A stretch of 61,917 bases of DNA, from contig CATLBH010000008.1 in NCBI GenBank assembly GCA_949878745.1, forward strand, positions 1-61,917, given 5' to 3'. The notes under the pieces were generated by a model. The model was not told the DNA's origin and made no database searches. It was given only the letters and a program-made list of their open reading frames with translations. Of this stretch, positions 1 through 61,917 are shown in pieces (position 1 is the stretch's first letter; each line of letters starts with the position of its first letter). The translations under genes were made by a program, and so were the position numbers. Origin of the DNA: an uncultured Ruminiclostridium sp. Lineage in GTDB: Bacteria > Bacillota > Clostridia > Oscillospirales > Ruminococcaceae.

Positions 1-34
1 ATTCCTTAAGCAGATCCTTTGATGTTTTTTCCAT
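1..34 (-). CDS. 5' end of an unidentified gene running off the window
   Basis: An ATG at 34, preceded by an AAAGGAAG ribosome site about 11 nt upstream, opens a minus-strand frame reading MEKTSKDLLKE before the window ends. It lies about 90 nt downstream of the IS3-type orfA remnant but is too short to be recognised. It could be a host gene or part of a mobile element. Confidence 0.35.
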   Translation of the reverse strand, partial: MEKTSKDLLKE

Positions 35-125
35 TATTAAAACACTTCCTTTCAGTTTTTTCTTAACTTGAGTCTTGGCTGATTGGAAGTGCTTTATTCG
101 GTTTTACACAAAATTTGTTAGGGTC

Positions 126-362
126 TCAAATTTTTCGTTTAGCTACGCCGCAGCTCTGCTGCTGTGCCAGATTAAGCGATTCCTCCGGTGAACGTGTTCC
201 AGATCCAGTGTCTATTTTCCCGGTTTTTGCCTTTCGCAGCCGTGTTCCCAATGTCCCCTTCGGTATTCCAAGCTCTTCTGCGGCACTCTTGTTTCCGATT
301 TCCTTTGCCAGCTTTAATGCTTGCTTCTTGAATTCCTCATCATATTGTTTTACTGTTCCCAT
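126..362 (-). pseudogene. IS3-family transposase OrfA remnant (HTH part only)
   Basis: The protein from the ATG at 362 (MGTVKQYDEEFKKQAL...) has the helix-turn-helix of IS3-type OrfA: YDEEFKKQALKLA, then SAAEELGIPKGTL, then the SRSPEE-like turn. A GAGGAG site 9 nt upstream supports this start over the GTG at 371. OrfA proteins are usually about 100 residues and end in a leucine-zipper coiled coil. Here the frame is lost after residue 70; a zipper-like stretch (AAELRR...TKNLR) continues in another frame broken by stops. No orfB follows. I read it as an inactive fragment. A TTGACA box near 407-412 may be its promoter. Confidence 0.75.
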
Positions 363-430
363 TTTTAACACACTCCTCTTTTTTATTTTACTTTGTATGT
401 TTTGAATGTGTCAAGTTTTATTATACAGTA

Positions 431-583
431 TTAGTCACAGGCAGAATTGGCGAGGAGCGCAAAATACGTCCTTCGACCATTTGCGATATGTATAATAACA
501 ACTGTGCTTTTATTAAACTGGAGTATGCTGAAAGGATATGTAAGGCGCTTGATTGTAAAATCGGGGAACTTATTGAAATGTAA
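431..583 (+). pseudogene. 3' fragment of an XRE/Cro-type HTH regulator
   Basis: The plus-strand frame ending at the TAA at 581-583 reads EERKIRPSTICDMYNNNC, then AFIKLEYAERICKALDCKI and GELIEM. This matches the second half of small Cro/CI-like HTH proteins of Clostridia (the 'TICDLYN...RICKALDC' type). There is no start codon or N-terminal half; the frame runs straight into the IS3 remnant upstream. The likely history is that the insertion sequence cut off the first half of the regulator. A hairpin follows the stop. Confidence 0.6.
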
Positions 584-584
584 A

Positions 585-613
585 AAGCGGCGAGATTTTT
601 TTCTTGCCGCTTG
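585..613 (+). terminator. hairpin after the HTH fragment
   Basis: AAGCGGC and GCCGCTT pair across a T-rich loop directly after the stop at 583, followed by a T-rich stretch. Probably the original terminator of the truncated regulator. Confidence 0.5.
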
Positions 614-788
614 ATTTTGTATTTTGGTTACTTTGCACAAAAATTTGAAAGTTTTCCACACTTTCAACACCCTGTTGAAATTTCGCGTTTTGCGTGGCAG
701 ACAACATTGGGACGGAAACTTTAATACGTTTTCCTTAAAGCTATTTTAACCGTAAATTTTAGTTTTTTTATAGTCTATGCCAACCCCC

Positions 789-817
789 TTGATTTTACCG
801 AAAAAATATGTTACTAT
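789..817 (+). promoter_or_regulatory. sigma-A promoter of the SGNH esterase gene
   Basis: TTGATT, 17 bp, TACTAT, ending 36 bp before the ATG at 854. An AAAGGA ribosome site lies between. The 613-788 stretch before it shows nothing recognisable. Confidence 0.6.
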
Positions 818-853
818 ATTCAATAAAAAAACCACAAGAAAGGAACCCCGAAA

Positions 854-1909
854 ATGAGAACATTACCCAACACCGAACAATTCCTATACAACGGCAGAAT
901 TGACCTGTCCCGGCCCGAAAAGCCCCTTATGACCTACCCCGGCTGCTCCGTGGAAACTGAATTCACTGGCAATAAGCTGGGCATTTACGTTATGAACGAA
1001 GCCATGTTCCAATATTGCTCCGTGGGCGTTATACTCGACGGAATACAATATAAATTCGAGCTGAAAGAAAACGATAAGGAAATTTATATCGAAGTCCCCA
1101 TAAGAGACAATCTCGACGTACATACCCTTTCCGTTTTTAAAAGACAGGCGGCTGCCCACTATATACGCTTCTGCGGCATAGAGACCGAAGAAAACGCCCA
1201 AGTGAGAAAGCCGCAAAAAAATTACTCCTTAAATATAGAGGTGTTCGGCGACAGCGTTTCGGCGGGCGAGATCTGCGAAGCCATATATTACGAGGGCTGC
1301 AGCGACTATCCCGATTTCAATTATGTGGGAATTTACGATAACAGCTACTTCGCCTACCCTTATATATTGGGCAGAAAGCTCAACGCGAGAGTGTTCGACA
1401 ACGCTCAGGGCGGAATAGCCCTTATGGACAAAACAGGCTTTTTCTGCGGCCCCGAAATCGACGACATAATAGGAATCGAAACCACCTACGACAAAGCCAG
1501 CTATGTAAGATACTCAAATGAAGGCTTTTCCGACTGGGATTTCTCTCGCTTCACCCCCGACCTTATTATAATGGCGATGGGGCAAAACGACCACAATCCC
1601 GATCCCTCCGTTATAGACAATCCCGAATTCACCAAGCGCTGGAAGGAAAAATACAAAGAAATAATCGCCGACCTGCGCCGCCGCTACAATAAGCCCGTAA
1701 AGGTGATTATGATACTCACCCTCCTGAACCACGACCCCAAGTGGGATAAGCTTCTTGACGAAATCGAAGCCGAGCTTTCCGACGGAATTACAAAACACTT
1801 TACCTTTACCCGCTGCGGAAAAGCCACCCCCGGACACCCCCGCATAACCGAACAGTTTGAAATGGCCACCGAGCTTGAAGCCTACATAAAAGAATGGTTC
1901 AATCTCTGA
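854..1909 (+). CDS. CE2-like SGNH/GDSL carbohydrate esterase
   Basis: The protein has 351 residues and no signal peptide, so it is probably cytoplasmic. Residues 1-120 look like the beta-sandwich of carbohydrate esterase family 2. From about 125 the SGNH hydrolase fold starts: EVFGDSVSAGE with the nucleophile Ser134, the oxyanion block AQGGIAL (Gly186 region), GQND with Asn245, and GHPR with His328. In CE2 enzymes this architecture removes acetyl groups from xylan or other glycans; the exact substrate here is unknown. The gene has its own promoter. Its 3' end overlaps that of the convergent cysteine desulfurase gene by 11 nt. Confidence 0.85.
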   Translation: MRTLPNTEQFLYNGRIDLSRPEKPLMTYPGCSVETEFTGNKLGIYVMNEAMFQYCSVGVILDGIQYKFELKENDKEIYIEVPIRDNLDVHTLSVFKRQAAAHYIRFCGIETEENAQVRKPQKNYSLNIEVFGDSVSAGEICEAIYYEGCSDYPDFNYVGIYDNSYFAYPYILGRKLNARVFDNAQGGIALMDKTGFFCGPEIDDIIGIETTYDKASYVRYSNEGFSDWDFSRFTPDLIIMAMGQNDHNPDPSVIDNPEFTKRWKEKYKEIIADLRRRYNKPVKVIMILTLLNHDPKWDKLLDEIEAELSDGITKHFTFTRCGKATPGHPRITEQFEMATELEAYIKEWFNL

Positions 1910-3053
1910 GCCTTCGAAGCTTTTCCAAAATACCTGTCAGTTCCCTTATAAAAATATTGATCTCGGCTTCGGTGTTATATCTGCCAAGGCTTATCCTCAA
2001 TCCTCCCCTCGCCAGCTCCTCCGACATTCCCAAACTCATAAGAACGTGAGACGGAAGAACGTCCCCCGAAGTACAGGCGGAGCCGCCGGCACAGGCTATC
2101 CCCTTAAGATCGAGCTGTAAAACCAAACTTTCGCTCTCTATCCCCTCAAAGCTGTAATTCAGTATTGAGGGGATTCTTTTTGTCCTGTCCCCGTTGAAAC
2201 GCGCCCCCTTGGTTTTATCCAGCGCCTCCGTTATTTTTTTTGTTAGTGGGAGCACTGTCTTGTTTTCAATCTCGGCGTTTTCCTTAGTCTCCGCCATAGC
2301 TTCCGCCAAACCGACGATCGAGGCAAGGTTCTCCGTCCCCGCCCTTAGTCCGTGTTCCTGTGTTCCCCCGTTCACGAACGGAACCAAAGGCGCACCCTTC
2401 CGACAGTACAGAAGTCCAACCCCCTTGGGTCCGTGAAGCTTATGTCCCGACACCGACAGATAATCGATCCCGTCCTTTTCCGTATCTATAACCATATGCG
2501 GCGCTGCCTGCACCGCGTCGGTATGAAACAAAACCCCTTTTTTCCCGCAAATCTCCCCGATTTCCCTCACTGGCTGTATGGTTCCTATCTCGTTGTTTAC
2601 GTACATTATCGTAACCAAAGCGGTTTTCCCGTCGATGACCCGCTCAGCGTCCTCCGCCCTTACCACCCCGTTTTCGTATACGGGAAGATACACAGTCTCA
2701 AACCCCCGCTTTTCCAAAGCCTTAACGGTATTAAGTACCGCCTTGTGCTCAAAAGGGGTGGTCACTATCCTGTTTTTCCCTTGCTCTCTCATACTTTCCG
2801 CGGCGGATAAAATCGCCCAGTTGTCGCTTTCGCTGCCCCCGGAGGTGAAATATATCTCCCCCTGTTCACAGGACAGCGCTTTCGCGCACATCAAGCGGGA
2901 GTCTCTCAAAGCGCGTGCGGCTTCCCGTCCGAGAGAATAAATCCCCCCCGGGTTGCCGTAGCTTTCCCTGAGATAAGGCTGCATGGCGTTGAAAACTCTG
3001 TCGCTTATACGAGTGGTGGCGGCGTTGTCAAGATAAATATATGTTTTGCTCAA
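1899..3053 (-). CDS. cysteine desulfurase (NifS/IscS family)
   Basis: A PLP enzyme that takes sulfur from L-cysteine for Fe-S clusters or thiolation. The chain starts YLDNAATT and carries the cofactor His103 (FEHKAV), the Schiff-base lysine Lys205 (SGHKLHGPKG) and the sulfur-accepting Cys327 in GSACTSG. I place the start at the TTG at 3053 because GGAGAAG lies just upstream and the protein then begins next to the conserved YLDNAATT; a longer frame from a TTG at 3104 has no ribosome site. It lies beside nadC and nadB. In Bacillus a NifS-type enzyme serves the Fe-S enzyme NadA, so a role in NAD synthesis is plausible, but supply of MnmA (35.5 kb) is equally possible. Confidence 0.92.
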   Translation of the reverse strand: MSKTYIYLDNAATTRISDRVFNAMQPYLRESYGNPGGIYSLGREAARALRDSRLMCAKALSCEQGEIYFTSGGSESDNWAILSAAESMREQGKNRIVTTPFEHKAVLNTVKALEKRGFETVYLPVYENGVVRAEDAERVIDGKTALVTIMYVNNEIGTIQPVREIGEICGKKGVLFHTDAVQAAPHMVIDTEKDGIDYLSVSGHKLHGPKGVGLLYCRKGAPLVPFVNGGTQEHGLRAGTENLASIVGLAEAMAETKENAEIENKTVLPLTKKITEALDKTKGARFNGDRTKRIPSILNYSFEGIESESLVLQLDLKGIACAGGSACTSGDVLPSHVLMSLGMSEELARGGLRISLGRYNTEAEINIFIRELTGILEKLRRLRD

Positions 3054-3140
3054 AATTCTTCTCCGATTTATACTTAAAGTAATCTTTTTCGACGTTTTAA
3101 ACAAAAGAAACGAGCTGTAAAAACTAAAAGTTACAAGTTA

Positions 3141-3252
3141 TACTAATCTTTAATCATATTGTAGACGAAGTCGGAAATATGATTAAAGATTACTCCCGAA
3201 ACACAAATCTTTGGTCAACATTTTTTGTCTATAATCTGACCAAAGATTAGTA
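3141..3252 (+). repeat. family A element, copy A1
   Basis: Subfamily a. Two hairpins (stems AATCTTTAATCATATT and CTAATCTTTGGTCA with their complements) are joined by the linker CTCCCGAAACAC. The ends TACTAATC and GATTAGTA are inverted. TTA is duplicated at 3138-3140 and 3253-3255. Nearly identical to copy A2 at 37906. Confidence 0.85.
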
Positions 3253-3289
3253 TTAAAACATCTTAGATGAAATCGTATTAAAGTTTCCG

Positions 3290-3560
3290 TCCGCCCTTTT
3301 CAAAGGGCGGAGGGCGAAATACTTTACGCCGTAGCTGCAAAAAGGGGTTTTGCAAAGCAAAATTTCGGACGGAGTCCGAAAAACGTTTGCGTCAGAGACC
3401 GGCGCGAAGCGACAGTTTCATAACGCCTCCGAAGAAGGTGAATTGAAAAACAGTTCGGCGGACTGTTTTTCAATAGGGGAAGCCCTTCAAGAGAGGGCTT
3501 CCCCTGTTACGACAACCTCAAGTTTCCCTTCGGGGTTCCCCCCGAACGGTACACACCCCA
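3290..3560. repeat. family G hairpin cluster
   Basis: A run of strong inverted repeats: GTCCGCCC/GGGCGGA near 3290-3313, TTGAAAAACAGT/ACTGTTTTTCAA near 3443-3474, and GGGGAAGCCC/GGGCTTCCCC at 3477-3507, then GTTACGACAA and CCCTTCGGGG. The last two parts recur at 14762-14830. It lies downstream of the prolyl-tRNA deacylase gene and probably ends its transcript. Confidence 0.65.
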
Positions 3561-3581
3561 AACTCGTCAAAAACCCACAAA

Positions 3582-4076
3582 TTATAACTCCGCGTAAACA
3601 ATCTCATTCCCATGCTCACGAACCACCCTAACCACATCCTCAAAATCAATAAAAATCGTAGCGGTATTTTCATTAGGATGCAGCGCGAAGCACTTTTCCC
3701 CCTTCAGCTCCTCGTCAAACACCACCGTAACCGCCCTTTCCTCATCATTAAGCACACTAAAAGAAGAAACCGACCCCGGCTTTACCTTAAGATACCTGTC
3801 AAGCCGCTCCTCCGAACCGAAAGACAGTCTTGTGGAACCGATTTTTTCCGCCAGCCGCTTCAAATCCGTTTTCTTGTCCACGGTGGTCACCGCGAGATAA
3901 TGCTTGTCCCCTTTGGCGTTTCGCAAAAACAGGTTTTTGCTAACCTTATAACCGTCCCATATATGAAGCCCGCTTTTTTCCTTATCCTCCGCCGAAAAAA
4001 CGGCAATATGCTCCTCCTTCCGATAGCTTATCCCCTTTTTTTCAAGAGTTTCGTATACAATAGGCTGTCCCAACAT
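3582..4076 (-). CDS. prolyl-tRNA deacylase (YbaK/ProX editing domain)
   Basis: A free-standing trans-editing protein of 164 residues that hydrolyses mischarged tRNA-Pro, typically Ala-tRNA-Pro. The YbaK/ProX fold is seen in VSKNLFLRNAKGDKHYL, with the conserved lysine after VS, followed by RLSFGSEERL and GSVSSFSVLND. I chose the ATG at 4076 because it overlaps the nadC stop as TAATG and has GGAG 9 nt upstream. The ATG at 4091, which lies inside nadC, has no ribosome site. The overlap indicates translation coupled to nadC; there is no evident metabolic link between the two. Confidence 0.85.
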   Translation of the reverse strand: MLGQPIVYETLEKKGISYRKEEHIAVFSAEDKEKSGLHIWDGYKVSKNLFLRNAKGDKHYLAVTTVDKKTDLKRLAEKIGSTRLSFGSEERLDRYLKVKPGSVSSFSVLNDEERAVTVVFDEELKGEKCFALHPNENTATIFIDFEDVVRVVREHGNEIVYAEL

Positions 4077-4918
4077 TACTTTTTTCTCCATTTCATTGAA
4101 ATGTCAAAGGCCTTGACGCTGTGAGTCAATGCTCCGAGGCTTATTATATCTACCCCTGTTTCGGCAATCTCCTTTATGTTGTCAAGAGTAACGTTTCCGC
4201 TGGCTTCAAGCTTAGCCTTCCCACCCGTCAGCTTAACCGCCTCTTTCATTTCCTCACAGCTCATATTGTCCAACATAATAACGTCGGTCCCACAGTCCAA
4301 AGCCTCTTTAACCTCTTCCAAGGTGCGCGCCTCCACCTCTATTTTCAGCATATGCCCCGCCTTTTCACGCAGTGCCTTTACCGCCGCGGTAATCCCGCCG
4401 TAAGCGTCGATATGGTTGTCTTTGAGCATTGCAGCGTCGGTGAGATTATAGCGGTGGTTTTTCCCGCCGCCCACGGCTACCGAATATTTTTGAAGCGGGC
4501 GAAGTCCCGGAAGGGTCTTTCTGGTGTCGGCCACCGAAGCGTTTGTACCCTCCGCCAGATCGGCGCATTTTCTCGTATAAGTGGCAATTCCGCTCATATG
4601 CTGAATAAGATTAAGCGAAGTCCGCTCCGCCTTGAGCATCGCGGCGGTATTGCCCTTAAATTCCGCGATAACGTCTCCTTTTTTCACTTTATCCCCGTCC
4701 CTGAACAAAAATTTTATTTCAATATTTTCGTCAAGAAGCTTAAACACCCGCGCCGCAACCTCAACCCCCGCCAAAACTCCGCTGTCTTTAGCCATAAAAT
4801 AAGCCTCCGAAACGTCGTTTTCGGGAATAAGGAGGTCAGTGGTGCTGTCGATGTAGTTTATGTCTTCGGTTAGGGCGGTTTTTATTATGTCGTCGATGTA
4901 GAATTGTTGTAGTTTCAT
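4076..4918 (-). CDS. nadC: nicotinate-nucleotide pyrophosphorylase (carboxylating)
   Basis: Quinolinate phosphoribosyltransferase: quinolinate plus PRPP gives nicotinate mononucleotide, the third step of NAD de novo synthesis. The 280-residue length is typical. Visible family blocks are TSLNLIQHMSGIATYTRK, ADTRKTLPGLR, KYSVAVGGGKNHR, LKDNHI, KIEVEARTLEE, MLDNMS, LEASGNV and ISLGALTHS, with the expected catalytic lysines, arginines and glutamates. An AAAGGA site precedes the ATG. nadB lies upstream on the same strand, separated by about 840 bp of repeats, so the two may not share one transcript. Confidence 0.96.
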   Translation of the reverse strand: MKLQQFYIDDIIKTALTEDINYIDSTTDLLIPENDVSEAYFMAKDSGVLAGVEVAARVFKLLDENIEIKFLFRDGDKVKKGDVIAEFKGNTAAMLKAERTSLNLIQHMSGIATYTRKCADLAEGTNASVADTRKTLPGLRPLQKYSVAVGGGKNHRYNLTDAAMLKDNHIDAYGGITAAVKALREKAGHMLKIEVEARTLEEVKEALDCGTDVIMLDNMSCEEMKEAVKLTGGKAKLEASGNVTLDNIKEIAETGVDIISLGALTHSVKAFDISMKWRKK

Positions 4919-4975
4919 TTTTTTATTATGTCCTTTCTTTTGATTATGATTAAAAGGGGGAGGGCTTGCCGCAAG

Positions 4976-5075
4976 GGGTAAAAAGGTTTTTATCGAAGGT
5001 CGATTTCTTTTTACAATGCTTTATTTTTTACACTGCCGTGAAGGGGCGCTCCCGCAGGGGGAAAACGATAAGTTT
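4976..5075 (+). repeat. partial copy of family E
   Basis: The stretch ATCGAAGGTCGATT, ACAATGCTTTATT, CACTGCCGTG, GGGCGCTCCCGC repeats the first 100 bp of the adjacent full copy at 5095. It looks like a partial tandem duplication. Confidence 0.6.
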
Positions 5076-5094
5076 TGCTAACCGCATGGTGTAA

Positions 5095-5401
5095 AATTCT
5101 TATCGAAAGTTGATTACTTTCTACAATGCTTTATTTTTGCACTGGCCGTGCAGGGCCGCTCCCGCGGGGGGCTTAAGGTGACACCAAAGGGGTGGAGATG
5201 GTGAACAGGCTTCGCAATGTTGGTTTTTGATATAATGTTGCTTGTTTTTGTCGAAATATACCGATTCGGCGTAGCCTGTTCCCCACTCTCCCCCCCTTAG
5301 GTTTCACCTTAAGAATCCCTTCCTTACCCCCCTCTGGGTGTTTTATCGTCAATATAGGTTTTTCTCTCATAAAATGCTGTTCCGACGATTGCTATTATCG
5401 T
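5095..5401 (+). repeat. family E repeat, copy 1
   Basis: About 300 bp, closely matching 28100-28410. Nested inverted repeats include GCGGGGGGCTTAAGGTG against CACCTTAAG, and GAACAGGCTTCGC against GCGTAGCCTGTTC. An open frame on the minus strand inside it is a by-product of the repeat, not a gene. Confidence 0.75.
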
Positions 5402-5554
5402 ATGTTATATTTTGCTCCTGGGTTAGTTATTTTATATAACTGCTCCCAATAAACCTTTTTCGTCCGATTTTCTTATTTACCTATCGGTAATTGCCAATAA
5501 TTGCGTACCCGTAAAACACTTTGCTTTTGTCTTGCGTATCAAATTCCGCAACCT

Positions 5555-5718
5555 GCTCCATCAGTAAAAACTGCTCCTACGCCAAAACTACCCCACCGCA
5601 GGGGGCGCAGCCCTGATTTTCCTAACGGAAAATCAGTCGCCGCTCCGCATTCGCTCCGCGTCGGCTCACTCCGCCTCCGGCTCCGTTCGCGGCTGCGCCG
5701 CCGCCAATCTCCCCCCAA
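5555..5718 (-). repeat. family D repeat, copy 1
   Basis: About 165 bp, GC-rich, with the core GGCGCAGCCGCGAACGG, GTGAGCCGACGCGGAGCG, the palindrome GATTTTCC/GGAAAATC, and GTAGGAGCAG. Two more copies lie at 32252 and 34650. The motif GGGTACGCAAT occurs 25-50 bp beyond the same end in all three. Confidence 0.75.
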
Positions 5719-5756
5719 AAAAATGTTTCCCATTAAAAACTCTTATCTCCCTCTCT

Positions 5757-7241
5757 CTACTCCTCCCCATTACCTTTACCTCTTTCCACAACCTCCCCCA
5801 AAATAATACAAGCCACCGTAGCCACCGATTTAGCCTCAATATAATCCGGAGTCAAAGCGTACCCCCCTTTATCCAGCATCTCCTTAATCTCCTCAACCCT
5901 TTTAAGCCCCCTCTCCGCCTCATCATAATTAGGCACCACAAAATAAGCCTTCTGCATAATATGTCTAACCTCCGTGCGCAATCCCGAAGGCAGCTCCTCC
6001 CCTTCCGGCGAACGGAAAGTCCCCTCTACCCGAGAGTAATCCTTGGCGGCGGGAGTGGTAAGATTTATCTGTTCCGCAATCAGCCTACTGAACACAAGCG
6101 CCTCCAAAAGGGAGTTGGAAGCGAGGCGGTTAACTCCGTGAACTCCCGTATGGGCGCATTCTCCCGCCGCGTACAGGCCTCTTACCGAGGTGGCTCCGTT
6201 CCCGTCAACGTCTATTCCACCCATAAGATAGTGCTGACAGGGATAAATGGGTATAGGCTCCTTAGTCATATCATACCCCTTTTCAAGCACCCTCTTGTAT
6301 ATCATCGGGAAGCGGTTCCTCACAAATTCGGGATCCTTATAAGAAATATCAAGCCAGAATTCGTCGCTCCCCACCGCCTCCTGTTCCTTCATCATACACT
6401 TAGACACCACGTCGCGGGGAGCAAGCTCCTTCCGCTCCGGTTCATACTTGTGCATAAACCTTTCCTTGTTGGCGTTGAGAAGATACGCCCCTTCCCCCCT
6501 TACCGCCTCGGAAACAAGGAAGCATTCGCGGTTTTTCCTGTCCGCAAAAGCGGTGGGATGAAACTGAACATAGCTTAAATGCTTTATTTTAGCGCCGAGA
6601 TTATAGGCGAACTGTATCCCGTCCCCCGTGGCTATGGCGGAATTTGTTGTAAAATCGTAAACTCTTCCTATTCCCCCTGTTGCCAAAACCACCGCTTTTG
6701 TGGTATAATAGTGGTGCTTGCCCGATTTGAAGATATCGAGATAAAAATCCTCCCCGTTTTTTTCAAGCCCCAAAAGGTGAGAATTTTCCATTAAGTTGAG
6801 GTTTTTAAGCTTTATGACCTGATCTATGAGGGCGGTCACTATCTCGAAACCCGTGCTGTCCTTATGATGGGCGATACGGTGGCGGGAGTGTCCCCCCTCC
6901 AGCGTGAGATTCACCGAGCCGTCCTCGTTGCGGTCAAAATCCACGCCGTACTTTATAAGGTTTTTAACGTCGGTGGGTCCCTGCTCCACAAGAATTTTAA
7001 GATTGTTCATATCGTTCTTGTAGCCGCCCGCAATAAGGGTATCCTTAATGTGAAGGGAATAGTCGTCGTCCTTTGGGTTCATTACCGCGGCCACCCCGCC
7101 CTGAGCCAGAGCCGAGTTGCAAAGAGTGATCTCCTTTTTGGAAATCATAAGGATTTTCAACGCGCGGTTAAGGTTAAGGGCACAGTAAAGACCCGACACC
7201 CCCGACCCTACTATGATTACGTCAAATTTTTCAAATTGCAT
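5757..7241 (-). CDS. nadB: L-aspartate oxidase
   Basis: FAD enzyme that oxidises L-aspartate to iminoaspartate, the first NAD de novo step. The N-terminus holds the dinucleotide-binding VGSGVSGLYCALNL, followed by SALAQGGVAAV, GGHSRHRIAHHKDSTG, the FAD-linked SEAVRGEGAYLL and QHYLMGGIDVD, and an Asn-Ser pair late in the domain; about 494 residues is normal. I place the start at the ATG at 7241, 9 nt after AAAGGAG; the ATG at 7250 abuts the ribosome site and cannot use it. The partner nadA (quinolinate synthase) is not in the window. Confidence 0.96.
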   Translation of the reverse strand: MQFEKFDVIIVGSGVSGLYCALNLNRALKILMISKKEITLCNSALAQGGVAAVMNPKDDDYSLHIKDTLIAGGYKNDMNNLKILVEQGPTDVKNLIKYGVDFDRNEDGSVNLTLEGGHSRHRIAHHKDSTGFEIVTALIDQVIKLKNLNLMENSHLLGLEKNGEDFYLDIFKSGKHHYYTTKAVVLATGGIGRVYDFTTNSAIATGDGIQFAYNLGAKIKHLSYVQFHPTAFADRKNRECFLVSEAVRGEGAYLLNANKERFMHKYEPERKELAPRDVVSKCMMKEQEAVGSDEFWLDISYKDPEFVRNRFPMIYKRVLEKGYDMTKEPIPIYPCQHYLMGGIDVDGNGATSVRGLYAAGECAHTGVHGVNRLASNSLLEALVFSRLIAEQINLTTPAAKDYSRVEGTFRSPEGEELPSGLRTEVRHIMQKAYFVVPNYDEAERGLKRVEEIKEMLDKGGYALTPDYIEAKSVATVACIILGEVVERGKGNGEE

Positions 7242-7411
7242 CGCAAGCATCTCCTTTTGCCTTTATAAAGGCTAAAAATCATTATAAGGGAATATTTCAA
7301 GATTTTCCCTTGAAAGGACTGAGTAAAATGGTAATTATCAAGTTAAGAGCCAAAAACTGAACAAAATTTTTATCCAAAGGAGGAGAGAAAATGATCATTA
7401 AATAATTTTAA

Positions 7412-7502
7412 TACTAATCCCTTTAAAACTGTGGGATTAGTGTTTCGGGAGCAACCCTTTATAAATTGTGGATTTTATCCATAGTTTAAAAAAGGGTTGT
7501 TA
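7412..7502 (-). repeat. family A element, copy A5
   Basis: Subfamily d in reverse orientation. Hairpins TAATCCC/GGGATTA and AACCCTTT/AAAGGGTT are joined by the linker complement TGTTTCGGGAGC. TAA is duplicated at 7409-7411 and 7503-7505. It fills most of the gap between the divergent nadB and hflX genes. Confidence 0.85.
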
Positions 7503-7575
7503 TAAGCGTATCGGAAAAAATATTTCGGATATGCCGGACAAACAAGATAACAACCGCATTCCTTTGGAGGTATAT

Positions 7576-8820
7576 ATGACCGAAAATATTAAAGAAGAAA
7601 TTATAACAAAAGCGATTCTTGCCGCCGCCGACTGCGGCGAATACGACTGCGAATCCTCTATGAAGGAGCTGGAGGAGCTTGCCAAAACCGCCGGAGCCGA
7701 AGTCGTGGCTCAGGTTATCCAAAAGCGCTCCGCTCCCGAACCCGCCACCGTTATCGGCGAGGGTAAAATAGAGGAGCTTCGAGATCTGGTGAACAAGCTT
7801 GAAGCCGACCTTGTAATATTCGACTGTGAACTGACGGCCAGCAGGATAAGAAATATCGAAGATACGGTAAATGTAAGGGTAATCGACCGCACCATGCTTA
7901 TTTTGGATATTTTCGCGGGGCGCGCCGTTACAAACGAGGGTAAATTACAGGTAGAGCTGGCTCAGCTGAAATACCGACTTCCCCGTCTGGCGGGAATAGG
8001 CGCGTCAATGTCGAGGCTCGGCGCGGGAATAGGAACGAGAGGCCCCGGCGAAACAAAGCTTGAAACCGACCGCCGCCATATAAGGAGCAGAATAACCAAG
8101 CTTGAGGAAAACCTGAAGGAGCTTGAAAAAAGAAGAAGCTTTTCCCGTTCCCGAAGGAAGAAAGACAATGTTCTGACCGCCGCCATAGTGGGTTACACCA
8201 ACGCGGGAAAATCCACCCTTTTGAACAATCTCACGGGAGCAAACGTTCTGGCCGAGGATAAGCTTTTCGCCACCCTTGACTTAACCTCCCGCGGAATAGA
8301 GCTGCCCGACGGACGAACCGTATTGGTAACGGACACGGTGGGACTTATCCGAAGACTTCCCCACAATCTTGTGGAAGCTTTCAAGTCCACCCTCGAAGAA
8401 GCTTCAAGCGCCGACATTATCCTCCACGTACTGGACATAAGCGACAGCGAAGCGGCGGAAAAAGCGGAAACCACAAGTATGCTTCTGACCGAGCTGGGCT
8501 GCGGCGGTATTCCGGTGGTCAACGTGCTGAACAAGTGCGACCTTATGGAAAACAACATTCCCGAAAGCAAGGATACCATAAAAATCTGCGCAAAAACCGG
8601 AGAAGGCTTTGACAGACTGCTTAAAGCGATCTCCGAAAACCTCCCCGAAAGCTCGAAAAGAATAACCCTCCTTCTCCCCTACGACAAAGGCGGCCTTACC
8701 GCCAAAATAAGGGAAAAGGGAAAGGTGTTTTCCGAGGAATACACCGAAAACGGGATAAAAGTCGACGCGCTGGCGGATATTACGGTGCTTAAAGAACTGG
8801 AGCCTTATAAAGCGGATTAA
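7576..8820 (+). CDS. hflX: ribosome-associated GTPase HflX
   Basis: HflX binds the 50S subunit and splits stalled ribosomes. The N-terminal domain carries VIGEGK and the linker motif GIGTRGPGETKLETDRR (151-167), followed by a coiled coil. The G domain has Walker A GYTNAGKST (206-214), G3 DTVG and G4 NKCD. I start at the ATG at 7576 because TTGGAGG lies 5 nt upstream; an in-frame ATG at 7468 lies inside repeat A5 and would add 36 unrelated residues. The product is 414 residues. Confidence 0.96.
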   Translation: MTENIKEEIITKAILAAADCGEYDCESSMKELEELAKTAGAEVVAQVIQKRSAPEPATVIGEGKIEELRDLVNKLEADLVIFDCELTASRIRNIEDTVNVRVIDRTMLILDIFAGRAVTNEGKLQVELAQLKYRLPRLAGIGASMSRLGAGIGTRGPGETKLETDRRHIRSRITKLEENLKELEKRRSFSRSRRKKDNVLTAAIVGYTNAGKSTLLNNLTGANVLAEDKLFATLDLTSRGIELPDGRTVLVTDTVGLIRRLPHNLVEAFKSTLEEASSADIILHVLDISDSEAAEKAETTSMLLTELGCGGIPVVNVLNKCDLMENNIPESKDTIKICAKTGEGFDRLLKAISENLPESSKRITLLLPYDKGGLTAKIREKGKVFSEEYTENGIKVDALADITVLKELEPYKAD

Positions 8821-8886
8821 CACAATCGGGTGTTATTCAGACCGACCTGATCTAAAACACTTAATACTTTACAATAAACCTTTGGT

Positions 8887-8920
8887 TTGCCGCAGGAAGA
8901 AAATTTCTTCCTGCGGCAAT
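8887..8920 (+). terminator. hairpin after hflX
   Basis: A 14-bp near-perfect stem, GCCGCAGGAAGAAA paired with TTTCTTCCTGCGGC. There is no long T-run after it; it may act with the next hairpin. Confidence 0.6.
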
Positions 8921-8940
8921 TCATTTGGAATATTCATTAC

Positions 8941-8975
8941 AAAAAAGACTGTAAATAAAATCACAGCCTTTTTTA
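8941..8975 (-). terminator. terminator of galK
   Basis: On the minus strand GGCTGT pairs with ACAGTC and is followed by TTTTTT, just past the galK stop. It sits between two convergent genes. Confidence 0.65.
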
Positions 8976-8985
8976 CCCCCAAAAT

Positions 8986-10263
8986 TTATTCCTCTTTATT
9001 CTCTTCGCGTATACTCTCCCTGTCAACCTCGGTCCCGCCGATCTTCCTTATGCCGAGAACATGACAACTCCCCGCGCCGAACACCTTTTCAAGACACATC
9101 TTAAACTCCTTAAGCATTTCCGTTGGAACAAACGCCTGAATCGTTCCCGCGAAGCCGCCCCCGTGAACACGGCAAGCGCCCTTTCTCTTAAGAACGTCCT
9201 CCGCCACGTTAAGTCCGATTCCCAAGCCCTGATTTTTTATGTCGTTGGAAGAAAAAACGTTCTGCAAATACTTATAGGAGCTGTTACCGCTTTCCCTTAT
9301 TGAATCCAAAAACGCAGCGAAATCCCCTGCCTTGAGAGCGTGAACCAGTCTGTCCACCCTGTCGTTCTCGTCGAAGAAATGAAGTGAACGAAGCACCGCC
9401 CTGTCCCCGAACTCCGCGCGCAGTATGTCGATATTAAGCATAACGTCCTCGCGGCAGATCTGACGGAGATACTGAACGGAAAAATGCTCCGCAACTGCCT
9501 TCATCTCCGCGGGAATGGCCGCGTAGTCGGGAGTAAGATCGGCGTGATCCCCCTTGGTGTCCACAATGCAAAGCGCGTGTCCGAAGTTGTTGAAGTCCGT
9601 CTCTATTTTGTCGATTATGGGACTGTCCACGTCCTTGAAATCTATGGCCACAAAGCCCCCCACGGAAGAAGCCATCTGATCCATAAGCCCGCTGGGCTTT
9701 CCGAAATATTCGTTTTCGGCGTACTGGGCTATCTGCGCTATCTTGATGGCTCCGATACCGCCGTTGTTGTAAAGAGCGCTGAGAATATTCCCCACCAATA
9801 CCTCAAAGGCCGCCGAGGAGCTTAAGCCGCTTCCCTTAAGTACGTTGGTGGTGGTATAAGCCTTAAATCCGCCAACCTGATATCCGCTTTTTTTAAAGCC
9901 CGCCACAACGCCCCTTATCAGCGCGTCGGCGGTGTTTTTCTCGCTTTCCTTAACCTCGAGATCGTTTATCTCGATAATGCTTTCCTCATAACCCTCGCTC
10001 TTAAGCGCTATCTTGGGTACGTCAATAGGCTCCACTACGGCGATAACGTCAAGATTTACGCTCGCGGCCAACACCTTTCCGTGGTTATGATCGGTATGAT
10101 TTCCCCCTACCTCCGTTCTTCCCGGAGCGGAAAACAAGCGGAAACCGTCGCCTATTCCCCCGAAATAGCTTTTGTAATCTTCGATGGCTTTCCTGTAGCG
10201 CGCCTTCTGACTTTCAAGCTCGCCTGAGCTGTACAGCTCGCCGACTGGTACGGATTTTGACAT
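8986..10263 (-). CDS. galK: galactokinase
   Basis: A GHMP kinase that phosphorylates galactose at C1 with ATP (Leloir pathway, cytoplasm). The galactokinase signature APGRTEVGGNHTDHN (47-60) is near the N-terminus, the phosphate-binding loop LKGSGLSSSAA lies at 142-152, and GGGFAGTIQAF near the C-terminus is the third GHMP motif. At 425 residues it is slightly longer than most. An AAAGGA ribosome site precedes the ATG at 10263. No galT or galE is adjacent. It follows the SEDS gene on the same strand after a 97-bp gap that has a possible weak promoter. Confidence 0.95.
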   Translation of the reverse strand: MSKSVPVGELYSSGELESQKARYRKAIEDYKSYFGGIGDGFRLFSAPGRTEVGGNHTDHNHGKVLAASVNLDVIAVVEPIDVPKIALKSEGYEESIIEINDLEVKESEKNTADALIRGVVAGFKKSGYQVGGFKAYTTTNVLKGSGLSSSAAFEVLVGNILSALYNNGGIGAIKIAQIAQYAENEYFGKPSGLMDQMASSVGGFVAIDFKDVDSPIIDKIETDFNNFGHALCIVDTKGDHADLTPDYAAIPAEMKAVAEHFSVQYLRQICREDVMLNIDILRAEFGDRAVLRSLHFFDENDRVDRLVHALKAGDFAAFLDSIRESGNSSYKYLQNVFSSNDIKNQGLGIGLNVAEDVLKRKGACRVHGGGFAGTIQAFVPTEMLKEFKMCLEKVFGAGSCHVLGIRKIGGTEVDRESIREENKEE

Positions 10264-10360
10264 ATTGACTTTTTTCCTTTCTTATCTTTCTTATAATCTT
10301 AATAATTACTTTCGGTAAAATCAAGCTTTATTTGAACATAATGACAATAAAATGCAATTT

Positions 10361-11512
10361 CTACTCTTTTTCGGTATAAAACATATGGTACTTTTTCCCC
10401 CTGTGCCCGTAAACGCTGAGTACAAGCCCCACCGCCACGTAAAGCGACACCGTGGAGGTTCCTCCCGCGCTTATGAAGGGCAAAGGTATTCCTATAACCG
10501 GAAGCACCGCCAATACCATTCCTATATTCAAAACCGAATGTATCATTATCATGGCGAAAACGCCTATACAGATGTATTTCCCCAAAAGGTCCTTAGCCTG
10601 GACGCTGTTCATATAAACCTTCATACATATCATGAGAAGCACCGCTATCGTTCCTATGCACCCCACAAATCCCAGCGCGTTCCCTATATAAGCGTATATA
10701 AAATCATTGTGAATATACGCCGTGTATACATAGTCCCCGCCGAAAAGCCCCACTCCTGTCATTTTACCGCTGCCCAAAGCTATCCTGCCCCAGTGCTGCT
10801 GGTACCACCTGTCCGGATACTGCTCCTGCATAACGGGGTCGAAAAGTATCAGAACCCGCGCCTTATGGTGCGGCTGCATCACATAGTTCCATATAAAGTA
10901 TATCGCCGGAGGAACCGCCGCGCAGCCCAAAAGGATATATTTCCAGCTTAACCCCGCCACGATCAGCATTACCACAAAGATGAACAGAAACACCAAAGCC
11001 GTTCCGTCGTCCCCCTGAATGGAAATAAGCCCCACCGGTATCATTCCGTGAACGCAAAGGAGAAGAAAATGCGGGAGCCTGTTCATATTCTTCCCCACCT
11101 TGTACAGATGAGTGGCAAAGGTCATTATAAAAGCGTCCTTCAACAGCTCCGAGGGCTGTATGGTGAAGCTTCCTATCTTGAGCCAACCTATGTCGTCCGC
11201 CCCTTCGACCCCCTTTCCGAGACTCGTAAACAGAAGAAGAGTCAGTATCAGTGCCGCGGGAGCGTAAATAAACCATATCCTTGAAATAAATTTATAATCT
11301 ATCGCCGCCACAACCAGCATCGCCGCCACCCCGAGACACAAGGCGGCGATCTGGGTCTTGTAATAAGCGGCGTTAACCGAAGCGAACCCGTTAACATACA
11401 TGCTGTAAAGCAGCATGATACCGAACACGCTGGCGGAAACGCACAGCAAAATAAGCACCTTATCCAGCCGCTTAATATATTCTAATGCGATTTTAAAAGC
11501 TCTTTTTATCAT
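10361..11512 (-). CDS. SEDS-family peptidoglycan polymerase (RodA/FtsW/SpoVE type)
   Basis: A polytopic membrane protein of 383 residues, about ten membrane segments, that polymerises lipid II together with a class B PBP. Family blocks are visible: GADDIGWLKIGSFTIQPSEL, the extracellular loop ending HNDFIYAYIGNALGF, and the C-terminal VIGIPLPFISAGGTS. Sequence alone does not tell me whether it serves elongation, division or the spore; the IPLPFISAGGT block fits RodA or SpoVE best. GAAGG lies 6 nt before the ATG. galK follows on the same strand. Confidence 0.9.
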   Translation of the reverse strand: MIKRAFKIALEYIKRLDKVLILLCVSASVFGIMLLYSMYVNGFASVNAAYYKTQIAALCLGVAAMLVVAAIDYKFISRIWFIYAPAALILTLLLFTSLGKGVEGADDIGWLKIGSFTIQPSELLKDAFIMTFATHLYKVGKNMNRLPHFLLLCVHGMIPVGLISIQGDDGTALVFLFIFVVMLIVAGLSWKYILLGCAAVPPAIYFIWNYVMQPHHKARVLILFDPVMQEQYPDRWYQQHWGRIALGSGKMTGVGLFGGDYVYTAYIHNDFIYAYIGNALGFVGCIGTIAVLLMICMKVYMNSVQAKDLLGKYICIGVFAMIMIHSVLNIGMVLAVLPVIGIPLPFISAGGTSTVSLYVAVGLVLSVYGHRGKKYHMFYTEKE

Positions 11513-11679
11513 CTGCGACCTTCATTAAGTTTTTTTGCCGTTATAGGCTATCCCAATCTCCGCTTAAGCCGTATTATTTATATTATATACTTTTTGACAA
11601 TTTTTTTCAATACCCGAGGAAATATTACGGAAAATTTTTCCTGTTAAAAATACTCCGGGTAAATCGAAAGCAATATTAT

Positions 11680-11840
11680 GGAACCGCTGATTAAATCGGT
11701 GTGTGCATATTGCGCGGCAGATTTTTCGTCAGATTATACAAATTCGACGCAGGCGGGCTAGCGCCCGTCAAGGAGAAGTTGTGCAATCTGACGGAAAATA
11801 TGCAAGCAAGATGTGCGCATCCGATTTAATCAGTGGTTCC
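11680..11840 (+). repeat. family C element, copy C1 (161 bp)
   Basis: Inverted ends GGAACCGCTGATTAAATCGG and CCGATTTAATCAGTGGTTCC flank an internal palindrome GCAGGCGGGC/GCCCGTC and a longer stem GTCAGATT/AATCTGAC. TTAT is duplicated at 11676-11679 and 11841-11844. The right-hand copy supplies the stop codon of the GGDEF/EAL gene. Almost identical to C2 at 38195. Nothing recognisable lies in 11513-11675. Confidence 0.9.
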
Positions 11841-14480
11841 TTATGTATACGCCCTCAGCTTCGAGGTCACCGCCGTCAGCTCCATCGTCCCGAAAAGCTT
11901 TTTCGTGTCCTCCTCGCCGTAATGCCCCACAAGAAACTCGCCCTGAAGAAGATCCACGTCATAGCTGCATATGGCCTCAAGCTGTTCTCTGTTGTCTATA
12001 TGCTTTACGCAAACGGAAATTCCCTTTTTGTGAGCCAAATCTAGAACACTCCTAAGCGCCGTGCCGTCGAATTCGTCCGTACCCACAAACTGCTCGGCTC
12101 TTATCTTTATCTTGCTTATATTTCCTATTTTAAGGCTGGAAAGGGACATATAATCTCTTCCGAAGTCGTCTATTATTATCCTGACGCCGATATCCGTCAA
12201 ACTGTTTAAAATGGGGGCAATATCCCCGCCTATCTTAAGCTGTGACTTTTCCGGTATCTCCACCGCCAGATTCCGCCCGCTCAGTCCGTATTTTTCCACC
12301 GCAGCGGTAATGGTTTTGTGAACCGCCGAGCGCTGAAGCTCGTGGGAGGTTAAGTTGATGTTAACCGTCAGCTCGCTTTCTCCGCTGAAATCTATTATTT
12401 CTCTGAGAAGGGCGCAGGAACGGTTGATGACCCACGTGTCTATAAGCTCGTCGAGACCTATGCTTTCGGCTATGGAAATAACCCTTCCCGCGGGAATCTC
12501 GCCTCTCTCCCCGTCCTTCCAGCATACTCCCGCCTCAAGCGCGATTATATGCCCGTCCGTATCTATCACGGGAAGATATTTTACGCTGAACCCCTCCATA
12601 CCGTTGATTACGGCGTGTCTGAGCCTCAGCTCCGTATTGTAAACGCTCCCCGCCTTCTCCTCGCTGCCCTCCAAATAAAAGGCGTACATATTCGGCTCTT
12701 CCTCCGCCGCTCGGTACAAGGCCAAGGTTGAGCGGCGGTAAATATCGCCGCAGCCGTCCTCTCCCCGAGGGTAAAAGGCGATACCCGCGTTCATCGCGAG
12801 ATAGTGCTCGTCTCCCTCCACCGTCCAAGGGCGTGTGAATCTTTCCAGAAGGTTGTCCAAAAAATCCTTGGCCCCCTCCCTGCCGCAGTTTTTGATGAGA
12901 ATCATCAGTACGCTGCCGCTGAATCTGTATACCTGTTTATCGCCCTGATTTATATCGTATATATATCGGGCTATTTTTTGGAGCAAACTATCCGAGTATA
13001 TATGCCCGAACGCTTCGTTGACGGTATTTATGTTGGTTACCTTCATGGATATCGCCGCGCCGTGTGCCCCTTCCGAAAGCTGGGCGGAAAGATCCCTGTC
13101 AAGACAGGTTCTGTTGGGTATGCCAAGCACCGGGTCGGTAAAGGCGAGCCTTTTAAGCTGCTCATTCTGTTCCCTGATGGCGGCGTCCATATTGCACCGT
13201 ATCAGCATAGTGGAAACAATCTGGGAAATGTTGCGCAGCAGCTTTTTGTCCGCATTGCTCCATATCCTCTCTCTGGTTATTGTTTCATAAAATATAAGCC
13301 CCGTGAACCTTCCGTCGGCGGAAAGCTGGGAAACCACAAAGGATTTGATCCCCGTCTTGCCGATTTCGGCAAATCCCCCTCCAGAAAAAAAAGTGTCGCA
13401 GTAATTCAGCTCTTCCATAAGCTGAGGATATTCTTCCACATTAAACACATACTCCATCTTTATCCCCTTGGCGGACCACTCGGTGTTTAAAGCGGAATAC
13501 CCCGTTTCGGAATCGTAGTCGTAAAGGGAAATGCGATCCAGCTTAAGATACTCTCCCACCATTCGGATAACCATTTTAAGCGCCTCCACGGCATTATTGT
13601 TTTCCAGTATAATGGTGTATACGTTATTTAAAAGTATCTGCTGCTCTATATTGCTGCCCAGCTGCTGATTGGCGGTTTTGGAGTTTTCCATCTCGTTATA
13701 GAGTACGAATATTGCGTTGGCGATCTGAGAAACCGTTTCGGTAAGAACTTCCAGCATAGGCTCCGTCTTAGCCAGCTCCGTGGTGTCGTCGCAGGCAATT
13801 GTCCAGGTAGCCATAACCTTGTGATTGCAGCGTATCTCCCTGCTTATTCTGTGCCTGTATTTTTTCTGAGAAATTATCCGCCCGCTTTCGTCGGGGGGAA
13901 CAACCAGCGGGGCGCCGTTTTCATCGTAAATCGCGGAAGAAACGCCGTTGTTTACCGTAAGCGCCTGCTGTATCCTCAAAAGGTAATCCTCGCCCAAAAT
14001 ATCGGTAAGCGTGGATTCCTGACTTTTTATGGCGGCGTCTATTCTCTCGCGGTTTTTCTTTGCCGCGCCGTCCAGCACAAAATCGGTTTCCGCCGTGTCC
14101 AGATATTCCGACACGTCCATCATCGTGCCCGTGAGATGCTGGGTTCTGTTGAAGGTATCCTTGCGTACGGAGCAGCTTAAATACACCCAATGATACTCGT
14201 CGCCGACATTAACGCGGCAGTGGGCGTTCAGCGCCTTCTGTCTCCCCGAAACTATCTCGCTGAATACGTCGGCGAGAGGCGGAAAGTCCTCGGCGTATAT
14301 TATTTCACGGAGACTCATTCTCCTGTCTTTTTTGCCTATATTATGATACTTGCCTAAAACCGTCAAGGGAATATCTCTTGTAAGATCGATTCTTATGTTA
14401 ACGCATTTTGTTTCACGAAACGCGGCGTTTAAGACATTCATTGCGTTACCGCCGCCAACCGATAAAGCCGGAAAAGCCAT
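11841..14480 (-). CDS. degenerate GGDEF/EAL sensor protein with PAS- and GAF-like regions
   Basis: The protein has 879 residues and no signal peptide. A PAS-like region spans about 20-130, a GAF-like region 285-430, a GGDEF-type domain 445-605 (FTDPVLGIPNRTCLDRDL start) and an EAL-type domain 615-850. The GGDEF motif is SGSVL (521-525). EAL is EAG (649-651), DDFG is kept (771-774), but the following KID and EGVET motifs read KIKIR and VKHID. I infer no diguanylate cyclase activity and probably no phosphodiesterase activity; it may be a c-di-GMP receptor or regulator. The start is uncertain: neither the ATG at 14480 nor the one at 14441 has a clear ribosome site. The stop lies in the target duplication of element C1. 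Confidence 0.85.
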   Translation of the reverse strand: MAFPALSVGGGNAMNVLNAAFRETKCVNIRIDLTRDIPLTVLGKYHNIGKKDRRMSLREIIYAEDFPPLADVFSEIVSGRQKALNAHCRVNVGDEYHWVYLSCSVRKDTFNRTQHLTGTMMDVSEYLDTAETDFVLDGAAKKNRERIDAAIKSQESTLTDILGEDYLLRIQQALTVNNGVSSAIYDENGAPLVVPPDESGRIISQKKYRHRISREIRCNHKVMATWTIACDDTTELAKTEPMLEVLTETVSQIANAIFVLYNEMENSKTANQQLGSNIEQQILLNNVYTIILENNNAVEALKMVIRMVGEYLKLDRISLYDYDSETGYSALNTEWSAKGIKMEYVFNVEEYPQLMEELNYCDTFFSGGGFAEIGKTGIKSFVVSQLSADGRFTGLIFYETITRERIWSNADKKLLRNISQIVSTMLIRCNMDAAIREQNEQLKRLAFTDPVLGIPNRTCLDRDLSAQLSEGAHGAAISMKVTNINTVNEAFGHIYSDSLLQKIARYIYDINQGDKQVYRFSGSVLMILIKNCGREGAKDFLDNLLERFTRPWTVEGDEHYLAMNAGIAFYPRGEDGCGDIYRRSTLALYRAAEEEPNMYAFYLEGSEEKAGSVYNTELRLRHAVINGMEGFSVKYLPVIDTDGHIIALEAGVCWKDGERGEIPAGRVISIAESIGLDELIDTWVINRSCALLREIIDFSGESELTVNINLTSHELQRSAVHKTITAAVEKYGLSGRNLAVEIPEKSQLKIGGDIAPILNSLTDIGVRIIIDDFGRDYMSLSSLKIGNISKIKIRAEQFVGTDEFDGTALRSVLDLAHKKGISVCVKHIDNREQLEAICSYDVDLLQGEFLVGHYGEEDTKKLFGTMELTAVTSKLRAYT

Positions 14481-14761
14481 CCAATATAATAAAATATAGA
14501 AATATAAGAAAAAATATGGTATAAGGCGCAGCCTCGGCCCGCTTTCCGCCTTCCGCCGATAACGCGGACCGAAATCAGTATGACGGTATTGCTCCTTTCA
14601 ATCATAGTTCATAACCGATTCTATTTTACCATATTTAGCGTTTCAATGCAACCTTTTTTGTGAACATTATATGTAAAAAAAGCAAGAAAAAGGAAAAATT
14701 TGTTGCTAATTCATAAACAAAAGGTAGAATTATTGGAAATATTATAACATCTATAAATGTA
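14481..14761. other. gap upstream of the GGDEF/EAL gene
   Basis: AT-rich apart from a GC-rich patch at 14525-14570. A minus-strand frame starting near 14610 with GAAAGGAG just inside it runs to a TGA that overlaps the ATG at 14441. Its composition is not protein-like and I do not call it a gene. No repeat family member is seen here. Confidence 0.4.
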
Positions 14762-14801
14762 ATAAAAAGAAGGGAAGCCCCCAAAAGAGGGCTTCCCCCG
14801 T
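14762..14801 (-). terminator. terminator of the 245-residue protein gene (family G hairpin)
   Basis: On the minus strand GGGGGAAGCCC pairs with GGGGGCTTCCC and is followed by TTCTTTTT. The upstream sequence CCCCGAAGGGAAAC ... GTCGTAAC is shared with the family G cluster at 3477-3545. Confidence 0.75.
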
Positions 14802-14973
14802 TACGACAAGAAGATGTTTCCCTTCGGGGCTATCCCCGAACAGCAAAGACCTTTTTACATCCCTATCGCCCGTGAAAAAACGGAGATAAAAACCAAGTGT
14901 TTTATTAAACGTAAAATCACATCGCCGCCTGCCGTACAGCCGCAGCAAAAGTTCACAAACAGCGCGAAGCAAA

Positions 14974-15711
14974 TCACGCCTTACCCGAATACTCCTCGTG
15001 AATCTTCTTCTCGTTTTCCTCGAGACCCGCCTTTATGCTGTCGATAACGGTGGGCTTGCTTCCCTTATTCTTGCCGGTCTTGGAATCCTCGCTAAGCTCC
15101 GACTTGGTGGTGACTCCGTCCTCCTCCTTGTCGTCCTCGGTTCTGCCGAATTCCTTGTCCAGCTTCTGCTGATTTGCCTTAAGCTGGTCTTTTATGCGGT
15201 CTATAACGCTTCTGGTGTCCTTGTCGGTGTTTTCGTCGGAAAGAATGTCGTCAATGCGGGAATTAAGGGACTTGTTAAGTATTGAGCTGCTTTCGGTGAG
15301 GTTCGCCAACCTTTCCTCCTTGTCCGAGGTGTCGTTGCCCCTGATTTTGTCGAGACGTATTTCCGCCGCGAGGGTGCGCGCGTCGTTCTGTGCTATGGTA
15401 TTGGCGCTCATAAGCGCTCTCACCGCGCCTAAGTTGTTTCCGAAAAAGGCGCTGAAATCGCTTACGTCCGCTTTGCCCAGCATTCCGTTGATAAGGTTGC
15501 TTGCGTTGGCGATATTGGCGCTGGAGCTGCTGATAATACCCACCTGACTGTTGAGCTTCTTTACCTGTTTTTCCTTATACTCATCGGAATGGGTGGTATC
15601 GTTTTCGATTTCCGAAAGCTTTTCGTTGAGATTGCTTAATGTTTTATTGGCTACGGAGCTGCCCGATACGTTGGCCGAGCCCGAATTCAAAAGACCGTTT
15701 ACAGTGCTCAT
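14974..15711 (-). CDS. unknown helical protein with a C-terminal repeat
   Basis: I do not recognise this 245-residue protein. It has no signal peptide or membrane segment, is rich in Ser, Asn, Asp, Glu and Lys, and looks largely helical or disordered. Two related segments occur in the C-terminal part, VIDRIKDQLKANQQKLDKEF and VIDSIKAGLEENEKKIHEEY, separated by an acidic, Lys/Ser-rich linker. The start at 15711 has GGAGG 8 nt upstream. It is the last gene of a same-strand row beginning at 22465 and is followed by a strong terminator, but the 220-bp gap before it leaves co-transcription open. Confidence 0.65.
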   Translation of the reverse strand: MSTVNGLLNSGSANVSGSSVANKTLSNLNEKLSEIENDTTHSDEYKEKQVKKLNSQVGIISSSSANIANASNLINGMLGKADVSDFSAFFGNNLGAVRALMSANTIAQNDARTLAAEIRLDKIRGNDTSDKEERLANLTESSSILNKSLNSRIDDILSDENTDKDTRSVIDRIKDQLKANQQKLDKEFGRTEDDKEEDGVTTKSELSEDSKTGKNKGSKPTVIDSIKAGLEENEKKIHEEYSGKA

Positions 15712-15868
15712 AATAATTTCCTCCATTGCTGCAGAATATTTCTGTTCTTATATTTTATATCGGCAACTTTTTAAAAAAGTTTAGCGTCTTTTATAATAAA
15801 ATACCCCAAAAAATATTTTTGTTAATATTTTACAAATATATAAAGCTGTTTTATAAAAATCACACAAA

Positions 15869-15905
15869 AACACCACAGCCCCGTTTCCGTGACTGCGGTG
15901 TTTTC
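15869..15905 (-). terminator. terminator after the small acidic protein gene
   Basis: On the minus strand CACCGCAG pairs with CTGTGGTG and is followed by TTTTT. It separates the small acidic ORF from the 245-residue protein gene. Confidence 0.65.
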
Positions 15906-15935
15906 TCCGTAATTTTATCCCGACAGCGGCAAATG

Positions 15936-16196
15936 TTATCTTCTGAGCTTATCCTCTTCCTCCCCGCTGTTTTCCCATTCGTCCAAATAATAAGGATTAT
16001 ATGGCGGTATACCGGTAAGCGCTGCGGGAGCCACCACCGTATTCTGTGTGAACATCGCCGCCAAAGGGTTTAAATAAAAATCCGAACGCCCCATTATATC
16101 GTCCCCCGACAGGTTCGAGGTATAAGCGGGGGTTTCATTTTCGCTTTCCGAAAAGCTCTCTTTTTCCCGTTCGTGTTCATATTCCTGTTCTTTCAT
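15936..16196 (-). CDS. unknown small acidic protein (86 aa)
   Basis: Not recognised. The first 30 residues are strongly acidic (MKEQEYEHEREKESFSESE). The middle is hydrophobic and aromatic (FYLNPLAAMFTQNTVVAPAA), then comes a Pro/Tyr-rich segment LTGIPPYNPYYLDEW and a charged tail. A GGAAAGG purine run lies about 11 nt before the ATG. It follows a radical SAM gene and an ABC exporter on the same strand. A charged leader followed by a Pro/Tyr-rich core could suggest a modified peptide precursor, but there is no cleavage motif I know, so this is speculation. Confidence 0.55.
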   Translation of the reverse strand: MKEQEYEHEREKESFSESENETPAYTSNLSGDDIMGRSDFYLNPLAAMFTQNTVVAPAALTGIPPYNPYYLDEWENSGEEEDKLRR

Positions 16197-16340
16197 TTTT
16201 CGTTTTTCCTTTCCTTAAGCTGCGGAAAGAACGGGGAAATTCGCCGAAGCCGCACATTCTTCGCCTTTCCTCAATCTCTCCGCGTACCGAATTCCCTTCG
16301 GTACGTTTATAGTTTCCGCAAAAGAAAAGAAAATATGATT

Positions 16341-17384
16341 TCATCTCAACGCGCAATATTTATTAAGAAGATAAACGCGATAATCCCCCGCCGAAAAAAG
16401 CCTTTCGCTTTTAAAATCGCCGTATTTTTCCGCCATTTCACAAACGGGCACCTCCGCGCTCGCCTTTTGCGCCGAGGATTTGTTTTCCAGATAGCTTTCC
16501 GCGATTTCCTCCCCTCCGTTTTTCAGATTACCCAATTTGTAAATTGAAGACGGCGCGGAAATATTGGGATAAACGTCAAAGCATCCGTCAACGTAAAAAA
16601 CGGGGGAACTTTCTCTTAAATCAAAAGTCGAGCGATCCCGCGCAAGCGCACGGCATAAATTCCTTTCCTTTTCCCCGAAAACCTCCCTTAAATCCTTTTT
16701 ACCGAAATATTTCAAAGTCATATCGGAAAGTTTTTTCGGAATTTTATCCAGATCCTCCTCCGTAACTCTTACGCCGTAAAGCTTTTCGTTTTCCCCGTCG
16801 CAGCTTCCCTGATGAACAAACAAATTGAATTTCGCCCCGAAGCTTTCACAGCGTTTTTCAAGCTCCATATCCTCAATCAGTCTTTCGATTTCGCTCAATT
16901 CGCCAATATTGTCCTTGTTTACAAATATCTGAAAACGGGGAGCGATTTTGCTTTCAAGAAGAAGCCCCGCCGCTTTCAGTATCTCGCTGTAAGCCCCTTT
17001 CCGTCCCACGTAAAAATCGGTTTTTTCCTCTCCGCCGAATAGCGTGAGCTGACATTCTCTTACTCCCTTGGAGAAAAGCCACGGCACATAGTCTTTGTCC
17101 CGCACCGCCCGCCAAAAGCTCATCAGCTCGAAGTGAGGGGTTTTTTCGTCGGAGAGCTTTTCCGTCAGCTCCCACATTTCCGCGTAATTATCGCAAAAAT
17201 CCGGCTCCCTGTACCAGAAGTCGATTTCAAACCTATCGGCAAAAGGCCTAAGCGTATCCGCCGCAAACACAAGATCGTCGCGGCTCATATTTCCGTTGGG
17301 AGAATCCCCCAGCCAACAGTGGCGGCAGCGGTTGGGACAGCCGCGCATATCCAAGCACACTGTCAGCTTGTCAAATTTTTTCAT
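16341..17384 (-). CDS. radical SAM protein of unknown substrate
   Basis: Residues 1-200 hold a radical SAM core with the [4Fe-4S] motif CPNRCRHC (Cys16, Cys20, Cys23), and CRHCWLG follows the family's usual aromatic residue after the third cysteine. The C-terminal part has scattered cysteines (LCRALARD, DGCFDVYPN, PVCEM) but not a clear SPASM pattern. At 347 residues it is compact. The gene starts 31 bp after the stop of the second ABC exporter, on the same strand, so it is probably co-transcribed. The reaction cannot be told from sequence. Confidence 0.85.
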   Translation of the reverse strand: MKKFDKLTVCLDMRGCPNRCRHCWLGDSPNGNMSRDDLVFAADTLRPFADRFEIDFWYREPDFCDNYAEMWELTEKLSDEKTPHFELMSFWRAVRDKDYVPWLFSKGVRECQLTLFGGEEKTDFYVGRKGAYSEILKAAGLLLESKIAPRFQIFVNKDNIGELSEIERLIEDMELEKRCESFGAKFNLFVHQGSCDGENEKLYGVRVTEEDLDKIPKKLSDMTLKYFGKKDLREVFGEKERNLCRALARDRSTFDLRESSPVFYVDGCFDVYPNISAPSSIYKLGNLKNGGEEIAESYLENKSSAQKASAEVPVCEMAEKYGDFKSERLFSAGDYRVYLLNKYCALR

Positions 17385-17415
17385 AGGTATAAATCCATTT
17401 CAAGTTTTTAGAGCG

Positions 17416-19596
17416 TTACGCGTTTGCCGCTTCCTTAATCGCCGCCGTAGTCCTCTGCGCCATTACAAGCCTGTAATAAACGCCCTTTCTGCCCATAAGC
17501 TCCGTATGGGTTCCCACCTCGGCGACCTTCCCCTTATCCAGCACGATAAGTCTGTCCGCGCTGCTCAAAGTGGAAAGCCTATGAGCGATGGCGATGGTGG
17601 TTCTGCCCTTGATAAGCCTGTTAAGCGCCGTCTGTATCTGCTTTTCCGTCTGCGTGTCAAGACTGGCCGTGGCCTCGTCAAGAATAAGTATTTTGGGATC
17701 GCGCAGAATCGCTCTGGCTATAGCCACCCTCTGCCGCTCTCCTCCCGAAAGACTGTATCCCTTTTCACCCACATAGGTGTTGTACCCGTCGGGAAGCCTT
17801 GTGACGAAATCGTGAGCGTCCGCAATCTTCGCTGCCTTAACCACTTCCTCGAAGGTAGCGTCGGGCTTGGCGTAGGCTATGTTCTCGAAAACGGTTCCGT
17901 TAAACAAAAACGTTTCCTGAAGCACCACGCCCAGCTTTTGGTGCAGGCTCTCCGCCTTGATATTCCTGAGATCCACCCCGTCGATTTTCACCGAGCCGCT
18001 TGTTGGATCGTAAAGCCGCATTATAAGGTTTATCATGGTGGACTTGCCCACTCCCGAGTGTCCCACTATGCCTATCATCTCCCCCTGCTTTATGTCGCAG
18101 GATATGTTTTTGAGAACGGGATTATAGGCGGTGTATCCGAAGGAGACGTTCTCGAAGCTGATATCTCCCTTTATCTCCATTTCCGCCGCGTTTTCCCCGT
18201 CGTCAAGGTCAATGGGCTCGTCAATTATCTCGAATATCTTTCCGGCGGACACCATTGCCTGTGAAAGGGCGCGGGGAAGCTGCATAAGCCATTCCATAGG
18301 GCCGTACAGCATTGAGGCGTAGCCCGTGAACTGAACGAACTCGCCCAGAGTGATCCTGAAATCCAGCACCATTGACGCGCCGAAGTAGAGCATCAGCATT
18401 TCCCCCGCCGCCAGAATGTACCTTAAAATAGGGTACAAAAGGTACCAGGTGCACTCCGCCTTGCTGTACGCCGAGGCCACCTGCCCCGAAATATCGGCGT
18501 AGCGCTCCGTCTCTCTGTCCTCGCTGCCGTAGCTTTTTACCACCCTTTGCCCCGAAATGATGTCGTTAAGATATTTTGACGAGTTGCAAACCTTTCTCCA
18601 CCATCTCCCGTAAAGTCCGTTTATCTTCCTCATTATTTTTTGAGCAAGAATCGCCGCAACGGGCATGGGCACCAACACCAGCAGCGCCAGCCGCCAGTTT
18701 ACGGAAATGGCTATCACCGAAATGGTGATCAGCGCCACCACGTTGAGTATCATCGCCTTTCCCTGTCCCGTGAGGAAGTTTTTCAGGGCGTTGGCGTCGT
18801 CGCTCACCCTTCTTATAATGTCTCCCGAGGTTCTTCTGGCGAAGGAACGCATGGAAATCATCTGTATTTTGTCAAAAAGCTCCTTGCGCAAATCTCTTAT
18901 GAAATTTACCGAAAGTCTCACGTCGATCTTCCAGCGGAACCCGTCCACAAGGGAGATCAAAACCGACAGCCCGATAATGACGGCGGCGATGGTGAAAAAC
19001 AGCTCCATGTTCGGCGTATCGCCCTTGTTTACCTCGTCCACTACGATTCGGTACAGCGACGGGGACACTATGCTGGCCGCGTAGGAAACTATTGACATTA
19101 TAACGCTGGCGAAGAAGTACTTTTTATAGCTCATAAGCCTGCTCACAAGCCGCCTTGCCACCCCCGCCCGCTTGATACAGAAGGGACACTCCGCCCCCTC
19201 CGACCGCAGCTTTATGCCGCATTTGGGGCAGTTGGCCTCGGGAGCGTCGCTCTTTTCCGAAAACACCCCCGTCTTTGCGTAGTAATCCAAAATGCTGGCC
19301 AGCTCCGCGAACCGCACAAAATGCGTCTGTGTGAAGCAGCAGAATATCTGCCACTTACTGTTCTCTCTGAGCCGTCCCCTTATCATGGAACAGCCCGACT
19401 GACGGAACACCTCGAAGCTGTAATACTTCTTTATCTCAAAGGCGTTTTCGAGTCCGTCCTCCCCGTAAATGTAAATTTTCTCCCTGTCCGCGCAGAGGTG
19501 TCCTTTGGTCAGCTCCCCTTTTTCCGTCAGGTCAAAGGGTAAACTGAAGATTATATCCTCCGAACAGCCCTTGGGAATAGATATTTTTAAATTCAT
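17416..19596 (-). CDS. ABC exporter half-transporter with N-terminal zinc ribbon (second of pair)
   Basis: The protein has 726 residues. Residues 1-115 are an unidentified soluble domain, 123-140 a four-Cys zinc ribbon (CPKC...CPFC), about 155-440 a six-helix ABC exporter membrane domain, and 475-726 the ATPase: Walker A GHSGVGKST (512-520), Q-loop, LSGGE (616-620), Walker B ILILDE (636-641) and an H-loop in IAHRLST. All catalytic motifs are intact. A GAGG site lies 11 nt before the ATG. With the related transporter at 20189-22465 and the DUF1854 gene between them, it probably forms a heterodimeric exporter. The substrate is unknown. Confidence 0.9.
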   Translation of the reverse strand: MNLKISIPKGCSEDIIFSLPFDLTEKGELTKGHLCADREKIYIYGEDGLENAFEIKKYYSFEVFRQSGCSMIRGRLRENSKWQIFCCFTQTHFVRFAELASILDYYAKTGVFSEKSDAPEANCPKCGIKLRSEGAECPFCIKRAGVARRLVSRLMSYKKYFFASVIMSIVSYAASIVSPSLYRIVVDEVNKGDTPNMELFFTIAAVIIGLSVLISLVDGFRWKIDVRLSVNFIRDLRKELFDKIQMISMRSFARRTSGDIIRRVSDDANALKNFLTGQGKAMILNVVALITISVIAISVNWRLALLVLVPMPVAAILAQKIMRKINGLYGRWWRKVCNSSKYLNDIISGQRVVKSYGSEDRETERYADISGQVASAYSKAECTWYLLYPILRYILAAGEMLMLYFGASMVLDFRITLGEFVQFTGYASMLYGPMEWLMQLPRALSQAMVSAGKIFEIIDEPIDLDDGENAAEMEIKGDISFENVSFGYTAYNPVLKNISCDIKQGEMIGIVGHSGVGKSTMINLIMRLYDPTSGSVKIDGVDLRNIKAESLHQKLGVVLQETFLFNGTVFENIAYAKPDATFEEVVKAAKIADAHDFVTRLPDGYNTYVGEKGYSLSGGERQRVAIARAILRDPKILILDEATASLDTQTEKQIQTALNRLIKGRTTIAIAHRLSTLSSADRLIVLDKGKVAEVGTHTELMGRKGVYYRLVMAQRTTAAIKEAANA

Positions 19597-19619
19597 ATGT
19601 TATGTTACCTCAATTTTTG

Positions 19620-20153
19620 TTATACAAACAGCTCCAGCTTTCTGTAGCTTTTCCTGTCGATTTTGTCCAGATCGGGTATCTGATACTTGTTGCCGTCCGA
19701 ATCGGTAACAGTGAGAATTCCGCTGTTGTTTATGCGGAAATTCGTCCACCAGTCGTTGACGGCGATTTTCTTGTGACCCGCGGTGGTCTCCGCGTCCACA
19801 AAAAGATAACCCATTCTGTTGTCCCTTATGGAATAAATTTTCGTTATAAGAGGGATATAATACCGGAAATTGAGATATTCCGTGCAAAGCTGTCTCTGCT
19901 CCCCGCTCATTTCCTTTAAATCCTTTATAACCCCTATTTCTATCCATTCCTCCTCGTTGTTTCGAAACGCCACGCTTATGTAGGTATCGAGACAATAAAA
20001 GGGCTGTAATCTCGTAAGGCTTATTTCCTCGTAATTGTCCCCTTTATACTCAAGATAAAGATATCCGCTGTCCCTTCTGGTGAATTTCAGCTCCTTAACG
20101 TCCAAAATCCTGAGGGTATCTATCGAGAAATCGTCAATTTTATATTCGTTCAT
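19620..20153 (-). CDS. DUF1854 protein between two ABC exporters
   Basis: The protein has 177 residues. The DUF1854 pattern is visible from about residue 20: RDSGYLYLEYKGDNYEE, an EIGVIKDLKEM block, a Tyr-rich helix ending FRYYIPLITKIYSI, a GYLFVDAETTAGHKK strand pair, and ILTVTDSDGNKYQIPDLDKI near the end. From memory, DUF1854 genes often sit beside ABC exporters, including some near cyanophycin genes; no cyanophycin gene is here. It is 35 bp after the first and 23 bp before the second transporter gene, which implies a shared complex or pathway. AAAGGA precedes the ATG. Function unknown. Confidence 0.8.
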   Translation of the reverse strand: MNEYKIDDFSIDTLRILDVKELKFTRRDSGYLYLEYKGDNYEEISLTRLQPFYCLDTYISVAFRNNEEEWIEIGVIKDLKEMSGEQRQLCTEYLNFRYYIPLITKIYSIRDNRMGYLFVDAETTAGHKKIAVNDWWTNFRINNSGILTVTDSDGNKYQIPDLDKIDRKSYRKLELFV

Positions 20154-20188
20154 TATTTACCGTTCCTTTCAGTCCGTTTCGGTTCAAA

Positions 20189-22465
20189 TCAGTCCATGGA
20201 AATGGTTTTAAGCGCCTCCGCCTGTAAGCGGTAAAGCTCAAAATACTTACCCTTAAGGCGTATCAGCTCGTCATGGGTTCCCCTTTCCTTAACCTCCCCG
20301 TTTTCGATAACGCAGAGAGTGTCCGCTTCGCGGAGGGTGGAAAGCCTGTGGGCTATGGCTATTACCGTTCTGCCTTTTTTAAGGTTGTCTATGGCGTTTT
20401 GAATCTTTCTTTCGGTGCGGGTGTCCATAGAAGCCGTGGCCTCGTCAAGAATAAGTATGTTGGGCTTCTGGATAAGGGCGCGGGCTATGGAAATACGCTG
20501 TCTTTCACCGCCCGACAGGTCGGCGCCGCCGCTTCCTATGGTGGTGTCATAGCCTTCGGGAAGCTTAAGTATAAAGTCGTGGGCGTTGGCGTTCTTTGCC
20601 GCTTCAACGACCTCCTCCATTGTGGCGTCGGGTCTGGCGTAGCGTATGTTGTCCGCCACCGTGCCCATAAAAATATAGGTTTCCTGGGACACTATGCCTA
20701 TGCTTTTTCTTAAATCCGCGAAGGCTATATCCCTTACGTTTACCCCGTCTATGATAATATTTCCGTTGGTGGGGTCGAAAAGTCTCGAAATAAGGTTGAT
20801 TATGGTGGACTTACCCGCTCCCGTCTTGCCCACAATACCGTAAAACTGACCCGCCTTTATATCCAAGCTTATGTCTTTCAGCACCGGCACGCCCGCCTCG
20901 TACTCGAAGCTGACGTTTTTAAGGGAAATATCTCCCTTTAAGCCCTCCTCGCCGATTTTCGCGGGATTCTGAGGGGGCTTTACGGTGGGAACGCTGTCTA
21001 TTATCTCAAAAATACGTGAGGCCGCGTCAAGACAGCGGGAAACGTCGTCCCCCGCCCATATAAGAAAATATATGGGATCCGCCATCATTCCGAAATAACC
21101 GGTGAGAAGCATAAGCTCTCCCAGACCGATTTGTCCCGTAACCACAAGATAATATCCGAAAACGGTAAGCATTGCCCCGCCTATGGTGAACACCGCGTTC
21201 TGCATAAACTCAAAGCTTGAGCCTCTCATACGGGCGGCAAATTCCGCCTGACGCACGGTGTTTACGTTTTTCCCGAATCTTTCCTTTTCCTGTTCCTCGC
21301 GGGCGAAGGCCTTTATAACGCGGTGTCCGTTTACCGAGTCGTTAAGGTTAGAGTTCATTTTGCGGTTGGACAGGTTGATTCCTCTCCAAAGCCTGCGCTG
21401 TCCCTTGATAAAGAACATCTCGCTGAATATTATGAAAACGGTCATTGCCAAAACAAATATTGCCAGCACAGGCGAGATGAGAAACATAAGCAAAAGCATT
21501 GAAACCACCTTGACAACGCAGGTTACAAAGCTCGGCATTATGTTGGCGAAAATCTCGCTCACCTCTCCCGCGTCGCGGTCGACTCTGGTCATAAGAGAGC
21601 CGGTCTGCTTGGAGGTAAAGAATGGCAGCGAAAGCCTTTCCATGGAAGTGAACACCTTTGTTCTGAGCTTGTGCATTACCTTACAGTTCGCCTTGGTAAA
21701 CACAACGCCGTACACCAGCTGAAACACCTCGGAAATAAGCCTGAAGCCCGCCATCATAAGAATGGCGAACAAAACGTTTCCGAAAAACTCTCCCGCCGCG
21801 TCCAACACCTTGTCGTACAAAAACGCGGTTCCGAAGTAAGGGGAAACCACACCCAGCAGCGCCGAGAGCACCATCAGCATAAAAATTACGATAACCTGCG
21901 CCTTATACTCCACGAAAAGCCCCAGAAGCCTTTTTAAAATTGAAGAACGCTTGACGCAGTAGGGGCAGAATTTCCTGTTGGGGTCGGGATATTTCTGTCC
22001 GCACTTGGGGCAGTAGGGGCTGTTTTCCGCCAAAGGGGTATCGTCTATTTCCTCTTTTTTCACCGTCATATTATAGCGGCGGCTGAACTGCTCGGTTTTC
22101 TCGGAAAAGCCGGAGGAAAAGCGGCTGATACAAACCTTCTCCTCCTTTTCCCCCTCACCGAATTTTCCCATAAGGCGGCAGGTATGGCGGTAACGATCCA
22201 CATACAGCTCCTTAAGCTCGGTCATTTTGTATTCCTTATACTCCTTGAACTCGAACTCGCTTCGGTAATTCTTCTTTTCGCGAACCATTCTGTCATAGCC
22301 GCTGACCGAATAGAGGGCTTCGCTGTCGAAAACCAGATATGTATCGTAATACATTCCCTCGTTGTTCATATCGCACTTCAGGCAGTACAGAAGCTTTTCG
22401 GTGTCAACGCCCCTGACACTGAGCGCTTCTCCCACGCCCTCCGTCAATGTGTCGAAATACTTCAT
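20189..22465 (-). CDS. ABC exporter half-transporter with N-terminal zinc ribbon (first of pair)
   Basis: A 758-residue paralogue of the 17416-19596 product. Residues 1-145 are a soluble domain, 152-170 a zinc ribbon (CPKCGQ...FCPYC), 185-475 six membrane helices, and 510-758 the ATPase: Walker A GKTGAGKST (546-554), LSGGE, ILILDEAT, IAHRLST. Both halves of the pair keep the catalytic residues, so both ATP sites should work. AGGAGG lies 11 nt before the ATG. This is the first gene of the row; I see no clear sigma-A promoter before it. Confidence 0.9.
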   Translation of the reverse strand: MKYFDTLTEGVGEALSVRGVDTEKLLYCLKCDMNNEGMYYDTYLVFDSEALYSVSGYDRMVREKKNYRSEFEFKEYKEYKMTELKELYVDRYRHTCRLMGKFGEGEKEEKVCISRFSSGFSEKTEQFSRRYNMTVKKEEIDDTPLAENSPYCPKCGQKYPDPNRKFCPYCVKRSSILKRLLGLFVEYKAQVIVIFMLMVLSALLGVVSPYFGTAFLYDKVLDAAGEFFGNVLFAILMMAGFRLISEVFQLVYGVVFTKANCKVMHKLRTKVFTSMERLSLPFFTSKQTGSLMTRVDRDAGEVSEIFANIMPSFVTCVVKVVSMLLLMFLISPVLAIFVLAMTVFIIFSEMFFIKGQRRLWRGINLSNRKMNSNLNDSVNGHRVIKAFAREEQEKERFGKNVNTVRQAEFAARMRGSSFEFMQNAVFTIGGAMLTVFGYYLVVTGQIGLGELMLLTGYFGMMADPIYFLIWAGDDVSRCLDAASRIFEIIDSVPTVKPPQNPAKIGEEGLKGDISLKNVSFEYEAGVPVLKDISLDIKAGQFYGIVGKTGAGKSTIINLISRLFDPTNGNIIIDGVNVRDIAFADLRKSIGIVSQETYIFMGTVADNIRYARPDATMEEVVEAAKNANAHDFILKLPEGYDTTIGSGGADLSGGERQRISIARALIQKPNILILDEATASMDTRTERKIQNAIDNLKKGRTVIAIAHRLSTLREADTLCVIENGEVKERGTHDELIRLKGKYFELYRLQAEALKTISMD

Positions 22466-22573
22466 TATTTATAATTTCCTCCTGTTTTGGGAGCACTGCC
22501 TCGGTTTTCGGCGACAGGCTTTTTTCTTAACACAGCGCCGTTTTGTCCCCACCGGTTCAGTCTCCCGAACATA

Positions 22574-22602
22574 CAAAAAGCACAGCCGCAAAAACTGCGG
22601 CT
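22574..22602 (-). terminator. terminator of trpS
   Basis: On the minus strand AGCCGCA pairs with TGCGGCT around a short T-loop, followed by GTGCTTTTT. It separates trpS from the ABC transporter row. Confidence 0.75.
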
Positions 22603-22652
22603 ATGCCCGAAGATTTACGCTTATTAGGCAGTACCCGATGCCCCCAAAAAAA

Positions 22653-23654
22653 TCAGAGGTCAATAAAGCCCACCTTTTTGTTCACCTTGCGCAGGGTGCG
22701 GCGCGACGCGGCGAAGGCTTTTTCGGCCCCCTCCTTCATACAGCGCTCCAGATATGCCTTATCGGCGATGATCCGTTTATATTCCTCGCGCATAGGCAAA
22801 AGCGAATCGGCAACCGCTTCTCCCACGGCCGCCTTAAAATCTCCGTAGCCTTTTCCTTCAAATTCTTTTTCGATTTCCTCAAATGTCTTTTCGGTCACGG
22901 CGCCGTAAACGGACATAAGATTCTCGATACCTTCTTTTCCCTCTCCTCTTCTTACCTCGCATCCGCTGTCGGTCACCGCGCGCCTGAATTTACGCATAAT
23001 AGTGTCACGGTCATCTAAAACGGTAACTGTGGCGTTGGGGTTTTCGTCCGACTTGGACATTTTCTTCGCGGGATCGGCCAAAGACATAATCTTCTCCACG
23101 GACTTGGTGATATAGGGTTCGGGCACGATAAAGGTTTCGCCGTAAAGATTGTTGAATCTTTCGGCAATGTTGCGGGTGAGCTCCAGATGCTGCTTCTGGT
23201 CAATTCCCACGGGCACAAGGTCGGCCTGATACAAAAGAATATCGGCCGCCATCAATACGGGGTAGGTAAACAGACCCGCGTTGATGTTTTCCGGGTGCTT
23301 CTGAGATTTGTCCTTGAACTGCGTCATACGGCTCAGCTCGCCGAACTGGGTATAACAGGACAGAATCCAGCTAAGCTGTGCGTGAGCGGGATTATGCCCC
23401 TGAACAAACACTATGGACTTGTCGGGATCTATCCCCATGGCAAGCAAAAGCGCATAGCTCTCCTTAATCTGAGCGCGGAGCTTTACGGGATCCTGTCTTA
23501 CGGTAATGGAGTGAAGGTCGACTATGCTGTAAGCGCAGTCGTACTCCTCCTGTAACCTGTGCCAGTTTCTGAGCGCCCCCAGATAGTTTCCCAAATGGGG
23601 AGTATTGGTGGGCTGAATCCCGCTGAATATGCGTTTTTTTCTTGTTTCTTCCAT
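22653..23654 (-). CDS. trpS: tryptophanyl-tRNA synthetase
   Basis: Class I synthetase charging tRNA-Trp. The 333-residue length matches bacterial TrpRS. The HIGH-like motif is PHLGNYLGAL near the N-terminus and the KMSKS loop is KKMSKSDENP; VDLHSIT, SYALLLAMGIDP and LVPVGIDQKQHLELTR are typical blocks. The start at 23654 has AAAGGA upstream; the reading frame stays open further but runs into the neighbouring aminotransferase gene. Only 98 bp separate it from that gene, too short for a T-box leader and terminator, so they may share a transcript. Confidence 0.97.
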   Translation of the reverse strand: MEETRKKRIFSGIQPTNTPHLGNYLGALRNWHRLQEEYDCAYSIVDLHSITVRQDPVKLRAQIKESYALLLAMGIDPDKSIVFVQGHNPAHAQLSWILSCYTQFGELSRMTQFKDKSQKHPENINAGLFTYPVLMAADILLYQADLVPVGIDQKQHLELTRNIAERFNNLYGETFIVPEPYITKSVEKIMSLADPAKKMSKSDENPNATVTVLDDRDTIMRKFRRAVTDSGCEVRRGEGKEGIENLMSVYGAVTEKTFEEIEKEFEGKGYGDFKAAVGEAVADSLLPMREEYKRIIADKAYLERCMKEGAEKAFAASRRTLRKVNKKVGFIDL

Positions 23655-23752
23655 TGTGTCTGTCCTTTTCGATTTATTGAACGACGGCGGTAACGGCACC
23701 GTCGGGTTACGCTGAATTTTACATAGTTTTCCTCTTAAAAAATAATTTGACG

Positions 23753-24934
23753 TTAATACATTGTCCTCGCAACCTTCGCCAGTATTTCCACGCCTTTTTC
23801 TATCTGTTCGTCGGTGGGGGTGGAGTAATTTAAACGGAAGCTGTAGGAGATGTCCTTTTCGTTCATCAAAAAGGCGTTTCCGGGAACGACCGCCACCTTT
23901 TCCGCCACCGCCGCCCTGCAAAAGGCGTTCATATCGCCCTTGGGCAGTGTGCCCCAAAGGAAAAGGCCGCCTTCGGGCTCGGTAAAGCTTATGGACATGG
24001 GCATACTGAACTTTAAGCTGTTCAGCATAAGGCCGCACTTGTTTTTGTATATATCGCGAAGTCTTTCCAGATGCGCCTCGAAGTCCGTTTCCGTAACGAA
24101 GCGGTAAGCCACCATCTGCGCCCAGATATTGGCGTGAACGGTGGAGGTCTGTAAGGCCACGGTGGCCTTTGCGATAACGTTTTTTTCGGCTATCATATAG
24201 CCTACTCTTAAGCCGGGGGACAGTACCTTTGAAAAACTTCCCGCGTAAATAACGTGTCCCCTTGTGTCCATGGACTTTATATTGGGTACATCCACTCCTA
24301 AGAAGCGCAGCTCGCCGTATGGATTATCCTCGACTATAAGCACGTTATATTTGTACGCAAGCTCTAAAATAGCCTTTCGGCGCTCCAAAGAGGTGGTCAC
24401 TCCCGTAGGATTCTGAAAATTCGGTATAACGTAAATAAAAGCGGTGCGGGGATTGTCCTTAAGGGCTTTTTCAAGCTTTTCGGGGATCATTCCGTCGTTG
24501 TCGGTCTCTACCCCCACCAATCTGGCGTTATAAGAGCGAAAAGCGTTGAGAGAGCCTATAAATGAGTGATTCTCGCAGATTATGGCTTCGCCCTCGTTGC
24601 AGAAAATTTTTGCGCAGGTTTCGATAGCCTGCTGAGCGCCGCAGGTGATTATTAGATCCTCTGCATTCCTTCTGAAATTGCCTTTTGTTTCCATGTCGTC
24701 CTTGAGCCATTCACGAAGCTTTGGATAACCTTCGGTAATGGAGTATTGCAGTGCGGCTATGGGCTCTTCGGTCAGTATCTCGTCGCTTATGCGGCGTATC
24801 TCTTCCACAGGAAAGGCTTCGGGCGCCGGATTTCCCGCCGCAAAGCTGATCACGTTGGGATCGGCGGTGGATTTAAGTATCTCCCTTATGGCTGAGGGCT
24901 GAACACCCGCTATTCGGTATGAAAAAGCGTTCAT
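23753..24934 (-). CDS. PLP-dependent fold-type I aminotransferase (2-aminoadipate/MocR-type)
   Basis: The 393-residue enzyme has ISFAAGNPAPEAFP at the N-terminus, CGAQQAIE, the PNFQNPTG block, VEDNPYGELRF, and the PLP lysine in AGSFSKVLSPGLRVGY, then the C-terminal arginine in FRLNYS. This is the aminotransferase subgroup that includes 2-aminoadipate and some aromatic transaminases and the C-terminal half of MocR regulators; no HTH domain is attached. The substrate cannot be assigned from sequence. It has its own promoter and precedes trpS on the same strand. Confidence 0.88.
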   Translation of the reverse strand: MNAFSYRIAGVQPSAIREILKSTADPNVISFAAGNPAPEAFPVEEIRRISDEILTEEPIAALQYSITEGYPKLREWLKDDMETKGNFRRNAEDLIITCGAQQAIETCAKIFCNEGEAIICENHSFIGSLNAFRSYNARLVGVETDNDGMIPEKLEKALKDNPRTAFIYVIPNFQNPTGVTTSLERRKAILELAYKYNVLIVEDNPYGELRFLGVDVPNIKSMDTRGHVIYAGSFSKVLSPGLRVGYMIAEKNVIAKATVALQTSTVHANIWAQMVAYRFVTETDFEAHLERLRDIYKNKCGLMLNSLKFSMPMSISFTEPEGGLFLWGTLPKGDMNAFCRAAVAEKVAVVPGNAFLMNEKDISYSFRLNYSTPTDEQIEKGVEILAKVARTMY

Positions 24935-24973
24935 TTTTTGGCTCCTTTCCTTGTGTGAAAATCAAACACATTT

Positions 24974-25002
24974 ATAATAGCACAAAACGGTTGGAAATGC
25001 AA
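24974..25002 (-). promoter_or_regulatory. sigma-A promoter of the aminotransferase gene
   Basis: On the minus strand TTGCAT, 17 bp, TATTAT, about 40 bp before the ATG at 24934. Confidence 0.7.
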
Positions 25003-25038
25003 GGGGGTAAATGAATTTTATAAATAAAATATTGGTGC

Positions 25039-25073
25039 AAAAAGCTCCGAGGGCATTGCCGACGGAGCTTTTA
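25039..25073 (-). terminator. terminator of the ribosomal protein operon
   Basis: AAGCTCCG pairs with CGGAGCTT, followed on the minus strand by TTTTT, 24 bp past the rplA stop. It ends the operon before any rplJ/rplL genes. Confidence 0.85.
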
Positions 25074-25096
25074 TTCAATATTAAATTTTAAATAAA

Positions 25097-25789
25097 TTAC
25101 GCGCCGTACTTAACGGTACTTACCTTTACGCCGGGACCCATGGTGGAAGAAACGGTGCAGGACTTGATATAAGTACCCTTGGCGGCGGCGGGCTTAGCCT
25201 TTACCACCGCGGTCATAAGAGCGTCTAAGTTCTGTTCAAGCTTCTCGCTTCCGAAAGAAGCTTTTCCGATGGGGCAGTGAATGATGTTGGCCTTGTCGAG
25301 ACGGTACTCGATTTTACCGGCCTTAGCTTCCTGAATAGCCTTGGCTACGTCGGGGGTAACGGTGCCCGCTTTGGGGTTGGGCATCAGTCCGCGGGGACCG
25401 AGAACCTTACCGAGACGGCCCACAACGCCCATCATATCGGGAGTGGCGATAACCACGTCAAAGTCCATCCAGCCGTCCTGAATCTTCTTTACGGTGTCGT
25501 CGTCGGCTACGTAATCCGCGCCGGCCTCTTCCGCCTCCTTAATCTTGTCGCCCTTGGCGAAAACGAGGGCTCTTACGGTTTTACCGGTTCCGTTGGGGAG
25601 CACTACCGCGCCTCTTACCTGCTGATCGGCGTGACGGGAGTCAACGCCCAGTCTGATATGAATTTCAACGGTTTCATCAAACTTCGCCTTGGCGGTCTGA
25701 CAAACAAGGCCGAGAGCCTCGTTGGCTTCGTAATACTTTGTGGATTCAACAAGCTTTGCGCTTTCGATATATTTTTTACCGTGTTTCAT
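25097..25789 (-). CDS. rplA: 50S ribosomal protein L1
   Basis: The 230-residue length is standard. Typical blocks are [19 protein letters not shown], the central [32 protein letters not shown] stretch, and [13 protein letters not shown]1 forms the ribosomal stalk near the E site and usually represses its own operon by binding the mRNA; I did not identify that site. GGAGG precedes the ATG, 54 bp after rplK. Confidence 0.98.
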
Positions 25790-25843
25790 TTATTATCCTC
25801 CTTGTGGTCGATCGGTCTTTTGGACCTCCCACCGTATTATTTT

Positions 25844-26269
25844 TTAGTCAACTACTTCTACGCCCATGGAACGGCAGGTTCCCGCTATCATGGACATGGC
25901 GGCTTCCAGAGAGGCGGCGTTAAGGTCTCTCATCTTGGTTTCCGCTATCTGCTGTACCTGCGCCTTGGTTATCTTGGCGACCTTGGTTTTGTTGGGCGTA
26001 CCGGACGCGGTTTCGATTCCGCATGCCTTTTTGATCAAAACCGCCGCGGGGGGCGTTTTTGTAATAAATGAAAAGCTTCTGTCAGCGTATACGGTGATAA
26101 CTACGGGAATAATAAGCCCCATATCGGCCTTTGTGCGCTCGTTGAATTCCTTGGTGAACGCGGCGATGTTTACGCCGTGCTGACCGAGCGCGGGTCCTAC
26201 GGGGGGAGCGGGGGTAGCTTTACCCGCCGCGATCTGTAATTTTATAAGTCCGACTACTTTCTGAGCCAT
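25844..26269 (-). CDS. rplK: 50S ribosomal protein L11
   Basis: The 141-residue protein has the L11 N-terminus [31 protein letters not shown], and [18 protein letters not shown] and the C-terminal [15 protein letters not shown], the RNA-binding part contacting the GTPase centre of 23S rRNA. GGAGG lies 9 nt before the ATG. Fourth gene of the rpmG-secE-nusG-rplK-rplA row. Confidence 0.98.
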
Positions 26270-26300
26270 TTTACTTTACCTCCAAAAACATAAAGAACTG

Positions 26301-26819
26301 TTAGTTGATTTTCTGAATTGATGTTAAATCAAGGGTGGTGGGCGTTTCTCTTCCGAACATGGAAACATTTACCACGGCGGTTCCCGCCGCTTCGTCTATT
26401 TCCGTCACGGTGCCCTCCAGCCCGTCAAGATTGCCCGAAACAATGGTGACCAGATCACCGACGCATACGGCGACTTCGGCGGGCTTTCTGACCACGCCCA
26501 GGTTGGCGACCTCCTCGTCGGTAAGGGGTATCGGCTTTGAACCGGGTCCGACGAAGCCCGTACAACCTCTTGTGTTGCGGCAGATATACCATGATTCATC
26601 GGTCATTATCATTTTTACATAAACGTAACTGGGATAAATCTTGCTTTCGTAGCTTTTCATTTTGCCTTCATGCTCTTCGGTAACGGTCTCTGTGGGAACC
26701 ATTACCTCTTCTATAAGATTCTGAAGGTTTCTGTTCTCGACAACCTTTTTTATGTTGTCGGCGACCTTTTTTTCATAGCCCGAAAACGTGTGCAAAATAT
26801 ACCATTTAGCTTCTGACAT
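26301..26819 (-). CDS. nusG: transcription termination/antitermination factor NusG
   Basis: The 172-residue protein has the NGN domain start WYILHTFSGYEKKVADNI, the NusG block FVGPGSKPIPLTDEEV, and a C-terminal KOW domain VGDLVTIVSGNLDGLEGTV. It binds RNA polymerase and couples to Rho or ribosomal protein S10. It sits in the usual place between secE and rplK. Confidence 0.98.
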   Translation of the reverse strand: MSEAKWYILHTFSGYEKKVADNIKKVVENRNLQNLIEEVMVPTETVTEEHEGKMKSYESKIYPSYVYVKMIMTDESWYICRNTRGCTGFVGPGSKPIPLTDEEVANLGVVRKPAEVAVCVGDLVTIVSGNLDGLEGTVTEIDEAAGTAVVNVSMFGRETPTTLDLTSIQKIN

Positions 26820-26837
26820 CGGTTATCCCCTTTTTGA

Positions 26838-27122
26838 TCACATACTGAGCATTGTTTTCCAGATAAAATTGAACAGCAGATCCACCGCCCAAATCGCAAC
26901 ACCCGATACCACTATCGTTGTGAGCACTACCACGGTGTTGTTGAAAACCTGCTTTCTCGAAGGCCAGGAAACCTTCTTGAACTCGGACTTTACTTCCTTG
27001 AAGTACTGAATGGGTGACTTCTTGGGCTTTTTGGCGGCGTTTGCCTTTATAGCGGCAAGCTGCTTCGCCTTTTTTTCCTTGTCCGCTGCCTTCTGAGCGC
27101 TTTTATCAAGCTCGTTTGCCAT
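26838..27122 (-). CDS. secE: preprotein translocase subunit SecE
   Basis: A 94-residue single-span form. A basic N-terminal half (residues 10-45, Lys/Ala rich) is followed by FKEVKSEFKKVSWPSRKQVF, the conserved amphipathic helix of SecE, and one membrane helix (VVLTTIVVSGVAIWAVDLLF). It stabilises SecY in the translocon. GGAGG precedes the ATG. Confidence 0.96.
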   Translation of the reverse strand: MANELDKSAQKAADKEKKAKQLAAIKANAAKKPKKSPIQYFKEVKSEFKKVSWPSRKQVFNNTVVVLTTIVVSGVAIWAVDLLFNFIWKTMLSM

Positions 27123-27137
27123 TGCAGGTCCTCCTTT

Positions 27138-27299
27138 TTACTTGGTTTCCTTATGGGGCGTGTGCTTGCGGCAGAATTTGCAGTACTTGTTTATTTCGAT
27201 TCTGTCGGGGTCATTCTTCTTGTTTTTCTTGGTAATGTAGTTGCGCTGCTTGCACTCGGTACAAGCCAAAGTGATTTTAACTCTTGATGTTCCGGCCAT
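27138..27299 (-). CDS. rpmG: 50S ribosomal protein L33 (zinc-binding form)
   Basis: 53 residues: [20 protein letters not shown], then [20 protein letters not shown] and [13 protein letters not shown]. The two pairs CTEC and CKFC mark the zinc-binding (C+) form. AGGAGG lies 7 nt before the ATG at 27299. It is the first gene after a perfect promoter and 15 bp before secE, the common Firmicutes order. Confidence 0.96.
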
Positions 27300-27401
27300 T
27301 TCGGCACCTCCTATTTAGATTGTTCTGTTTGCTCGAACTTAAGCCTCCCTCGCGGGGTTATTTTTCGCACAAAAAAATAAACCCCTGTTTGAGGTGATAT
27401 T

Positions 27402-27430
27402 ATTATACCACCTGTATTATGACTTGTCAA
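27402..27430 (-). promoter_or_regulatory. promoter of the rpmG-secE-nusG-rplK-rplA operon
   Basis: A perfect sigma-A promoter on the minus strand, TTGACA, 17 bp, TATAAT, about 100 bp before rpmG. It abuts the 3' end of the ParB-like gene. Confidence 0.9.
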
Positions 27431-27447
27431 TAGATTTTCGGATTTTT

Positions 27448-28059
27448 TTATTTTTTGGAGGCAAAAAAATCGTCGCAGAACTTATTCCACTTTATTTCGT
27501 ACTCGGAATGGGGTAAAAGCTCCATTTTTTCCACGCTTATCACTCCGCGTTTTTTAGCTTCCTCCACAAATTCCAGAACGTAATCGTTCACCTCCGCCTC
27601 AAAGGCTCTTACGGTTTTCCAGCCTTGGGTGACGGCGTAATACAGCCTTGTGTGCCCATCCAGTGAGATATATCTTCCGTCTTTTTTCATGACTGGGATT
27701 ACTATATCGGTTCCGCTGCGGATAAAGCCGGACACCGCCTTCACCTTGTCTTCGTCCGCGTAAAACTGCGAGGGCTGTATCAAGTCGGTGCTCAAAGAAA
27801 AAATATTAACCTTGGGGAATTCGGCTATTATGTTCCCGCTTTTGTCCCGGAAGGAGGTAATGTGTTCGGCGTAGAAGCGGAAGTTTTCGATAAGGGGGGC
27901 GATTTGGGAGTAATCATGGTAATCGACTTCGGCGGAGGTTTCGTCGGTTATGCGGAAGGAGCAGGGGTATTTTCCGTCTGCTATGAAAGCGCCGTGTTGG
28001 TTTAGGATTTCTTGGGGGAAGCGGGGGTCGGTGTAGGAGTTGATTCGTTCTATATCCAT
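27448..28059 (-). CDS. ParB/sulfiredoxin-fold protein of unknown role
   Basis: The 203-residue protein has the ParB-like nuclease/Srx pocket in its second half: VIPVMKKDGRYISLDGHTRLYYAVTQGW, with the DGHTRL turn that in this fold binds a nucleotide. There is no DNA-binding HTH and no ParA partner, so it is not a chromosome-partition ParB. The first 80 residues are not recognised. A GGAGG-like sequence precedes the ATG at 28059. A full family E repeat lies directly upstream. Confidence 0.7.
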   Translation of the reverse strand: MDIERINSYTDPRFPQEILNQHGAFIADGKYPCSFRITDETSAEVDYHDYSQIAPLIENFRFYAEHITSFRDKSGNIIAEFPKVNIFSLSTDLIQPSQFYADEDKVKAVSGFIRSGTDIVIPVMKKDGRYISLDGHTRLYYAVTQGWKTVRAFEAEVNDYVLEFVEEAKKRGVISVEKMELLPHSEYEIKWNKFCDDFFASKK

Positions 28060-28099
28060 TTTTTGGGAGGTCCTTTCTTGTTTGGAATAAAAGATTTAG

Positions 28100-28410
28100 A
28101 GGTTTTTATCGAAAGTTGATTCCTTTATGTGATGTTTTATTTATTGCACGGGCCGTGCAGGGCCGCTCCCGCGGGGGGCTTAAGGTGACACCAAAGGGTG
28201 GGAGAAGGTGAACAGGATTCGCGGTGTTGGCTTTTGGCATAATGTAGCTTGTTTTTATCGGAAACGTACCGGTTCGGCGAATCCTGTCCCCCACTCTCCC
28301 CCCCTTAGGTTTCACCTTAAGAATCCCTTCCTTACCCCCCCTCTGAACGTTTTATTGTCAATATAGGTTTCACTCGGGGAAAATGCTGTTCCGATGAGTG
28401 CTATTATAGC
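28100..28410 (+). repeat. family E repeat, copy 2
   Basis: Near-identical to 5095-5401 from ATCGAAAGTTGATT through GGGCCGCTCCCGCGGG, CTTAAGGTGACACC, the inverted CCTTAGGTTTCACCTTAAG, and AAAATGCTGTTCCGA. It separates the ParB-like and CorA-type genes. Confidence 0.8.
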
Positions 28411-28497
28411 ATGGTAGGTTTTGCTATAAAGTTTTTTCATTTATATAATAACTATATAACCACGCTCTTCGAGCCCTTATCCTATGGAGAAAGGTAA

Positions 28498-28522
28498 GAG
28501 AACGGCGATATGAGCCGTTCTC
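28498..28522 (-). terminator. hairpin after the CorA-type gene
   Basis: GAGAACGGC pairs with GCCGTTCTC just past the stop of the CorA-type gene. The following T-run is weak. Confidence 0.5.
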
Positions 28523-28570
28523 GAAGTTGGAGATTTGTTTTGAATTTATATAACTTTTTTGTTTTTTGCG

Positions 28571-29566
28571 TTACTTGTAAAATTTACTTTTGGAGAGGAT
28601 TATTCCGGCGAGGACTGCGGTTACGGCGGAGAGGGAGAGGGGAAAGATTATGCTGCCGTCATAGGGGAGACCGGATACGTTCATGCCGTAAAAACTAAAT
28701 ACCATGGTGGGGACTTCCATTACTATGGTTATGATGGCGAGAACCTTCATTACTATGTTTAAGTTGTTGGAAATAAGGCTGCCGCAGGTTTCCATGGTGC
28801 CGGAGAGGATGTTTGTGTAGATGTTGCTCATTTCTATGGCTTGTTTCACCTCTATGAGCACGTCCTCGAGAAGGTCCTGATCTTCCTCGTACAGCTTTAT
28901 GATTCGGCCGCGGAGCACTTTTTCCAGAACCGTTTCGGTGGATTTCAGGGAGGTGGAGAAGTAAACCAGGGATTTTTCAAGGCCCAGAAGCTGTATAAGC
29001 TCCTTGTTTTTCATGGACTTGTGAAGCTGTTTTTCCACATAGTTGCTGATTTTGTCTATTTGCTTCAGGTATTGAAGGTATTTTCCGGCTATTCTCAGCA
29101 AAATACAGAAGATAAAGCGGGTTTTGAACTGGGTTTTTATGTTTTTCACCACGTTGTTGGCGAAATCCTCCACTATGGGGTTTTCCTTTAAGCTTACGGT
29201 TATTACGTTGCTGTAGGTGAGGATAATGCTCATTGGGGTGGTGTAATAAGTGATGGCGTCGTCGAAGGACTGTTTTTTCCCTTTTTTCCTTCCTTTTTTC
29301 ATTCCCTTGACGGCCCTTTCTGCTTTTTCGGCTTTTTCGGCTACGGGGTAATCCAGAACTATCAGGGTTTGACCCTCCTCGCTTTCGATACGGGAGGTTT
29401 CCTCCTCGTCCAGAGCGGAGCGGATAAAGTCGCGGTCGACGCCCAGCTCGGTTTCCAGAAGTGAGATTTCCGATTCGGTGGGAGCCACGGCGGAAACCCA
29501 GCAGCCCGGCTCTAAGGTTTCTATCTCGGCGATGGCGCTGCCTTCCGTTTTGTAGTATTTAAGCAT
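28571..29566 (-). CDS. CorA-family divalent metal transporter
   Basis: A 331-residue protein with a long cytoplasmic domain (helical from about 120 to 270) and two C-terminal membrane helices. The signature YGMNV ends the first helix, followed by SGLPYDGS, which replaces the usual MPEL loop, and then the second helix. These proteins form pentameric Mg2+ or Co2+/Ni2+ channels. A Lys-rich stretch (KGMKKGRKKGKK) lies in the N-terminal domain. The start at 29566 has AAGGAG nearby; the longer frame to 29605 has none. No Mg2+ riboswitch is visible in the 183-bp upstream gap. Confidence 0.88.
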   Translation of the reverse strand: MLKYYKTEGSAIAEIETLEPGCWVSAVAPTESEISLLETELGVDRDFIRSALDEEETSRIESEEGQTLIVLDYPVAEKAEKAERAVKGMKKGRKKGKKQSFDDAITYYTTPMSIILTYSNVITVSLKENPIVEDFANNVVKNIKTQFKTRFIFCILLRIAGKYLQYLKQIDKISNYVEKQLHKSMKNKELIQLLGLEKSLVYFSTSLKSTETVLEKVLRGRIIKLYEEDQDLLEDVLIEVKQAIEMSNIYTNILSGTMETCGSLISNNLNIVMKVLAIITIVMEVPTMVFSFYGMNVSGLPYDGSIIFPLSLSAVTAVLAGIILSKSKFYK

Positions 29567-29749
29567 TTTTTCTCCTTTCCCGCCCGAGGACGGGAAGGGG
29601 ATCAAAGGGCTCCTGCCGTGTTTTCCCGCGGGGCGGCCGATATTGAATTGTGGGGAATATGCCCGTACGGGTCGGGTATCATTCTGATCATACCTTCTTT
29701 CTTTTTCGGGGAGATTGTTTTTCCGTTATTCCGTTATTCGGCTGCTGCG

Positions 29750-31654
29750 TTATGTTGAGAGAGTCTGTCTTCCCGCCTTTCTGCGCTTTTTTTCGGCGTA
29801 CATAAGAGCGTCGGATTTTTTTACCAGATCCTCGAAGCCCGGGAATTCGCCTTTTGGGGCGATGTATATACCCATACTGGCAGCCACGGCGTAGGGTTTT
29901 CCCGAATCGGCGTTGTATTTATCCAGATATTCGGCGAAACGGGCGCGTACGCACTCGCAATTCTTGTCGCAGGGATAAACCGCCAGCATTTCGTCGCCGC
30001 CGAAGCGCGTGCAGACGGCTTCGGGTGGACAGGCGCTTTTCAGGGCGAGGGCGACGGTGTGAATGGCGCTGTCGCCTTCCTCGTGGCCGAAGCTGTCGTT
30101 TATGTATTTAAGGCCGTCCAGATCGCACATTATTACCGCCAGAGAGGAATCGCCGCCCGCCCTTTCGGTAAGCCTTTCGTATTCGGTACAGAAACCGCGG
30201 CGGTTATAAAGCCCCGTAAGCACGTCGGTGCCCGACATTTTCTCTATCCTTTTCAGGAGATAGTGCTTATGTCTCAGGTTTATAAGGCCGCCCAAGGCGT
30301 TGTTCAACATATTCACGGTCTGGGGGATTTTATAGTAGCTTCCCACATGATATTCCCTGAAATGGAAGCAGACATAGCCGAAGGAGACGCCCAGATAGTG
30401 AAGGGCGGTAAAGACAAGGCTTCGGCCGTTAGTAAGATAAAAGTCCAAGGTAGGTATTATCTCGCGTTCCGATATTGTAAATGGTGAGAAGTCCTCGCCC
30501 TTCGTCTGATTGTAATTTATCATATCGCTGTCGTAAAGAAGATAAAGGCCGTTTTCGGAACGGGAGCTTTCCTCCGGATTCATCGATTCGTCAATGTATT
30601 CGGTTTTTATAAGGCAGCACATATCGTACATAAGATTGCTGGCGTGAATGACGGGGGCTATATCCTCAAAGGAGGAGCTTTGCTGTATTTTCGCGGCTAT
30701 TTCCGAGAGGATTATGTTTTCGTCCTGGAAGCGGCAGAACATATTCGTCTGTTCGTTAAACAGGACGGCGGCGTCGGATTTGTTCCCGCACTCGCAGCCG
30801 CAGGACTCGTTATATACCGGCTCGGGGGCGGCCATCATATATCCCTCCGGGGCTTTTCCGCCGAATATGGCGATGAGGGAATCGGTTATCATTGCGGCTA
30901 AGGTTTTGCTGCTGATACAGGCGGAGGTCATGGTGGGGGAGGAGCTGTATATGGTGTCGATACAATCGTAGCCCACCACTATAACGTCTTGGGGAACGGA
31001 TAAGCCCTTGCTTTGGAGAAAGACGGAGACCGATATCGCCATTTGGTCGTTGGCGCAGACGAAGGCGCGGGGAAGGCGGTTAAGCTCCAAAAGCTTTTTG
31101 GCGGCGGCCACCGCGGGATCCGCCCAGAAGTCACCGTAGCTCACCATATCGTAATCAAAGGGGATTCCGCGCTTTTCCACCGCTGTTTTAAAGGCTTCTA
31201 TTCGGCTGTCGGAATATTTGTTGCCTTTGGGGCCCGCTATCATATGAAAATCGTCAATGCCGTGCCTTTTTATCAGATGATCCACCAGGGTTTCTATTCC
31301 GAGGCCGTGAACGTATTCGATATTCAGGCAGCCGTCGCAGCACTCGCCAAGCGAGATCACGGGGAGGTTCATTTCGCGGGCGCGTTTCACCGCGTTTTCG
31401 CAGACGGCTTTGTTTCCCACTCGGCTTGAATCCAGAATCACGGCGTCCACGAAGTCGGAATCGTAAAGGCCGTATACCGAGATTTGGGGGTCGGTTTCGT
31501 TCAGCTCGGTGTCGGATTGGGTGATACAGTTGTATACGAAAAGGCGGTAGTCGATATCGAGAAAGATTTTTTCCAGGGTGTTGATAAGCTTATGGCACTC
31601 TCTTTCCTGTATTCGGGAGGTTAGGAAGGCTATTATTTTGTATTTTCCGATCAT
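29750..31654 (-). CDS. LacI/periplasmic-binding-type sensor fused to a GGDEF domain
   Basis: A 634-residue protein with no signal peptide or membrane segment. Residues 1-285 resemble the sugar-binding domain of LacI-type regulators (GPKGNKYSDSRIEAF, CANDQMAISV, PQDVIVVGYD) but lack the HTH. A cysteine cluster (CGCEC, 285-289) follows, then a GAF-like stretch 310-455 and a GGDEF domain 470-630 with DVLTGLYNRRGF and an intact GGDEM at 552-556. I see no RxxD inhibitory site just before it. It is probably an active cytoplasmic diguanylate cyclase responding to a small ligand. Confidence 0.85.
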   Translation of the reverse strand: MIGKYKIIAFLTSRIQERECHKLINTLEKIFLDIDYRLFVYNCITQSDTELNETDPQISVYGLYDSDFVDAVILDSSRVGNKAVCENAVKRAREMNLPVISLGECCDGCLNIEYVHGLGIETLVDHLIKRHGIDDFHMIAGPKGNKYSDSRIEAFKTAVEKRGIPFDYDMVSYGDFWADPAVAAAKKLLELNRLPRAFVCANDQMAISVSVFLQSKGLSVPQDVIVVGYDCIDTIYSSSPTMTSACISSKTLAAMITDSLIAIFGGKAPEGYMMAAPEPVYNESCGCECGNKSDAAVLFNEQTNMFCRFQDENIILSEIAAKIQQSSSFEDIAPVIHASNLMYDMCCLIKTEYIDESMNPEESSRSENGLYLLYDSDMINYNQTKGEDFSPFTISEREIIPTLDFYLTNGRSLVFTALHYLGVSFGYVCFHFREYHVGSYYKIPQTVNMLNNALGGLINLRHKHYLLKRIEKMSGTDVLTGLYNRRGFCTEYERLTERAGGDSSLAVIMCDLDGLKYINDSFGHEEGDSAIHTVALALKSACPPEAVCTRFGGDEMLAVYPCDKNCECVRARFAEYLDKYNADSGKPYAVAASMGIYIAPKGEFPGFEDLVKKSDALMYAEKKRRKAGRQTLST

Positions 31655-31828
31655 ATGGGTACTCCGTTTCGGGATTTCTCACTGTGATGAAAAGAGAAAT
31701 GGGGGATAAAAACTGTTAGTTTAATTGTACATTATTTTTATGGTAATGTCAATATTCGGAGGGGGAAAAATGACGGGAAGTTGAATAGAGGCGAATTGGG
31801 GAAATGAAAAACTTATGAGTTATACCAA

Positions 31829-32057
31829 GAACCTGTCCACATAGGAACTGGCACGCGTCTTTTCGGCAGATTTTGCCGATGACTGCGTATCGTCATTTGC
31901 TTTGCTGTCGGCCGTCCTTGCGCCGACTTTGGGCAAATGACCGAACACCTCGTGTGTTAAAATTTCTTGACTTGCGACAGCAAGCCGGCGAAATTTTGCC
32001 TTGTCCTCGACAAAATCTGCTCGAAAATCCACGCACCGTTCCTATGTGGACAGGTTC
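31829..32057 (-). repeat. family B element, copy B1
   Basis: Ends GAACCTGTCCACATAGGAAC and GTTCCTATGTGGACAGGTTC form a 20-bp inverted repeat. CAA precedes and TAA follows (imperfect 3-bp duplication). Inside is the stem TTGCCCAAAGTCGGCGC. It has no family A insert at TGACCGAACACCTCG, the point where A9 and A13 sit in B4 and B5. Confidence 0.8.
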
Positions 32058-32103
32058 TAAGCTTTGGTCAGATTATAGACAAAAAATGTTGACCAAAGAT
32101 TAG
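32058..32103 (-). repeat. half of a family A element
   Basis: Single hairpin CTTTGGTCAGATTATAGACA ... TGACCAAAGATTAG, the second stem of subfamily a. Its end is split by the 24-bp element C3. Confidence 0.7.
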
Positions 32104-32127
32104 GGAACCGATTTAATCAGTGGTTCC
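32104..32127. repeat. family C deletion derivative C3 (24 bp)
   Basis: Only the two ends remain: GGAACCGATTTAATCA joined to GTGGTTCC. TTAG is duplicated at 32100-32103 and 32128-32131, inside the ATTAGTATT terminus of a family A half-element. Confidence 0.8.
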
Positions 32128-32251
32128 TTAGTATTAATTGAAACATAGGGAAACAGCAATTAGCGGAACAGGGTTTTGTTCGAGTGAAGGAATCGGGGAG
32201 AATATAGGTTGGAAAATGGAGAGAAAAGGGGGAATTGTGTAAAAGCTTTGG

Positions 32252-32420
32252 GGGGAGGGATTGGCGGCGGCGCAGCCGCGAACGGAGCGGAAGCGGAGTG
32301 AGCCGACGCGGAGCGTCGTCAAATTTTCCATTAGGAAAATTTGGGCTGCGCTCCCTGCTGTGGGGCAGTTTTGGCGTAGGAGCAGTTTTGATTGATGGGG
32401 CGGTTTGCGGAAGGTGACAG
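32252..32420 (+). repeat. family D repeat, copy 2
   Basis: Same core as 5555-5718 (GGCGCAGCCGCGAACGGAGC, GTGAGCCGACGCGGAGCG, GTAGGAGCAG). The central palindrome varies: AAATTTTCC/GGAAAATTT. GGGTACGCAAT follows at 32436. Confidence 0.75.
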
Positions 32421-32487
32421 ATGAGACGGAAATAAAGTGTTTACGGGTACGCAATCATTGGAACGGGGTTTTGTGCGAGTGAAAGGT

Positions 32488-32560
32488 ATATTGACAATAA
32501 AACACTAAGAGGGGGGGAAGGGATTCTTAAGGTGAAACCTAAGGGGGGAGAAGTACATTC
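32488..32560 (-). repeat. family E remnant
   Basis: ATTGACAATAAAACACT, AGGGATTCTTAAGGTGAAAC and CTAAGGGGGGAGAAG match one end of the family E repeats in reverse; the rest is missing. Confidence 0.6.
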
Positions 32561-32687
32561 AACACACTTTGCGGACGCTGCCCGCAATTTTGGCTTCTCC
32601 AAAACCGTGTATTGGAACAGTTTCTTATTTATTTTGCAGTCCTTACATAAATGTAAGATAACCGGCGGGAATTGTCACCGCTTAAGA

Positions 32688-32716
32688 TTGTGAAAAAAGT
32701 TCGGATTCGGTATACT
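32688..32716 (+). promoter_or_regulatory. sigma-A promoter of the GT51 gene
   Basis: TTGTGA, 17 bp, TATACT, about 45 bp before the ATG, with AAAGGAGAGG between. Confidence 0.75.
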
Positions 32717-32760
32717 GTAAGTGCCCCCAAAAAAATCGTAGGAGAAAAGGAGAGGGAAAG

Positions 32761-33453
32761 ATGAAGAAAATAGTTATCGGCTTTTTATTCGCGGCGCTGT
32801 TCGTTTTTTCGGCGGCGGCGATTTGGATCACGGCCATGGGATACCGTATGTTCGCTGAGGCGCTGGAAAACAAGAGTTTAAAAGAGGCGGCGGAGGAGAT
32901 TCGTGAACAGGAAAGCTTTACGCCGCTGAACGAGCTTCCCGATACCTACCTCAAGGCGATAATCGCGGCGGAGGATCGGCGTTTTTTCAGCCACCGAGGC
33001 GTCGACCCCGTTTCTATAGCAAGGGCGGTCTGGCACAACCTCCTTTCGGGCAGTCTCGCGGAAGGGGGAAGCACAATCACACAGCAGCTGGCCAAAAACC
33101 TATTCTTTACGCAGGAGAAAAGCTTCGTCAGAAAGGCGGCGGAGGTGTTTATGGCGGTGAGGATAGAAAGCGAGTACAGCAAGGAGGAAATACTTGAGCT
33201 TTACGTTAACTGTATTTATTTCGGGGACGGGTATTATTGCGTGAAGGACGCTTCGATGGGGTATTTCGGAAAGGCGCCTGAGGATATGGACGATTACGAG
33301 TGTACAATGCTGGCGGGAATTCCCAACGCGCCTTCGGTTTACGCGCCTACGGAGAATATCGAGTTGGCGAGGGAGAGACAGAAGCAGGTGGTTGAGTGTA
33401 TGGTGAGGTGCGGATTTATTTCGGAGGAGGGGGAGGTGGGGTGCGCGGGGTAG
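32761..33453 (+). CDS. monofunctional peptidoglycan glycosyltransferase (GT51)
   Basis: A 230-residue protein with an N-terminal membrane anchor (residues 4-25) and a GT51 domain: AAEDRRFFSHRGVDP with catalytic Glu71, GGSTITQQLAKNLF (102-115), RKAAEVFMAVRIE, KEEILELYVNCIYFG and LAGIPNAPSVYAP. It polymerises lipid II outside the membrane. No transpeptidase domain follows, so it is MtgA/Sgt-like. AAAGGAG lies before the ATG and the promoter is clear. It sits in a repeat-rich region. Confidence 0.93.
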   Translation: MKKIVIGFLFAALFVFSAAAIWITAMGYRMFAEALENKSLKEAAEEIREQESFTPLNELPDTYLKAIIAAEDRRFFSHRGVDPVSIARAVWHNLLSGSLAEGGSTITQQLAKNLFFTQEKSFVRKAAEVFMAVRIESEYSKEEILELYVNCIYFGDGYYCVKDASMGYFGKAPEDMDDYECTMLAGIPNAPSVYAPTENIELARERQKQVVECMVRCGFISEEGEVGCAG

Positions 33454-33515
33454 GCAGCGCAGGTTGGCATTTTGTAAGAGTTTTCGGGAGATTGGAATTA
33501 TAAAGGAGAGATTAA

Positions 33516-33872
33516 ATGAAAAAAATAATTTTTGTTGTTGTCGGGATTATCGGGTTGTTGGGGTTGTTTCTTTTCAGAATGGTGTTTACAGATGACGCTA
33601 AGGAGTTTTATTATGTTAAGATAAATAACGGGAAAATCGAAAAGCAGGAATCGCGGGGAGGGGTTATTGATTTTACCGGGGGAATGGCATACGGATACAG
33701 GTTAAAGGGGTATAACGAAAATGGGGAGGAGAAGGAGCTGTATTTGGGGAGTGAAAGGGTTCTGAAGGACAGGGCGGTGTTGAAGGTGGGAGTGGTACCG
33801 ATAAGGGGAGTTGTGGAATGGGAGGAGGTTGAGTTGGAGGAGGTACCGGAGATGGTTAGGGGAAGGCTGTGA
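33516..33872 (+). CDS. YxeA-family small secreted or anchored protein
   Basis: 118 residues: a hydrophobic N-terminal segment (MKKIIFVVVGIIGLLGLFLF) and a small domain with EFYYVKINNGKIEK, GYRLKGYNENGEEKELYL, AVLKVGVVPIRGVVEWEEV. This pattern fits the YxeA/DUF1093 family, whose function is unknown. AAAGGAG lies 8 nt before the ATG. It follows the GT51 gene by 62 bp on the same strand, so shared transcription is likely. Confidence 0.72.
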   Translation: MKKIIFVVVGIIGLLGLFLFRMVFTDDAKEFYYVKINNGKIEKQESRGGVIDFTGGMAYGYRLKGYNENGEEKELYLGSERVLKDRAVLKVGVVPIRGVVEWEEVELEEVPEMVRGRL

Positions 33873-33911
33873 TTATTGGGATTGTTCGGAAATACGGGAG
33901 AGAAGATTTTA

Positions 33912-34022
33912 TACTAATTTCATCTTAAAAAGGTTCTAACCTTTTTAAGATGAAATTACGCCCGAAGCACTATTTTCAAATTATCCACTAAATTATCCAA
34001 TCCTTTTAATTTGAAAATAGTG
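33912..34022 (+). repeat. family A element, copy A6
   Basis: Subfamily b. Stems CTAATTTCATCTTAAAAAGG and CTATTTTCAAATTA with complements, linker CGCCCGAAGCAC. TTA is duplicated at 33909-33911 and 34023-34025. About 95% the same as A8 at 34961. Confidence 0.85.
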
Positions 34023-34089
34023 TTAGAGATATATTTAATTTTCAATGAGCGACCTCAGAGGAGTTCGGCGTTTCCGACGAAAGCGTAAT

Positions 34090-34176
34090 ACTAATTGTTA
34101 ATCAATCTGTTGACAAACAGATTGATTAACAATCACACCCAAAGCACTATTAGCAAATCAGTATGATTAATAGTAT
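34090..34176 (+). repeat. family A element, copy A7
   Basis: Subfamily c. First stem TTGTTAATCAATCTG/CAGATTGATTAACAA, linker ACACCCAAAGCAC, short second hairpin CTATTA...TAATAG. TAA is duplicated at 34087-34089 and 34177-34179. Confidence 0.85.
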
Positions 34177-34272
34177 AATGGGTTCCGGAAGGAATGGGGG
34201 ACTGTGGACAAGCGGCGAAGATCGGGGAATGAGGGGGTGTGTTTTTATGACATTTCGGGGGGGAGTAAGGGG

Positions 34273-34320
34273 TTAAGGGGGGTGGGTTGGGGTATGCTTG
34301 TTTTTTATGAGCTCTTGCAT
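34273..34320 (-). CDS. micro-ORF 2 (15 codons plus stop region, proline-rich end)
   Basis: ATG at 34320 with AAAGGAG 5 nt upstream encodes MQELIKNKHTPTHPP and then TAA. It resembles the micro-ORF 90 bp upstream in its first codons (GAGCTCA, AAAAAACAA). No larger ORF follows in either frame. Possibilities are a leader peptide, a tiny protein, or the start of a gene whose body is lost. Confidence 0.35.
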   Translation of the reverse strand: MQELIKNKHTPTHPP

Positions 34321-34408
34321 TTTTTCTCCTTTCTTCGGGTCTGATCTTCGTCGGGCTTGGGACAGGTTTTTTTGTTTTTTGGGGGGTGGGCTGCGGGCGG
34401 GGGTGGTA

Positions 34409-34453
34409 TTAGGGGGGAGGGGTTTGGGTTTTGTTTTTTTTGAGCTCTGACAT
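34409..34453 (-). CDS. micro-ORF 1 (14 codons, ends PPP)
   Basis: ATG at 34453 with AAAGGAG 6 nt upstream encodes MSELKKNKTQTPPP and then TAA. It is the first ORF after the consensus promoter at 34495-34523. A triple proline before the stop would slow ribosomes without EF-P. No known family can be assigned at this length. Confidence 0.4.
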   Translation of the reverse strand: MSELKKNKTQTPPP

Positions 34454-34494
34454 TTGGGACTCCTTTCTTTTTATTTTCCTTTCGGTATAATTAT

Positions 34495-34523
34495 ATTATA
34501 CTCGGTGTGAGGGGGATTGTCAA
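34495..34523 (-). promoter_or_regulatory. perfect sigma-A promoter upstream of two micro-ORFs
   Basis: TTGACA, 17 bp, TATAAT on the minus strand, about 40 bp before micro-ORF 1. No normal-size minus-strand gene follows; the next genes downstream (33872 and below) are on the plus strand. Confidence 0.8.
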
Positions 34524-34649
34524 TAGCTTTGAAAAAGTTTGTTAAAAGTGAATAAGTGTGTGGGGGAATTTTGGGGGAATTGGTTGTATAATTTGACGAT
34601 ACTCTTTAGGGGTGGGGGAAGGTTTTTTATATGGTAAAGGGTTCGGGGA

Positions 34650-34815
34650 GGGATTGGGGACGGCGCAGCCGCGAACGGAGCGGGAGCGGAGTGAGCCGAC
34701 GCGGAGCGAATGCGGAGCGGCGACTGATTTTCCGTTAGGAAAATCAGGGCTGCGCCCACTGCTGTGGGGTAGTTTTTGCGTAGGGACGGTTTGGATTGAT
34801 GGGGGTGGGCGGCGG
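34650..34815 (+). repeat. family D repeat, copy 3
   Basis: Same core as the other two copies and closest to 5555-5718 (GCGGAGCGGCGACTGATTTT, then GAAAATCAGGGCTGCGCC). GGGTACGCAAT follows at 34843. Confidence 0.75.
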
Positions 34816-34960
34816 AGGGTGCTTTGTATGGCGGAAAGAAATGGTTTCACGGGTACGCAATCGGCGACAGTAATTTATTCAACATTCGATATAAGCCTTT
34901 ATCCCATTTGGGTAAGCAGTTTTAAAGTTAACGACTCACTTCGTTTAGCAAAACTTTTAA

Positions 34961-35071
34961 TACTAATTTCATCTTAAAAAGGTTCTAACCTTTTTAAGAT
35001 GAAATTACACCCAAAGGACTATTTTCAAATTATCCACTAAATTTTGCAATCTTTTTAATTTGAAAATAGTA
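34961..35071 (+). repeat. family A element, copy A8
   Basis: Subfamily b, like A6, with linker ACACCCAAAGGAC. TAA is duplicated at 34958-34960 and 35072-35074. It ends 12 bp before the promoter of the next gene. Confidence 0.85.
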
Positions 35072-35082
35072 TAAATCCCCTC

Positions 35083-35111
35083 TTGACATTATTCCCCCAA
35101 AGGTTTAAAAT
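35083..35111 (+). promoter_or_regulatory. sigma-A promoter of the membrane protein-mnmA pair
   Basis: TTGACA, 17 bp, TAAAAT, 48 bp before the ATG at 35159. Confidence 0.8.
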
Positions 35112-35158
35112 TTGTCTATAGCACTTTTTATAAATTAAAACCTAATGGAAAACAAAAA

Positions 35159-35506
35159 ATGAAAAATTTACTCTCCCCACTAACAACCTCCGTCCTTACG
35201 GAAAAAATCTCCCACGAAACCGCCCAATTCCGCCCCGCCGATCTCCTTGTATCGTTTCTGTACTTCGCGGCGGTCTTGGCGCTGATCTACCTCGCCCTCA
35301 CTCTGGTAAGCAAATTGGGCAAAAAGGACCAAAACGCCGATTCCCCCTCCAACCCAATTGCCCCCGAAAAAAACGGCGAAACAGATAAGTTAAATTCTCC
35401 CGAGAAAAAAGGGGAAACAGACAAATTAAATACCCCAGAAAAAAGCGGGGAAACAAACAACTCAAATGCCCCCAAAAAAGAAAAAGGAGGCTCCGACGGT
35501 GAGTAA
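35159..35506 (+). CDS. small single-span membrane protein with tandem repeats
   Basis: Not recognised. 115 residues: a short N-terminal region, one membrane helix at about 30-51 (LLVSFLYFAAVLALIYLALTLV), then a Lys/Glu/Asn-rich tail with three 12-13-residue repeats of the type PEKxGETDKLNx and a decayed fourth. The last codons overlap the mnmA start by 8 nt, so mnmA translation is probably coupled to it. The tail may be on either side of the membrane. The repeat number could vary between strains. Confidence 0.7.
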   Translation: MKNLLSPLTTSVLTEKISHETAQFRPADLLVSFLYFAAVLALIYLALTLVSKLGKKDQNADSPSNPIAPEKNGETDKLNSPEKKGETDKLNTPEKSGETNNSNAPKKEKGGSDGE

Positions 35507-36584
35507 TAAAAACAACAGAGTTCTCCTCGCCATGAGCGGAGGGGTGGACAGCTCCGCCGCCGCTCTTCTTCTGAAAAAACGCGGATTCGAGGTAATAGGG
35601 GGTACAATGCTTCTTCTCTATGGAGAAACGGCCTTAAACGGCGTTAAAGACGCGAAGGCGGCCGCCCACAGATTAGGCATACCCCATTATACCTTCGATT
35701 TCAGGGAGAGGTTCGCGAAGGAGGTTATCCGGCGGTTTAACGACGGATATTTAAGCGGACTTACGCCAAATCCCTGTGTTGACTGTAACCGTTTTCTGAA
35801 ATTTTCGGCGATGATTGAGGAAGCGGATAAGCTGGACTGTTTTTATTTGGCCACGGGGCATTACGCCAGGGTGGAATATGACGGGGAAAATAAAACATAT
35901 CTGCTGAAAAAAGCGGTTTGCGGCGACGGGATCAATCCTAAGGATCAGTCCTACGTTTTGTACAATCTTACTCAAAAGCAGCTGGAAAGAGTGATTTTTC
36001 CCCTTGGGGATATTACCAAAGAGGAAGTCAGGCGGCTGGCGGAGGAAAGCGGACTTCCCAACAGCGGAAAATCCGACAGTCAGGATATCTGTTTTGTTCC
36101 CGACGGGGATTACGCGGGATTTATCGAAAAATACACGGGAATAAAGCCGCGGAAGGGCAAAGTTAAGGACAAAGACGGAAATATCCTCGGAGAACACGGG
36201 GGAATGATTTCCTACACCGTGGGGCAGAGAAAGGGGCTTGGGATAGCATTTGGCAAGCCTATATATGTTATTGAAAAAAACGCGGCGGACAACACAGTTA
36301 CGGTGGGAGAAAACGCCGAACTGTTTTCGCGGGGGCTGATCGCTTCCGACGTGAACCGAACGGCGGGAGATGTCGGGGAAAAGGAAATACGCTGCTTCGC
36401 CAAAACCAGATACGGACAGAAGGATACTCCGTGCAAAGTGACGCCCTTGTCCGATAATACCGTCCGTGTGATGTTTGAACAGCCCCAGAGGGCGATCGCC
36501 AAAGGGCAGCGGGTGGTTTTTTACGAGGGCGACACCGTCCTCGGGGGCGGGGTTATCACCGACGTATTAAGAGAGCAAGTGTAA
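35499..36584 (+). CDS. mnmA: tRNA-specific 2-thiouridylase MnmA
   Basis: It thiolates U34 of tRNA-Lys, -Glu and -Gln using sulfur relayed from a cysteine desulfurase. PP-loop AMSGGVDSS (11-19), nucleophile Cys93 in NPCVDCN, second catalytic Cys198 in DSQDICFVP, and GQRKGLGI in the C-terminal half. I choose the GTG at 35499 because AAAGGAGG lies 8 nt upstream and the protein then begins at the usual distance from the PP-loop. It gives 361 residues. The stop TAA is immediately followed by a family A repeat. Confidence 0.95.
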   Translation: MSNKNNRVLLAMSGGVDSSAAALLLKKRGFEVIGGTMLLLYGETALNGVKDAKAAAHRLGIPHYTFDFRERFAKEVIRRFNDGYLSGLTPNPCVDCNRFLKFSAMIEEADKLDCFYLATGHYARVEYDGENKTYLLKKAVCGDGINPKDQSYVLYNLTQKQLERVIFPLGDITKEEVRRLAEESGLPNSGKSDSQDICFVPDGDYAGFIEKYTGIKPRKGKVKDKDGNILGEHGGMISYTVGQRKGLGIAFGKPIYVIEKNAADNTVTVGENAELFSRGLIASDVNRTAGDVGEKEIRCFAKTRYGQKDTPCKVTPLSDNTVRVMFEQPQRAIAKGQRVVFYEGDTVLGGGVITDVLREQV

Positions 36585-36635
36585 TACTAATCTTTGGTCA
36601 ACATTTTTTGTCTATAATCTGACCAAAGATTAGTA
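36585..36635. repeat. family A single-hairpin element, copy A3
   Basis: Only the second hairpin of subfamily a (CTAATCTTTGGTCA ... TGACCAAAGATTAG). The left TAA duplication (36582-36584) is the mnmA stop codon; the right one is 36636-36638. Confidence 0.8.
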
Positions 36636-36638
36636 TAA

Positions 36639-36744
36639 GAAACTGTTCCGATAGGAACGATGTGCGGATTTTCGAGCGAATTTTGTCGCTGACAAGGCAA
36701 AATTTACCGAAAAGACGCGTGCAATATTCTATGAATACACGCTC
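36639..36744 (+). repeat. family B element, copy B2 (truncated)
   Basis: Left end GAAACTGTTCCGATAGGAAC and the interior GTGCGGATTTTCGAGC match B3 and B4. The right end is not found; the sequence decays before A4. Confidence 0.65.
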
Positions 36745-36747
36745 TAA

Positions 36748-36839
36748 TACCAATCCCTTTTTAAGCTGACGAAATACACACAGTTGAAAAAGAGATTGCA
36801 CCCAAAGCACTAATCCAACAGTTTTAAAAGGAATTAGTA
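36748..36839 (+). repeat. family A element, copy A4
   Basis: Subfamily d. Stems CCAATCCC.../GAGATTG and CTAATCC.../GGAATTAG, linker CACCCAAAGCAC. TAA is duplicated at 36745-36747 and 36840-36842. Confidence 0.85.
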
Positions 36840-36872
36840 TAAGATACAATATTGCGTTGAAAGGATAATACA

Positions 36873-37814
36873 ATGTCAGCTCGAAAAAGTAAAAAGAAAA
36901 ACAACAGCTCCACCGCTTATCTGGGGTTTTTATCGGTGCTCGCGGTGGGGATAGTGATATTGCTTGTTTTGATGGCGGCGATAGGCTCCTGTAGGGGTTC
37001 CGATTCGGAGGGGGAGGAAAACATTGGAACCCCCTCGGGCGGAGTTACTAAAGAGCCCGAAAGCGTTACCGTATCCGAATCGACGGCTGGCACCGATTCG
37101 GGCGCGGGAATAAGCGGGAACATATTGGGCTTCGGCACTCCGCCGAATTTTTCCGTACCGGAAGAGACAGCTCCGGTAAACGCGGAGGTTAAAATCCCTT
37201 ATAACGCCGAAGAGGACTGGGCCTTATACGTTATCGGAAACGACAACCCGCTTCCCGACGATTTCACCGTGGAAACAAAGGCGGTGTCGGGAGAACGGAC
37301 TCTCGACTCCCGCTGCGCGGATTACGCCATAAAGATGCTTAACGACGCGGCGGCTCAGGGGGTGGGGCTGTTCGTCACCTCCTCTTACCGAAGCGCGGAG
37401 AAACAGGCTCAGAATCTGGAAAGTTATATAAACACGCTGATAAGTCAGGGATATTCACAAGAGGAAGCCAAAATTCAGGCGGAAAAGGAGATCGCCCTCC
37501 CCGGGCACAGCGAACACAACGCCGGGCTTGCCCTTGATATAGTTTCAAGCGACTACTGGAGCACTCACAGCGATCTGGACGAAAGCTTTGAAAAGCTTCC
37601 GCAGTTTGACTGGCTTATTGACAATTGCTGGAAATACGGATTTATTCTCAGCTATCCCAAAGGTAAGGAAGAAATTACGGGATTTATATACGAGCCCTGG
37701 CATTACAGGTTTGTGGGGCTTAAACACGCGGAGAAAATTCATAAGGTTTATGAGGAAACGGGGGAATTTCTGACGGTTAATGAGTATATTGAAAGGTTTA
37801 TCGATATGGGATAG
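36873..37814 (+). CDS. VanY-type D-Ala-D-Ala carboxypeptidase
   Basis: 313 residues. An N-terminal membrane helix (about 17-38, followed by Cys40, not a clear lipobox), a low-complexity Ser/Glu/Gly linker to about 100, and a peptidase M15B domain from 115: SSYRSAEKQ, PGHSEHNAGLALDI with zinc ligands His215 and Asp222, and EPWHYRFVG with catalytic Glu274 and zinc ligand His277. It trims the terminal D-Ala of peptidoglycan stems outside the cell. AAAGGA lies 9 nt before the ATG. There is no van regulatory or ligase gene nearby, so a housekeeping role is more likely than glycopeptide resistance. Confidence 0.9.
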   Translation: MSARKSKKKNNSSTAYLGFLSVLAVGIVILLVLMAAIGSCRGSDSEGEENIGTPSGGVTKEPESVTVSESTAGTDSGAGISGNILGFGTPPNFSVPEETAPVNAEVKIPYNAEEDWALYVIGNDNPLPDDFTVETKAVSGERTLDSRCADYAIKMLNDAAAQGVGLFVTSSYRSAEKQAQNLESYINTLISQGYSQEEAKIQAEKEIALPGHSEHNAGLALDIVSSDYWSTHSDLDESFEKLPQFDWLIDNCWKYGFILSYPKGKEEITGFIYEPWHYRFVGLKHAEKIHKVYEETGEFLTVNEYIERFIDMG

Positions 37815-37905
37815 AGCAAATTTGCGCAAAGGGAAATTTGTTATACCGATTGAAAATCATTCCATTTCTATAGCAGGATTTTCAGTTTATACCAATTCTT
37901 TTTTA

Positions 37906-38017
37906 TACTAATCTTTAATCGTATTGTAGACGAAGTCGGAAATATGATTAAAGATTACACCCGAAACACTAATCTTTGGTCAACATTTTTTGTCTGTAAT
38001 CTGACCAAAGATTAGTA
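37906..38017 (+). repeat. family A element, copy A2
   Basis: Subfamily a, differing from A1 (3141) at only a few positions. TTA is duplicated at 37903-37905 and 38018-38020. Just before it (37836-37900) is a decayed part of a subfamily c second hairpin. Confidence 0.85.
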
Positions 38018-38031
38018 TTAGTATTAAACAA

Positions 38032-38191
38032 GAAACTGTTCCAATAGGAATGGTGTGCGGATTTTCGAGGATATTTTGTTGATGACAAGGCAAAAATCCG
38101 CAGGCGGGCTGTCGCCCGTCAAGGATTTTTAACGCAGTCAGCAGCAAAATATGCCGAAAAGACGTGCGCCAATTCCTATTGGAACAGTTTC
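38032..38191 (+). repeat. family B element, copy B3 (160 bp)
   Basis: Ends GAAACTGTTCCAATAGGAAT and ATTCCTATTGGAACAGTTTC are a perfect 20-bp inverted repeat. CAA precedes and TAA follows. The interior holds GCGGATTTTCGAGG and the CAGGCGGGC/GCCCGTC stem also found in family C. Its right edge abuts C2. Confidence 0.85.
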
Positions 38192-38194
38192 TAA

Positions 38195-38355
38195 GGAACC
38201 GCTGATTAAATCGGTGTGTGTATATTGCGCGGCAGATTTTTCGTCAGATTGTACAAATTCGACGCAGGCGGGCTAGCGCCCGTCAAGGAGAAGTTGTGCA
38301 ATCTGACGGAAAATATGCAAGCAAGATGCGCGCATCCGATTTAATCAGTGGTTCC
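38195..38355 (+). repeat. family C element, copy C2 (161 bp)
   Basis: Same length as C1 and nearly identical. CTAA is duplicated at 38191-38194 and 38356-38359. Confidence 0.9.
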
Positions 38356-38363
38356 CTAATATT

Positions 38364-38407
38364 AAAGACCGCGTTCTCGCCTGTACGGCGGGAACGCGGT
38401 CTTTTTA
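38364..38407 (-). terminator. terminator of the DUF1540 gene
   Basis: AAAGACCGCGTTC pairs with GAACGCGGTCTTT. The T-run is better on the plus strand (CTTTTTAT); on the minus strand it reads TTTAATATT. Confidence 0.65.
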
Positions 38408-38420
38408 TCGGGATTTAAGC

Positions 38421-38600
38421 TTAGCAGCAGCCCTTTTTCAGCTCGAAGGACTGACAGTCGGTGCAGGGAATGACGGTAGGATCGGTTTCGTGAGTACCTA
38501 CCTTGATTTTTTCCAGGCTGCAGTAATTATCACAGCAGCAGTGATGCTTACAGTTGTTTATGGTACATTCGATAGAACGATTTGCGAATTCTGTTCCCAT
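38421..38600 (-). CDS. DUF1540-type cysteine-rich small protein
   Basis: 59 residues with ten cysteines: IECTINNCKHHCCCDNYC, then a turn and VIPCTDCQSFELKKGCC. This CxxxxxC...CCC...C...CxxC layout fits DUF1540, a probable metal-binding family of unknown function common in Clostridia. The start at 38600 has GGAAAGGTGG 8 nt upstream; a longer frame to 38690 has no ribosome site. Confidence 0.8.
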   Translation of the reverse strand: MGTEFANRSIECTINNCKHHCCCDNYCSLEKIKVGTHETDPTVIPCTDCQSFELKKGCC

Positions 38601-38973
38601 TTTATTTTCCACCTTTCCTCTTGATCGGCGATCAAGGCTTTTTTCGAACCTCGCCGCGGGTGATTGACCCGTTTTATCAAGCTTGTTCAAGTTGAATTTT
38701 TTATACAGCTTTTAAACAGTTTGTAATAAATACACAAACTGCATAAACCTTTTGCCGCGGGAAAAACAGCTTTCGATTTGTTTAGTGTATTACCGATTAA
38801 ATCAATTGCCGTTTTTCTTAAGGCTGATATTATTTTTACGCGTTTTAGCGGGAGTATTCGAGTAATTTTTTGGATAAAATGCTTTATCGGATAAAGCGGG
38901 AGGATTTTACGGTAAATTTTGTCGGGAATTCGGCGGGAAAATCGGGGGAAATTTATAGTAAACGGTAAATTTA

Positions 38974-39306
38974 GAAACTGTTCCAATAGTAATGGTGTGC
39001 GGATTTTCGAGCATATTTTGTTGATGACAAGGCAAAAATCCGCAGGCGGGCAGCTTACGCGATAAGCCCCTCAAGGATTTTTAACACACGATGTGTTATA
39101 CCAATCCCTTTTTAAACTGTGTGTATTTCGTCAGTTAAAAAGGGATTGCTCCCGAAACACTAATCCAACAGTTTAAAGAGGGATTAGTATTAGTCATTTG
39201 CCCAAAGTCGGCGCATCCTTGCGCCGACTTTGGGCAAATGACAAAACGCAAGCCGGCGGTAAAATATGCCGAAAAGACGTGCGCCTATTCCTATTGGAAC
39301 AGTTTC
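38974..39306 (+). repeat. family B element, copy B4, with A9 inside
   Basis: Ends GAAACTGTTCCAATAG and CTATTGGAACAGTTTC. TTA is duplicated at 38971-38973 and 39307-39309. Family A copy A9 is nested within it, followed by a 50-bp perfect-looking palindrome (39193-39242). Confidence 0.85.
39099..39189 (+). repeat. family A element, copy A9
   Basis: Subfamily d with linker CTCCCGAAACAC. TTA is duplicated at 39096-39098 and 39190-39192. It is inserted in B4 at the same point as A13 in B5. Confidence 0.85.
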
Positions 39307-39342
39307 TTATTTGACGTTTACTATAAAATGTTTACGGCGGGT

Positions 39343-39990
39343 TCAGATAATGTTTATGATCTCTTTCATACCTTTTACGGTATAATCGGCGCCGTGAGCG
39401 TTAAGCTCCGCTTCCGTACCGAAGCCGAAAAGGACTCCAACGGAAGCGATACCCGCCTTTTTTGCGCCGTCTATATCATAAAATGTGTCGCCGACCATAA
39501 TTGTTTTCGCCCTGTCATCGGCGCTTATTCCAAGCTTCGATATGACATATTCTATTACCTCGTATTTACCCGTTCGTCCCTTCGGGTCCAATTCGGCGCC
39601 GCCTATAAAGTCAAAATATCGGGAAATGTTAAAATATTCCAGAATCATTTTGGCGTATTTTTCGGGCTTACAGGTAGCCAGAGCCACCGTTTTTCCTTGT
39701 TCCTTCAGATATTTTAAAAGCTCCTCCGTGTCCTTGGCAAGGGTACATTCCTTCCAGCCCGTTACGGAATATCTTTCGCGGTATTTTTTTACGGCTGTCT
39801 CCGCTTGGAGATCGTCGAATTTCGCGAACTCCTTGAATTGTTCAAATAAAGGAGGGCCGATAAAACAGGAAAGCTCGGTATTAGATATATGTATTCCGAA
39901 GCTTTTCAGGGCGTAGCTTACGCAGTTTGTAACGCCCTCGAAGGAATCTGTTACGGTGCCGTCCAGATCGAATAATATGTAATCGTACAT
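39343..39990 (-). CDS. HAD-superfamily phosphatase (phosphoglycolate phosphatase-like)
   Basis: 215 residues. Motif I FDLDGTVTDS near the N-terminus, a helical cap (about 18-80), motif II in VALATCKPEKYA, and motif IV GDTFYDIDGAKKAG. This is the HAD-IA subgroup (Gph/PgmB-like). The substrate is unknown. AAAAAGGAAATAAA precedes the ATG. The upstream gene stops 1 bp before this start, so translation is coupled. Confidence 0.85.
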   Translation of the reverse strand: MYDYILFDLDGTVTDSFEGVTNCVSYALKSFGIHISNTELSCFIGPPLFEQFKEFAKFDDLQAETAVKKYRERYSVTGWKECTLAKDTEELLKYLKEQGKTVALATCKPEKYAKMILEYFNISRYFDFIGGAELDPKGRTGKYEVIEYVISKLGISADDRAKTIMVGDTFYDIDGAKKAGIASVGVLFGFGTEAELNAHGADYTVKGMKEIINII

Positions 39991-39991
39991 T

Positions 39992-40501
39992 TTATTTCCT
40001 TTTTGTTCCGTTCTTCCTTTTAGTTTTATCCTCTTCCTTCAATTCGTATTCGCCGCCGAGAACGGAGGGAGAGGCTTCGTATTTCTTTTCGCGGGCGGCG
40101 GTAAGGAATCGGTTGATCTTTCCGTAATTGGCTATTACGGTTATCGCCAGGGTTAAAAAAGTTATAAAAATTACGGGCATATACAAAACGGAGGGGTTTT
40201 CGGCGTTTATTCCGTGATAGATGCCCCTGAAAGTACCATAAATAAAAAGGGAGCCTATAAGACCGGCGGTGTGAAAGCACAGGGCGGTTTTATACAGATT
40301 CAGCATAAGGATAAGGGTTCCCGCAAAGTAGCATACCGAAGAGTTTATTATCCATACCTTCAATATGTAATGATTCGCGATTTCCTCCGCCACGATGTCG
40401 CCCGACATTAAGGCGAGGGGAGTTAAAATTCCGAATACTATTCCCCAGATGGCTGTCATAATAATTTCAAGAGCCTTTAAAATATTTATGGCAATTTTCA
40501 T
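39992..40501 (-). CDS. unknown four-span membrane protein
   Basis: Not recognised. 169 residues with four predicted membrane helices (about 8-30, 48-68, 75-95, 107-128) and a charged C-terminal tail rich in Lys and Glu. The start at 40501 has AAAGGCGG 8 nt upstream. A promoter TTGCCT, 17 bp, TATCAT lies at 40537-40565. It is paired with the HAD phosphatase gene. Confidence 0.7.
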   Translation of the reverse strand: MKIAINILKALEIIMTAIWGIVFGILTPLALMSGDIVAEEIANHYILKVWIINSSVCYFAGTLILMLNLYKTALCFHTAGLIGSLFIYGTFRGIYHGINAENPSVLYMPVIFITFLTLAITVIANYGKINRFLTAAREKKYEASPSVLGGEYELKEEDKTKRKNGTKRK

Positions 40502-40673
40502 TTTTTTATCCGCCTTTCTAAGAGCTTGTATGATAAATGATAGCATAATTTTGTAAAAAAGGCAATATAAAATTTTAAAAACTTCCTATTATAAAAGAAA
40601 AAACTTTTGCAGATATTAGTGATGTTCTTGAAAAAATCGTAATCAATTCTGCAAAAGGAAGGTTAAATTATAT

Positions 40674-41918
40674 ATGAAAATTATGAAAAATCTTTTATCC
40701 GTGATATATTTTTGTCTGGTGTCGCTGACGGTAGTATTATTCATGCAGGTAGCCTTCTATACCGCGGTTATTCCCGACAATTTTTACCGTGAAAAAACTG
40801 ATCTGGAGAGCTTTGCTCTCGGAGCTTATCCGAACGTAAGGGTCATAAACTCGGGCGAGGAAGCGATAGCGGCTTCGGCGGGGAAAAAAGTCGTTTACGA
40901 TATGACCGTAATGCTTTACGGCATTATTCCCATAAAGGACGTGACGGTAAGGCAGACGGACACTCCGCTTTTAACGCCTTCGGGAGAGGCATTCGGTTTA
41001 AAAATGCTCACCGACGGAGTTATGGTAACCGAATACGGCGGAGTGGAGGGAATCAACGGCTTTCGTTCCCCAGCCAAGGAGGGCGGAATTATGACGGGCG
41101 ACATAATAGTATCGGTCAACGGCATAAAGACGGATACGGCCGTTGAGCTGAGCGACGCGGTACAGCTTGGCGGCGAAAGGACGGAGGTCACGGTAATCAG
41201 GGAAGGGAAAAGGCTTATACTTGAGCTTAAGCCGGAAAAGTCGAAGGAGGACGGTATATATAAGCTCGGCATATGGACCCGCGACAGCTGTGCGGGGATA
41301 GGCACGCTTACCTATTACGACAAACGGAACATGACCTACGGGGGACTCGGACACTCGGTGTGCGACGCGGATACGGGGGCGCTTCTGCCTTTATCTCGCG
41401 GAGAGACGGTGCCGGTTTGCATAAACAATGTGGTGAAGGGGGTAAACGGACGACCCGGAGAGCTTTGCGGCAGCTTTATGTCCGCCTCCGCCAGCGGGGA
41501 CATTCTTATTAACACCGACTGCGGCGTGTTCGGTCACGCGAATTCCGTTCCGAATTCGGAAAAAATTCCCATGGCCTTTAAACAGGAAATAGAGCTGGGC
41601 AACGCCGTCATTCTTACCACTGTAAACGGAATGACCCCAGAATGCTTCGGGATAGTTATAGAAAAGGTGGATTATAACAGCGACACTTCGGTAAAGAATA
41701 TGGTTATACGGATAGACGACGACAGACTGCTCCAAAAAACCGGTGGAATCGTTCAGGGTATGAGCGGAAGTCCCATAATTCAGAATGGCAAACTGGTGGG
41801 GGCGGTGACTCACGTTTTTGTCAATGACATTTCTCGCGGTTATGCGGTATTTGCTGAGAATATGTACGAAATTTCGGTCGGATTAGGCACGGCGGAAAGC
41901 GGCGGTCAGGCTGCGTAA
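40674..41918 (+). CDS. spoIVB: SpoIVB peptidase (S55), sporulation signalling protease
   Basis: Secreted from the forespore, SpoIVB cleaves SpoIVFA so that SpoIVFB activates sigma-K in the mother cell. 414 residues: N-terminal membrane anchor 8-31, PDZ domain about 115-185 (GGIMTGDIIVSVNGIK), and the S55 serine protease with GLGHSVCD (His227), RIDDD (Asp349 region) and GMSGSPI (Ser364), then THVFVNDISRGYAVF. AAGGAAGG precedes the ATG. It lies directly before spo0A, as in Bacillus and Clostridium. I could not identify a sigma-G promoter. Confidence 0.95.
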   Translation: MKIMKNLLSVIYFCLVSLTVVLFMQVAFYTAVIPDNFYREKTDLESFALGAYPNVRVINSGEEAIAASAGKKVVYDMTVMLYGIIPIKDVTVRQTDTPLLTPSGEAFGLKMLTDGVMVTEYGGVEGINGFRSPAKEGGIMTGDIIVSVNGIKTDTAVELSDAVQLGGERTEVTVIREGKRLILELKPEKSKEDGIYKLGIWTRDSCAGIGTLTYYDKRNMTYGGLGHSVCDADTGALLPLSRGETVPVCINNVVKGVNGRPGELCGSFMSASASGDILINTDCGVFGHANSVPNSEKIPMAFKQEIELGNAVILTTVNGMTPECFGIVIEKVDYNSDTSVKNMVIRIDDDRLLQKTGGIVQGMSGSPIIQNGKLVGAVTHVFVNDISRGYAVFAENMYEISVGLGTAESGGQAA

Positions 41919-42011
41919 AAAATATAATTTTCGATTAGATATCTTATAACCGAAGCAAAAACGGCAAAAAATTCAAACAAATTTTTTTCATTGAAATAAA
42001 AATCCAATACG

Positions 42012-42064
42012 CCGCTTTAAGAAAAAATCGCTTTTATTTTTCCTATAAACGCGGTTTTTTTTTG
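42012..42064 (+). terminator. terminator of spoIVB
   Basis: CCGCTTTA and TAAACGCGG pair with one bulge and are followed by nine Ts. Confidence 0.6.
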
Positions 42065-42122
42065 GATTTTTTTCAAATAAGATAAATTCAAAACTTTTTT
42101 TACTAATCTTAACGATATGACT

Positions 42123-42150
42123 TTGAATTTAACAAATAGTGTGGTATTAT
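42123..42150 (+). promoter_or_regulatory. sigma-A-type promoter upstream of spo0A
   Basis: TTGAAT, 16 bp, TATTAT. It lies 55 bp before a small ORF and 360 bp before the spo0A ATG. I saw no sure 0A box. Confidence 0.6.
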
Positions 42151-42204
42151 TTAGAAGGACAAGCGAGGGATACATATGCGCGCGGCCCGAAAAAGGAGGG
42201 ATAT

Positions 42205-42318
42205 GTGAAGCTTGGGCAGCGAAAATATCGTCGTCCCGGGAGAAAAACGAATCCCGTATTCACGGGAGACGGACGTTTGAAGCAATTTGCAAGGATTATA
42301 TCAAAACAACGGGTTTGA
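42205..42318 (+). CDS. possible small basic protein upstream of spo0A (37 aa)
   Basis: GTG at 42205 with AAAAGGAGG 5 nt upstream encodes MKLGQRKYRRPGRKTNPVFT and then GDGRLKQFARIISKQRV. Twelve of 37 residues are Lys or Arg. A clear promoter and ribosome site favour expression, but the length is small and a spo0A leader RNA with hairpins (TCCCGT/ACGGGA inside the ORF) is an alternative. No family recognised. Confidence 0.4.
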   Translation: MKLGQRKYRRPGRKTNPVFTGDGRLKQFARIISKQRV

Positions 42319-42509
42319 ATCAAAAGTAAAAGTGTGTTTTTTGTGAAAACGGGTGACAAATGTGTGAAAACGCGGCTGTTTTTTCCGCATTTGGAGCGGT
42401 TTTTTTGCAAAAAATATATCTTATGTTTTTCCGATTCAAAAAGACAAAGCAAAGACACAGCAAAGTCAGAGCATTTAAAATTGGTCGGCAGACTAAGGAA
42501 GGAAAAGAT

Positions 42510-43304
42510 ATGAACAGTTTAAAAATTCTCATCGGTAACGATATACCCGACCAGGGCATATCGTGGGCAAACACCTTTAAATCCACGGGAGCGTTCGCAG
42601 TAACAAGAAAAGCCAATGGATTGATCCTCCTCCAATATATAAAGGAATATTCCATGCCCGACGTTATAATCATCGAAGCAAAAATGGGTGGGCTTGACGC
42701 GGCCGGCCTTATACGCGAGCTTAAGAAGAGCGGAGAGCTTCCGGTAGTTATCGTAACCGCGGATTACGATATGCCATCGGTCAGAGAAGAGGTGTTGAGT
42801 CTGGGAGCGGGCGGTTTTTTGGTTAAACCCTTTGACGTTAACAAGCTTATAAAAGCGATATCCGAAGCGGGCGAGCACAGCGGCTCGATGAACATCAACC
42901 TGGAGGACGCTTTTAAAGAGACGGCGGAGCGGCAGGATCTGGAATGCATCGTTACGGATATCATACATCAGATAGGCATACCCGCCCATATAAAAGGGTA
43001 CCACTTTTTGAGATACGCCATTATGCTGAGCGTTGAAAACACGGAGATGATAAACTGTATCACAAAGCTTCTGTATCCCAGCGTTGCCGCCAAATTCAGG
43101 ACGACTCCCTCGAGAGTGGAACGCGCCATTCGGCATGCCATAGAGCTGGCGTGGGACAGGGGAGACGTGGACGTTTTAAATTCCTATTTCGGGTACACTA
43201 TAAGGAACTCAAAGGGAAAACCCACCAATTCGGAGTTTATAGCGCTCATTTCGGACAAATTGCGTCTTCAGATGAAGAGCGCGGGGCATATGGTAAGATT
43301 GTAA
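42510..43304 (+). CDS. spo0A: Spo0A, sporulation master regulator with altered receiver domain
   Basis: 264 residues. Residues 1-118 are a receiver domain and about 145-262 the Spo0A DNA-binding domain, very well conserved (IIHQIGIPAHIKGYHFLR, TKLLYPSVAAKF, TPSRVERAIRHAIELAW, KPTNSEFIALISDKLRLQ). In the receiver Thr83 and Lys106 (LVKPFD) are kept, but the phospho-acceptor position reads VIIIEAKM: Glu56 replaces Asp, and the first of the paired acidic residues is Asn10 (GNDI). MPHLDG reads MGGLDA. AAGGAAGG lies before the ATG at 42510. The gene order with spoIVB supports orthology. The receiver may be regulated without normal phosphotransfer. Confidence 0.93.
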   Translation: MNSLKILIGNDIPDQGISWANTFKSTGAFAVTRKANGLILLQYIKEYSMPDVIIIEAKMGGLDAAGLIRELKKSGELPVVIVTADYDMPSVREEVLSLGAGGFLVKPFDVNKLIKAISEAGEHSGSMNINLEDAFKETAERQDLECIVTDIIHQIGIPAHIKGYHFLRYAIMLSVENTEMINCITKLLYPSVAAKFRTTPSRVERAIRHAIELAWDRGDVDVLNSYFGYTIRNSKGKPTNSEFIALISDKLRLQMKSAGHMVRL

Positions 43305-43336
43305 AATATGATGAATGACAATGGTTGATATATTGA

Positions 43337-43376
43337 TAAGGCGGTGACGCGTTTTTTCGCGGCGCCGCCTTTATTA
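43337..43376 (+). terminator. hairpin after spo0A
   Basis: AAGGCGG...CGCG pairs with CGCG...CCGCCTT, followed by TTATTATTT. Confidence 0.6.
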
Positions 43377-43430
43377 TTTGCCGATCTGTACGGAGTGAGC
43401 GTGGAGAACGTATGTGCAAGGCAAAACTTA

Positions 43431-43616
43431 TACCAATCCCTTTTTATACTGATTTTTAATCAATCTGTTGACAAACAGATTGATTAAAAATCACACCCAA
43501 AGCACTATTTGAAAATCATTCCGAGTTTTATTTTGTCTATAGTATGATTTGCAAATAGTATTAAACCGACGTAATACCCACAGTTTAAAAGGGATTGCCC
43601 CCGAAACACTAATCCT
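43431..43616 (+). repeat. outer family A element, copy A10a, split by A10b
   Basis: Subfamily d first stem (CCAATCCCTTTTTA ... TTTAAAAGGGATTG) and linker CCCCCGAAACAC, then truncated after CTAATCC. TTA precedes it at 43428-43430. A10b is inserted in its loop. Confidence 0.75.
43447..43560 (+). repeat. family A element, copy A10b, nested in A10a
   Basis: Subfamily c. Stems GATTTTTAATCAATCTG and CTATTTGAAAATCAT with complements, linker ACACCCAAAGCAC. TTA is duplicated at 43444-43446 and 43561-43563. Confidence 0.85.
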
Positions 43617-43629
43617 TTTCGGTTTTTTC

Positions 43630-43658
43630 TTGCAAAATTCTTTAAAATAATGTATAAT
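43630..43658 (+). promoter_or_regulatory. sigma-A promoter of thiN
   Basis: TTGCAA, 17 bp, TATAAT, 63 bp before the ATG at 43721. The leader holds a small GGAGC/GCTCC hairpin but no TPP riboswitch. Confidence 0.75.
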
Positions 43659-43720
43659 GATATCAAAAGGGGAGCTTAAAAAAGATTATTGCTCCATAAC
43701 GCCAAAGGAACATTAAATAT

Positions 43721-44365
43721 ATGAAAAAATGTATTATAATCGGCGCGGGGGAGTTTTTCGGGGAACCCGCAAAAATTTTGCGTGAAAAAGGGGACGTTCT
43801 TGTTATAGCGGCGGACGGGGGATACGGTCACTGTTTACGGCACGGAATAAAGCCCGACGCGGTTATAGGAGACTTCGATTCGTCAGGGGAAAAACCTTCG
43901 GACTGCGTTCTTGTGTGCCTGCCCCCGGAAAAGGACGATACGGACACGCTGGCGGCCATAAGGTACGCGCTTAAGGAAAATTATGAGGAATTTCACATTT
44001 TCGGCGGCACGGGCGGAAGATTCGACCACACCTTTGCCAATATGCAGTGTCTTGTGTTTCTTTCAAAGCAGGGAAAACGGGGATTTCTTTACGGCGGCGG
44101 GCATACGGTCACGGCGGTGACCGACGGCGGCGTATCGTTCCCCGAAAGCGCTTCGGGCACCGTTTCCGTTTTTGCCGCCGGGGACAGAGCGGAAGGTGTA
44201 AGCGAAACGGGGCTTAAATATTCCTTGGAAAACGCGTCGGTGAGAAACGATTTTCCCGTGGGGGTGAGCAATTCCTTTACCGGGAGGAGGAGCCGAATAT
44301 TCGTTGAAAAAGGAACCGTTTTTGTGATTTTTCCGGAGGGGGTTGAATGCGAATATGATATATAA
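43721..44365 (+). CDS. thiN: thiamine pyrophosphokinase
   Basis: Converts thiamine and ATP to thiamine diphosphate. 214 residues with the family blocks VIAADGGYGHCLRHGIKPDAVIGDFDS, the Mg-ATP site KDDTDT, and IFGGTGGRFDHTFANM; the C-terminal half is the beta-sandwich thiamine-binding domain ending with the SNSFTG block. It is followed at once by the overlapping HAD phosphatase gene. Confidence 0.93.
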   Translation: MKKCIIIGAGEFFGEPAKILREKGDVLVIAADGGYGHCLRHGIKPDAVIGDFDSSGEKPSDCVLVCLPPEKDDTDTLAAIRYALKENYEEFHIFGGTGGRFDHTFANMQCLVFLSKQGKRGFLYGGGHTVTAVTDGGVSFPESASGTVSVFAAGDRAEGVSETGLKYSLENASVRNDFPVGVSNSFTGRRSRIFVEKGTVFVIFPEGVECEYDI

Positions 44366-45014
44366 GGGGTATATTTTCGATCTTGACGGCACCGTACTGG
44401 ATTCGATGGGGGTCTGGCGGGAAGTGGATATCGGGTTTCTGGGGAAAAGGGGACTGCCTTTCAGCGAGGAGTACGGGAAAGCCATTTCTCATATGAAGCT
44501 GGAGCTTGCCGCCGAATATACGGTGAAGCTTTTCGGATTGAGGGAGGAGCCGGACGAGATTATAAGGGAATGGCTGGAGGGGGCGGAATATGAGTTTAAG
44601 CACAGGGTGGGGCTTAAGCCTTATGCGGGGGAGTTTCTTAAGCTTATTCACGGGCTGGGCTTACCCGTCGCCGCCGCCACCACAAGCAGGCGTTCCCTTT
44701 ACCGTCCCGCTCTTGAGCGCAACGGGATTCTGAAATATTTTGACGCCTTTTCCGACGGGGAAAGCGCGGAGAAGGGGAAGGACAGTCCCGAGATTTTTCT
44801 TAGGGCGGCGGAAATGCTGGGAGTGGGGGCTAAGGACTGTATTGTTTTCGAGGATACGCCCGAGGCGGTGAGGACGGCGAAAAGGGCGGGATTTACCGTG
44901 GCGGAGATGAAGAGAGAGGAAGAGGAGATTTCGGGAATTGCGGATTTTGTGATAGAGGATTTCGGGGGCGTTTTGGGGGAGCTGGAGAGGGAGGCTTGTT
45001 TGAGGTGTTTGTAA
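44355..45014 (+). CDS. HAD-superfamily phosphatase (beta-phosphoglucomutase-like)
   Basis: 219 residues from the ATG at 44355. Motif I FDLDGTVLDSMGVW, helical cap about 20-80, motif II AAATTSRR, motif III lysine in EKGKDSPEIF, motif IV FEDTPEAVRTAKRAG. The start is a choice: the ATG is 12 nt after GGAGGGGG, and a TTG at 44343 is too close to it. Either start overlaps thiN, so coupling is likely. The substrate is unknown; a link to thiamine phosphate is possible only from context. Confidence 0.82.
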   Translation: MIYKGYIFDLDGTVLDSMGVWREVDIGFLGKRGLPFSEEYGKAISHMKLELAAEYTVKLFGLREEPDEIIREWLEGAEYEFKHRVGLKPYAGEFLKLIHGLGLPVAAATTSRRSLYRPALERNGILKYFDAFSDGESAEKGKDSPEIFLRAAEMLGVGAKDCIVFEDTPEAVRTAKRAGFTVAEMKREEEEISGIADFVIEDFGGVLGELEREACLRCL

Positions 45015-45038
45015 TTTGATTTTACGGAGGAAAACAAA

Positions 45039-45371
45039 GTGTCTGTTACAGTAAATATTTATTATAGCGGCGTAAACGGAAACGCAAAAAAATTTGCCGA
45101 AGAAATGGTTGCGAGCGGTATAGTTAATGATATTCGTGCAGAGGACGGAAATATCAGATATGAGTATTTTTTTCCAATGGAAGATACGGAAACAGTGCTT
45201 TTAATCGATAGTTGGAAAGACCAAAAATCAATAGATTTCCACCATGCTTCGCCTATGATGAAAAAAATCACAGAACTTCGTGAGAAATATGATTTACATA
45301 TGAAAGCGGAGCGATATATGTTTGATGAAGCTGGCATTCCGGCTACGGATAAAGCGTTTATAAAAGAGTGA
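45039..45371 (+). CDS. antibiotic biosynthesis monooxygenase (ABM)-domain protein
   Basis: 110 residues from a GTG with GGAGG 8 nt upstream. A single dimeric ferredoxin-like fold: VNIYYSGVNGNAKKFAEEM, YEYFFPMEDTETVLLIDSW, IDFHHASPMMKKITELREKY, ERYMFD. These small proteins are quinol monooxygenases or haem-related enzymes. Codon choice is more AT-rich at third positions than in the two genes before it, which may mean recent acquisition. Confidence 0.75.
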   Translation: MSVTVNIYYSGVNGNAKKFAEEMVASGIVNDIRAEDGNIRYEYFFPMEDTETVLLIDSWKDQKSIDFHHASPMMKKITELREKYDLHMKAERYMFDEAGIPATDKAFIKE

Positions 45372-45392
45372 ATTTTTATACGGCAATACAAA

Positions 45393-45573
45393 GGAACCGC
45401 TGATTAATACTAATCCTCTTTAAACTGTTGGATTAGTGTTTCGGGGGCAATCCCTTTTTAAATTGTGGGTATTACGTCAGTTTAAAAAGGGATTGGTAAA
45501 ACACAATCGTCACGTTTAAAGCAGCGTACTCACGCGGCTGATTGTGTTATGCGGCGCTTTAATCGGAGGTTCC
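45393..45573. repeat. family C element, copy C4, with A11 inside
   Basis: Left end GGAACCGCTGATTAA and right end GGAGGTTCC. The interior has diverged from C1/C2 and contains A11. Flanks CAAA and CTAA are close but not identical. Confidence 0.65.
45408..45490 (-). repeat. family A element, copy A11
   Basis: Subfamily d reversed, linker complement TGTTTCGGGGGC. TAA precedes it at 45405-45407; the right side reads AAA, an imperfect duplication. Confidence 0.75.
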
Positions 45574-45612
45574 CTAAAAACTGTATTTCCCGTTTTCGCT
45601 TCGGCTTCTTTA

Positions 45613-45725
45613 TACTGATTTTTAATCAATATGTTGACAAACAAATTGATTAAAAATCAAACCCAAAGCACTTTTGCAAATCATTCAAAGTTTTATTTTA
45701 TCTATAGTATGATTTGCAAATAGTA
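45613..45725 (+). repeat. family A element, copy A12
   Basis: Subfamily c, very like A10b, with linker AAACCCAAAGCAC. TTA is duplicated at 45610-45612 and 45726-45728; the latter is the stop codon of the pseudogene on the minus strand. Confidence 0.85.
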
Positions 45726-46405
45726 TTACTCGTTAAGGTAAGCGGAAAGCTTTCGGTCGGCTTCCGAAATAAATTTTTCGATATCGATTTCGCCTCTTAC
45801 ATAGCTTTCAAAATCGTTTCTGTAAATTTCCAAAGAAACGTTAAAGGTTATCGAGGCGTTTTCGTATATTTCATAGAGACTTTGAGTAAAGGGGTCATCG
45901 CCGTAGGAGTCTTTGTTCTTTAAAACAAAGCTGTTTTTCCTGTCCGCAAAGCGCGAGGCCGTTCTTTCTATAAAAAGGAGAGTTTCGGCCAGATGTTCGG
46001 AATTGGGATTTACACAGACAAAAACGCAGTCGACGCTGTTTTTTTCGCCGTAGGCGGGCACCGGGGCGGCAAGGCGGTTTTCGTCGCCCGCAAGCTCTCT
46101 TTGGCTCGACAAGCTGTCGTTTACGTTAAAAGCGCTTTTTGGTATATTTCTTCCAGATACGAGTCGCCGATAAGCCCGATTCCGACCTTTTCCTTAATCT
46201 GTCTGTTGTACATGGCGTTGTTTATTTCATACAGGAAATTCTTGAAATACGGGGCATTGTAATTTTCCTTAAGCAGGGAGGCAAGTCTTCGGAATTCGTC
46301 GGTATCGAAGCTTTTGTTCTCGTACAGGTAGGATTTCAGCAGTGATTTTACGATATCGAATCTGTTGCAGGAATAATATTTGGACTTTTCGTCGGCTTTT
46401 TCCAT
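45726..46405 (-). pseudogene. broken gene, tail of an extracellular solute-binding-like protein
   Basis: Two minus-strand frames, 46121-46405 (MEKADEKSKYYSCNRFDIVK...) and 45726-46112, join through a -1 shift near CCAAAAAGCGC with no stop between (the second frame is open upstream and reads KSAFNVNDSLSSQREL). The end EKFISEADRKLSAYLNE is typical of the C-terminus of sugar ABC-transporter binding proteins. There is no ribosome site or signal peptide at the front. I read it as the decayed 3' part of a longer gene, now frameshifted. Confidence 0.6.
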
Positions 46406-46608
46406 TTCTTTTTTTGGGATTTTGTAAGTTAATACATATCATCTCGGGAAAATGTTACAGAAAATTTTATTTTTGGCAGAATTAACAAAAAAGGACATAA
46501 ATATTATACAAAAAAACAAAAGCCGCCGCTTCGTATCGGAATAAGCGCTGACGTTTATTCCATTTGCCGAAGCGGCGGTTTTTCGTTTTTGATTTTTATA
46601 TTTTGTTT

Positions 46609-48918
46609 TTACATTACCGTTTCAAGTCCGTCCGCGCTCTTTACGGTAAATTTACCTTTACCCTCGGATTTGATATAAATCTTATCGCCCTTTCTTTCGG
46701 CGGTAACGGTAAGAGCCTTGTTTCCGTCCGCGCCGCAGATCACGCACTCGGCCGTTTTTCCGTCTTCAAGGCCGTAAACCACCAGCTCCGCGTTTTCGGT
46801 GTAATCGTAGGTGAAATTGCGCTTGAAGTCGCCGAAGGCGATAATGCTGTTGGGCTTGGCGTAAAGGGGCATTCCGAAATAGTCGTATTTCTTTTCGTAC
46901 CAGCGGCCGCCTTCAAGCGCCTCGCCGGTCTGGATATCCGTCCATCTGCCCGTATCGGGGAGATAGAAGCTTACGGTTCCGTCCTCACAGAATACGGGAG
47001 CCACCATAAGGGTATCGCCCAGCATATACTGTCTGTCCAGGCTGAGGACGCCGGGGTCGGAGCCGAAGTCCACAACCATGGCTCTCATCATGGGAACGCC
47101 TGTTTCGTGGGTCTTTACGGCGTTGGCATAGAGGTAAGGCATAAGCTTGCCCTTAAGCTTGGTGAAGTGTCTGAGCACGTCGCAGCTTTCCTCGTCGAAG
47201 TTCCAAGGCACGCGATAGGAGCTGTTGCCGTGGAGTCTCGAATGAGTGGACATAAGACCGAAGGCGCACCAGCGCTTATAAAGGTCGGGAGTACCCGTGG
47301 CTTCGAAGCCGCTTATATCGTGGCTGAAGAAGCCGAAGCCCGACAGGCAGAGAGAAAGTCCGCCGCGAACGGTCTCCCACATGGATTCGTAGTTGCTGAA
47401 GCAGTCGCCGCCCCAGTGAACGGGGAACTGCTGTCCTCCCGCTGTGGCGCTTCTGGCGAAGAGGCAGGCCTTGTTTTTGCCGTAGAACTCTTCCAGCACC
47501 TCGAAGGTGGTTTTATTGTAGAGATAGGTGTAGAAGTTGTGCATTTTATAGGGATCGGAGCCGTCAAAGTAGCATACGTCGGTGGGAATTCTTTCGCCGA
47601 AGTCGGTTTTGAAGGCGTCAACGCCCATTTCGCAGAGCACTCTAAGCTTGCTCTTATACCATTCGCAGGCGGCGGGGTTGGTGAAGTCCACAAGAGCCAT
47701 ACCCGGCTGCCACATATCGCACTGGAAGACGGAGCCGTCCTTGTTCTTTATGAAATAGCCCTTTTCCGCGCCCTCGTCAAACAGGGAGGAGAGCTGGGCG
47801 ATGTAGGGATTGATCCAGACGCAGATCTCGATGTTCTTTTTCTTAAGTCTTTCGAGCATAGCCTTGGGGTCGGGGAACATTCTGCTGTCCCATGTGAAAT
47901 CGCACCATCTGAATTCCCTCATCCAGAAGCAGTCGAAGTGGAACACTTCAAGAGGAATGTCTCTTCTCTCCATCTCGTCGATAAAGTAGGAGCAGGTTTT
48001 TTCGTCGTAGTCGGTGGTAAAGGAGGTGGTGAGCCAGAGACCGAAGGTGTAGGCGGGGGGAAGGGCGGGTTTGCCCGTCAGGTCGGTGTAGTGGGAGATG
48101 ACGTCCGCCACGGTTTCACCGCCGAACACGAAATACTGGAGTCTTTCGCCCTGAACGGTGAAGGAAACCTTGGAAACGGTTTCGCTGGCCACTTCAAAGT
48201 TTACGTTTTCGGGGTGATTTACGAATACGCCGTAATTGCGGCTGGATACGTAGAAGGGAATGGACTTGTAGGTCTGTTCGGAGCAGGTGCCGCCGTCGTT
48301 GTTCCATACGTCCACGGTCTGGCCGTTCTTAACGAAGGTGGAGAACTTTTCGCCGAAGCCGTAAATGTTTTCGCCCACGGAAATATTGAGCATTTCGCGC
48401 ATAACGGCGGGGCAGTCGGTGGCGCTTCCCGCGTAGAAGTTTTCGCCCTGACCCATAAGCATACGGTTGTTGGTGCGCCAATCCGCTTCTTTAATATAGG
48501 AGGTGGTGCGCCAGCCGCTCTTGGTGAGAAGCTTTCCGTCATACATATACTGTATGTCCCATGCTCCGCCCTGAGCGCCTATTACCACGCTCGTTTTGCC
48601 GGAGGTGAGGGTGTAGCCGCCCTGTGCGTTTTTTTCAACGGTGGGCTTAAAATCGGGGTTTTCGTAAAGGGGGAAGTCGGGGGTGGTCTTTTTGGCTCCC
48701 TTAAAATGTTCAACCGTCACTTTGATTGAATTTTCGAGGGTAGAGGTGAAGTTAACGGTGAGGAGGGGGCCGCCTAAGGTTTGTCCTCTGTTGCCTATCC
48801 ACTGAGCCGCCGCCAGAACGGTAACAGATTTTTCGTCGGCGGTGATTTCGTACATCTGAGTGGCGTAGCTTACGTCGTAGCCGGGCTTATTAAGCCAGAA
48901 GCCGTCGGAGTATTTCAT
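46609..48918 (-). CDS. alpha-xylosidase, GH31 (YicI type)
   Basis: 769 residues. N-terminal beta-sandwich (1-270), catalytic barrel 285-610 and C-terminal beta domains. The GH31 nucleophile motif is KTDFGERIP with Asp439, and the acid/base is Asp505 in HWGGD. The KTDFGERIP form is that of YicI-type alpha-xylosidases acting on isoprimeverose-like ends of xyloglucan oligosaccharides. It has no signal peptide, so it acts in the cytoplasm on imported sugars. AAAGGA lies before the ATG. The promoter and a cre-like operator lie upstream, so carbon catabolite repression through HPr-Ser46-P is likely. Confidence 0.93.
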   Translation of the reverse strand: MKYSDGFWLNKPGYDVSYATQMYEITADEKSVTVLAAAQWIGNRGQTLGGPLLTVNFTSTLENSIKVTVEHFKGAKKTTPDFPLYENPDFKPTVEKNAQGGYTLTSGKTSVVIGAQGGAWDIQYMYDGKLLTKSGWRTTSYIKEADWRTNNRMLMGQGENFYAGSATDCPAVMREMLNISVGENIYGFGEKFSTFVKNGQTVDVWNNDGGTCSEQTYKSIPFYVSSRNYGVFVNHPENVNFEVASETVSKVSFTVQGERLQYFVFGGETVADVISHYTDLTGKPALPPAYTFGLWLTTSFTTDYDEKTCSYFIDEMERRDIPLEVFHFDCFWMREFRWCDFTWDSRMFPDPKAMLERLKKKNIEICVWINPYIAQLSSLFDEGAEKGYFIKNKDGSVFQCDMWQPGMALVDFTNPAACEWYKSKLRVLCEMGVDAFKTDFGERIPTDVCYFDGSDPYKMHNFYTYLYNKTTFEVLEEFYGKNKACLFARSATAGGQQFPVHWGGDCFSNYESMWETVRGGLSLCLSGFGFFSHDISGFEATGTPDLYKRWCAFGLMSTHSRLHGNSSYRVPWNFDEESCDVLRHFTKLKGKLMPYLYANAVKTHETGVPMMRAMVVDFGSDPGVLSLDRQYMLGDTLMVAPVFCEDGTVSFYLPDTGRWTDIQTGEALEGGRWYEKKYDYFGMPLYAKPNSIIAFGDFKRNFTYDYTENAELVVYGLEDGKTAECVICGADGNKALTVTAERKGDKIYIKSEGKGKFTVKSADGLETVM

Positions 48919-49012
48919 ATTCTTTTATCCTTTCTTTATTGCTTTTCAGCATTTTTTACTTTTTTTGAGATAGGGGAACGATTTTTGCTTATGGGAAGAA
49001 AATGCAATGTGA

Positions 49013-49026
49013 TGTAATCGTTTACA
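49013..49026. promoter_or_regulatory. cre-like / LacI-family operator
   Basis: TGTAATCGTTTACA, an imperfect palindrome centred on CG, matches the catabolite-responsive element consensus. It lies 18 bp past the -10 box of the alpha-xylosidase promoter, where a bound CcpA or local LacI-type repressor would block transcription. Confidence 0.6.
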
Positions 49027-49043
49027 AGTTCTCTATATTTCGT

Positions 49044-49072
49044 ATTATAGCACGTGAAATATAAAAAAACAA
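49044..49072 (-). promoter_or_regulatory. sigma-A promoter of the alpha-xylosidase gene
   Basis: TTGTTT, 17 bp, TATAAT on the minus strand, with the cre-like site between it and the gene. The remaining 49073-49277 shows only a CGCCCTATCGG/CCGACAGGGCG hairpin (49211-49250), probably the terminator of the SDR gene. Confidence 0.75.
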
Positions 49073-49277
49073 GGGGGGAAGGGAGAAATTTTATTGTAAA
49101 AATCGGTTTTGTTAAGGCTGCACAATAATGTAATTTTTGGACAAAGGATTTTAATAAAGTTGTGTAAAGCGCGGCTTGTTTGCCGCCTCCTATGCTGCTC
49201 CCCCGATGATACAACAGAACGCCCTATCGGTGCAACCGGCCGACAGGGCGCCGATAACTAATGGAAAAAGCTTCCGT

Positions 49278-50078
49278 TTACGGTCTTAGACCCATTCCGC
49301 CCTCAAGAGTGAGCGTTTCGCCGGTCATATACTTAAAGTCGGGAGAAGCGAGCTGTACGCAGACTCTTCCTATTTCAAGCTCCGAGTCGCCTATATGGCC
49401 GCAGGGCGGTATGTGCACGTTGGCCTTAAACGCGTCGGGATAAGCCTTTTCAAACTGTTCCAGCTGAGCCGTCCAGGCAAGGGGGCAAACCACGTTAACG
49501 TTAATCCCGTCCTTGGCCCACTCGGTGGCGGCCACGCGGGTAAGACCTCTTATGCCTTCCTTGGCGGCGGCGTAGGAGCACTGACCGAAGTTTCCGAAAA
49601 GACCCGCGCCGGAGGCAAAGTTGATAACGGTGCCCTTGGATTTAACCAAATGAGGGTAGCAGGCTTTCATATAGTAAAAGGCGGCGTAAAGGCCGGAATA
49701 GATGGCAAGATCAAACTGCTCGGTGGTGTGTTCCGCAAGGGGCACTCCCGAAGCAGAGGCCTGGGCGTTGTTTATCAGCACGTCGATACCGCCGAAGGTC
49801 TCCACGGTTTTATCGATAACGTTCTGAACCACCGACATATTGTCGGCTCCCGCGTTTACGTCCGCCTGTACAATAAGAACCTTTATGCCGTAAAGTCTTT
49901 CAAGCTCTTCCTTGGCGTCCTCAAGCTTCTTTACGTTGCGGCCGGTGATAACGATATTCGCGCCCTCTTTGGCGTAAGCGGTGGCGATTCCGTAGCCGAT
50001 GGAGCCGCAGCGGCCGTCGCTAAGAACCGCGCGACCCGCGCCGGTGATTATTGCGGTTTTACCCGTTAAAAATCCCAT
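49278..50078 (-). CDS. short-chain dehydrogenase/reductase
   Basis: 266 residues, Rossmann fold. The coenzyme loop is split by an insert, ITGAGRAVLSDGRCGSIGYG; NNAQA, the catalytic Ser in NFASGAG, and YAAAK with the Tyr/Lys pair are present, and the C-terminus LTLEGGMGLRP is typical. The ADVN and TGRN residues around the cofactor suggest NADP(H), but this is not certain. The substrate is unknown. GAAGG precedes the ATG. Confidence 0.9.
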   Translation of the reverse strand: MGFLTGKTAIITGAGRAVLSDGRCGSIGYGIATAYAKEGANIVITGRNVKKLEDAKEELERLYGIKVLIVQADVNAGADNMSVVQNVIDKTVETFGGIDVLINNAQASASGVPLAEHTTEQFDLAIYSGLYAAFYYMKACYPHLVKSKGTVINFASGAGLFGNFGQCSYAAAKEGIRGLTRVAATEWAKDGINVNVVCPLAWTAQLEQFEKAYPDAFKANVHIPPCGHIGDSELEIGRVCVQLASPDFKYMTGETLTLEGGMGLRP

Positions 50079-50156
50079 TTTAAAAGCCTTCTTTCTTTGT
50101 TATTTTGTTGTTTGAATTGAAAACTTGAATCCGGACAGGATTTTTTGTATGGTATT

Positions 50157-50185
50157 ATTTTAACATATTTTAAAAGAAAATTCAA
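50157..50185 (-). promoter_or_regulatory. sigma-A promoter of the SDR gene
   Basis: TTGAAT, 17 bp, TAAAAT on the minus strand, 79 bp before the ATG at 50078. Confidence 0.65.
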
Positions 50186-50251
50186 GGGGATTTTGTTATT
50201 TTTTGACAAATGACGGAATTGGGGGAGGTTATTATACTTGGACCGTAAAAA

Positions 50252-50440
50252 AGAAAAAAAGCGGCGAAGCCGCGCAATACTTTTTTCGCTTCCTTTTTGG
50301 GCTCCAAAAAGGAAGTAGGGTGTGGGACAAAGTCCCACTGCTACCGGTTAAGAGCAATAAACAACTTGGTAATTTGTCGCGTAAAAACAAACGTTAGAAG
50401 CGGGCGAAGCCGCCGCTTCGGCCAAAAGAAAAAGCTTAAG
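50252..50440 (+). repeat. family F repeat, copy 1
   Basis: GCGGCGAAGCCGC, then CTTCCTTTTTGG/CCAAAAAGGAAG, GTGGGAC/GTCCCAC, GTCGCGTAAAAACAAACG and GCGGGCGAAGCCGCCGCTTCGGCC. It faces copy 2 across a 60-bp spacer that holds AACCCGCCAAA/TTTGGCGGGTT. Confidence 0.75.
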
Positions 50441-50504
50441 CCACAAACCCGCCAAACCCGTTTCAAAAACAGGATTTGGCGGGTTTTGGGCGTAAGTTTG
50501 TCTT

Positions 50505-50690
50505 TGACTCCGAAGCCCCGCTTCGCGGCTTCTAACGTTTGTTTTTACGCGACTGATTATCGGCTTGGTTTTTTGCTCTCGTCTTGCGGCGGTGGGGCTT
50601 TGCCCCACACCCCACTTCCTTTTCGGAGTCCGAAAAGGAAGCGAAAAGGACATCGCGCGGCTTCGCCGCTTTTTTTGCCCCATATCCCAA
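50505..50690 (-). repeat. family F repeat, copy 2
   Basis: The same module order as copy 1 in reverse, with stem CTTCCTTTTCGG/CCGAAAAGGAAG and GTGGGGC/GCCCCAC. It ends next to the lipoprotein stop. Confidence 0.75.
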
Positions 50691-50694
50691 GACT

Positions 50695-51405
50695 TTATAC
50701 CTCCGGCCTTTTTATCTCTCCCTCAACACCGTTCATTTGGTCAATAAACATCGAAAAATCCGAAACCGATTCATCCCCTCCGTTATCAAAAACCCCCTTC
50801 TGATCCAACCTGTAACAATACCCGTTTTCATCAAGCCATAATGTACACTCGAAGCTTTTCAGCTCCCCCAGCTCGGCCATAGCTTCCTTAAACTCCTCGG
50901 CGTTATAGTAAAAGGTTATCTTTTTCCCGGAATCGGTTTCCTCAACGGCGCTGTCCGTTACCGCGTAGGCGTTCATTGAGATTACGCCTTCCTCCGTATA
51001 GGGGTGGCGTTTTTTTCGGTCGTAAACATAGTAGTCCTCGCCTCCTTGGGCTATGAACTCCCATTGCGGATCGCCCTTGTTCTTACGGTTTATCTCGGAG
51101 CCGTTGTGGTATTCGAAGGCCGTTTCGCCGTCCTCCGCGGACATATAAAAATAGGTCAGCTTTCCGTCGTCTCTGTACTTGAAGAGAAATTCCGAGGTTA
51201 TCTCTCCGTCGGAGTTGTCCTGCATATAGAAATGCCCGCTGTCCAAAGCGGCGTAAAGCTTTTTCGCTTGTGTTACCTCGGAGTAGCCCTCTATATTCTT
51301 ATAGGCGGAATCTCCGCCGAGACCGGGAAAACAGGCGGTGAGCAAAAGCGGCATAAGTGCCCCCAAAGCCGAAAGAGCAGATAATTTAAAACTTGTTTTT
51401 TTCAT
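50695..51405 (-). CDS. unknown lipoprotein
   Basis: 236 residues with a lipoprotein signal: KK, a hydrophobic run and the lipobox LLTAC at about 21-25, so it should be anchored on the outer face of the membrane. The rest is soluble, rich in Glu, Asp and aromatic residues, with beta-strand-like alternation (SEFLFKYRDDGKLTYFYMS, CTLWLDENGYCYRLD), resembling the many small beta-rich lipoproteins of Clostridia with no known function. A GGAAA purine run lies before the ATG. Confidence 0.75.
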   Translation of the reverse strand: MKKTSFKLSALSALGALMPLLLTACFPGLGGDSAYKNIEGYSEVTQAKKLYAALDSGHFYMQDNSDGEITSEFLFKYRDDGKLTYFYMSAEDGETAFEYHNGSEINRKNKGDPQWEFIAQGGEDYYVYDRKKRHPYTEEGVISMNAYAVTDSAVEETDSGKKITFYYNAEEFKEAMAELGELKSFECTLWLDENGYCYRLDQKGVFDNGGDESVSDFSMFIDQMNGVEGEIKRPEV

Positions 51406-51448
51406 AGAATTTTCCTTTCGCGGGAAACCGAAGAAAAATTTTTCAAAT

Positions 51449-51481
51449 AAAACGGCCGCTCGGAAAACAAGCAGCCGTTTA
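51449..51481 (-). terminator. terminator of the HPr gene
   Basis: On the minus strand AAACGGCTGCT pairs with AGCGGCCGTTT, followed by a T-rich stretch. Confidence 0.75.
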
Positions 51482-51499
51482 TTAAGTTTTGGCGGTCAA

Positions 51500-51763
51500 T
51501 TATTCGGCAAAGCCGCTTTCTACCAGCTTTATAAGACCTTCTACCGCAAGCTGTTCGTCGGAACCGTCGGCGATAACGCGAATGACGGTGCCGCCCACAA
51601 TGCCCAAGGACAGAACGCCCAAAAGGCTCTTGGCGTTAACTCTGCGTTCTTCCTTCTCAACCCAGATAGAAGACTTATACTCATTGGCCTTCTGGATAAA
51701 GAAAGTCGCGGGTCTGGCGTGGAGACCTACCGAGTTTTTTACCTCTACATCTTTTGCAAACAT
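51500..51763 (-). CDS. ptsH: HPr-family phosphocarrier protein
   Basis: 87 residues, standard. His15 in GLHARPA is the site phosphorylated by enzyme I, and Ser46 in AKSLLGVLSLG is the HPr kinase site used in CcpA-dependent catabolite repression. The presence of His15 argues against Crh. There is no ptsI next to it. Its own promoter and terminator make it a single-gene unit. Confidence 0.93.
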   Translation of the reverse strand: MFAKDVEVKNSVGLHARPATFFIQKANEYKSSIWVEKEERRVNAKSLLGVLSLGIVGGTVIRVIADGSDEQLAVEGLIKLVESGFAE

Positions 51764-51828
51764 ACTTTTGTTCCTCCGTTTTGATTTAAGGTTTTAATGG
51801 GGTTATGTTTTTACCTTTCATCACTAAC

Positions 51829-51857
51829 AGTATATAACGAAATTCCGTTTTAGTCAA
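51829..51857 (-). promoter_or_regulatory. sigma-A promoter of the HPr gene
   Basis: TTGACT, 17 bp, TATACT on the minus strand, about 65 bp before the ATG. The remaining 51858-52061 shows nothing recognisable. Confidence 0.8.
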
Positions 51858-52061
51858 CAGGCATTTCTAATTTTTTACTGTTTCGTGAATGAATTTTTCA
51901 AAAAAGAACAGATTAGGTAAATTCTAAATAACATATTTGTGCTCTTTGCACAATTTTATTAAACTTCTATGTTAGACACATACAAAAGTTTTCAACAGGG
52001 GGACAATTTGAGAATACAATAAGTGGTATAAGAGACGATTTGGACATACAAGCTTTTTTTA

Positions 52062-53246
52062 TCAACCTCCCCAATTCTTTTTAAGATCGTCGCCGAATTT
52101 TTTCAGCTTATCCATGAAGCTTTCCTTTTTCTCGAAATTCTTTTCGTTCATGGCCGCTTCAAGCTGCTGTAAAATCTCCTTTTGCTGTTTGGTAAGGCGT
52201 TTGGGCACCTCGATCTGTACCTTTATCATCATATCCCCGCGGCCCTCTCTCTGACAGTGCTGTACGCCCTTGCCCCGAAGTCTGAGTACGTCTCCGGGCT
52301 GAGTGCCTTCGGGTATGCGATAGGTAACGTTCCCGTCGATGGTGGGAACGGTAAGCTCGTCGCCCAGCGCCGCCTGAGTGTAGCTTATGGGAAGATCCAC
52401 CCAGATATCGTCGCCGCGCCGCTCGAAAAGGGGATCCCTTCTGACGCTGATCCTTATGTTGAGATTGCCTTTGGCTCCGCCGTTTACGCCCGCGTTGCCC
52501 TCGCCGGGAACGGTGAGCACCTGACCGTTGTCGATTCCCGCGGGAACGTTTACGGTAATTTTCTTGCGCTTCTGCACTCTTCCGTTGCCGTTGCAGGCGG
52601 GACAGGGGGTTTCGATGATCTTCCCTTTGCCGCCGCAGCGGGTGCAGGATCTTTGGGTGGACATGGAGCCTAACATGGTGCGCTGGGTTATTTTAACCAC
52701 GCCCGAGCCGTGACAATCGGGACAGGTTTTGGGCGTGGTGCCGGGTTTCGCGCCGCTTCCGTTGCAGCTGTCGCAGGTGTCGGCCCGATTCAGCTCTATG
52801 TCGTGGGTCACGCCCTTACAGGCTTCCATAAAGCTGATATCCAGGTTGACGGCGATATCCGAGCCTCTTTTGGGGGCGTTGGGGTTTGAGCGGCGGCTTG
52901 TGGAAGCGCCGCCGAAAATGGTATCGAAAATATCTCCCAGGTCGATCCCGCCGTCGGCTGAAAATCCGCCGAAGCCGCCGCCGTAGCCGTAGCCGCCCGC
53001 CCCTCCGCCGTAGGAGGGGTCGACGCCCGCGTGTCCGAACTGATCGTATCTGGCTCTTTTCTGGGGATCGGACAGTATATCGTTCGCCTCGTTCACTTCT
53101 TTGAATTTGGCTTCCGCTTCGGGGTTGTCGGGGTTCAGGTCGGGGTGGTATTTTTTCGCCAGCTTACGGTAGGCGGATTTTATTTCCGCCTCGCTCGCCC
53201 CCTTTTGAAGCCCTAAGACCTCGTAATAATCTCTTTTTTCCGCCAT
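52062..53246 (-). CDS. dnaJ: molecular chaperone DnaJ
   Basis: 394 residues. J domain with [20 protein letters not shown] and the HPD motif in [11 protein letters not shown]; Gly-rich region about 75-105 ([15 protein letters not shown]); four CxxCxGxG-type zinc repeats ([32 protein letters not shown]); then the substrate-binding C-terminal domains. It stimulates DnaK ATPase and delivers substrates. The start at 53246 has AAGGAG 5 nt upstream; the frame is open to 53279 without a ribosome site. Confidence 0.97.
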
Positions 53247-53298
53247 AATTACTCCTTGACAAATCCGAGGTGATACCAACCTGAAATAAGGTTAATAT

Positions 53299-53341
53299 CA
53301 GACACCTTAAGGCAACACTCGTTTCCGGGGCTGCCTTAAGA
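53299..53341 (-). promoter_or_regulatory. stem-loop between dnaK and dnaJ
   Basis: CTTAAGGCA pairs with TGCCTTAAG around a 20-nt loop. No T-run follows in the direction of transcription, so an RNA processing or partial attenuation site fits better than a terminator. Confidence 0.4.
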
Positions 53342-53365
53342 TTTTATCGATTATTTTTTATTTTT

Positions 53366-55201
53366 TCAGTCCGCGTCCTTGTAATCCACGTCAACGACGT
53401 TGTCATTACCGCCCGCGGCGGCGGAGGTGCCTTCTCCGCTCACTTCGGCTCCCGCCGCGCCAGCCGCGCCCTGTTCCTTATAAACTCTCTCTGCGACGGC
53501 GTAGAAGGCGGTCTGGAGCTCTTCCTTGGCGGATTTTATTTTTTCGATGTCGGTTCCCTTAAGGGCTTCCTTAAGTGCGTCTATCTTGGGCTGAACCTGA
53601 CCCTTTTCATCGGCTGTTACTTTATCGCCGAATTCGTTAAGGGACTTTTCGGTCTGGTATACCATGGAGTCGGCTTCGTTTCTGAGATCCACCTCTTCGC
53701 GGCGCTTCTTGTCCTCTTCGGCGTAGGCCTCGGCTTCCTTGACGGCCTTGTCGATATCCTCCTTGCTCATATTGGTGGAGGCGGTAATGGAGATGTGCTG
53801 TTCCTTTCCGGTGCCCAAATCCTTGGCGGAAACGTTGACGATACCGTTGGCGTCGATATCGAAGGTAACCTCTATCTGGGGGATGCCTCTGGGGGCGGGG
53901 GCGATGCCGTCGAGACGGAAGGTTCCCAAAGACTTGTTGTCCTTGGCGAAGTCGCGTTCGCCCTGAAGCACGTTGATGTCAACGCTGGGCTGATTGTCGG
54001 CGTAGGTGGAGAATATCTGAGACTTCTTGGTGGGGATCGTGGTGTTGCGGGTAATCATCTTGGTGCATACGCCGCCGGCGGTTTCCACGCCGAGGGAAAG
54101 GGGAGTAACGTCCAGAAGCAGGAGTCCGCTGACTTCCTTGTTAAGCACGCCGCCCTGAATGGCCGCGCCCACGGCTACGCACTCGTCGGGGTTGATGCCC
54201 TTAAAGGGATCCTTTCCGGTGTATTTTTTTACCGCTTCCTGTACGGCGGGGATACGGGTGGAGCCGCCCACCAGGAGAACCTTGTCTATTTCGCTTATTT
54301 TAAGGCCGCTGTCCTTAATGGCCTGTTCCAAAGGTCCCATGGTGGCCTTTACCAGATCGGCGGTAAGGTCGTCGAATTTGGCTCTGGAAAGAGTTACGTT
54401 CATATGCTTGGGGCCGTTGGCGTCGGCGGTGATATAGGGAATATTTACGTTTACGGTAGTGGTGTTGGAAAGGGCGATCTTGGCCTTTTCCGCTTCGTCC
54501 TTGAGTCTCTGCATGGCGAATTTGTCGTTTCGCAGATCGGTGCCGTCGGATTTTTTGAATTCCTCCACAAGGAAGTCGATGATTCTCTGATCGAAGTCGT
54601 CGCCGCCCAGACGGTTGTTGCCCGCGGTGGCCAGAACCTCCTGTACGCCGTCGCCTATTTCGATGATGGAAACGTCGAAGGTGCCGCCGCCCAAGTCGTA
54701 AACCACTACCTTCTGTTCGTTGCCCTTGTCTACGCCGTAAGCCAAAGCGGCGGCGGTAGGCTCGTTGATTATGCGGTGTACGTTAAGACCCGCTATCTGT
54801 CCCGCGTCCTTTGTGGCCTGACGCTGAGAGTCGGTGAAGTAGGCGGGAACGGTGATAACCGCGTCGCTTACCTTTTCGCCCAGATAGTTTTCCGCTTCGG
54901 TCTTAAGCTTTTGGAGCACCATGGCGGAGATTTCCTGAGGGGTGTACTTTTTGCCGTCGATATCCACTTTATAATCGCTTCCCATATGGCGCTTGATGGA
55001 GATTACGGTTTTGTCGGGGTTGGTTACAGCCTGATTTTTGGCAAGCTGACCCACAAGGCGCTCGCCGTCCTTGGTAAATGCCACCACGGAGGGGGTGGTT
55101 CTGTTACCCTCGGAATTGGTGATAACGGTGGGCTCGCCGCCTTCGATTACCGCCACGCAGGAGTTGGTTGTTCCTAAGTCGATTCCTATAATTTTTCCCA
55201 T
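53366..55201 (-). CDS. dnaK: molecular chaperone DnaK (Hsp70)
   Basis: 611 residues. N-terminal ATPase with [27 protein letters not shown] and [13 protein letters not shown]; the linker [15 protein letters not shown]; then the substrate-binding beta domain and the helical lid ending in a Gly/Ala-rich tail and DVDYKDAD. The length is typical for Firmicutes DnaK. Confidence 0.98.
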
Positions 55202-55338
55202 AATAAATCAGTTCCTTTCTTTGTTCGCGTTTTCGAAATTTCGCTTTATATATTTTTTAGGTTTTCGAAATATGTCTTTGGGTAAGCTGTTTCCTTGCTT
55301 TTGTTTTACACGTTTCTTTTTTTGATTTTTCGGTGAAT

Positions 55339-55932
55339 TTACGCCACCACCGCCACCATGGCGAATCTCAGAATTTTGTCGCCCAGCTTATAGCCTTTTT
55401 GAAAGGTGGAGGCGATCATGCCGCTTTCCTGTCCTTCTTCGGCGGGAACCTGCTGCACCGCCTGATGAAGTGAGGGGTTAAACTCGCCCTCGGAGGGAAT
55501 TTGTTCCACGCCCAGCTTTCCGAGAGTTTCCATAAAGGATTGATATATCATCTCAACGCCTTTTTTGAAATTCTCGTCGGCACAGTCGGCGCTTAAGGCT
55601 CTTTCCAGATTGTCCGCCACGGCGAGGAATTCCGTCACGGTCTTGGCGGTAATCTCCGGTTCAAGCTCCACCCGCTCGCGGCTTGTGCGCTTTCGGTAAT
55701 TGTCGTATTCCGCCATATTCCGCATAAGCTGATCCTTAAGCTTTTCCGCTTCCTCGGTTTTCTTTTCAAGCTCCGCTTCGAGAGGGCTTTTTTCGGGAGC
55801 TTCGTTTACGGCGTTTTCGCCGCTTTTTTCCTTTTCCTCGGTTTCCTTCAAAACCTCCTCTTCTTTTACGGTATCTTTAGCGTCCAATTTGTCTTTCTCC
55901 TTCTCTTTTTTCTTTTTGTCGGCCTTACTCAA
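55339..55932 (-). CDS. grpE: nucleotide exchange factor GrpE
   Basis: 197 residues. A Lys/Glu-rich N-terminal tail and long coiled coil (1-90), then DQLMRNMAEYDNYRKRTSRE, the GrpE core FLAVADNLERAL, and the beta domain ending in GYKLGDKILRFAMVAV. It releases ADP from DnaK. Its start overlaps the hrcA stop by 8 nt. Confidence 0.96.
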   Translation of the reverse strand: MSKADKKKKEKEKDKLDAKDTVKEEEVLKETEEKEKSGENAVNEAPEKSPLEAELEKKTEEAEKLKDQLMRNMAEYDNYRKRTSRERVELEPEITAKTVTEFLAVADNLERALSADCADENFKKGVEMIYQSFMETLGKLGVEQIPSEGEFNPSLHQAVQQVPAEEGQESGMIASTFQKGYKLGDKILRFAMVAVVA

Positions 55933-56998
55933 GATTATCCGCCTCCTTTTCCTCGGGGAGGAATCCGGCGAGCGCCGATTCGTCCTCGTCTTCGCTAAGG
56001 CTAAGCAAATTTGTTATCTTATCGGAAAAATACTCCAGATAGGGTATTATCTTCTTGTAATCGATTCTGGCGGGGCCTATCACCCCGAAGCTTCCCGCCT
56101 TGCGGCCGTCCTTTTCAAAGGAAGAGGTTATCACACTGGAATTGGAGACCACAAAGGTTTGGTTTTCCTCTCCGAACATTATGTTTATTCCCGAAAAGGC
56201 GCCGGAAAGTATTTCGCTGAAGCTTTCCCTGTTTCTCAGAATGGAGGCGATCTCGTGGCTTTCAAGCTGTTCGCAGGCCACAAGATTCGCTTCGCCGTTG
56301 ACGCTCACCTGTTCCTTGGCCATTTCCGCGGACATTTCCGCTATTCCCTTCATAAGGGGGGAGAGCATCATCATATAGCTGCCCAAAGCGGCGGAAAGGC
56401 TTTCCATAAGCTCGTCGGAGAGGCTGTCTATATTAAGGCCGGTAAGGTTTTCGTCGGCGAATTTGGTGAAAAAATTCACCTGTTCGCCCGTGAGGTCAAA
56501 CTGTAGACGGCAAACGCGGTTTTTTATGCTTCCCCCCGAAGTAACCAGAAGCAGCACGTACATTCTCCGCCCCGTGGGGATAACCTCCACCTTGGTGATC
56601 ACCGAAAATCTTCCCGTTTCGTTGGCGGTGACTATGGCGCATTTCGTTATCTCGGACAGAGCCTTTCCCGCTTCCTCGATAAGGCGGTCGTCGGTTTCGG
56701 CGTCTATTTCCTCGAATATTTCGTCTATGCGGAGTCTTTCGTCCTCGGAAAGCTTATGCTCGGGCATAAAATTTTCTATATAAAAACGGTAGCCGCTGAA
56801 GGTCGGGACTCTTCCCGCGCTGGTATGGGGGTGTTCGAGATAGCCCAGCTGCTCCAACATTGCCATCTCGTTTCGAATAGTGGCGGAGGATACTTTTAAG
56901 GTAAGCTTTTCCTGAACGGTTTTTGAGCCCACCGGCTCTCCGGTTCTTATATATTCGTCCACCACCGTTTCCAATATTTTTAACGATCTTTTTTCCAT
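55925..56998 (-). CDS. hrcA: heat-inducible transcription repressor HrcA
   Basis: 357 residues. An N-terminal winged helix (LKILETVVDEYIRTGEPVGS, VSSATIRNEMAMLEQLGYLEHPHTSAGRVP), then the GAF-like dimerisation and inserted domains ending IGPARIDYKKIIPYLEYFS. HrcA binds the CIRCE box just upstream (57104-57130) and represses its own operon; GroEL normally assists it, though groESL is not in the window. Confidence 0.97.
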   Translation of the reverse strand: MEKRSLKILETVVDEYIRTGEPVGSKTVQEKLTLKVSSATIRNEMAMLEQLGYLEHPHTSAGRVPTFSGYRFYIENFMPEHKLSEDERLRIDEIFEEIDAETDDRLIEEAGKALSEITKCAIVTANETGRFSVITKVEVIPTGRRMYVLLLVTSGGSIKNRVCRLQFDLTGEQVNFFTKFADENLTGLNIDSLSDELMESLSAALGSYMMMLSPLMKGIAEMSAEMAKEQVSVNGEANLVACEQLESHEIASILRNRESFSEILSGAFSGINIMFGEENQTFVVSNSSVITSSFEKDGRKAGSFGVIGPARIDYKKIIPYLEYFSDKITNLLSLSEDEDESALAGFLPEEKEADNLE

Positions 56999-57103
56999 TT
57001 GTTACAGACCATTCCTTGTAATATGGGAAGCGTTTGCTTAACGCAAGGGGCAAGGGCGCAAACCGACTTTTTATCGGTTTCTGGCACTCTTGCGGTTGGT
57101 GTG

Positions 57104-57130
57104 TTAGCACTCTTGCTCTTTGAGTGCTAA
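57104..57130. promoter_or_regulatory. CIRCE operator (HrcA site)
   Basis: A perfect match to the CIRCE consensus: TTAGCACTC, 9 bp, GAGTGCTAA. It overlaps the expected transcription start of hrcA-grpE-dnaK-dnaJ. Confidence 0.97.
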
Positions 57131-57134
57131 CCAT

Positions 57135-57163
57135 AATGTATCACTTTTTCGTCGGAATGTCAA
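57135..57163 (-). promoter_or_regulatory. sigma-A promoter of the hrcA operon
   Basis: TTGACA, 17 bp, TACATT on the minus strand, 5 bp upstream of CIRCE. Confidence 0.85.
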
Positions 57164-57443
57164 GTGTTTTTTGAAAAATTTTTTAAATTTTTTTGATTTT
57201 CTTTTTTTGGATTTTGCAAATCGGCTTTGAGAAAGAGATGACGGGTTTTTTTGAATTTGTTAGTTTAAGAGGAGCGTCACAGATGGAATACTTTTTAAGA
57301 GGGGGGTTAAAAGCACAACTTTTTAAAACTTTCACTTGCATTTTCGCCGAAAATCTGCTATACTATTGTGATATGGAAATATGCGGTTAAACTGCCGCAA
57401 TTTCCCGTTTTCAAAGGAAAAAGAAAAACGCCGAGGACGTATT

Positions 57444-59375
57444 ATGGAAAAAACGGAAAAAACCACACTGCTGTCACGCATTCGCGGCAGGGCGGGAAAC
57501 AGAAGCGTGAAATTTCTTCTGTATCTCGTCTTTTTCGCCGTGCATATGCTTATTTCCCTTTCCTCCTACCTGCCCTCTATTGATCCCAACGAATTCTCCG
57601 CCGCCGCTATGACCAATATGTTTCTCGGAGGGAATTGGACGGCGGCTATGAGCCGAAGCGATTATTACTACGGATTTTTACAGTCCCTTGTGTATATTCC
57701 CGCCATGTCGGTAACTAAAGACCCGTTTGTGCAGTATCGGGTTATGCTGATAATCAACGGGGCTTTAATGAGCCTTGTGCCCGTGACGGTTTATACCCTC
57801 TGTCTTAAGCTGGGGGTGAAAAAGGTTTGGCAGGCGGTTTTTGCCGCCGTATGCTGCGGCGGGTGGATGACCTGTCTGGTGCACAGCAAGTTTATATGGA
57901 ACGAAACGGCCGCAATACTGCTCCCGTTTATTATGCTTTATCTGCTCGTTTCGGCGGAGACCGCCGACAAAAAAGGAAAGAGGAGCTTTTTTTCGATATT
58001 TCTCGCCTTTTCCTGCGGCCTGGCCTATTGCGCCCATCAAAGGCTTATTTCCGCGATTCTGGCGGTAACGGCGGCTTCTCTTTTGTCGCGATTTGTACTT
58101 AAAAGAAAAAGTCTTAATTTCACCGCGTTTTTTTCCGCTCTGGCCGTATTTATGACGGCGGCGGTGTTCGGGAATTACCTTGTGCAAAGGGTGCTTTGGG
58201 GAGCGGACGACCCCGCCTTGCTCCAAAACACCGCCGAAAACTTTCTGGCAAGGCTTCCCGAGCTGTTTAAGGACGGGGGCGCGGCAAGATTTTTTACCGC
58301 TTTGATTTCCCAGTGCTTTTACTTCGTCTGCGCTTCTTGGGGGCTGGGGGCGCTGGGGGTTTCGCTTTTTACTGTGGTAATTCTTTCGCTGGTGAAAAGT
58401 CGGCGGGAAAAGGGCAAACCGATATTCGGGGGAGAAAGAGCGGTGTTTCTGTTCTTCGCCGCCTCAGCGACATTTTTCACTTTAATCGTGGGGGCATTTT
58501 ACCGATTCGGGGCGGAAAGCTTTGAGACAAGCCAGAGTACGCTAATATTCGGACGTTATCTTGACGGGGTGATACCCTTTACGGTGATGTTCGTGTTTGT
58601 TTATATCTTCACGGAGGAGCTTAAGCTTACGGAGATATTGGGGGGGATAATCGTTTCGGGGGCGGCGTACCTGATGTTTTTCTTTACGGGAAGGACGGCC
58701 GCGCTTAACGCGGTTTCCGCCACCATTATTCCGATGTTGGGACTTTATCCGGTGATGTTCGGGGAAAACTCGGGAAGCTTGGTTACCTCGACGGGCTTTA
58801 CCGCCGCGGTAAGCTGTTCCATGTGCGTGATGACACTGCTTATAGTTATCGTTTCCTGCTCCAAAAAATACAAGAAAATCAATATATCCGTTCTTTTCAC
58901 GATAATCTCCGTTTATTCGGCGCTGTACGGAACGTTCGGATATCTGCCCCTTTCGGCGGCGGAGAGCAGGGAAAAAAACGCGGAATACGTTGAGCTTTCC
59001 TCCTACATTTACAACACCGCCGAGTCCCCTTCGGTAACGGCCTATTCCTGCGGAAGAGGGTGCGTTATGATGCTTCAGTATCTGAATCAGAACATAAAGG
59101 TGTATCCCGCCGAGTCGCCCGGGGAAATTCGCGAGGACTCTTATGTAATAGTGCCCAACGACGTTATGATACGGTTTGACGGACAAACGCGGGTGGTATT
59201 CGCCCAACTTGCCGAAACCGACAATTATAAGGTGTACGCTTACGGCGAGAGAGCCAAAGCCTACGCACAATCACAGTCGGGGACAGAGGAAACGGTCGGA
59301 GACCGTCAAAGTGAGACTGCCCCCAAAACAGAAACGGAAGAAACCGAAAAAACATCGGCGGCTTCAAGGGAGTAA
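57444..59375 (+). CDS. large polytopic membrane protein, possible GT-C glycosyltransferase
   Basis: 643 residues with about 11-13 membrane helices (first at 18-37) and a soluble C-terminal part (about 520-643) ending in a Thr/Glu-rich tail. After the first helix an acidic loop, SIDPNEFSAAAMTNMF, resembles the first extracellular loop of GT-C glycosyltransferases, which use lipid-linked sugars. I cannot name a family with confidence; an O-antigen-ligase or polymer-type role is also possible. The start at 57444 has GAGG about 9 nt upstream; the ATG at 57381 does not. A KtrB-like gene follows 51 bp later. Confidence 0.65.
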   Translation: MEKTEKTTLLSRIRGRAGNRSVKFLLYLVFFAVHMLISLSSYLPSIDPNEFSAAAMTNMFLGGNWTAAMSRSDYYYGFLQSLVYIPAMSVTKDPFVQYRVMLIINGALMSLVPVTVYTLCLKLGVKKVWQAVFAAVCCGGWMTCLVHSKFIWNETAAILLPFIMLYLLVSAETADKKGKRSFFSIFLAFSCGLAYCAHQRLISAILAVTAASLLSRFVLKRKSLNFTAFFSALAVFMTAAVFGNYLVQRVLWGADDPALLQNTAENFLARLPELFKDGGAARFFTALISQCFYFVCASWGLGALGVSLFTVVILSLVKSRREKGKPIFGGERAVFLFFAASATFFTLIVGAFYRFGAESFETSQSTLIFGRYLDGVIPFTVMFVFVYIFTEELKLTEILGGIIVSGAAYLMFFFTGRTAALNAVSATIIPMLGLYPVMFGENSGSLVTSTGFTAAVSCSMCVMTLLIVIVSCSKKYKKINISVLFTIISVYSALYGTFGYLPLSAAESREKNAEYVELSSYIYNTAESPSVTAYSCGRGCVMMLQYLNQNIKVYPAESPGEIREDSYVIVPNDVMIRFDGQTRVVFAQLAETDNYKVYAYGERAKAYAQSQSGTEETVGDRQSETAPKTETEETEKTSAASRE

Positions 59376-59426
59376 CCGAAAGCGTCCGAAATATCATATG
59401 TATTTTGTCAAAAGGAATGATGTAGT

Positions 59427-60776
59427 ATGCCCGTTATAGCAAAAAAAGCCAAACAGCCCAACCCCGCAAGAACGCTTACACTTAGTCTTTTAGCCGTAAT
59501 TATAGTGGGTACGGTGCTTTTGTGGCTTCCTATTTCCTCGAAAAGCGGGGAGTGGACCGATTTTATAGACTGTTTCTTTACCGCCGCCTCCGCCACCACA
59601 ACCACGGGCATCACGGTGGTGGAGACCTTCAGTCACTGGAACCTTTTCGGACAGTGGGTACTGCTGCTGATGACGCAGATCGGTGGTCTCGGTCTTGTAA
59701 TTATCCTCACCTTTTTCAACTTCGCGCTGGGGCGGAAAATGGGGCTTATGAAAGCCAGCGCCGTGGCGGGCGAGGTCAGCGTAAGCGGCTTCGTGGGGGC
59801 GAAAAGGCTTTTTATAAGAATAGGAACCTACACCTTTATTCTGGAATTCGTCGGGGCGGTGATTATGTGCTTTACCCTGGTTCCCGAATACGGGGCTTAC
59901 GGGGTGTTTATGTCGTTTTTCACCGCGATTTCCGCGTTCTGTAACGGAGGACTCGACCTTTTCGGAATAGGCACGGGGCTTTCGGGATATTTCGACAAGC
60001 CGCAGGTGCATATAGTTATAGCGGCGCTGGTGTTCTTGGGGGGAATCGGCTTTGTGGTATGGGACAACGTGGTAAGCTGGTTTAAGACAAAAAGGCTGTC
60101 CATTTATACGAAAATAGTGCTTATTTACAGCGGGGTGTTCTTCCTTATAGGCTTTCTGGCTTACTTTTTGGTTATAATCCTTCACGGGGACGCTTACGAG
60201 GATATGAATATCGGGGACAAACTGTTTTGTTCCGCGTTCACAAGCGTTTCCGCCCGCTCGGCGGGGTTTAACATAAGGGATATCGCGCTGGCCAACGACT
60301 TTTCGAAAATAGTCACCACAATACTTATGTTTATCGGCTCGGCGCCCGCTTCTACGGGCGGCGGTATAAGAGTTACCACGCTGGCGATATTGGCGGCCAC
60401 CGTTGTCGCGGTGTTTAAGGGGTACGACGATGTAAGGCTGTACGGGCACAAGGTGGGGAAGAGGCTTGTGTATAAGGCGGTGTCTGTGCTGGTGCTGTCG
60501 GTGGTGTTTGTGCTTATTTGTTTTACCACAATATATCTGCTGAATCCGGAGATTGCGGAGGTGGATATACTTTATGAGATTGTTTCGGCGGTTACCACCA
60601 CGGGGTTTTCTACGGGGATTTCTTCGGCGGTGGATCCGGTATCTAAGCTTATGCTTTGTTTGGCGATGTTGGTAGGAAGAGTGGGGACTGTTTCGCTTCT
60701 GCTGTCGTTTAAGGGGGATAAGGGGGACAGCGGGAAGAATAAGATTTTGCCCGACTGCGAGCTTTTAATAGGATAA
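59427..60776 (+). CDS. TrkH/KtrB-family potassium transporter
   Basis: 449 residues, eight or more membrane helices in four pore repeats. The four selectivity-filter segments are visible: ASATTTTGITV, SAFCNGGLD, SARSAGFN and AVTTTGFST, each with the key glycine. GSAPASTGGGIRVTT is a strongly conserved block before the third pore. It imports K+ (often with Na+) and normally needs a cytoplasmic KtrA/TrkA ring, which is not encoded next to it. AAAGGA precedes the ATG. Confidence 0.93.
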   Translation: MPVIAKKAKQPNPARTLTLSLLAVIIVGTVLLWLPISSKSGEWTDFIDCFFTAASATTTTGITVVETFSHWNLFGQWVLLLMTQIGGLGLVIILTFFNFALGRKMGLMKASAVAGEVSVSGFVGAKRLFIRIGTYTFILEFVGAVIMCFTLVPEYGAYGVFMSFFTAISAFCNGGLDLFGIGTGLSGYFDKPQVHIVIAALVFLGGIGFVVWDNVVSWFKTKRLSIYTKIVLIYSGVFFLIGFLAYFLVIILHGDAYEDMNIGDKLFCSAFTSVSARSAGFNIRDIALANDFSKIVTTILMFIGSAPASTGGGIRVTTLAILAATVVAVFKGYDDVRLYGHKVGKRLVYKAVSVLVLSVVFVLICFTTIYLLNPEIAEVDILYEIVSAVTTTGFSTGISSAVDPVSKLMLCLAMLVGRVGTVSLLLSFKGDKGDSGKNKILPDCELLIG

Positions 60777-60782
60777 GAAAAG

Positions 60783-60962
60783 AAGAAAAAAATCGGCGAA
60801 GCCGCAATGTATTTTTCGCTTCCTTTTTGCACTGCAAAAAGGAAGTGGGGTTCGGGGCAAAGCCCCGACGTAGCAACTTAAGAGCATCAACCATCTATAA
60901 ATTTGTCGCGTAACCACCGCACAGAAGCGGGCGAAGCCGCCGCTTCGGCCGTAAAGAAAAAG
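60783..60962 (+). repeat. family F repeat, copy 3
   Basis: GGCGAAGCCGC, CTTCCTTTTTGCACTGCAAA with AAAGGAAG, CGGGGC/GCCCCG, TTGTCGCGTAACCACCGC and GCGGGCGAAGCCGCCGCTTC. Same module order as copy 1; it lies right after the KtrB-like stop. Confidence 0.75.
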
Positions 60963-60999
60963 AAAAAACCACAATAACCCGCAAAAAGGAACGCAACCA

Positions 61000-61434
61000 A
61001 TGAATCTGACCGTAAAACATTTCAGCGAGCTTACCGTTTCGGAGCTGTACGACATATTAAAGCTAAGAGTATCGGTATTTGTACTGGAGCAAAGCTGCCT
61101 TTATCAGGAGCTGGACGATATGGACAAAAACGCCTTTCACCTGTGGTACTCGGACAAGGATGGGGTAGCGGCTTACCTTCGGGTGCTGCCCGACAGCGTG
61201 TGGGGAGAGGTTTCCATAGGTAGGGTTATATCAGTAAGAAGGCGAATGGGGCTTGGGAGTATGATACTTGCGGAGGGGATAAAAACGGCTAAGGAAAGGT
61301 ACGGGGCGAAGAGGATTGTTATAGGGGCGCAGAGCTACGCTCAGGGATTTTATGAAAAGGCGGGGTTTATCAGGGATTCAGAGGAGTATGTGGAGGACGG
61401 GATAAGGCATGTTAGAATGACGTTGGAGATTTAA
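61000..61434 (+). CDS. ElaA-like GNAT acetyltransferase
   Basis: 144 residues. N-terminal LYDILKLRVSVFVLEQSCLYQELDDMD is the ElaA signature (LRxxVFVVEQxCxYxExDxxD); the acetyl-CoA binding turn is RRRMGLGSMIL; EKAGFIRDSEEYVEDGIRHVRM ends the domain. The substrate of ElaA proteins is unknown. AAAAAGGA precedes the ATG. Its stop TAA is the left target duplication of the family B copy that follows. Confidence 0.88.
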   Translation: MNLTVKHFSELTVSELYDILKLRVSVFVLEQSCLYQELDDMDKNAFHLWYSDKDGVAAYLRVLPDSVWGEVSIGRVISVRRRMGLGSMILAEGIKTAKERYGAKRIVIGAQSYAQGFYEKAGFIRDSEEYVEDGIRHVRMTLEI

Positions 61435-61751
61435 GAAACTGTTCCAATTGGAATAGGCGCACGTCTATTCGGCATATTTTGCCGCTGACTTTCGTTTTGT
61501 CATTTGCTTTGTTGTCGGCGCATCCTTGCGCCGACTTTGGGCAAATGACTAATACTAACCCAACAGTTTTAAAAGGGATTAGTATTAAACTGTGGGTAAT
61601 TACGTCAGTTTAAAAAGGGACTGGTATAACACATCGTGTGTTAAAAATCCTTGACGGGCTTATCGCGTCAGCTGCCCGCCTGCGGGTTTTTGCCTTGTCA
61701 TCAATAAAATATGCTCGAAAATCCGCAAACCATTCTTATTGGAACATTTTC
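61435..61751 (-). repeat. family B element, copy B5, with A13 inside
   Basis: Ends GAAACTGTTCCAATTGGAAT and CTTATTGGAACATTTTC. TAA is duplicated at 61432-61434 (the elaA-like stop codon) and 61752-61754. The interior is B4 reversed, including the TTGCGCCGACTTTGGGCAAA stem. The last 160 bp of the window beyond it show nothing recognisable. Confidence 0.85.
61553..61626 (-). repeat. family A element, copy A13
   Basis: Subfamily d reversed, shortened, with the linker lost and the two hairpins rearranged. TAA is duplicated at 61550-61552 and 61627-61629. Same site in the family B host as A9. Confidence 0.75.
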
Positions 61752-61917
61752 TAAGTTTTTTATTTACGCCTTTTTAAGACTTTAAAGGGAATCCCAAATC
61801 CGCAAAACTCAAACATAAAATCAATTGTATTGTAGTCTGATACAATCCCCCCAAAAAAACAAATCAAATTTCGCAACAAATACATTCACAAACCGCAAAA
61901 TGGCATAATTCACCCAT

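Follow-up and report, generated by a model that had tools for sequence, protein, structure and literature searches.

What are the short two-hairpin repeats that crowd one stretch of an uncultured Ruminiclostridium sp. genome, and what moves them? The stretch analyzed (positions 1–61,917 of contig CATLBH010000008.1, assembly GCA_949878745.1; hereafter, the window) does contain the repeat family reported by the initial annotation. Each of its 14 listed start positions holds an element or a derivative, with a single start corrected from 34090 to 34089. These comprise 11 two-hairpin copies with a linker (some of them mutated), one interrupted copy, one linkerless copy, and one 51-bp single hairpin (Table 1). 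Base composition predicts 0.03 linker cores for the window, where nine occur; the whole genome has 156, compared with 6 occurrences of the reversed control pattern. DNA folding of five copies gave z-scores of −6.2 to −10.2.

Table 1. Copies and derivatives of the repeat family in the window.
Feature	Positions	Strand	Remarks
Class a two-hairpin copy, 112 bp	3141..3252	+	Flanks TTA/TTA; two linker bases mutated
Class b copy	7412..7502	-	Linker on minus strand; flanks TAA/TAA; mutated right end (GTTA)
Degenerate class a single hairpin (not among the listed 14)	32055..32105	+	Joined to repeat family C
Class c copy	33912..34022	+	Flanks TTA/TTA; final base G
Class d copy	34089..34175	+	Hairpin 2 shortened; flanks TAA/TAA
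Class c copy	34961..35071	+	Flanks TAA/TAA
Single-hairpin copy, class a hairpin 2 only, 51 bp, without linker	36585..36635	+	Flanks TAA/TAA
Class b copy	36748..36839	+	Flanks TAA/TAA
Class a copy, 112 bp	37906..38017	+	Flanks TTA/TTA
Class b copy, hairpin-1 loop inverted	39099..39189	+	Within repeat family B; flanks TTA/TTA
Class b copy, left piece	43431..43446	+	Interrupted by class d copy at 43447
Class d copy nested inside class b copy	43447..43560	+	Flanks TTA/TTA
Interrupted class b copy, right piece	43561..43613	+	TTA copy, hairpin 1 remainder, linker; remaining hairpin 2 absent
Class b copy	45408..45498	-	Flanks TAA/AAA; duplication not intact
Class d copy, linker mutated	45613..45725	+	Flanks TTA/TTA
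Class b copy, rearranged, without linker, 74 bp	61553..61626	.	Flanks TAA/TAA; within repeat family B

The best reading is that the repeats form a new family of miniature inverted-repeat transposable elements (MITEs) of narrow distribution; the exact linker core is present in four of 36 genus members. Their ends are inverted (TACYAAT...ATTRGTA), and ends and linker are conserved across copies as previously claimed, most invariant or nearly invariant columns being located there. Within one copy, the outer arms are alike up to roughly base 11, apart from differences at bases 4 and 6 in certain classes; the terminal inverted repeat therefore exceeds 8 bp, yet is imperfect. Across 17 columns, the outer arms are 82.1% paired (73.4% in shuffles), and 28 end-to-end double-change cells were counted versus 10.2 in shuffles, so that terminal inverted repeats, one criterion for a MITE, are present. 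End-to-end pairs changed on both sides show no excess (5 versus 4.2 in shuffles). Positions 8–11 covary between the outer ends of hairpins 1 and 2.

Target site duplication, a second criterion, is clear. Among the listed window copies, 12 of 14 have identical TNA flanks, the exceptions being those at 45408 and 43431. Of the extracted copies, 41 of 53 from the window's own genome and 43 of 52 from other genomes have identical flanks, which are absent in 12 and 9, respectively. When only copies with TNA on both sides are considered, the middle base agrees in 41 of 50 own-genome copies (20.5 expected; binomial p = 3 × 10^-9) and in 43 of 47 from other genomes (22.4 expected; p = 2 × 10^-10). Empty sites, which the initial annotation had named as the test, agree with this: six true empty sites were accepted among 30 spanning matches, and each carries one TTA or TCA. 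One filled/empty pair lies between genomes (L084 of G016 versus L092 of G001) and five lie between repeated sequences. The proposed 3-bp length of the duplication thus stands, but its restriction to TTA/TAA does not; the target is TNA (TTA, TAA, TCA), and TGA flanks occur among single hairpins. All 41 own-genome copies with identical flanks are located outside open reading frames of at least 110 aa, which make up 80% of the sequence. Some copies share a common insertion site inside repeat family B; therefore, independent insertion does not hold for every copy.

We consider it probable that the family consists of non-autonomous DNA transposons moved at TNA targets by a putative trans-acting transposase. 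TNA targets are the habit of an IS5 subgroup, and a 3-bp TNA duplication is common to IS5-family MITEs and the present family. The putative enzyme would most likely be a DDE transposase that cuts with a 3-bp stagger, its target choice resembling that of IS5/PIF-Harbinger elements; it would bind the palindromic ends and then cut and paste. The conservation of the linker counts against the MITE reading, which offers no reason for it. This segment may separate two ends as a spacer, may be what is left of a longer stretch between them (a remnant), or may serve a helper factor as its site.

The stems bear on how such ends are recognized. As the initial annotation stated, there are several stem sets, every one self-complementary: 98.6% of 488 stem cells from 17 class representatives are paired. 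In the same representatives, double-change cells number 117 versus 35.1 in shuffles, whereas further pair types show no excess (39 versus 38.0). One-sided changes are confined to four of the 488 cells, all G-U. Template switching between hairpin arms is expected to leave double changes and few G-U cells, and replication template switching, a shared binding protein, or both may be what keeps the arms of each hairpin matched. PMC8604942 includes arm homogenization and spacer inversion among the outcomes of template switching; a loop inversion was seen at 39099, but in none of the other class b copies whose loop could be read (27 in all). Contrary to what had been proposed, the stems are not freely interchangeable. 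By motif rules, both hairpins belong to one class in 98 of 105 copies, the remaining seven being two class j copies misfiled by the rule as "mixed" and five unassigned in at least one hairpin. The single chimera of classes, L230, lies outside this set. The flank and covariation counts given above replace earlier greedy clusters and a coarse arm test (permutation p 0.04, with incomplete extraction). The two hairpins may be coupled by a shared end-binding protein.

The two-hairpin form is not the only one. In the window's own genome (G000), 27 single 51/52-bp hairpins of class a hairpin 2 were found, all with distinct left flanks, versus one case of class a hairpin 1 alone (L244); these counts are among 100 of 170 end-pattern matches listed, so the 27:1 ratio is rough. 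Ends are intact in 22 of the 27, and 16 of these 22 have identical flanks; the earlier claim that movement depends on the linker and two-hairpin junctions is thus not supported. In class a, one 51-bp hairpin alone is probably a sufficient mobile unit. Such hairpins could instead be mere products of in-place deletion between the ACTAATCTTT direct repeats, with the two-hairpin element as the sole mobile form. These repeats do exist in the full element, classes b and c also have single-hairpin derivatives, and in-place deletion would leave identical flanks intact. However, an 8-bp repeat should also give hairpin 1 alone, and class a is lopsided, as the rough counts above indicate; we regard this explanation as possible but unlikely. 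If the 51-bp hairpin truly suffices, it ranks as a mobile DNA unit of very small size and would make a simple substrate for assays.

A more far-reaching proposal, which we advance only tentatively and hold to be rather unlikely, is that, to the transposase, each end is a palindrome with two arms (an extruded cruciform or an inverted dimer site) and that these arms coevolve with the enzyme. The family would then represent a radiation of orthogonal specificities within one genus, in which ends and linker stay constant, the recognition arms can be replaced, and a single hairpin of 51 bp is the smallest form. The initial annotation gave weight to structure and junctions over stem sequence. In an account of this kind, the enzyme or the cell would recognize the hairpins, whether extruded as a cruciform or single-stranded, together with the linker junctions, and the stems would be free to change provided that pairing is kept. 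Stem sequence indeed varies widely between classes with pairing retained in nearly all cells (98.6%), and the invariant or nearly invariant columns are mostly in ends and linker. Yet the outer arms of the two hairpins covary at positions 8–11 and the classes are unmixed save for one chimera, which points to sequence reading, and linkerless single hairpins also have identical flanks. Recognition of structure with free drift of the stems is accordingly an unlikely account. Of the initial interpretation as a whole, mobility, duplication, ends, linker, and paired stems hold, while free stem exchange and the need for two hairpins do not.

It is very improbable that the repeats are a structured or regulatory RNA spread by transposition, with its RNA fold under selection. 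Two stable helices and many double changes would suit such an RNA, but one-sided G-U cells are only 4/488, and within classes G-U (20) and A-C (24) occur without strand preference. Relative to flanking tandem genes, the linker strand is the same in 11 cases and opposite in 13. This reading is rejected because of the G-U counts and the linker orientation. No match in the window reached the Rfam gathering score, a result in line with the initial annotation, which had named a described RNA family with the same boundaries as a refutation; in 33900–40000, the one match was to mir-553 (E 0.14), at two perfect palindromes and on either strand of each. As a rule, Y1 enzymes are not known to duplicate their target. 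Single-strand transposition of the REPIN/IS200 type, driven by a Y1 (HUH) enzyme, is hardly credible here: despite paired hairpins with conserved feet, many intergenic copies, and a Y1 gene in G000, a variable 3-bp target is duplicated and empty sites are single-copy, a GTAG/CTAC tag lies within 8 bases of an end in none of 105 copies, and the Y1 family was not found in G001 (86% complete) or G016 (76% complete), with a broken match in G008.

The design had been described as that of no named element, which is true only in part: two arms with a linker are known from CIR, and double-hairpin elements from Allomyces mitochondria. According to PMC2229807, bacterial MITEs (Correia/NEMIS, RUP, and ERIC) are likewise shorter than 200 bp, intergenic, and A+T-rich, with inverted ends starting with TA and a target duplication; RUP has TA targets and IS630-Spn1-like ends. 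Unlike these, the present family has two separately palindromic halves, joined by an asymmetric linker that is fixed. The same text reports arms or a linker to be absent from repeat elements other than CIR of Caulobacter and Brucella, in which two long inverted repeats similarly form two linker-connected arms. CIR, however, are described there as lacking terminal inverted repeats, having no known target duplication, and carrying a GANTC motif, whereas the present family has a clear TNA duplication and GANTC in one of 105 copies, its two arms and linker being shared with CIR. For the Allomyces double hairpins, as cited in PMC2800124, mobility has also been proposed, but flanking duplications are absent and an RNA intermediate is suggested. 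REPINs moved by RAYT, as presented in PMC3116915, are also paired inverted palindromes, extragenic and present in many copies; unlike them, the present family has a variable 3-bp duplication and no GTAG-type tag, and of the four carrier genomes, two showed no Y1 gene. A search of a set of PMC papers, judged by titles and the beginnings of abstracts, found no published description of the repeat family.

An autonomous partner was sought in fetched sequence, end-pattern lists, and six transposase families, and no transposase gene was found between a pair of TACYAAT-type ends, which counts against the reading preferred here. Counting overlaps, the sequence retrieved came to approximately 1.14 Mb, and no autonomous transposon in it shares the ends; inverted-end pairs with equal TNA are separate short copies, plus a few weak matches (e.g., L061 6035–7008). 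No autonomous element is among the end-pattern matches listed (100 of 160 in G016 and 100 of 170 in G000), which are short copies, single hairpins, and contig-end fragments. Likewise, for PF01609, PF13340, PF00665, PF13586, PF01797, and PF13359 in the four carrier genomes, no gene at the scanned loci has a matching end pair; the scan left out L188, L190, L192, and L193 (IS copies identical to scanned loci) as well as L211 and L212. Short copies adjoin a gene at L174 and L191, and end-like matches occur at L167/L189 and L177. At L175, an IS5 gene lies between end-like TAATACTAAT and TATGGTATGA. This pair was rejected because its flanks differ (TAA, TGA), the match past the first bases is scant, and the IS's own inverted repeats lie inside. 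A G016 IS1182-type gene (DUF772 + DDE_Tnp_1_6) has no TACYAAT-type ends. The IS5/DUF4096-type copies read in this genome, other than IS5 genes truncated at contig ends, have ends that differ from TACYAAT and resemble those of repeat family B, a further point against this reading. Family B, taken here as an IS5-family MITE with TNA targets, likewise has TNA duplications in this genome, with identical 3-bp flanks in 7 of the 20 end pairs found (four TAA, three TTA). In viral contigs, seven stretches match the linker pattern, none with stems, and the end pattern has no matches.

The family provides a natural data set in which arm sequences have been replaced several times in one mobile element while ends and linker were kept. 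It can be used to ask how end recognition by a transposase changes and how palindromes remain nearly perfect. The class e form in G016 is identical across 112 bp at 34 of 40 scored places, although a contig end interrupts 29 of the 30 class e loci fetched, so that double counting of one copy is possible. Because of this identity, the near-uniform class e copies suggest recent activity in G016.

Family A is a genuine MITE family; its double-palindrome layout is unusual and its arms are class-linked (the classes being its sets of stem sequences), and no description of it was found in the literature searched. In the genome to which the window belongs (2.67 Mb in 108 contigs, the window lying in contig C8), the linker core CCCRAARCACTA occurs 79 + 77 times, compared with 3 + 3 for the reversed control, and nine times in the window, where 0.03 are expected. 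All 14 window positions listed in the initial annotation were borne out by sequence reading and a check of their starts, each being a family A element or derivative, and 11 of them are two-hairpin copies with the linker. Folding of five copies as single-strand DNA yielded z-scores of -6.2 to -10.2.

Repeat features of the window and accepted empty sites of family A
Feature	Location or loci	Ends or target	Identity	Remark
Family B	window 38032-38191, 38974-39306, 61435-61751	GAAACTGTTCC...GGAACAGTTTC		second MITE-like family
Family C	window 11680-11840, 38195-38355, 45393-45573	GGAACCGCTGATTAA...TTAATCAGCGGTTCC		third family
Family A	window 36585			single 51-bp hairpin
Family A	window 43431			class b copy, split by class d copy
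Family A	window 61553			linker lost
Empty site	L084 (G016) vs L092 (G001)	TTA	92% over 146	sole between-genome comparison
Empty site	L021 vs L024	TCA	97%	repeated sequences
Empty site	L013 vs L027	TTA	91%	repeated sequences
Empty site	window copy 39099 inside family B vs L025	TTA	89%	repeated sequences
Empty site	class b copy within class a (L019)			repeated sequences
Empty site	43447 within class b			repeated sequences

Using the linker, ends, and stem score, 105 copies were extracted, 53 from the own genome (the window and 20 linker-rich stretches) and 52 from relatives. The 3-bp flanks were identical in 41/53 and 43/52 of these, respectively, with boundaries chosen by rewarding TNA on each side, not equality between sides. 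Where TNA was present on both sides, the middle base was equal in 41 of 50 own copies (20.5 expected; binomial p = 3e-9) and in 43 of 47 copies of relatives (22.4 expected; p = 2e-10). The proposed comparison of loci with and without copies agreed with this target duplication: the joined flanks of 98 copies were searched against the fetched sequence, and six empty sites were accepted, each with a single TNA. A spanning match was obtained for 30 queries; the remaining 24 were one-flank self-matches, repeats, matches of low identity, or more copies at the family B site.

In an alignment of 17 class representatives, 98.6% of the 488 stem cells form standard pairs (columns 4-19 with 37-52 for hairpin 1, columns 63-77 with 105-119 for hairpin 2). 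One-sided G-U or U-G changes account for four cells, and seven cells, including three C-A, do not pair. Both sides have changed in 21 of the 31 pairs (117 cells; shuffle mean, 35.1), and pairing falls to 43-48% when the partner is slid by one column, although the structure, being derived from the same 17 sequences, has an advantage over its slid counterparts, and the cell count is inflated by related rows. Further stem pair types did not exceed shuffles (39 vs 38.0). Mutual pairing extends to the outer arms of hairpins 1 and 2 (columns 1-17 with 104-120; 82.1% vs 73.4% in shuffles), with 28 double-change cells vs 10.2. Column 8 pairs with 113 in 17/17 representatives, once as U-G, and columns 12-13 are largely unpaired. 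Neither the outer-arm pairs changed on both sides (5 vs 4.2 in shuffles) nor their pair types (15 vs 13.3) stand out.

The stems had been considered interchangeable, but motif sorting assigned both hairpins of a copy to one class in 98 of 105 cases. Two copies sorted as mixed (L069 and L089) are misfiled class j copies, and a further five lacked a class for at least one hairpin. A chimera, L230 (G000:C26, ~33.8 kb), combines a class b hairpin 1, the linker, and a class a hairpin 2. In class b, hairpin 2 is a short stem of 8 pairs. The boldest interpretation, in which end specificities radiated while a single design stayed constant, seems unlikely.

Nor do the linker and two hairpins both seem required, as had been assumed. 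The class a end pattern lies at 88 + 82 places of the own genome (control, 0), of which 100 of 170 were listed, many ends being unpaired. In 40 short stretches fetched at such listed ends, together with earlier stretches, class a hairpin 2 stands alone as at least 27 units of 51-52 bp, compared with 36 full copies. In these stretches, the right end is intact in 22/27 units, 16 of these 22 have identical flanks, and all 27 left flanks are distinct; a lone hairpin 1 was seen once (L244), a pattern total of 43 for this form having also taken in hairpin 2 matches. Lone palindromes with equal TNA numbered 19 in own sequence (including class b and c forms), two elsewhere, and none in one shuffle. 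Since lone hairpins carry identical or equal TNA flanks, the two-hairpin layout with linker, while frequent, is dispensable for a duplication-bearing copy. For the lone hairpins, the preferred explanation is that a single 51-bp deletion product was amplified, with deletion in place as the rival.

Within classes, non-pairing stem cells comprise 20 G-U, 24 A-C, and 24 others. The similar numbers of G-U and A-C departures indicate that RNA-type tolerance is absent on either strand, and scoring G-T as paired during extraction could only have raised G-U. Relative to flanking tandem genes, the linker strand is the same in 11 cases and opposite in 13, and Rfam gave no matches at the gathering score in the window. 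None of the 41 own copies with identical flanks falls within an ORF of at least 110 aa (such ORFs span 80%), although an inserted copy would itself interrupt an ORF. PMC8604942 describes two outcomes when inverted repeats undergo template switching, arm homogenisation and loop inversion, and this mechanism could account for both here. Of 27 class b copies whose loop could be read, one, at 39099-39189, has its hairpin 1 loop inverted with respect to the class b form, as template switching or cruciform inversion would produce.

The own genome carries IS5-type (DUF4096/DDE_Tnp_1) genes; two copies examined closely have ends like GAACCTGTACC, near those of family B, and not TACYAAT, the family A end. 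No candidate transposase flanked by family A ends was found at the scanned matches of six transposase families, in the end-pattern listings (100 of 160 places in G016 and 100 of 170 in G000, the own genome), or in ~1.14 Mb of fetched sequence, overlaps included; incomplete assemblies (G001 86% and G016 76% complete) and genes cut at contig ends leave room for an enzyme. Family B has identical 3-bp flanks (TAA or TTA) in 7/20 end pairs, and the IS5/DUF4096 copy at G000:C4 ~92.6 kb has similar ends. Family C shows 4-bp duplications, mostly TTAG or CTAA (14/18 pairs identical), and frequently adjoins or hosts family A copies.

The 12-base linker core was detected in 14 of 60 genomes, own included. 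Hairpins surround this core in four of the 14, namely the own genome and, at the loci read, the relatives G001 (5 of 45 places), G016 (5 of 90), and G008 (3 of 3), and were not found at the core loci of the other ten. By exact core, carriers thus amount to 4/36 genus genomes, a count that diverged copies could escape. Among 394 genomes drawn evenly from the order, a draw without these three relatives, a 19-base pattern occurred in the own genome alone. A GTDB genome scan returned at least 79 stretches; on reading the matches listed, 13 were judged chance occurrences in other taxa and 66 elements or element fragments, the latter in assemblies whose titles read Oscillospiraceae, uncultured Clostridia, Bacillota, or Bacteroides (the last probably wrong). 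L078 and L117, in JAMPHV records titled 'Bacteroides sp.', carry class e copies; this title looks wrong, and the taxonomic placement of G008 is within the genus of the window. In G016, one class e form recurs unchanged at 34 of 40 scored places (of 71 candidates). Of 30 fetched class e loci, 29 lie within 1.5 kb of a contig end that cuts them, so the physical copy number may be about half as large. Many G016 contigs have an end that coincides with a class e copy or lies no more than a few bases away from one, and the element thus seems to fragment the assembly.
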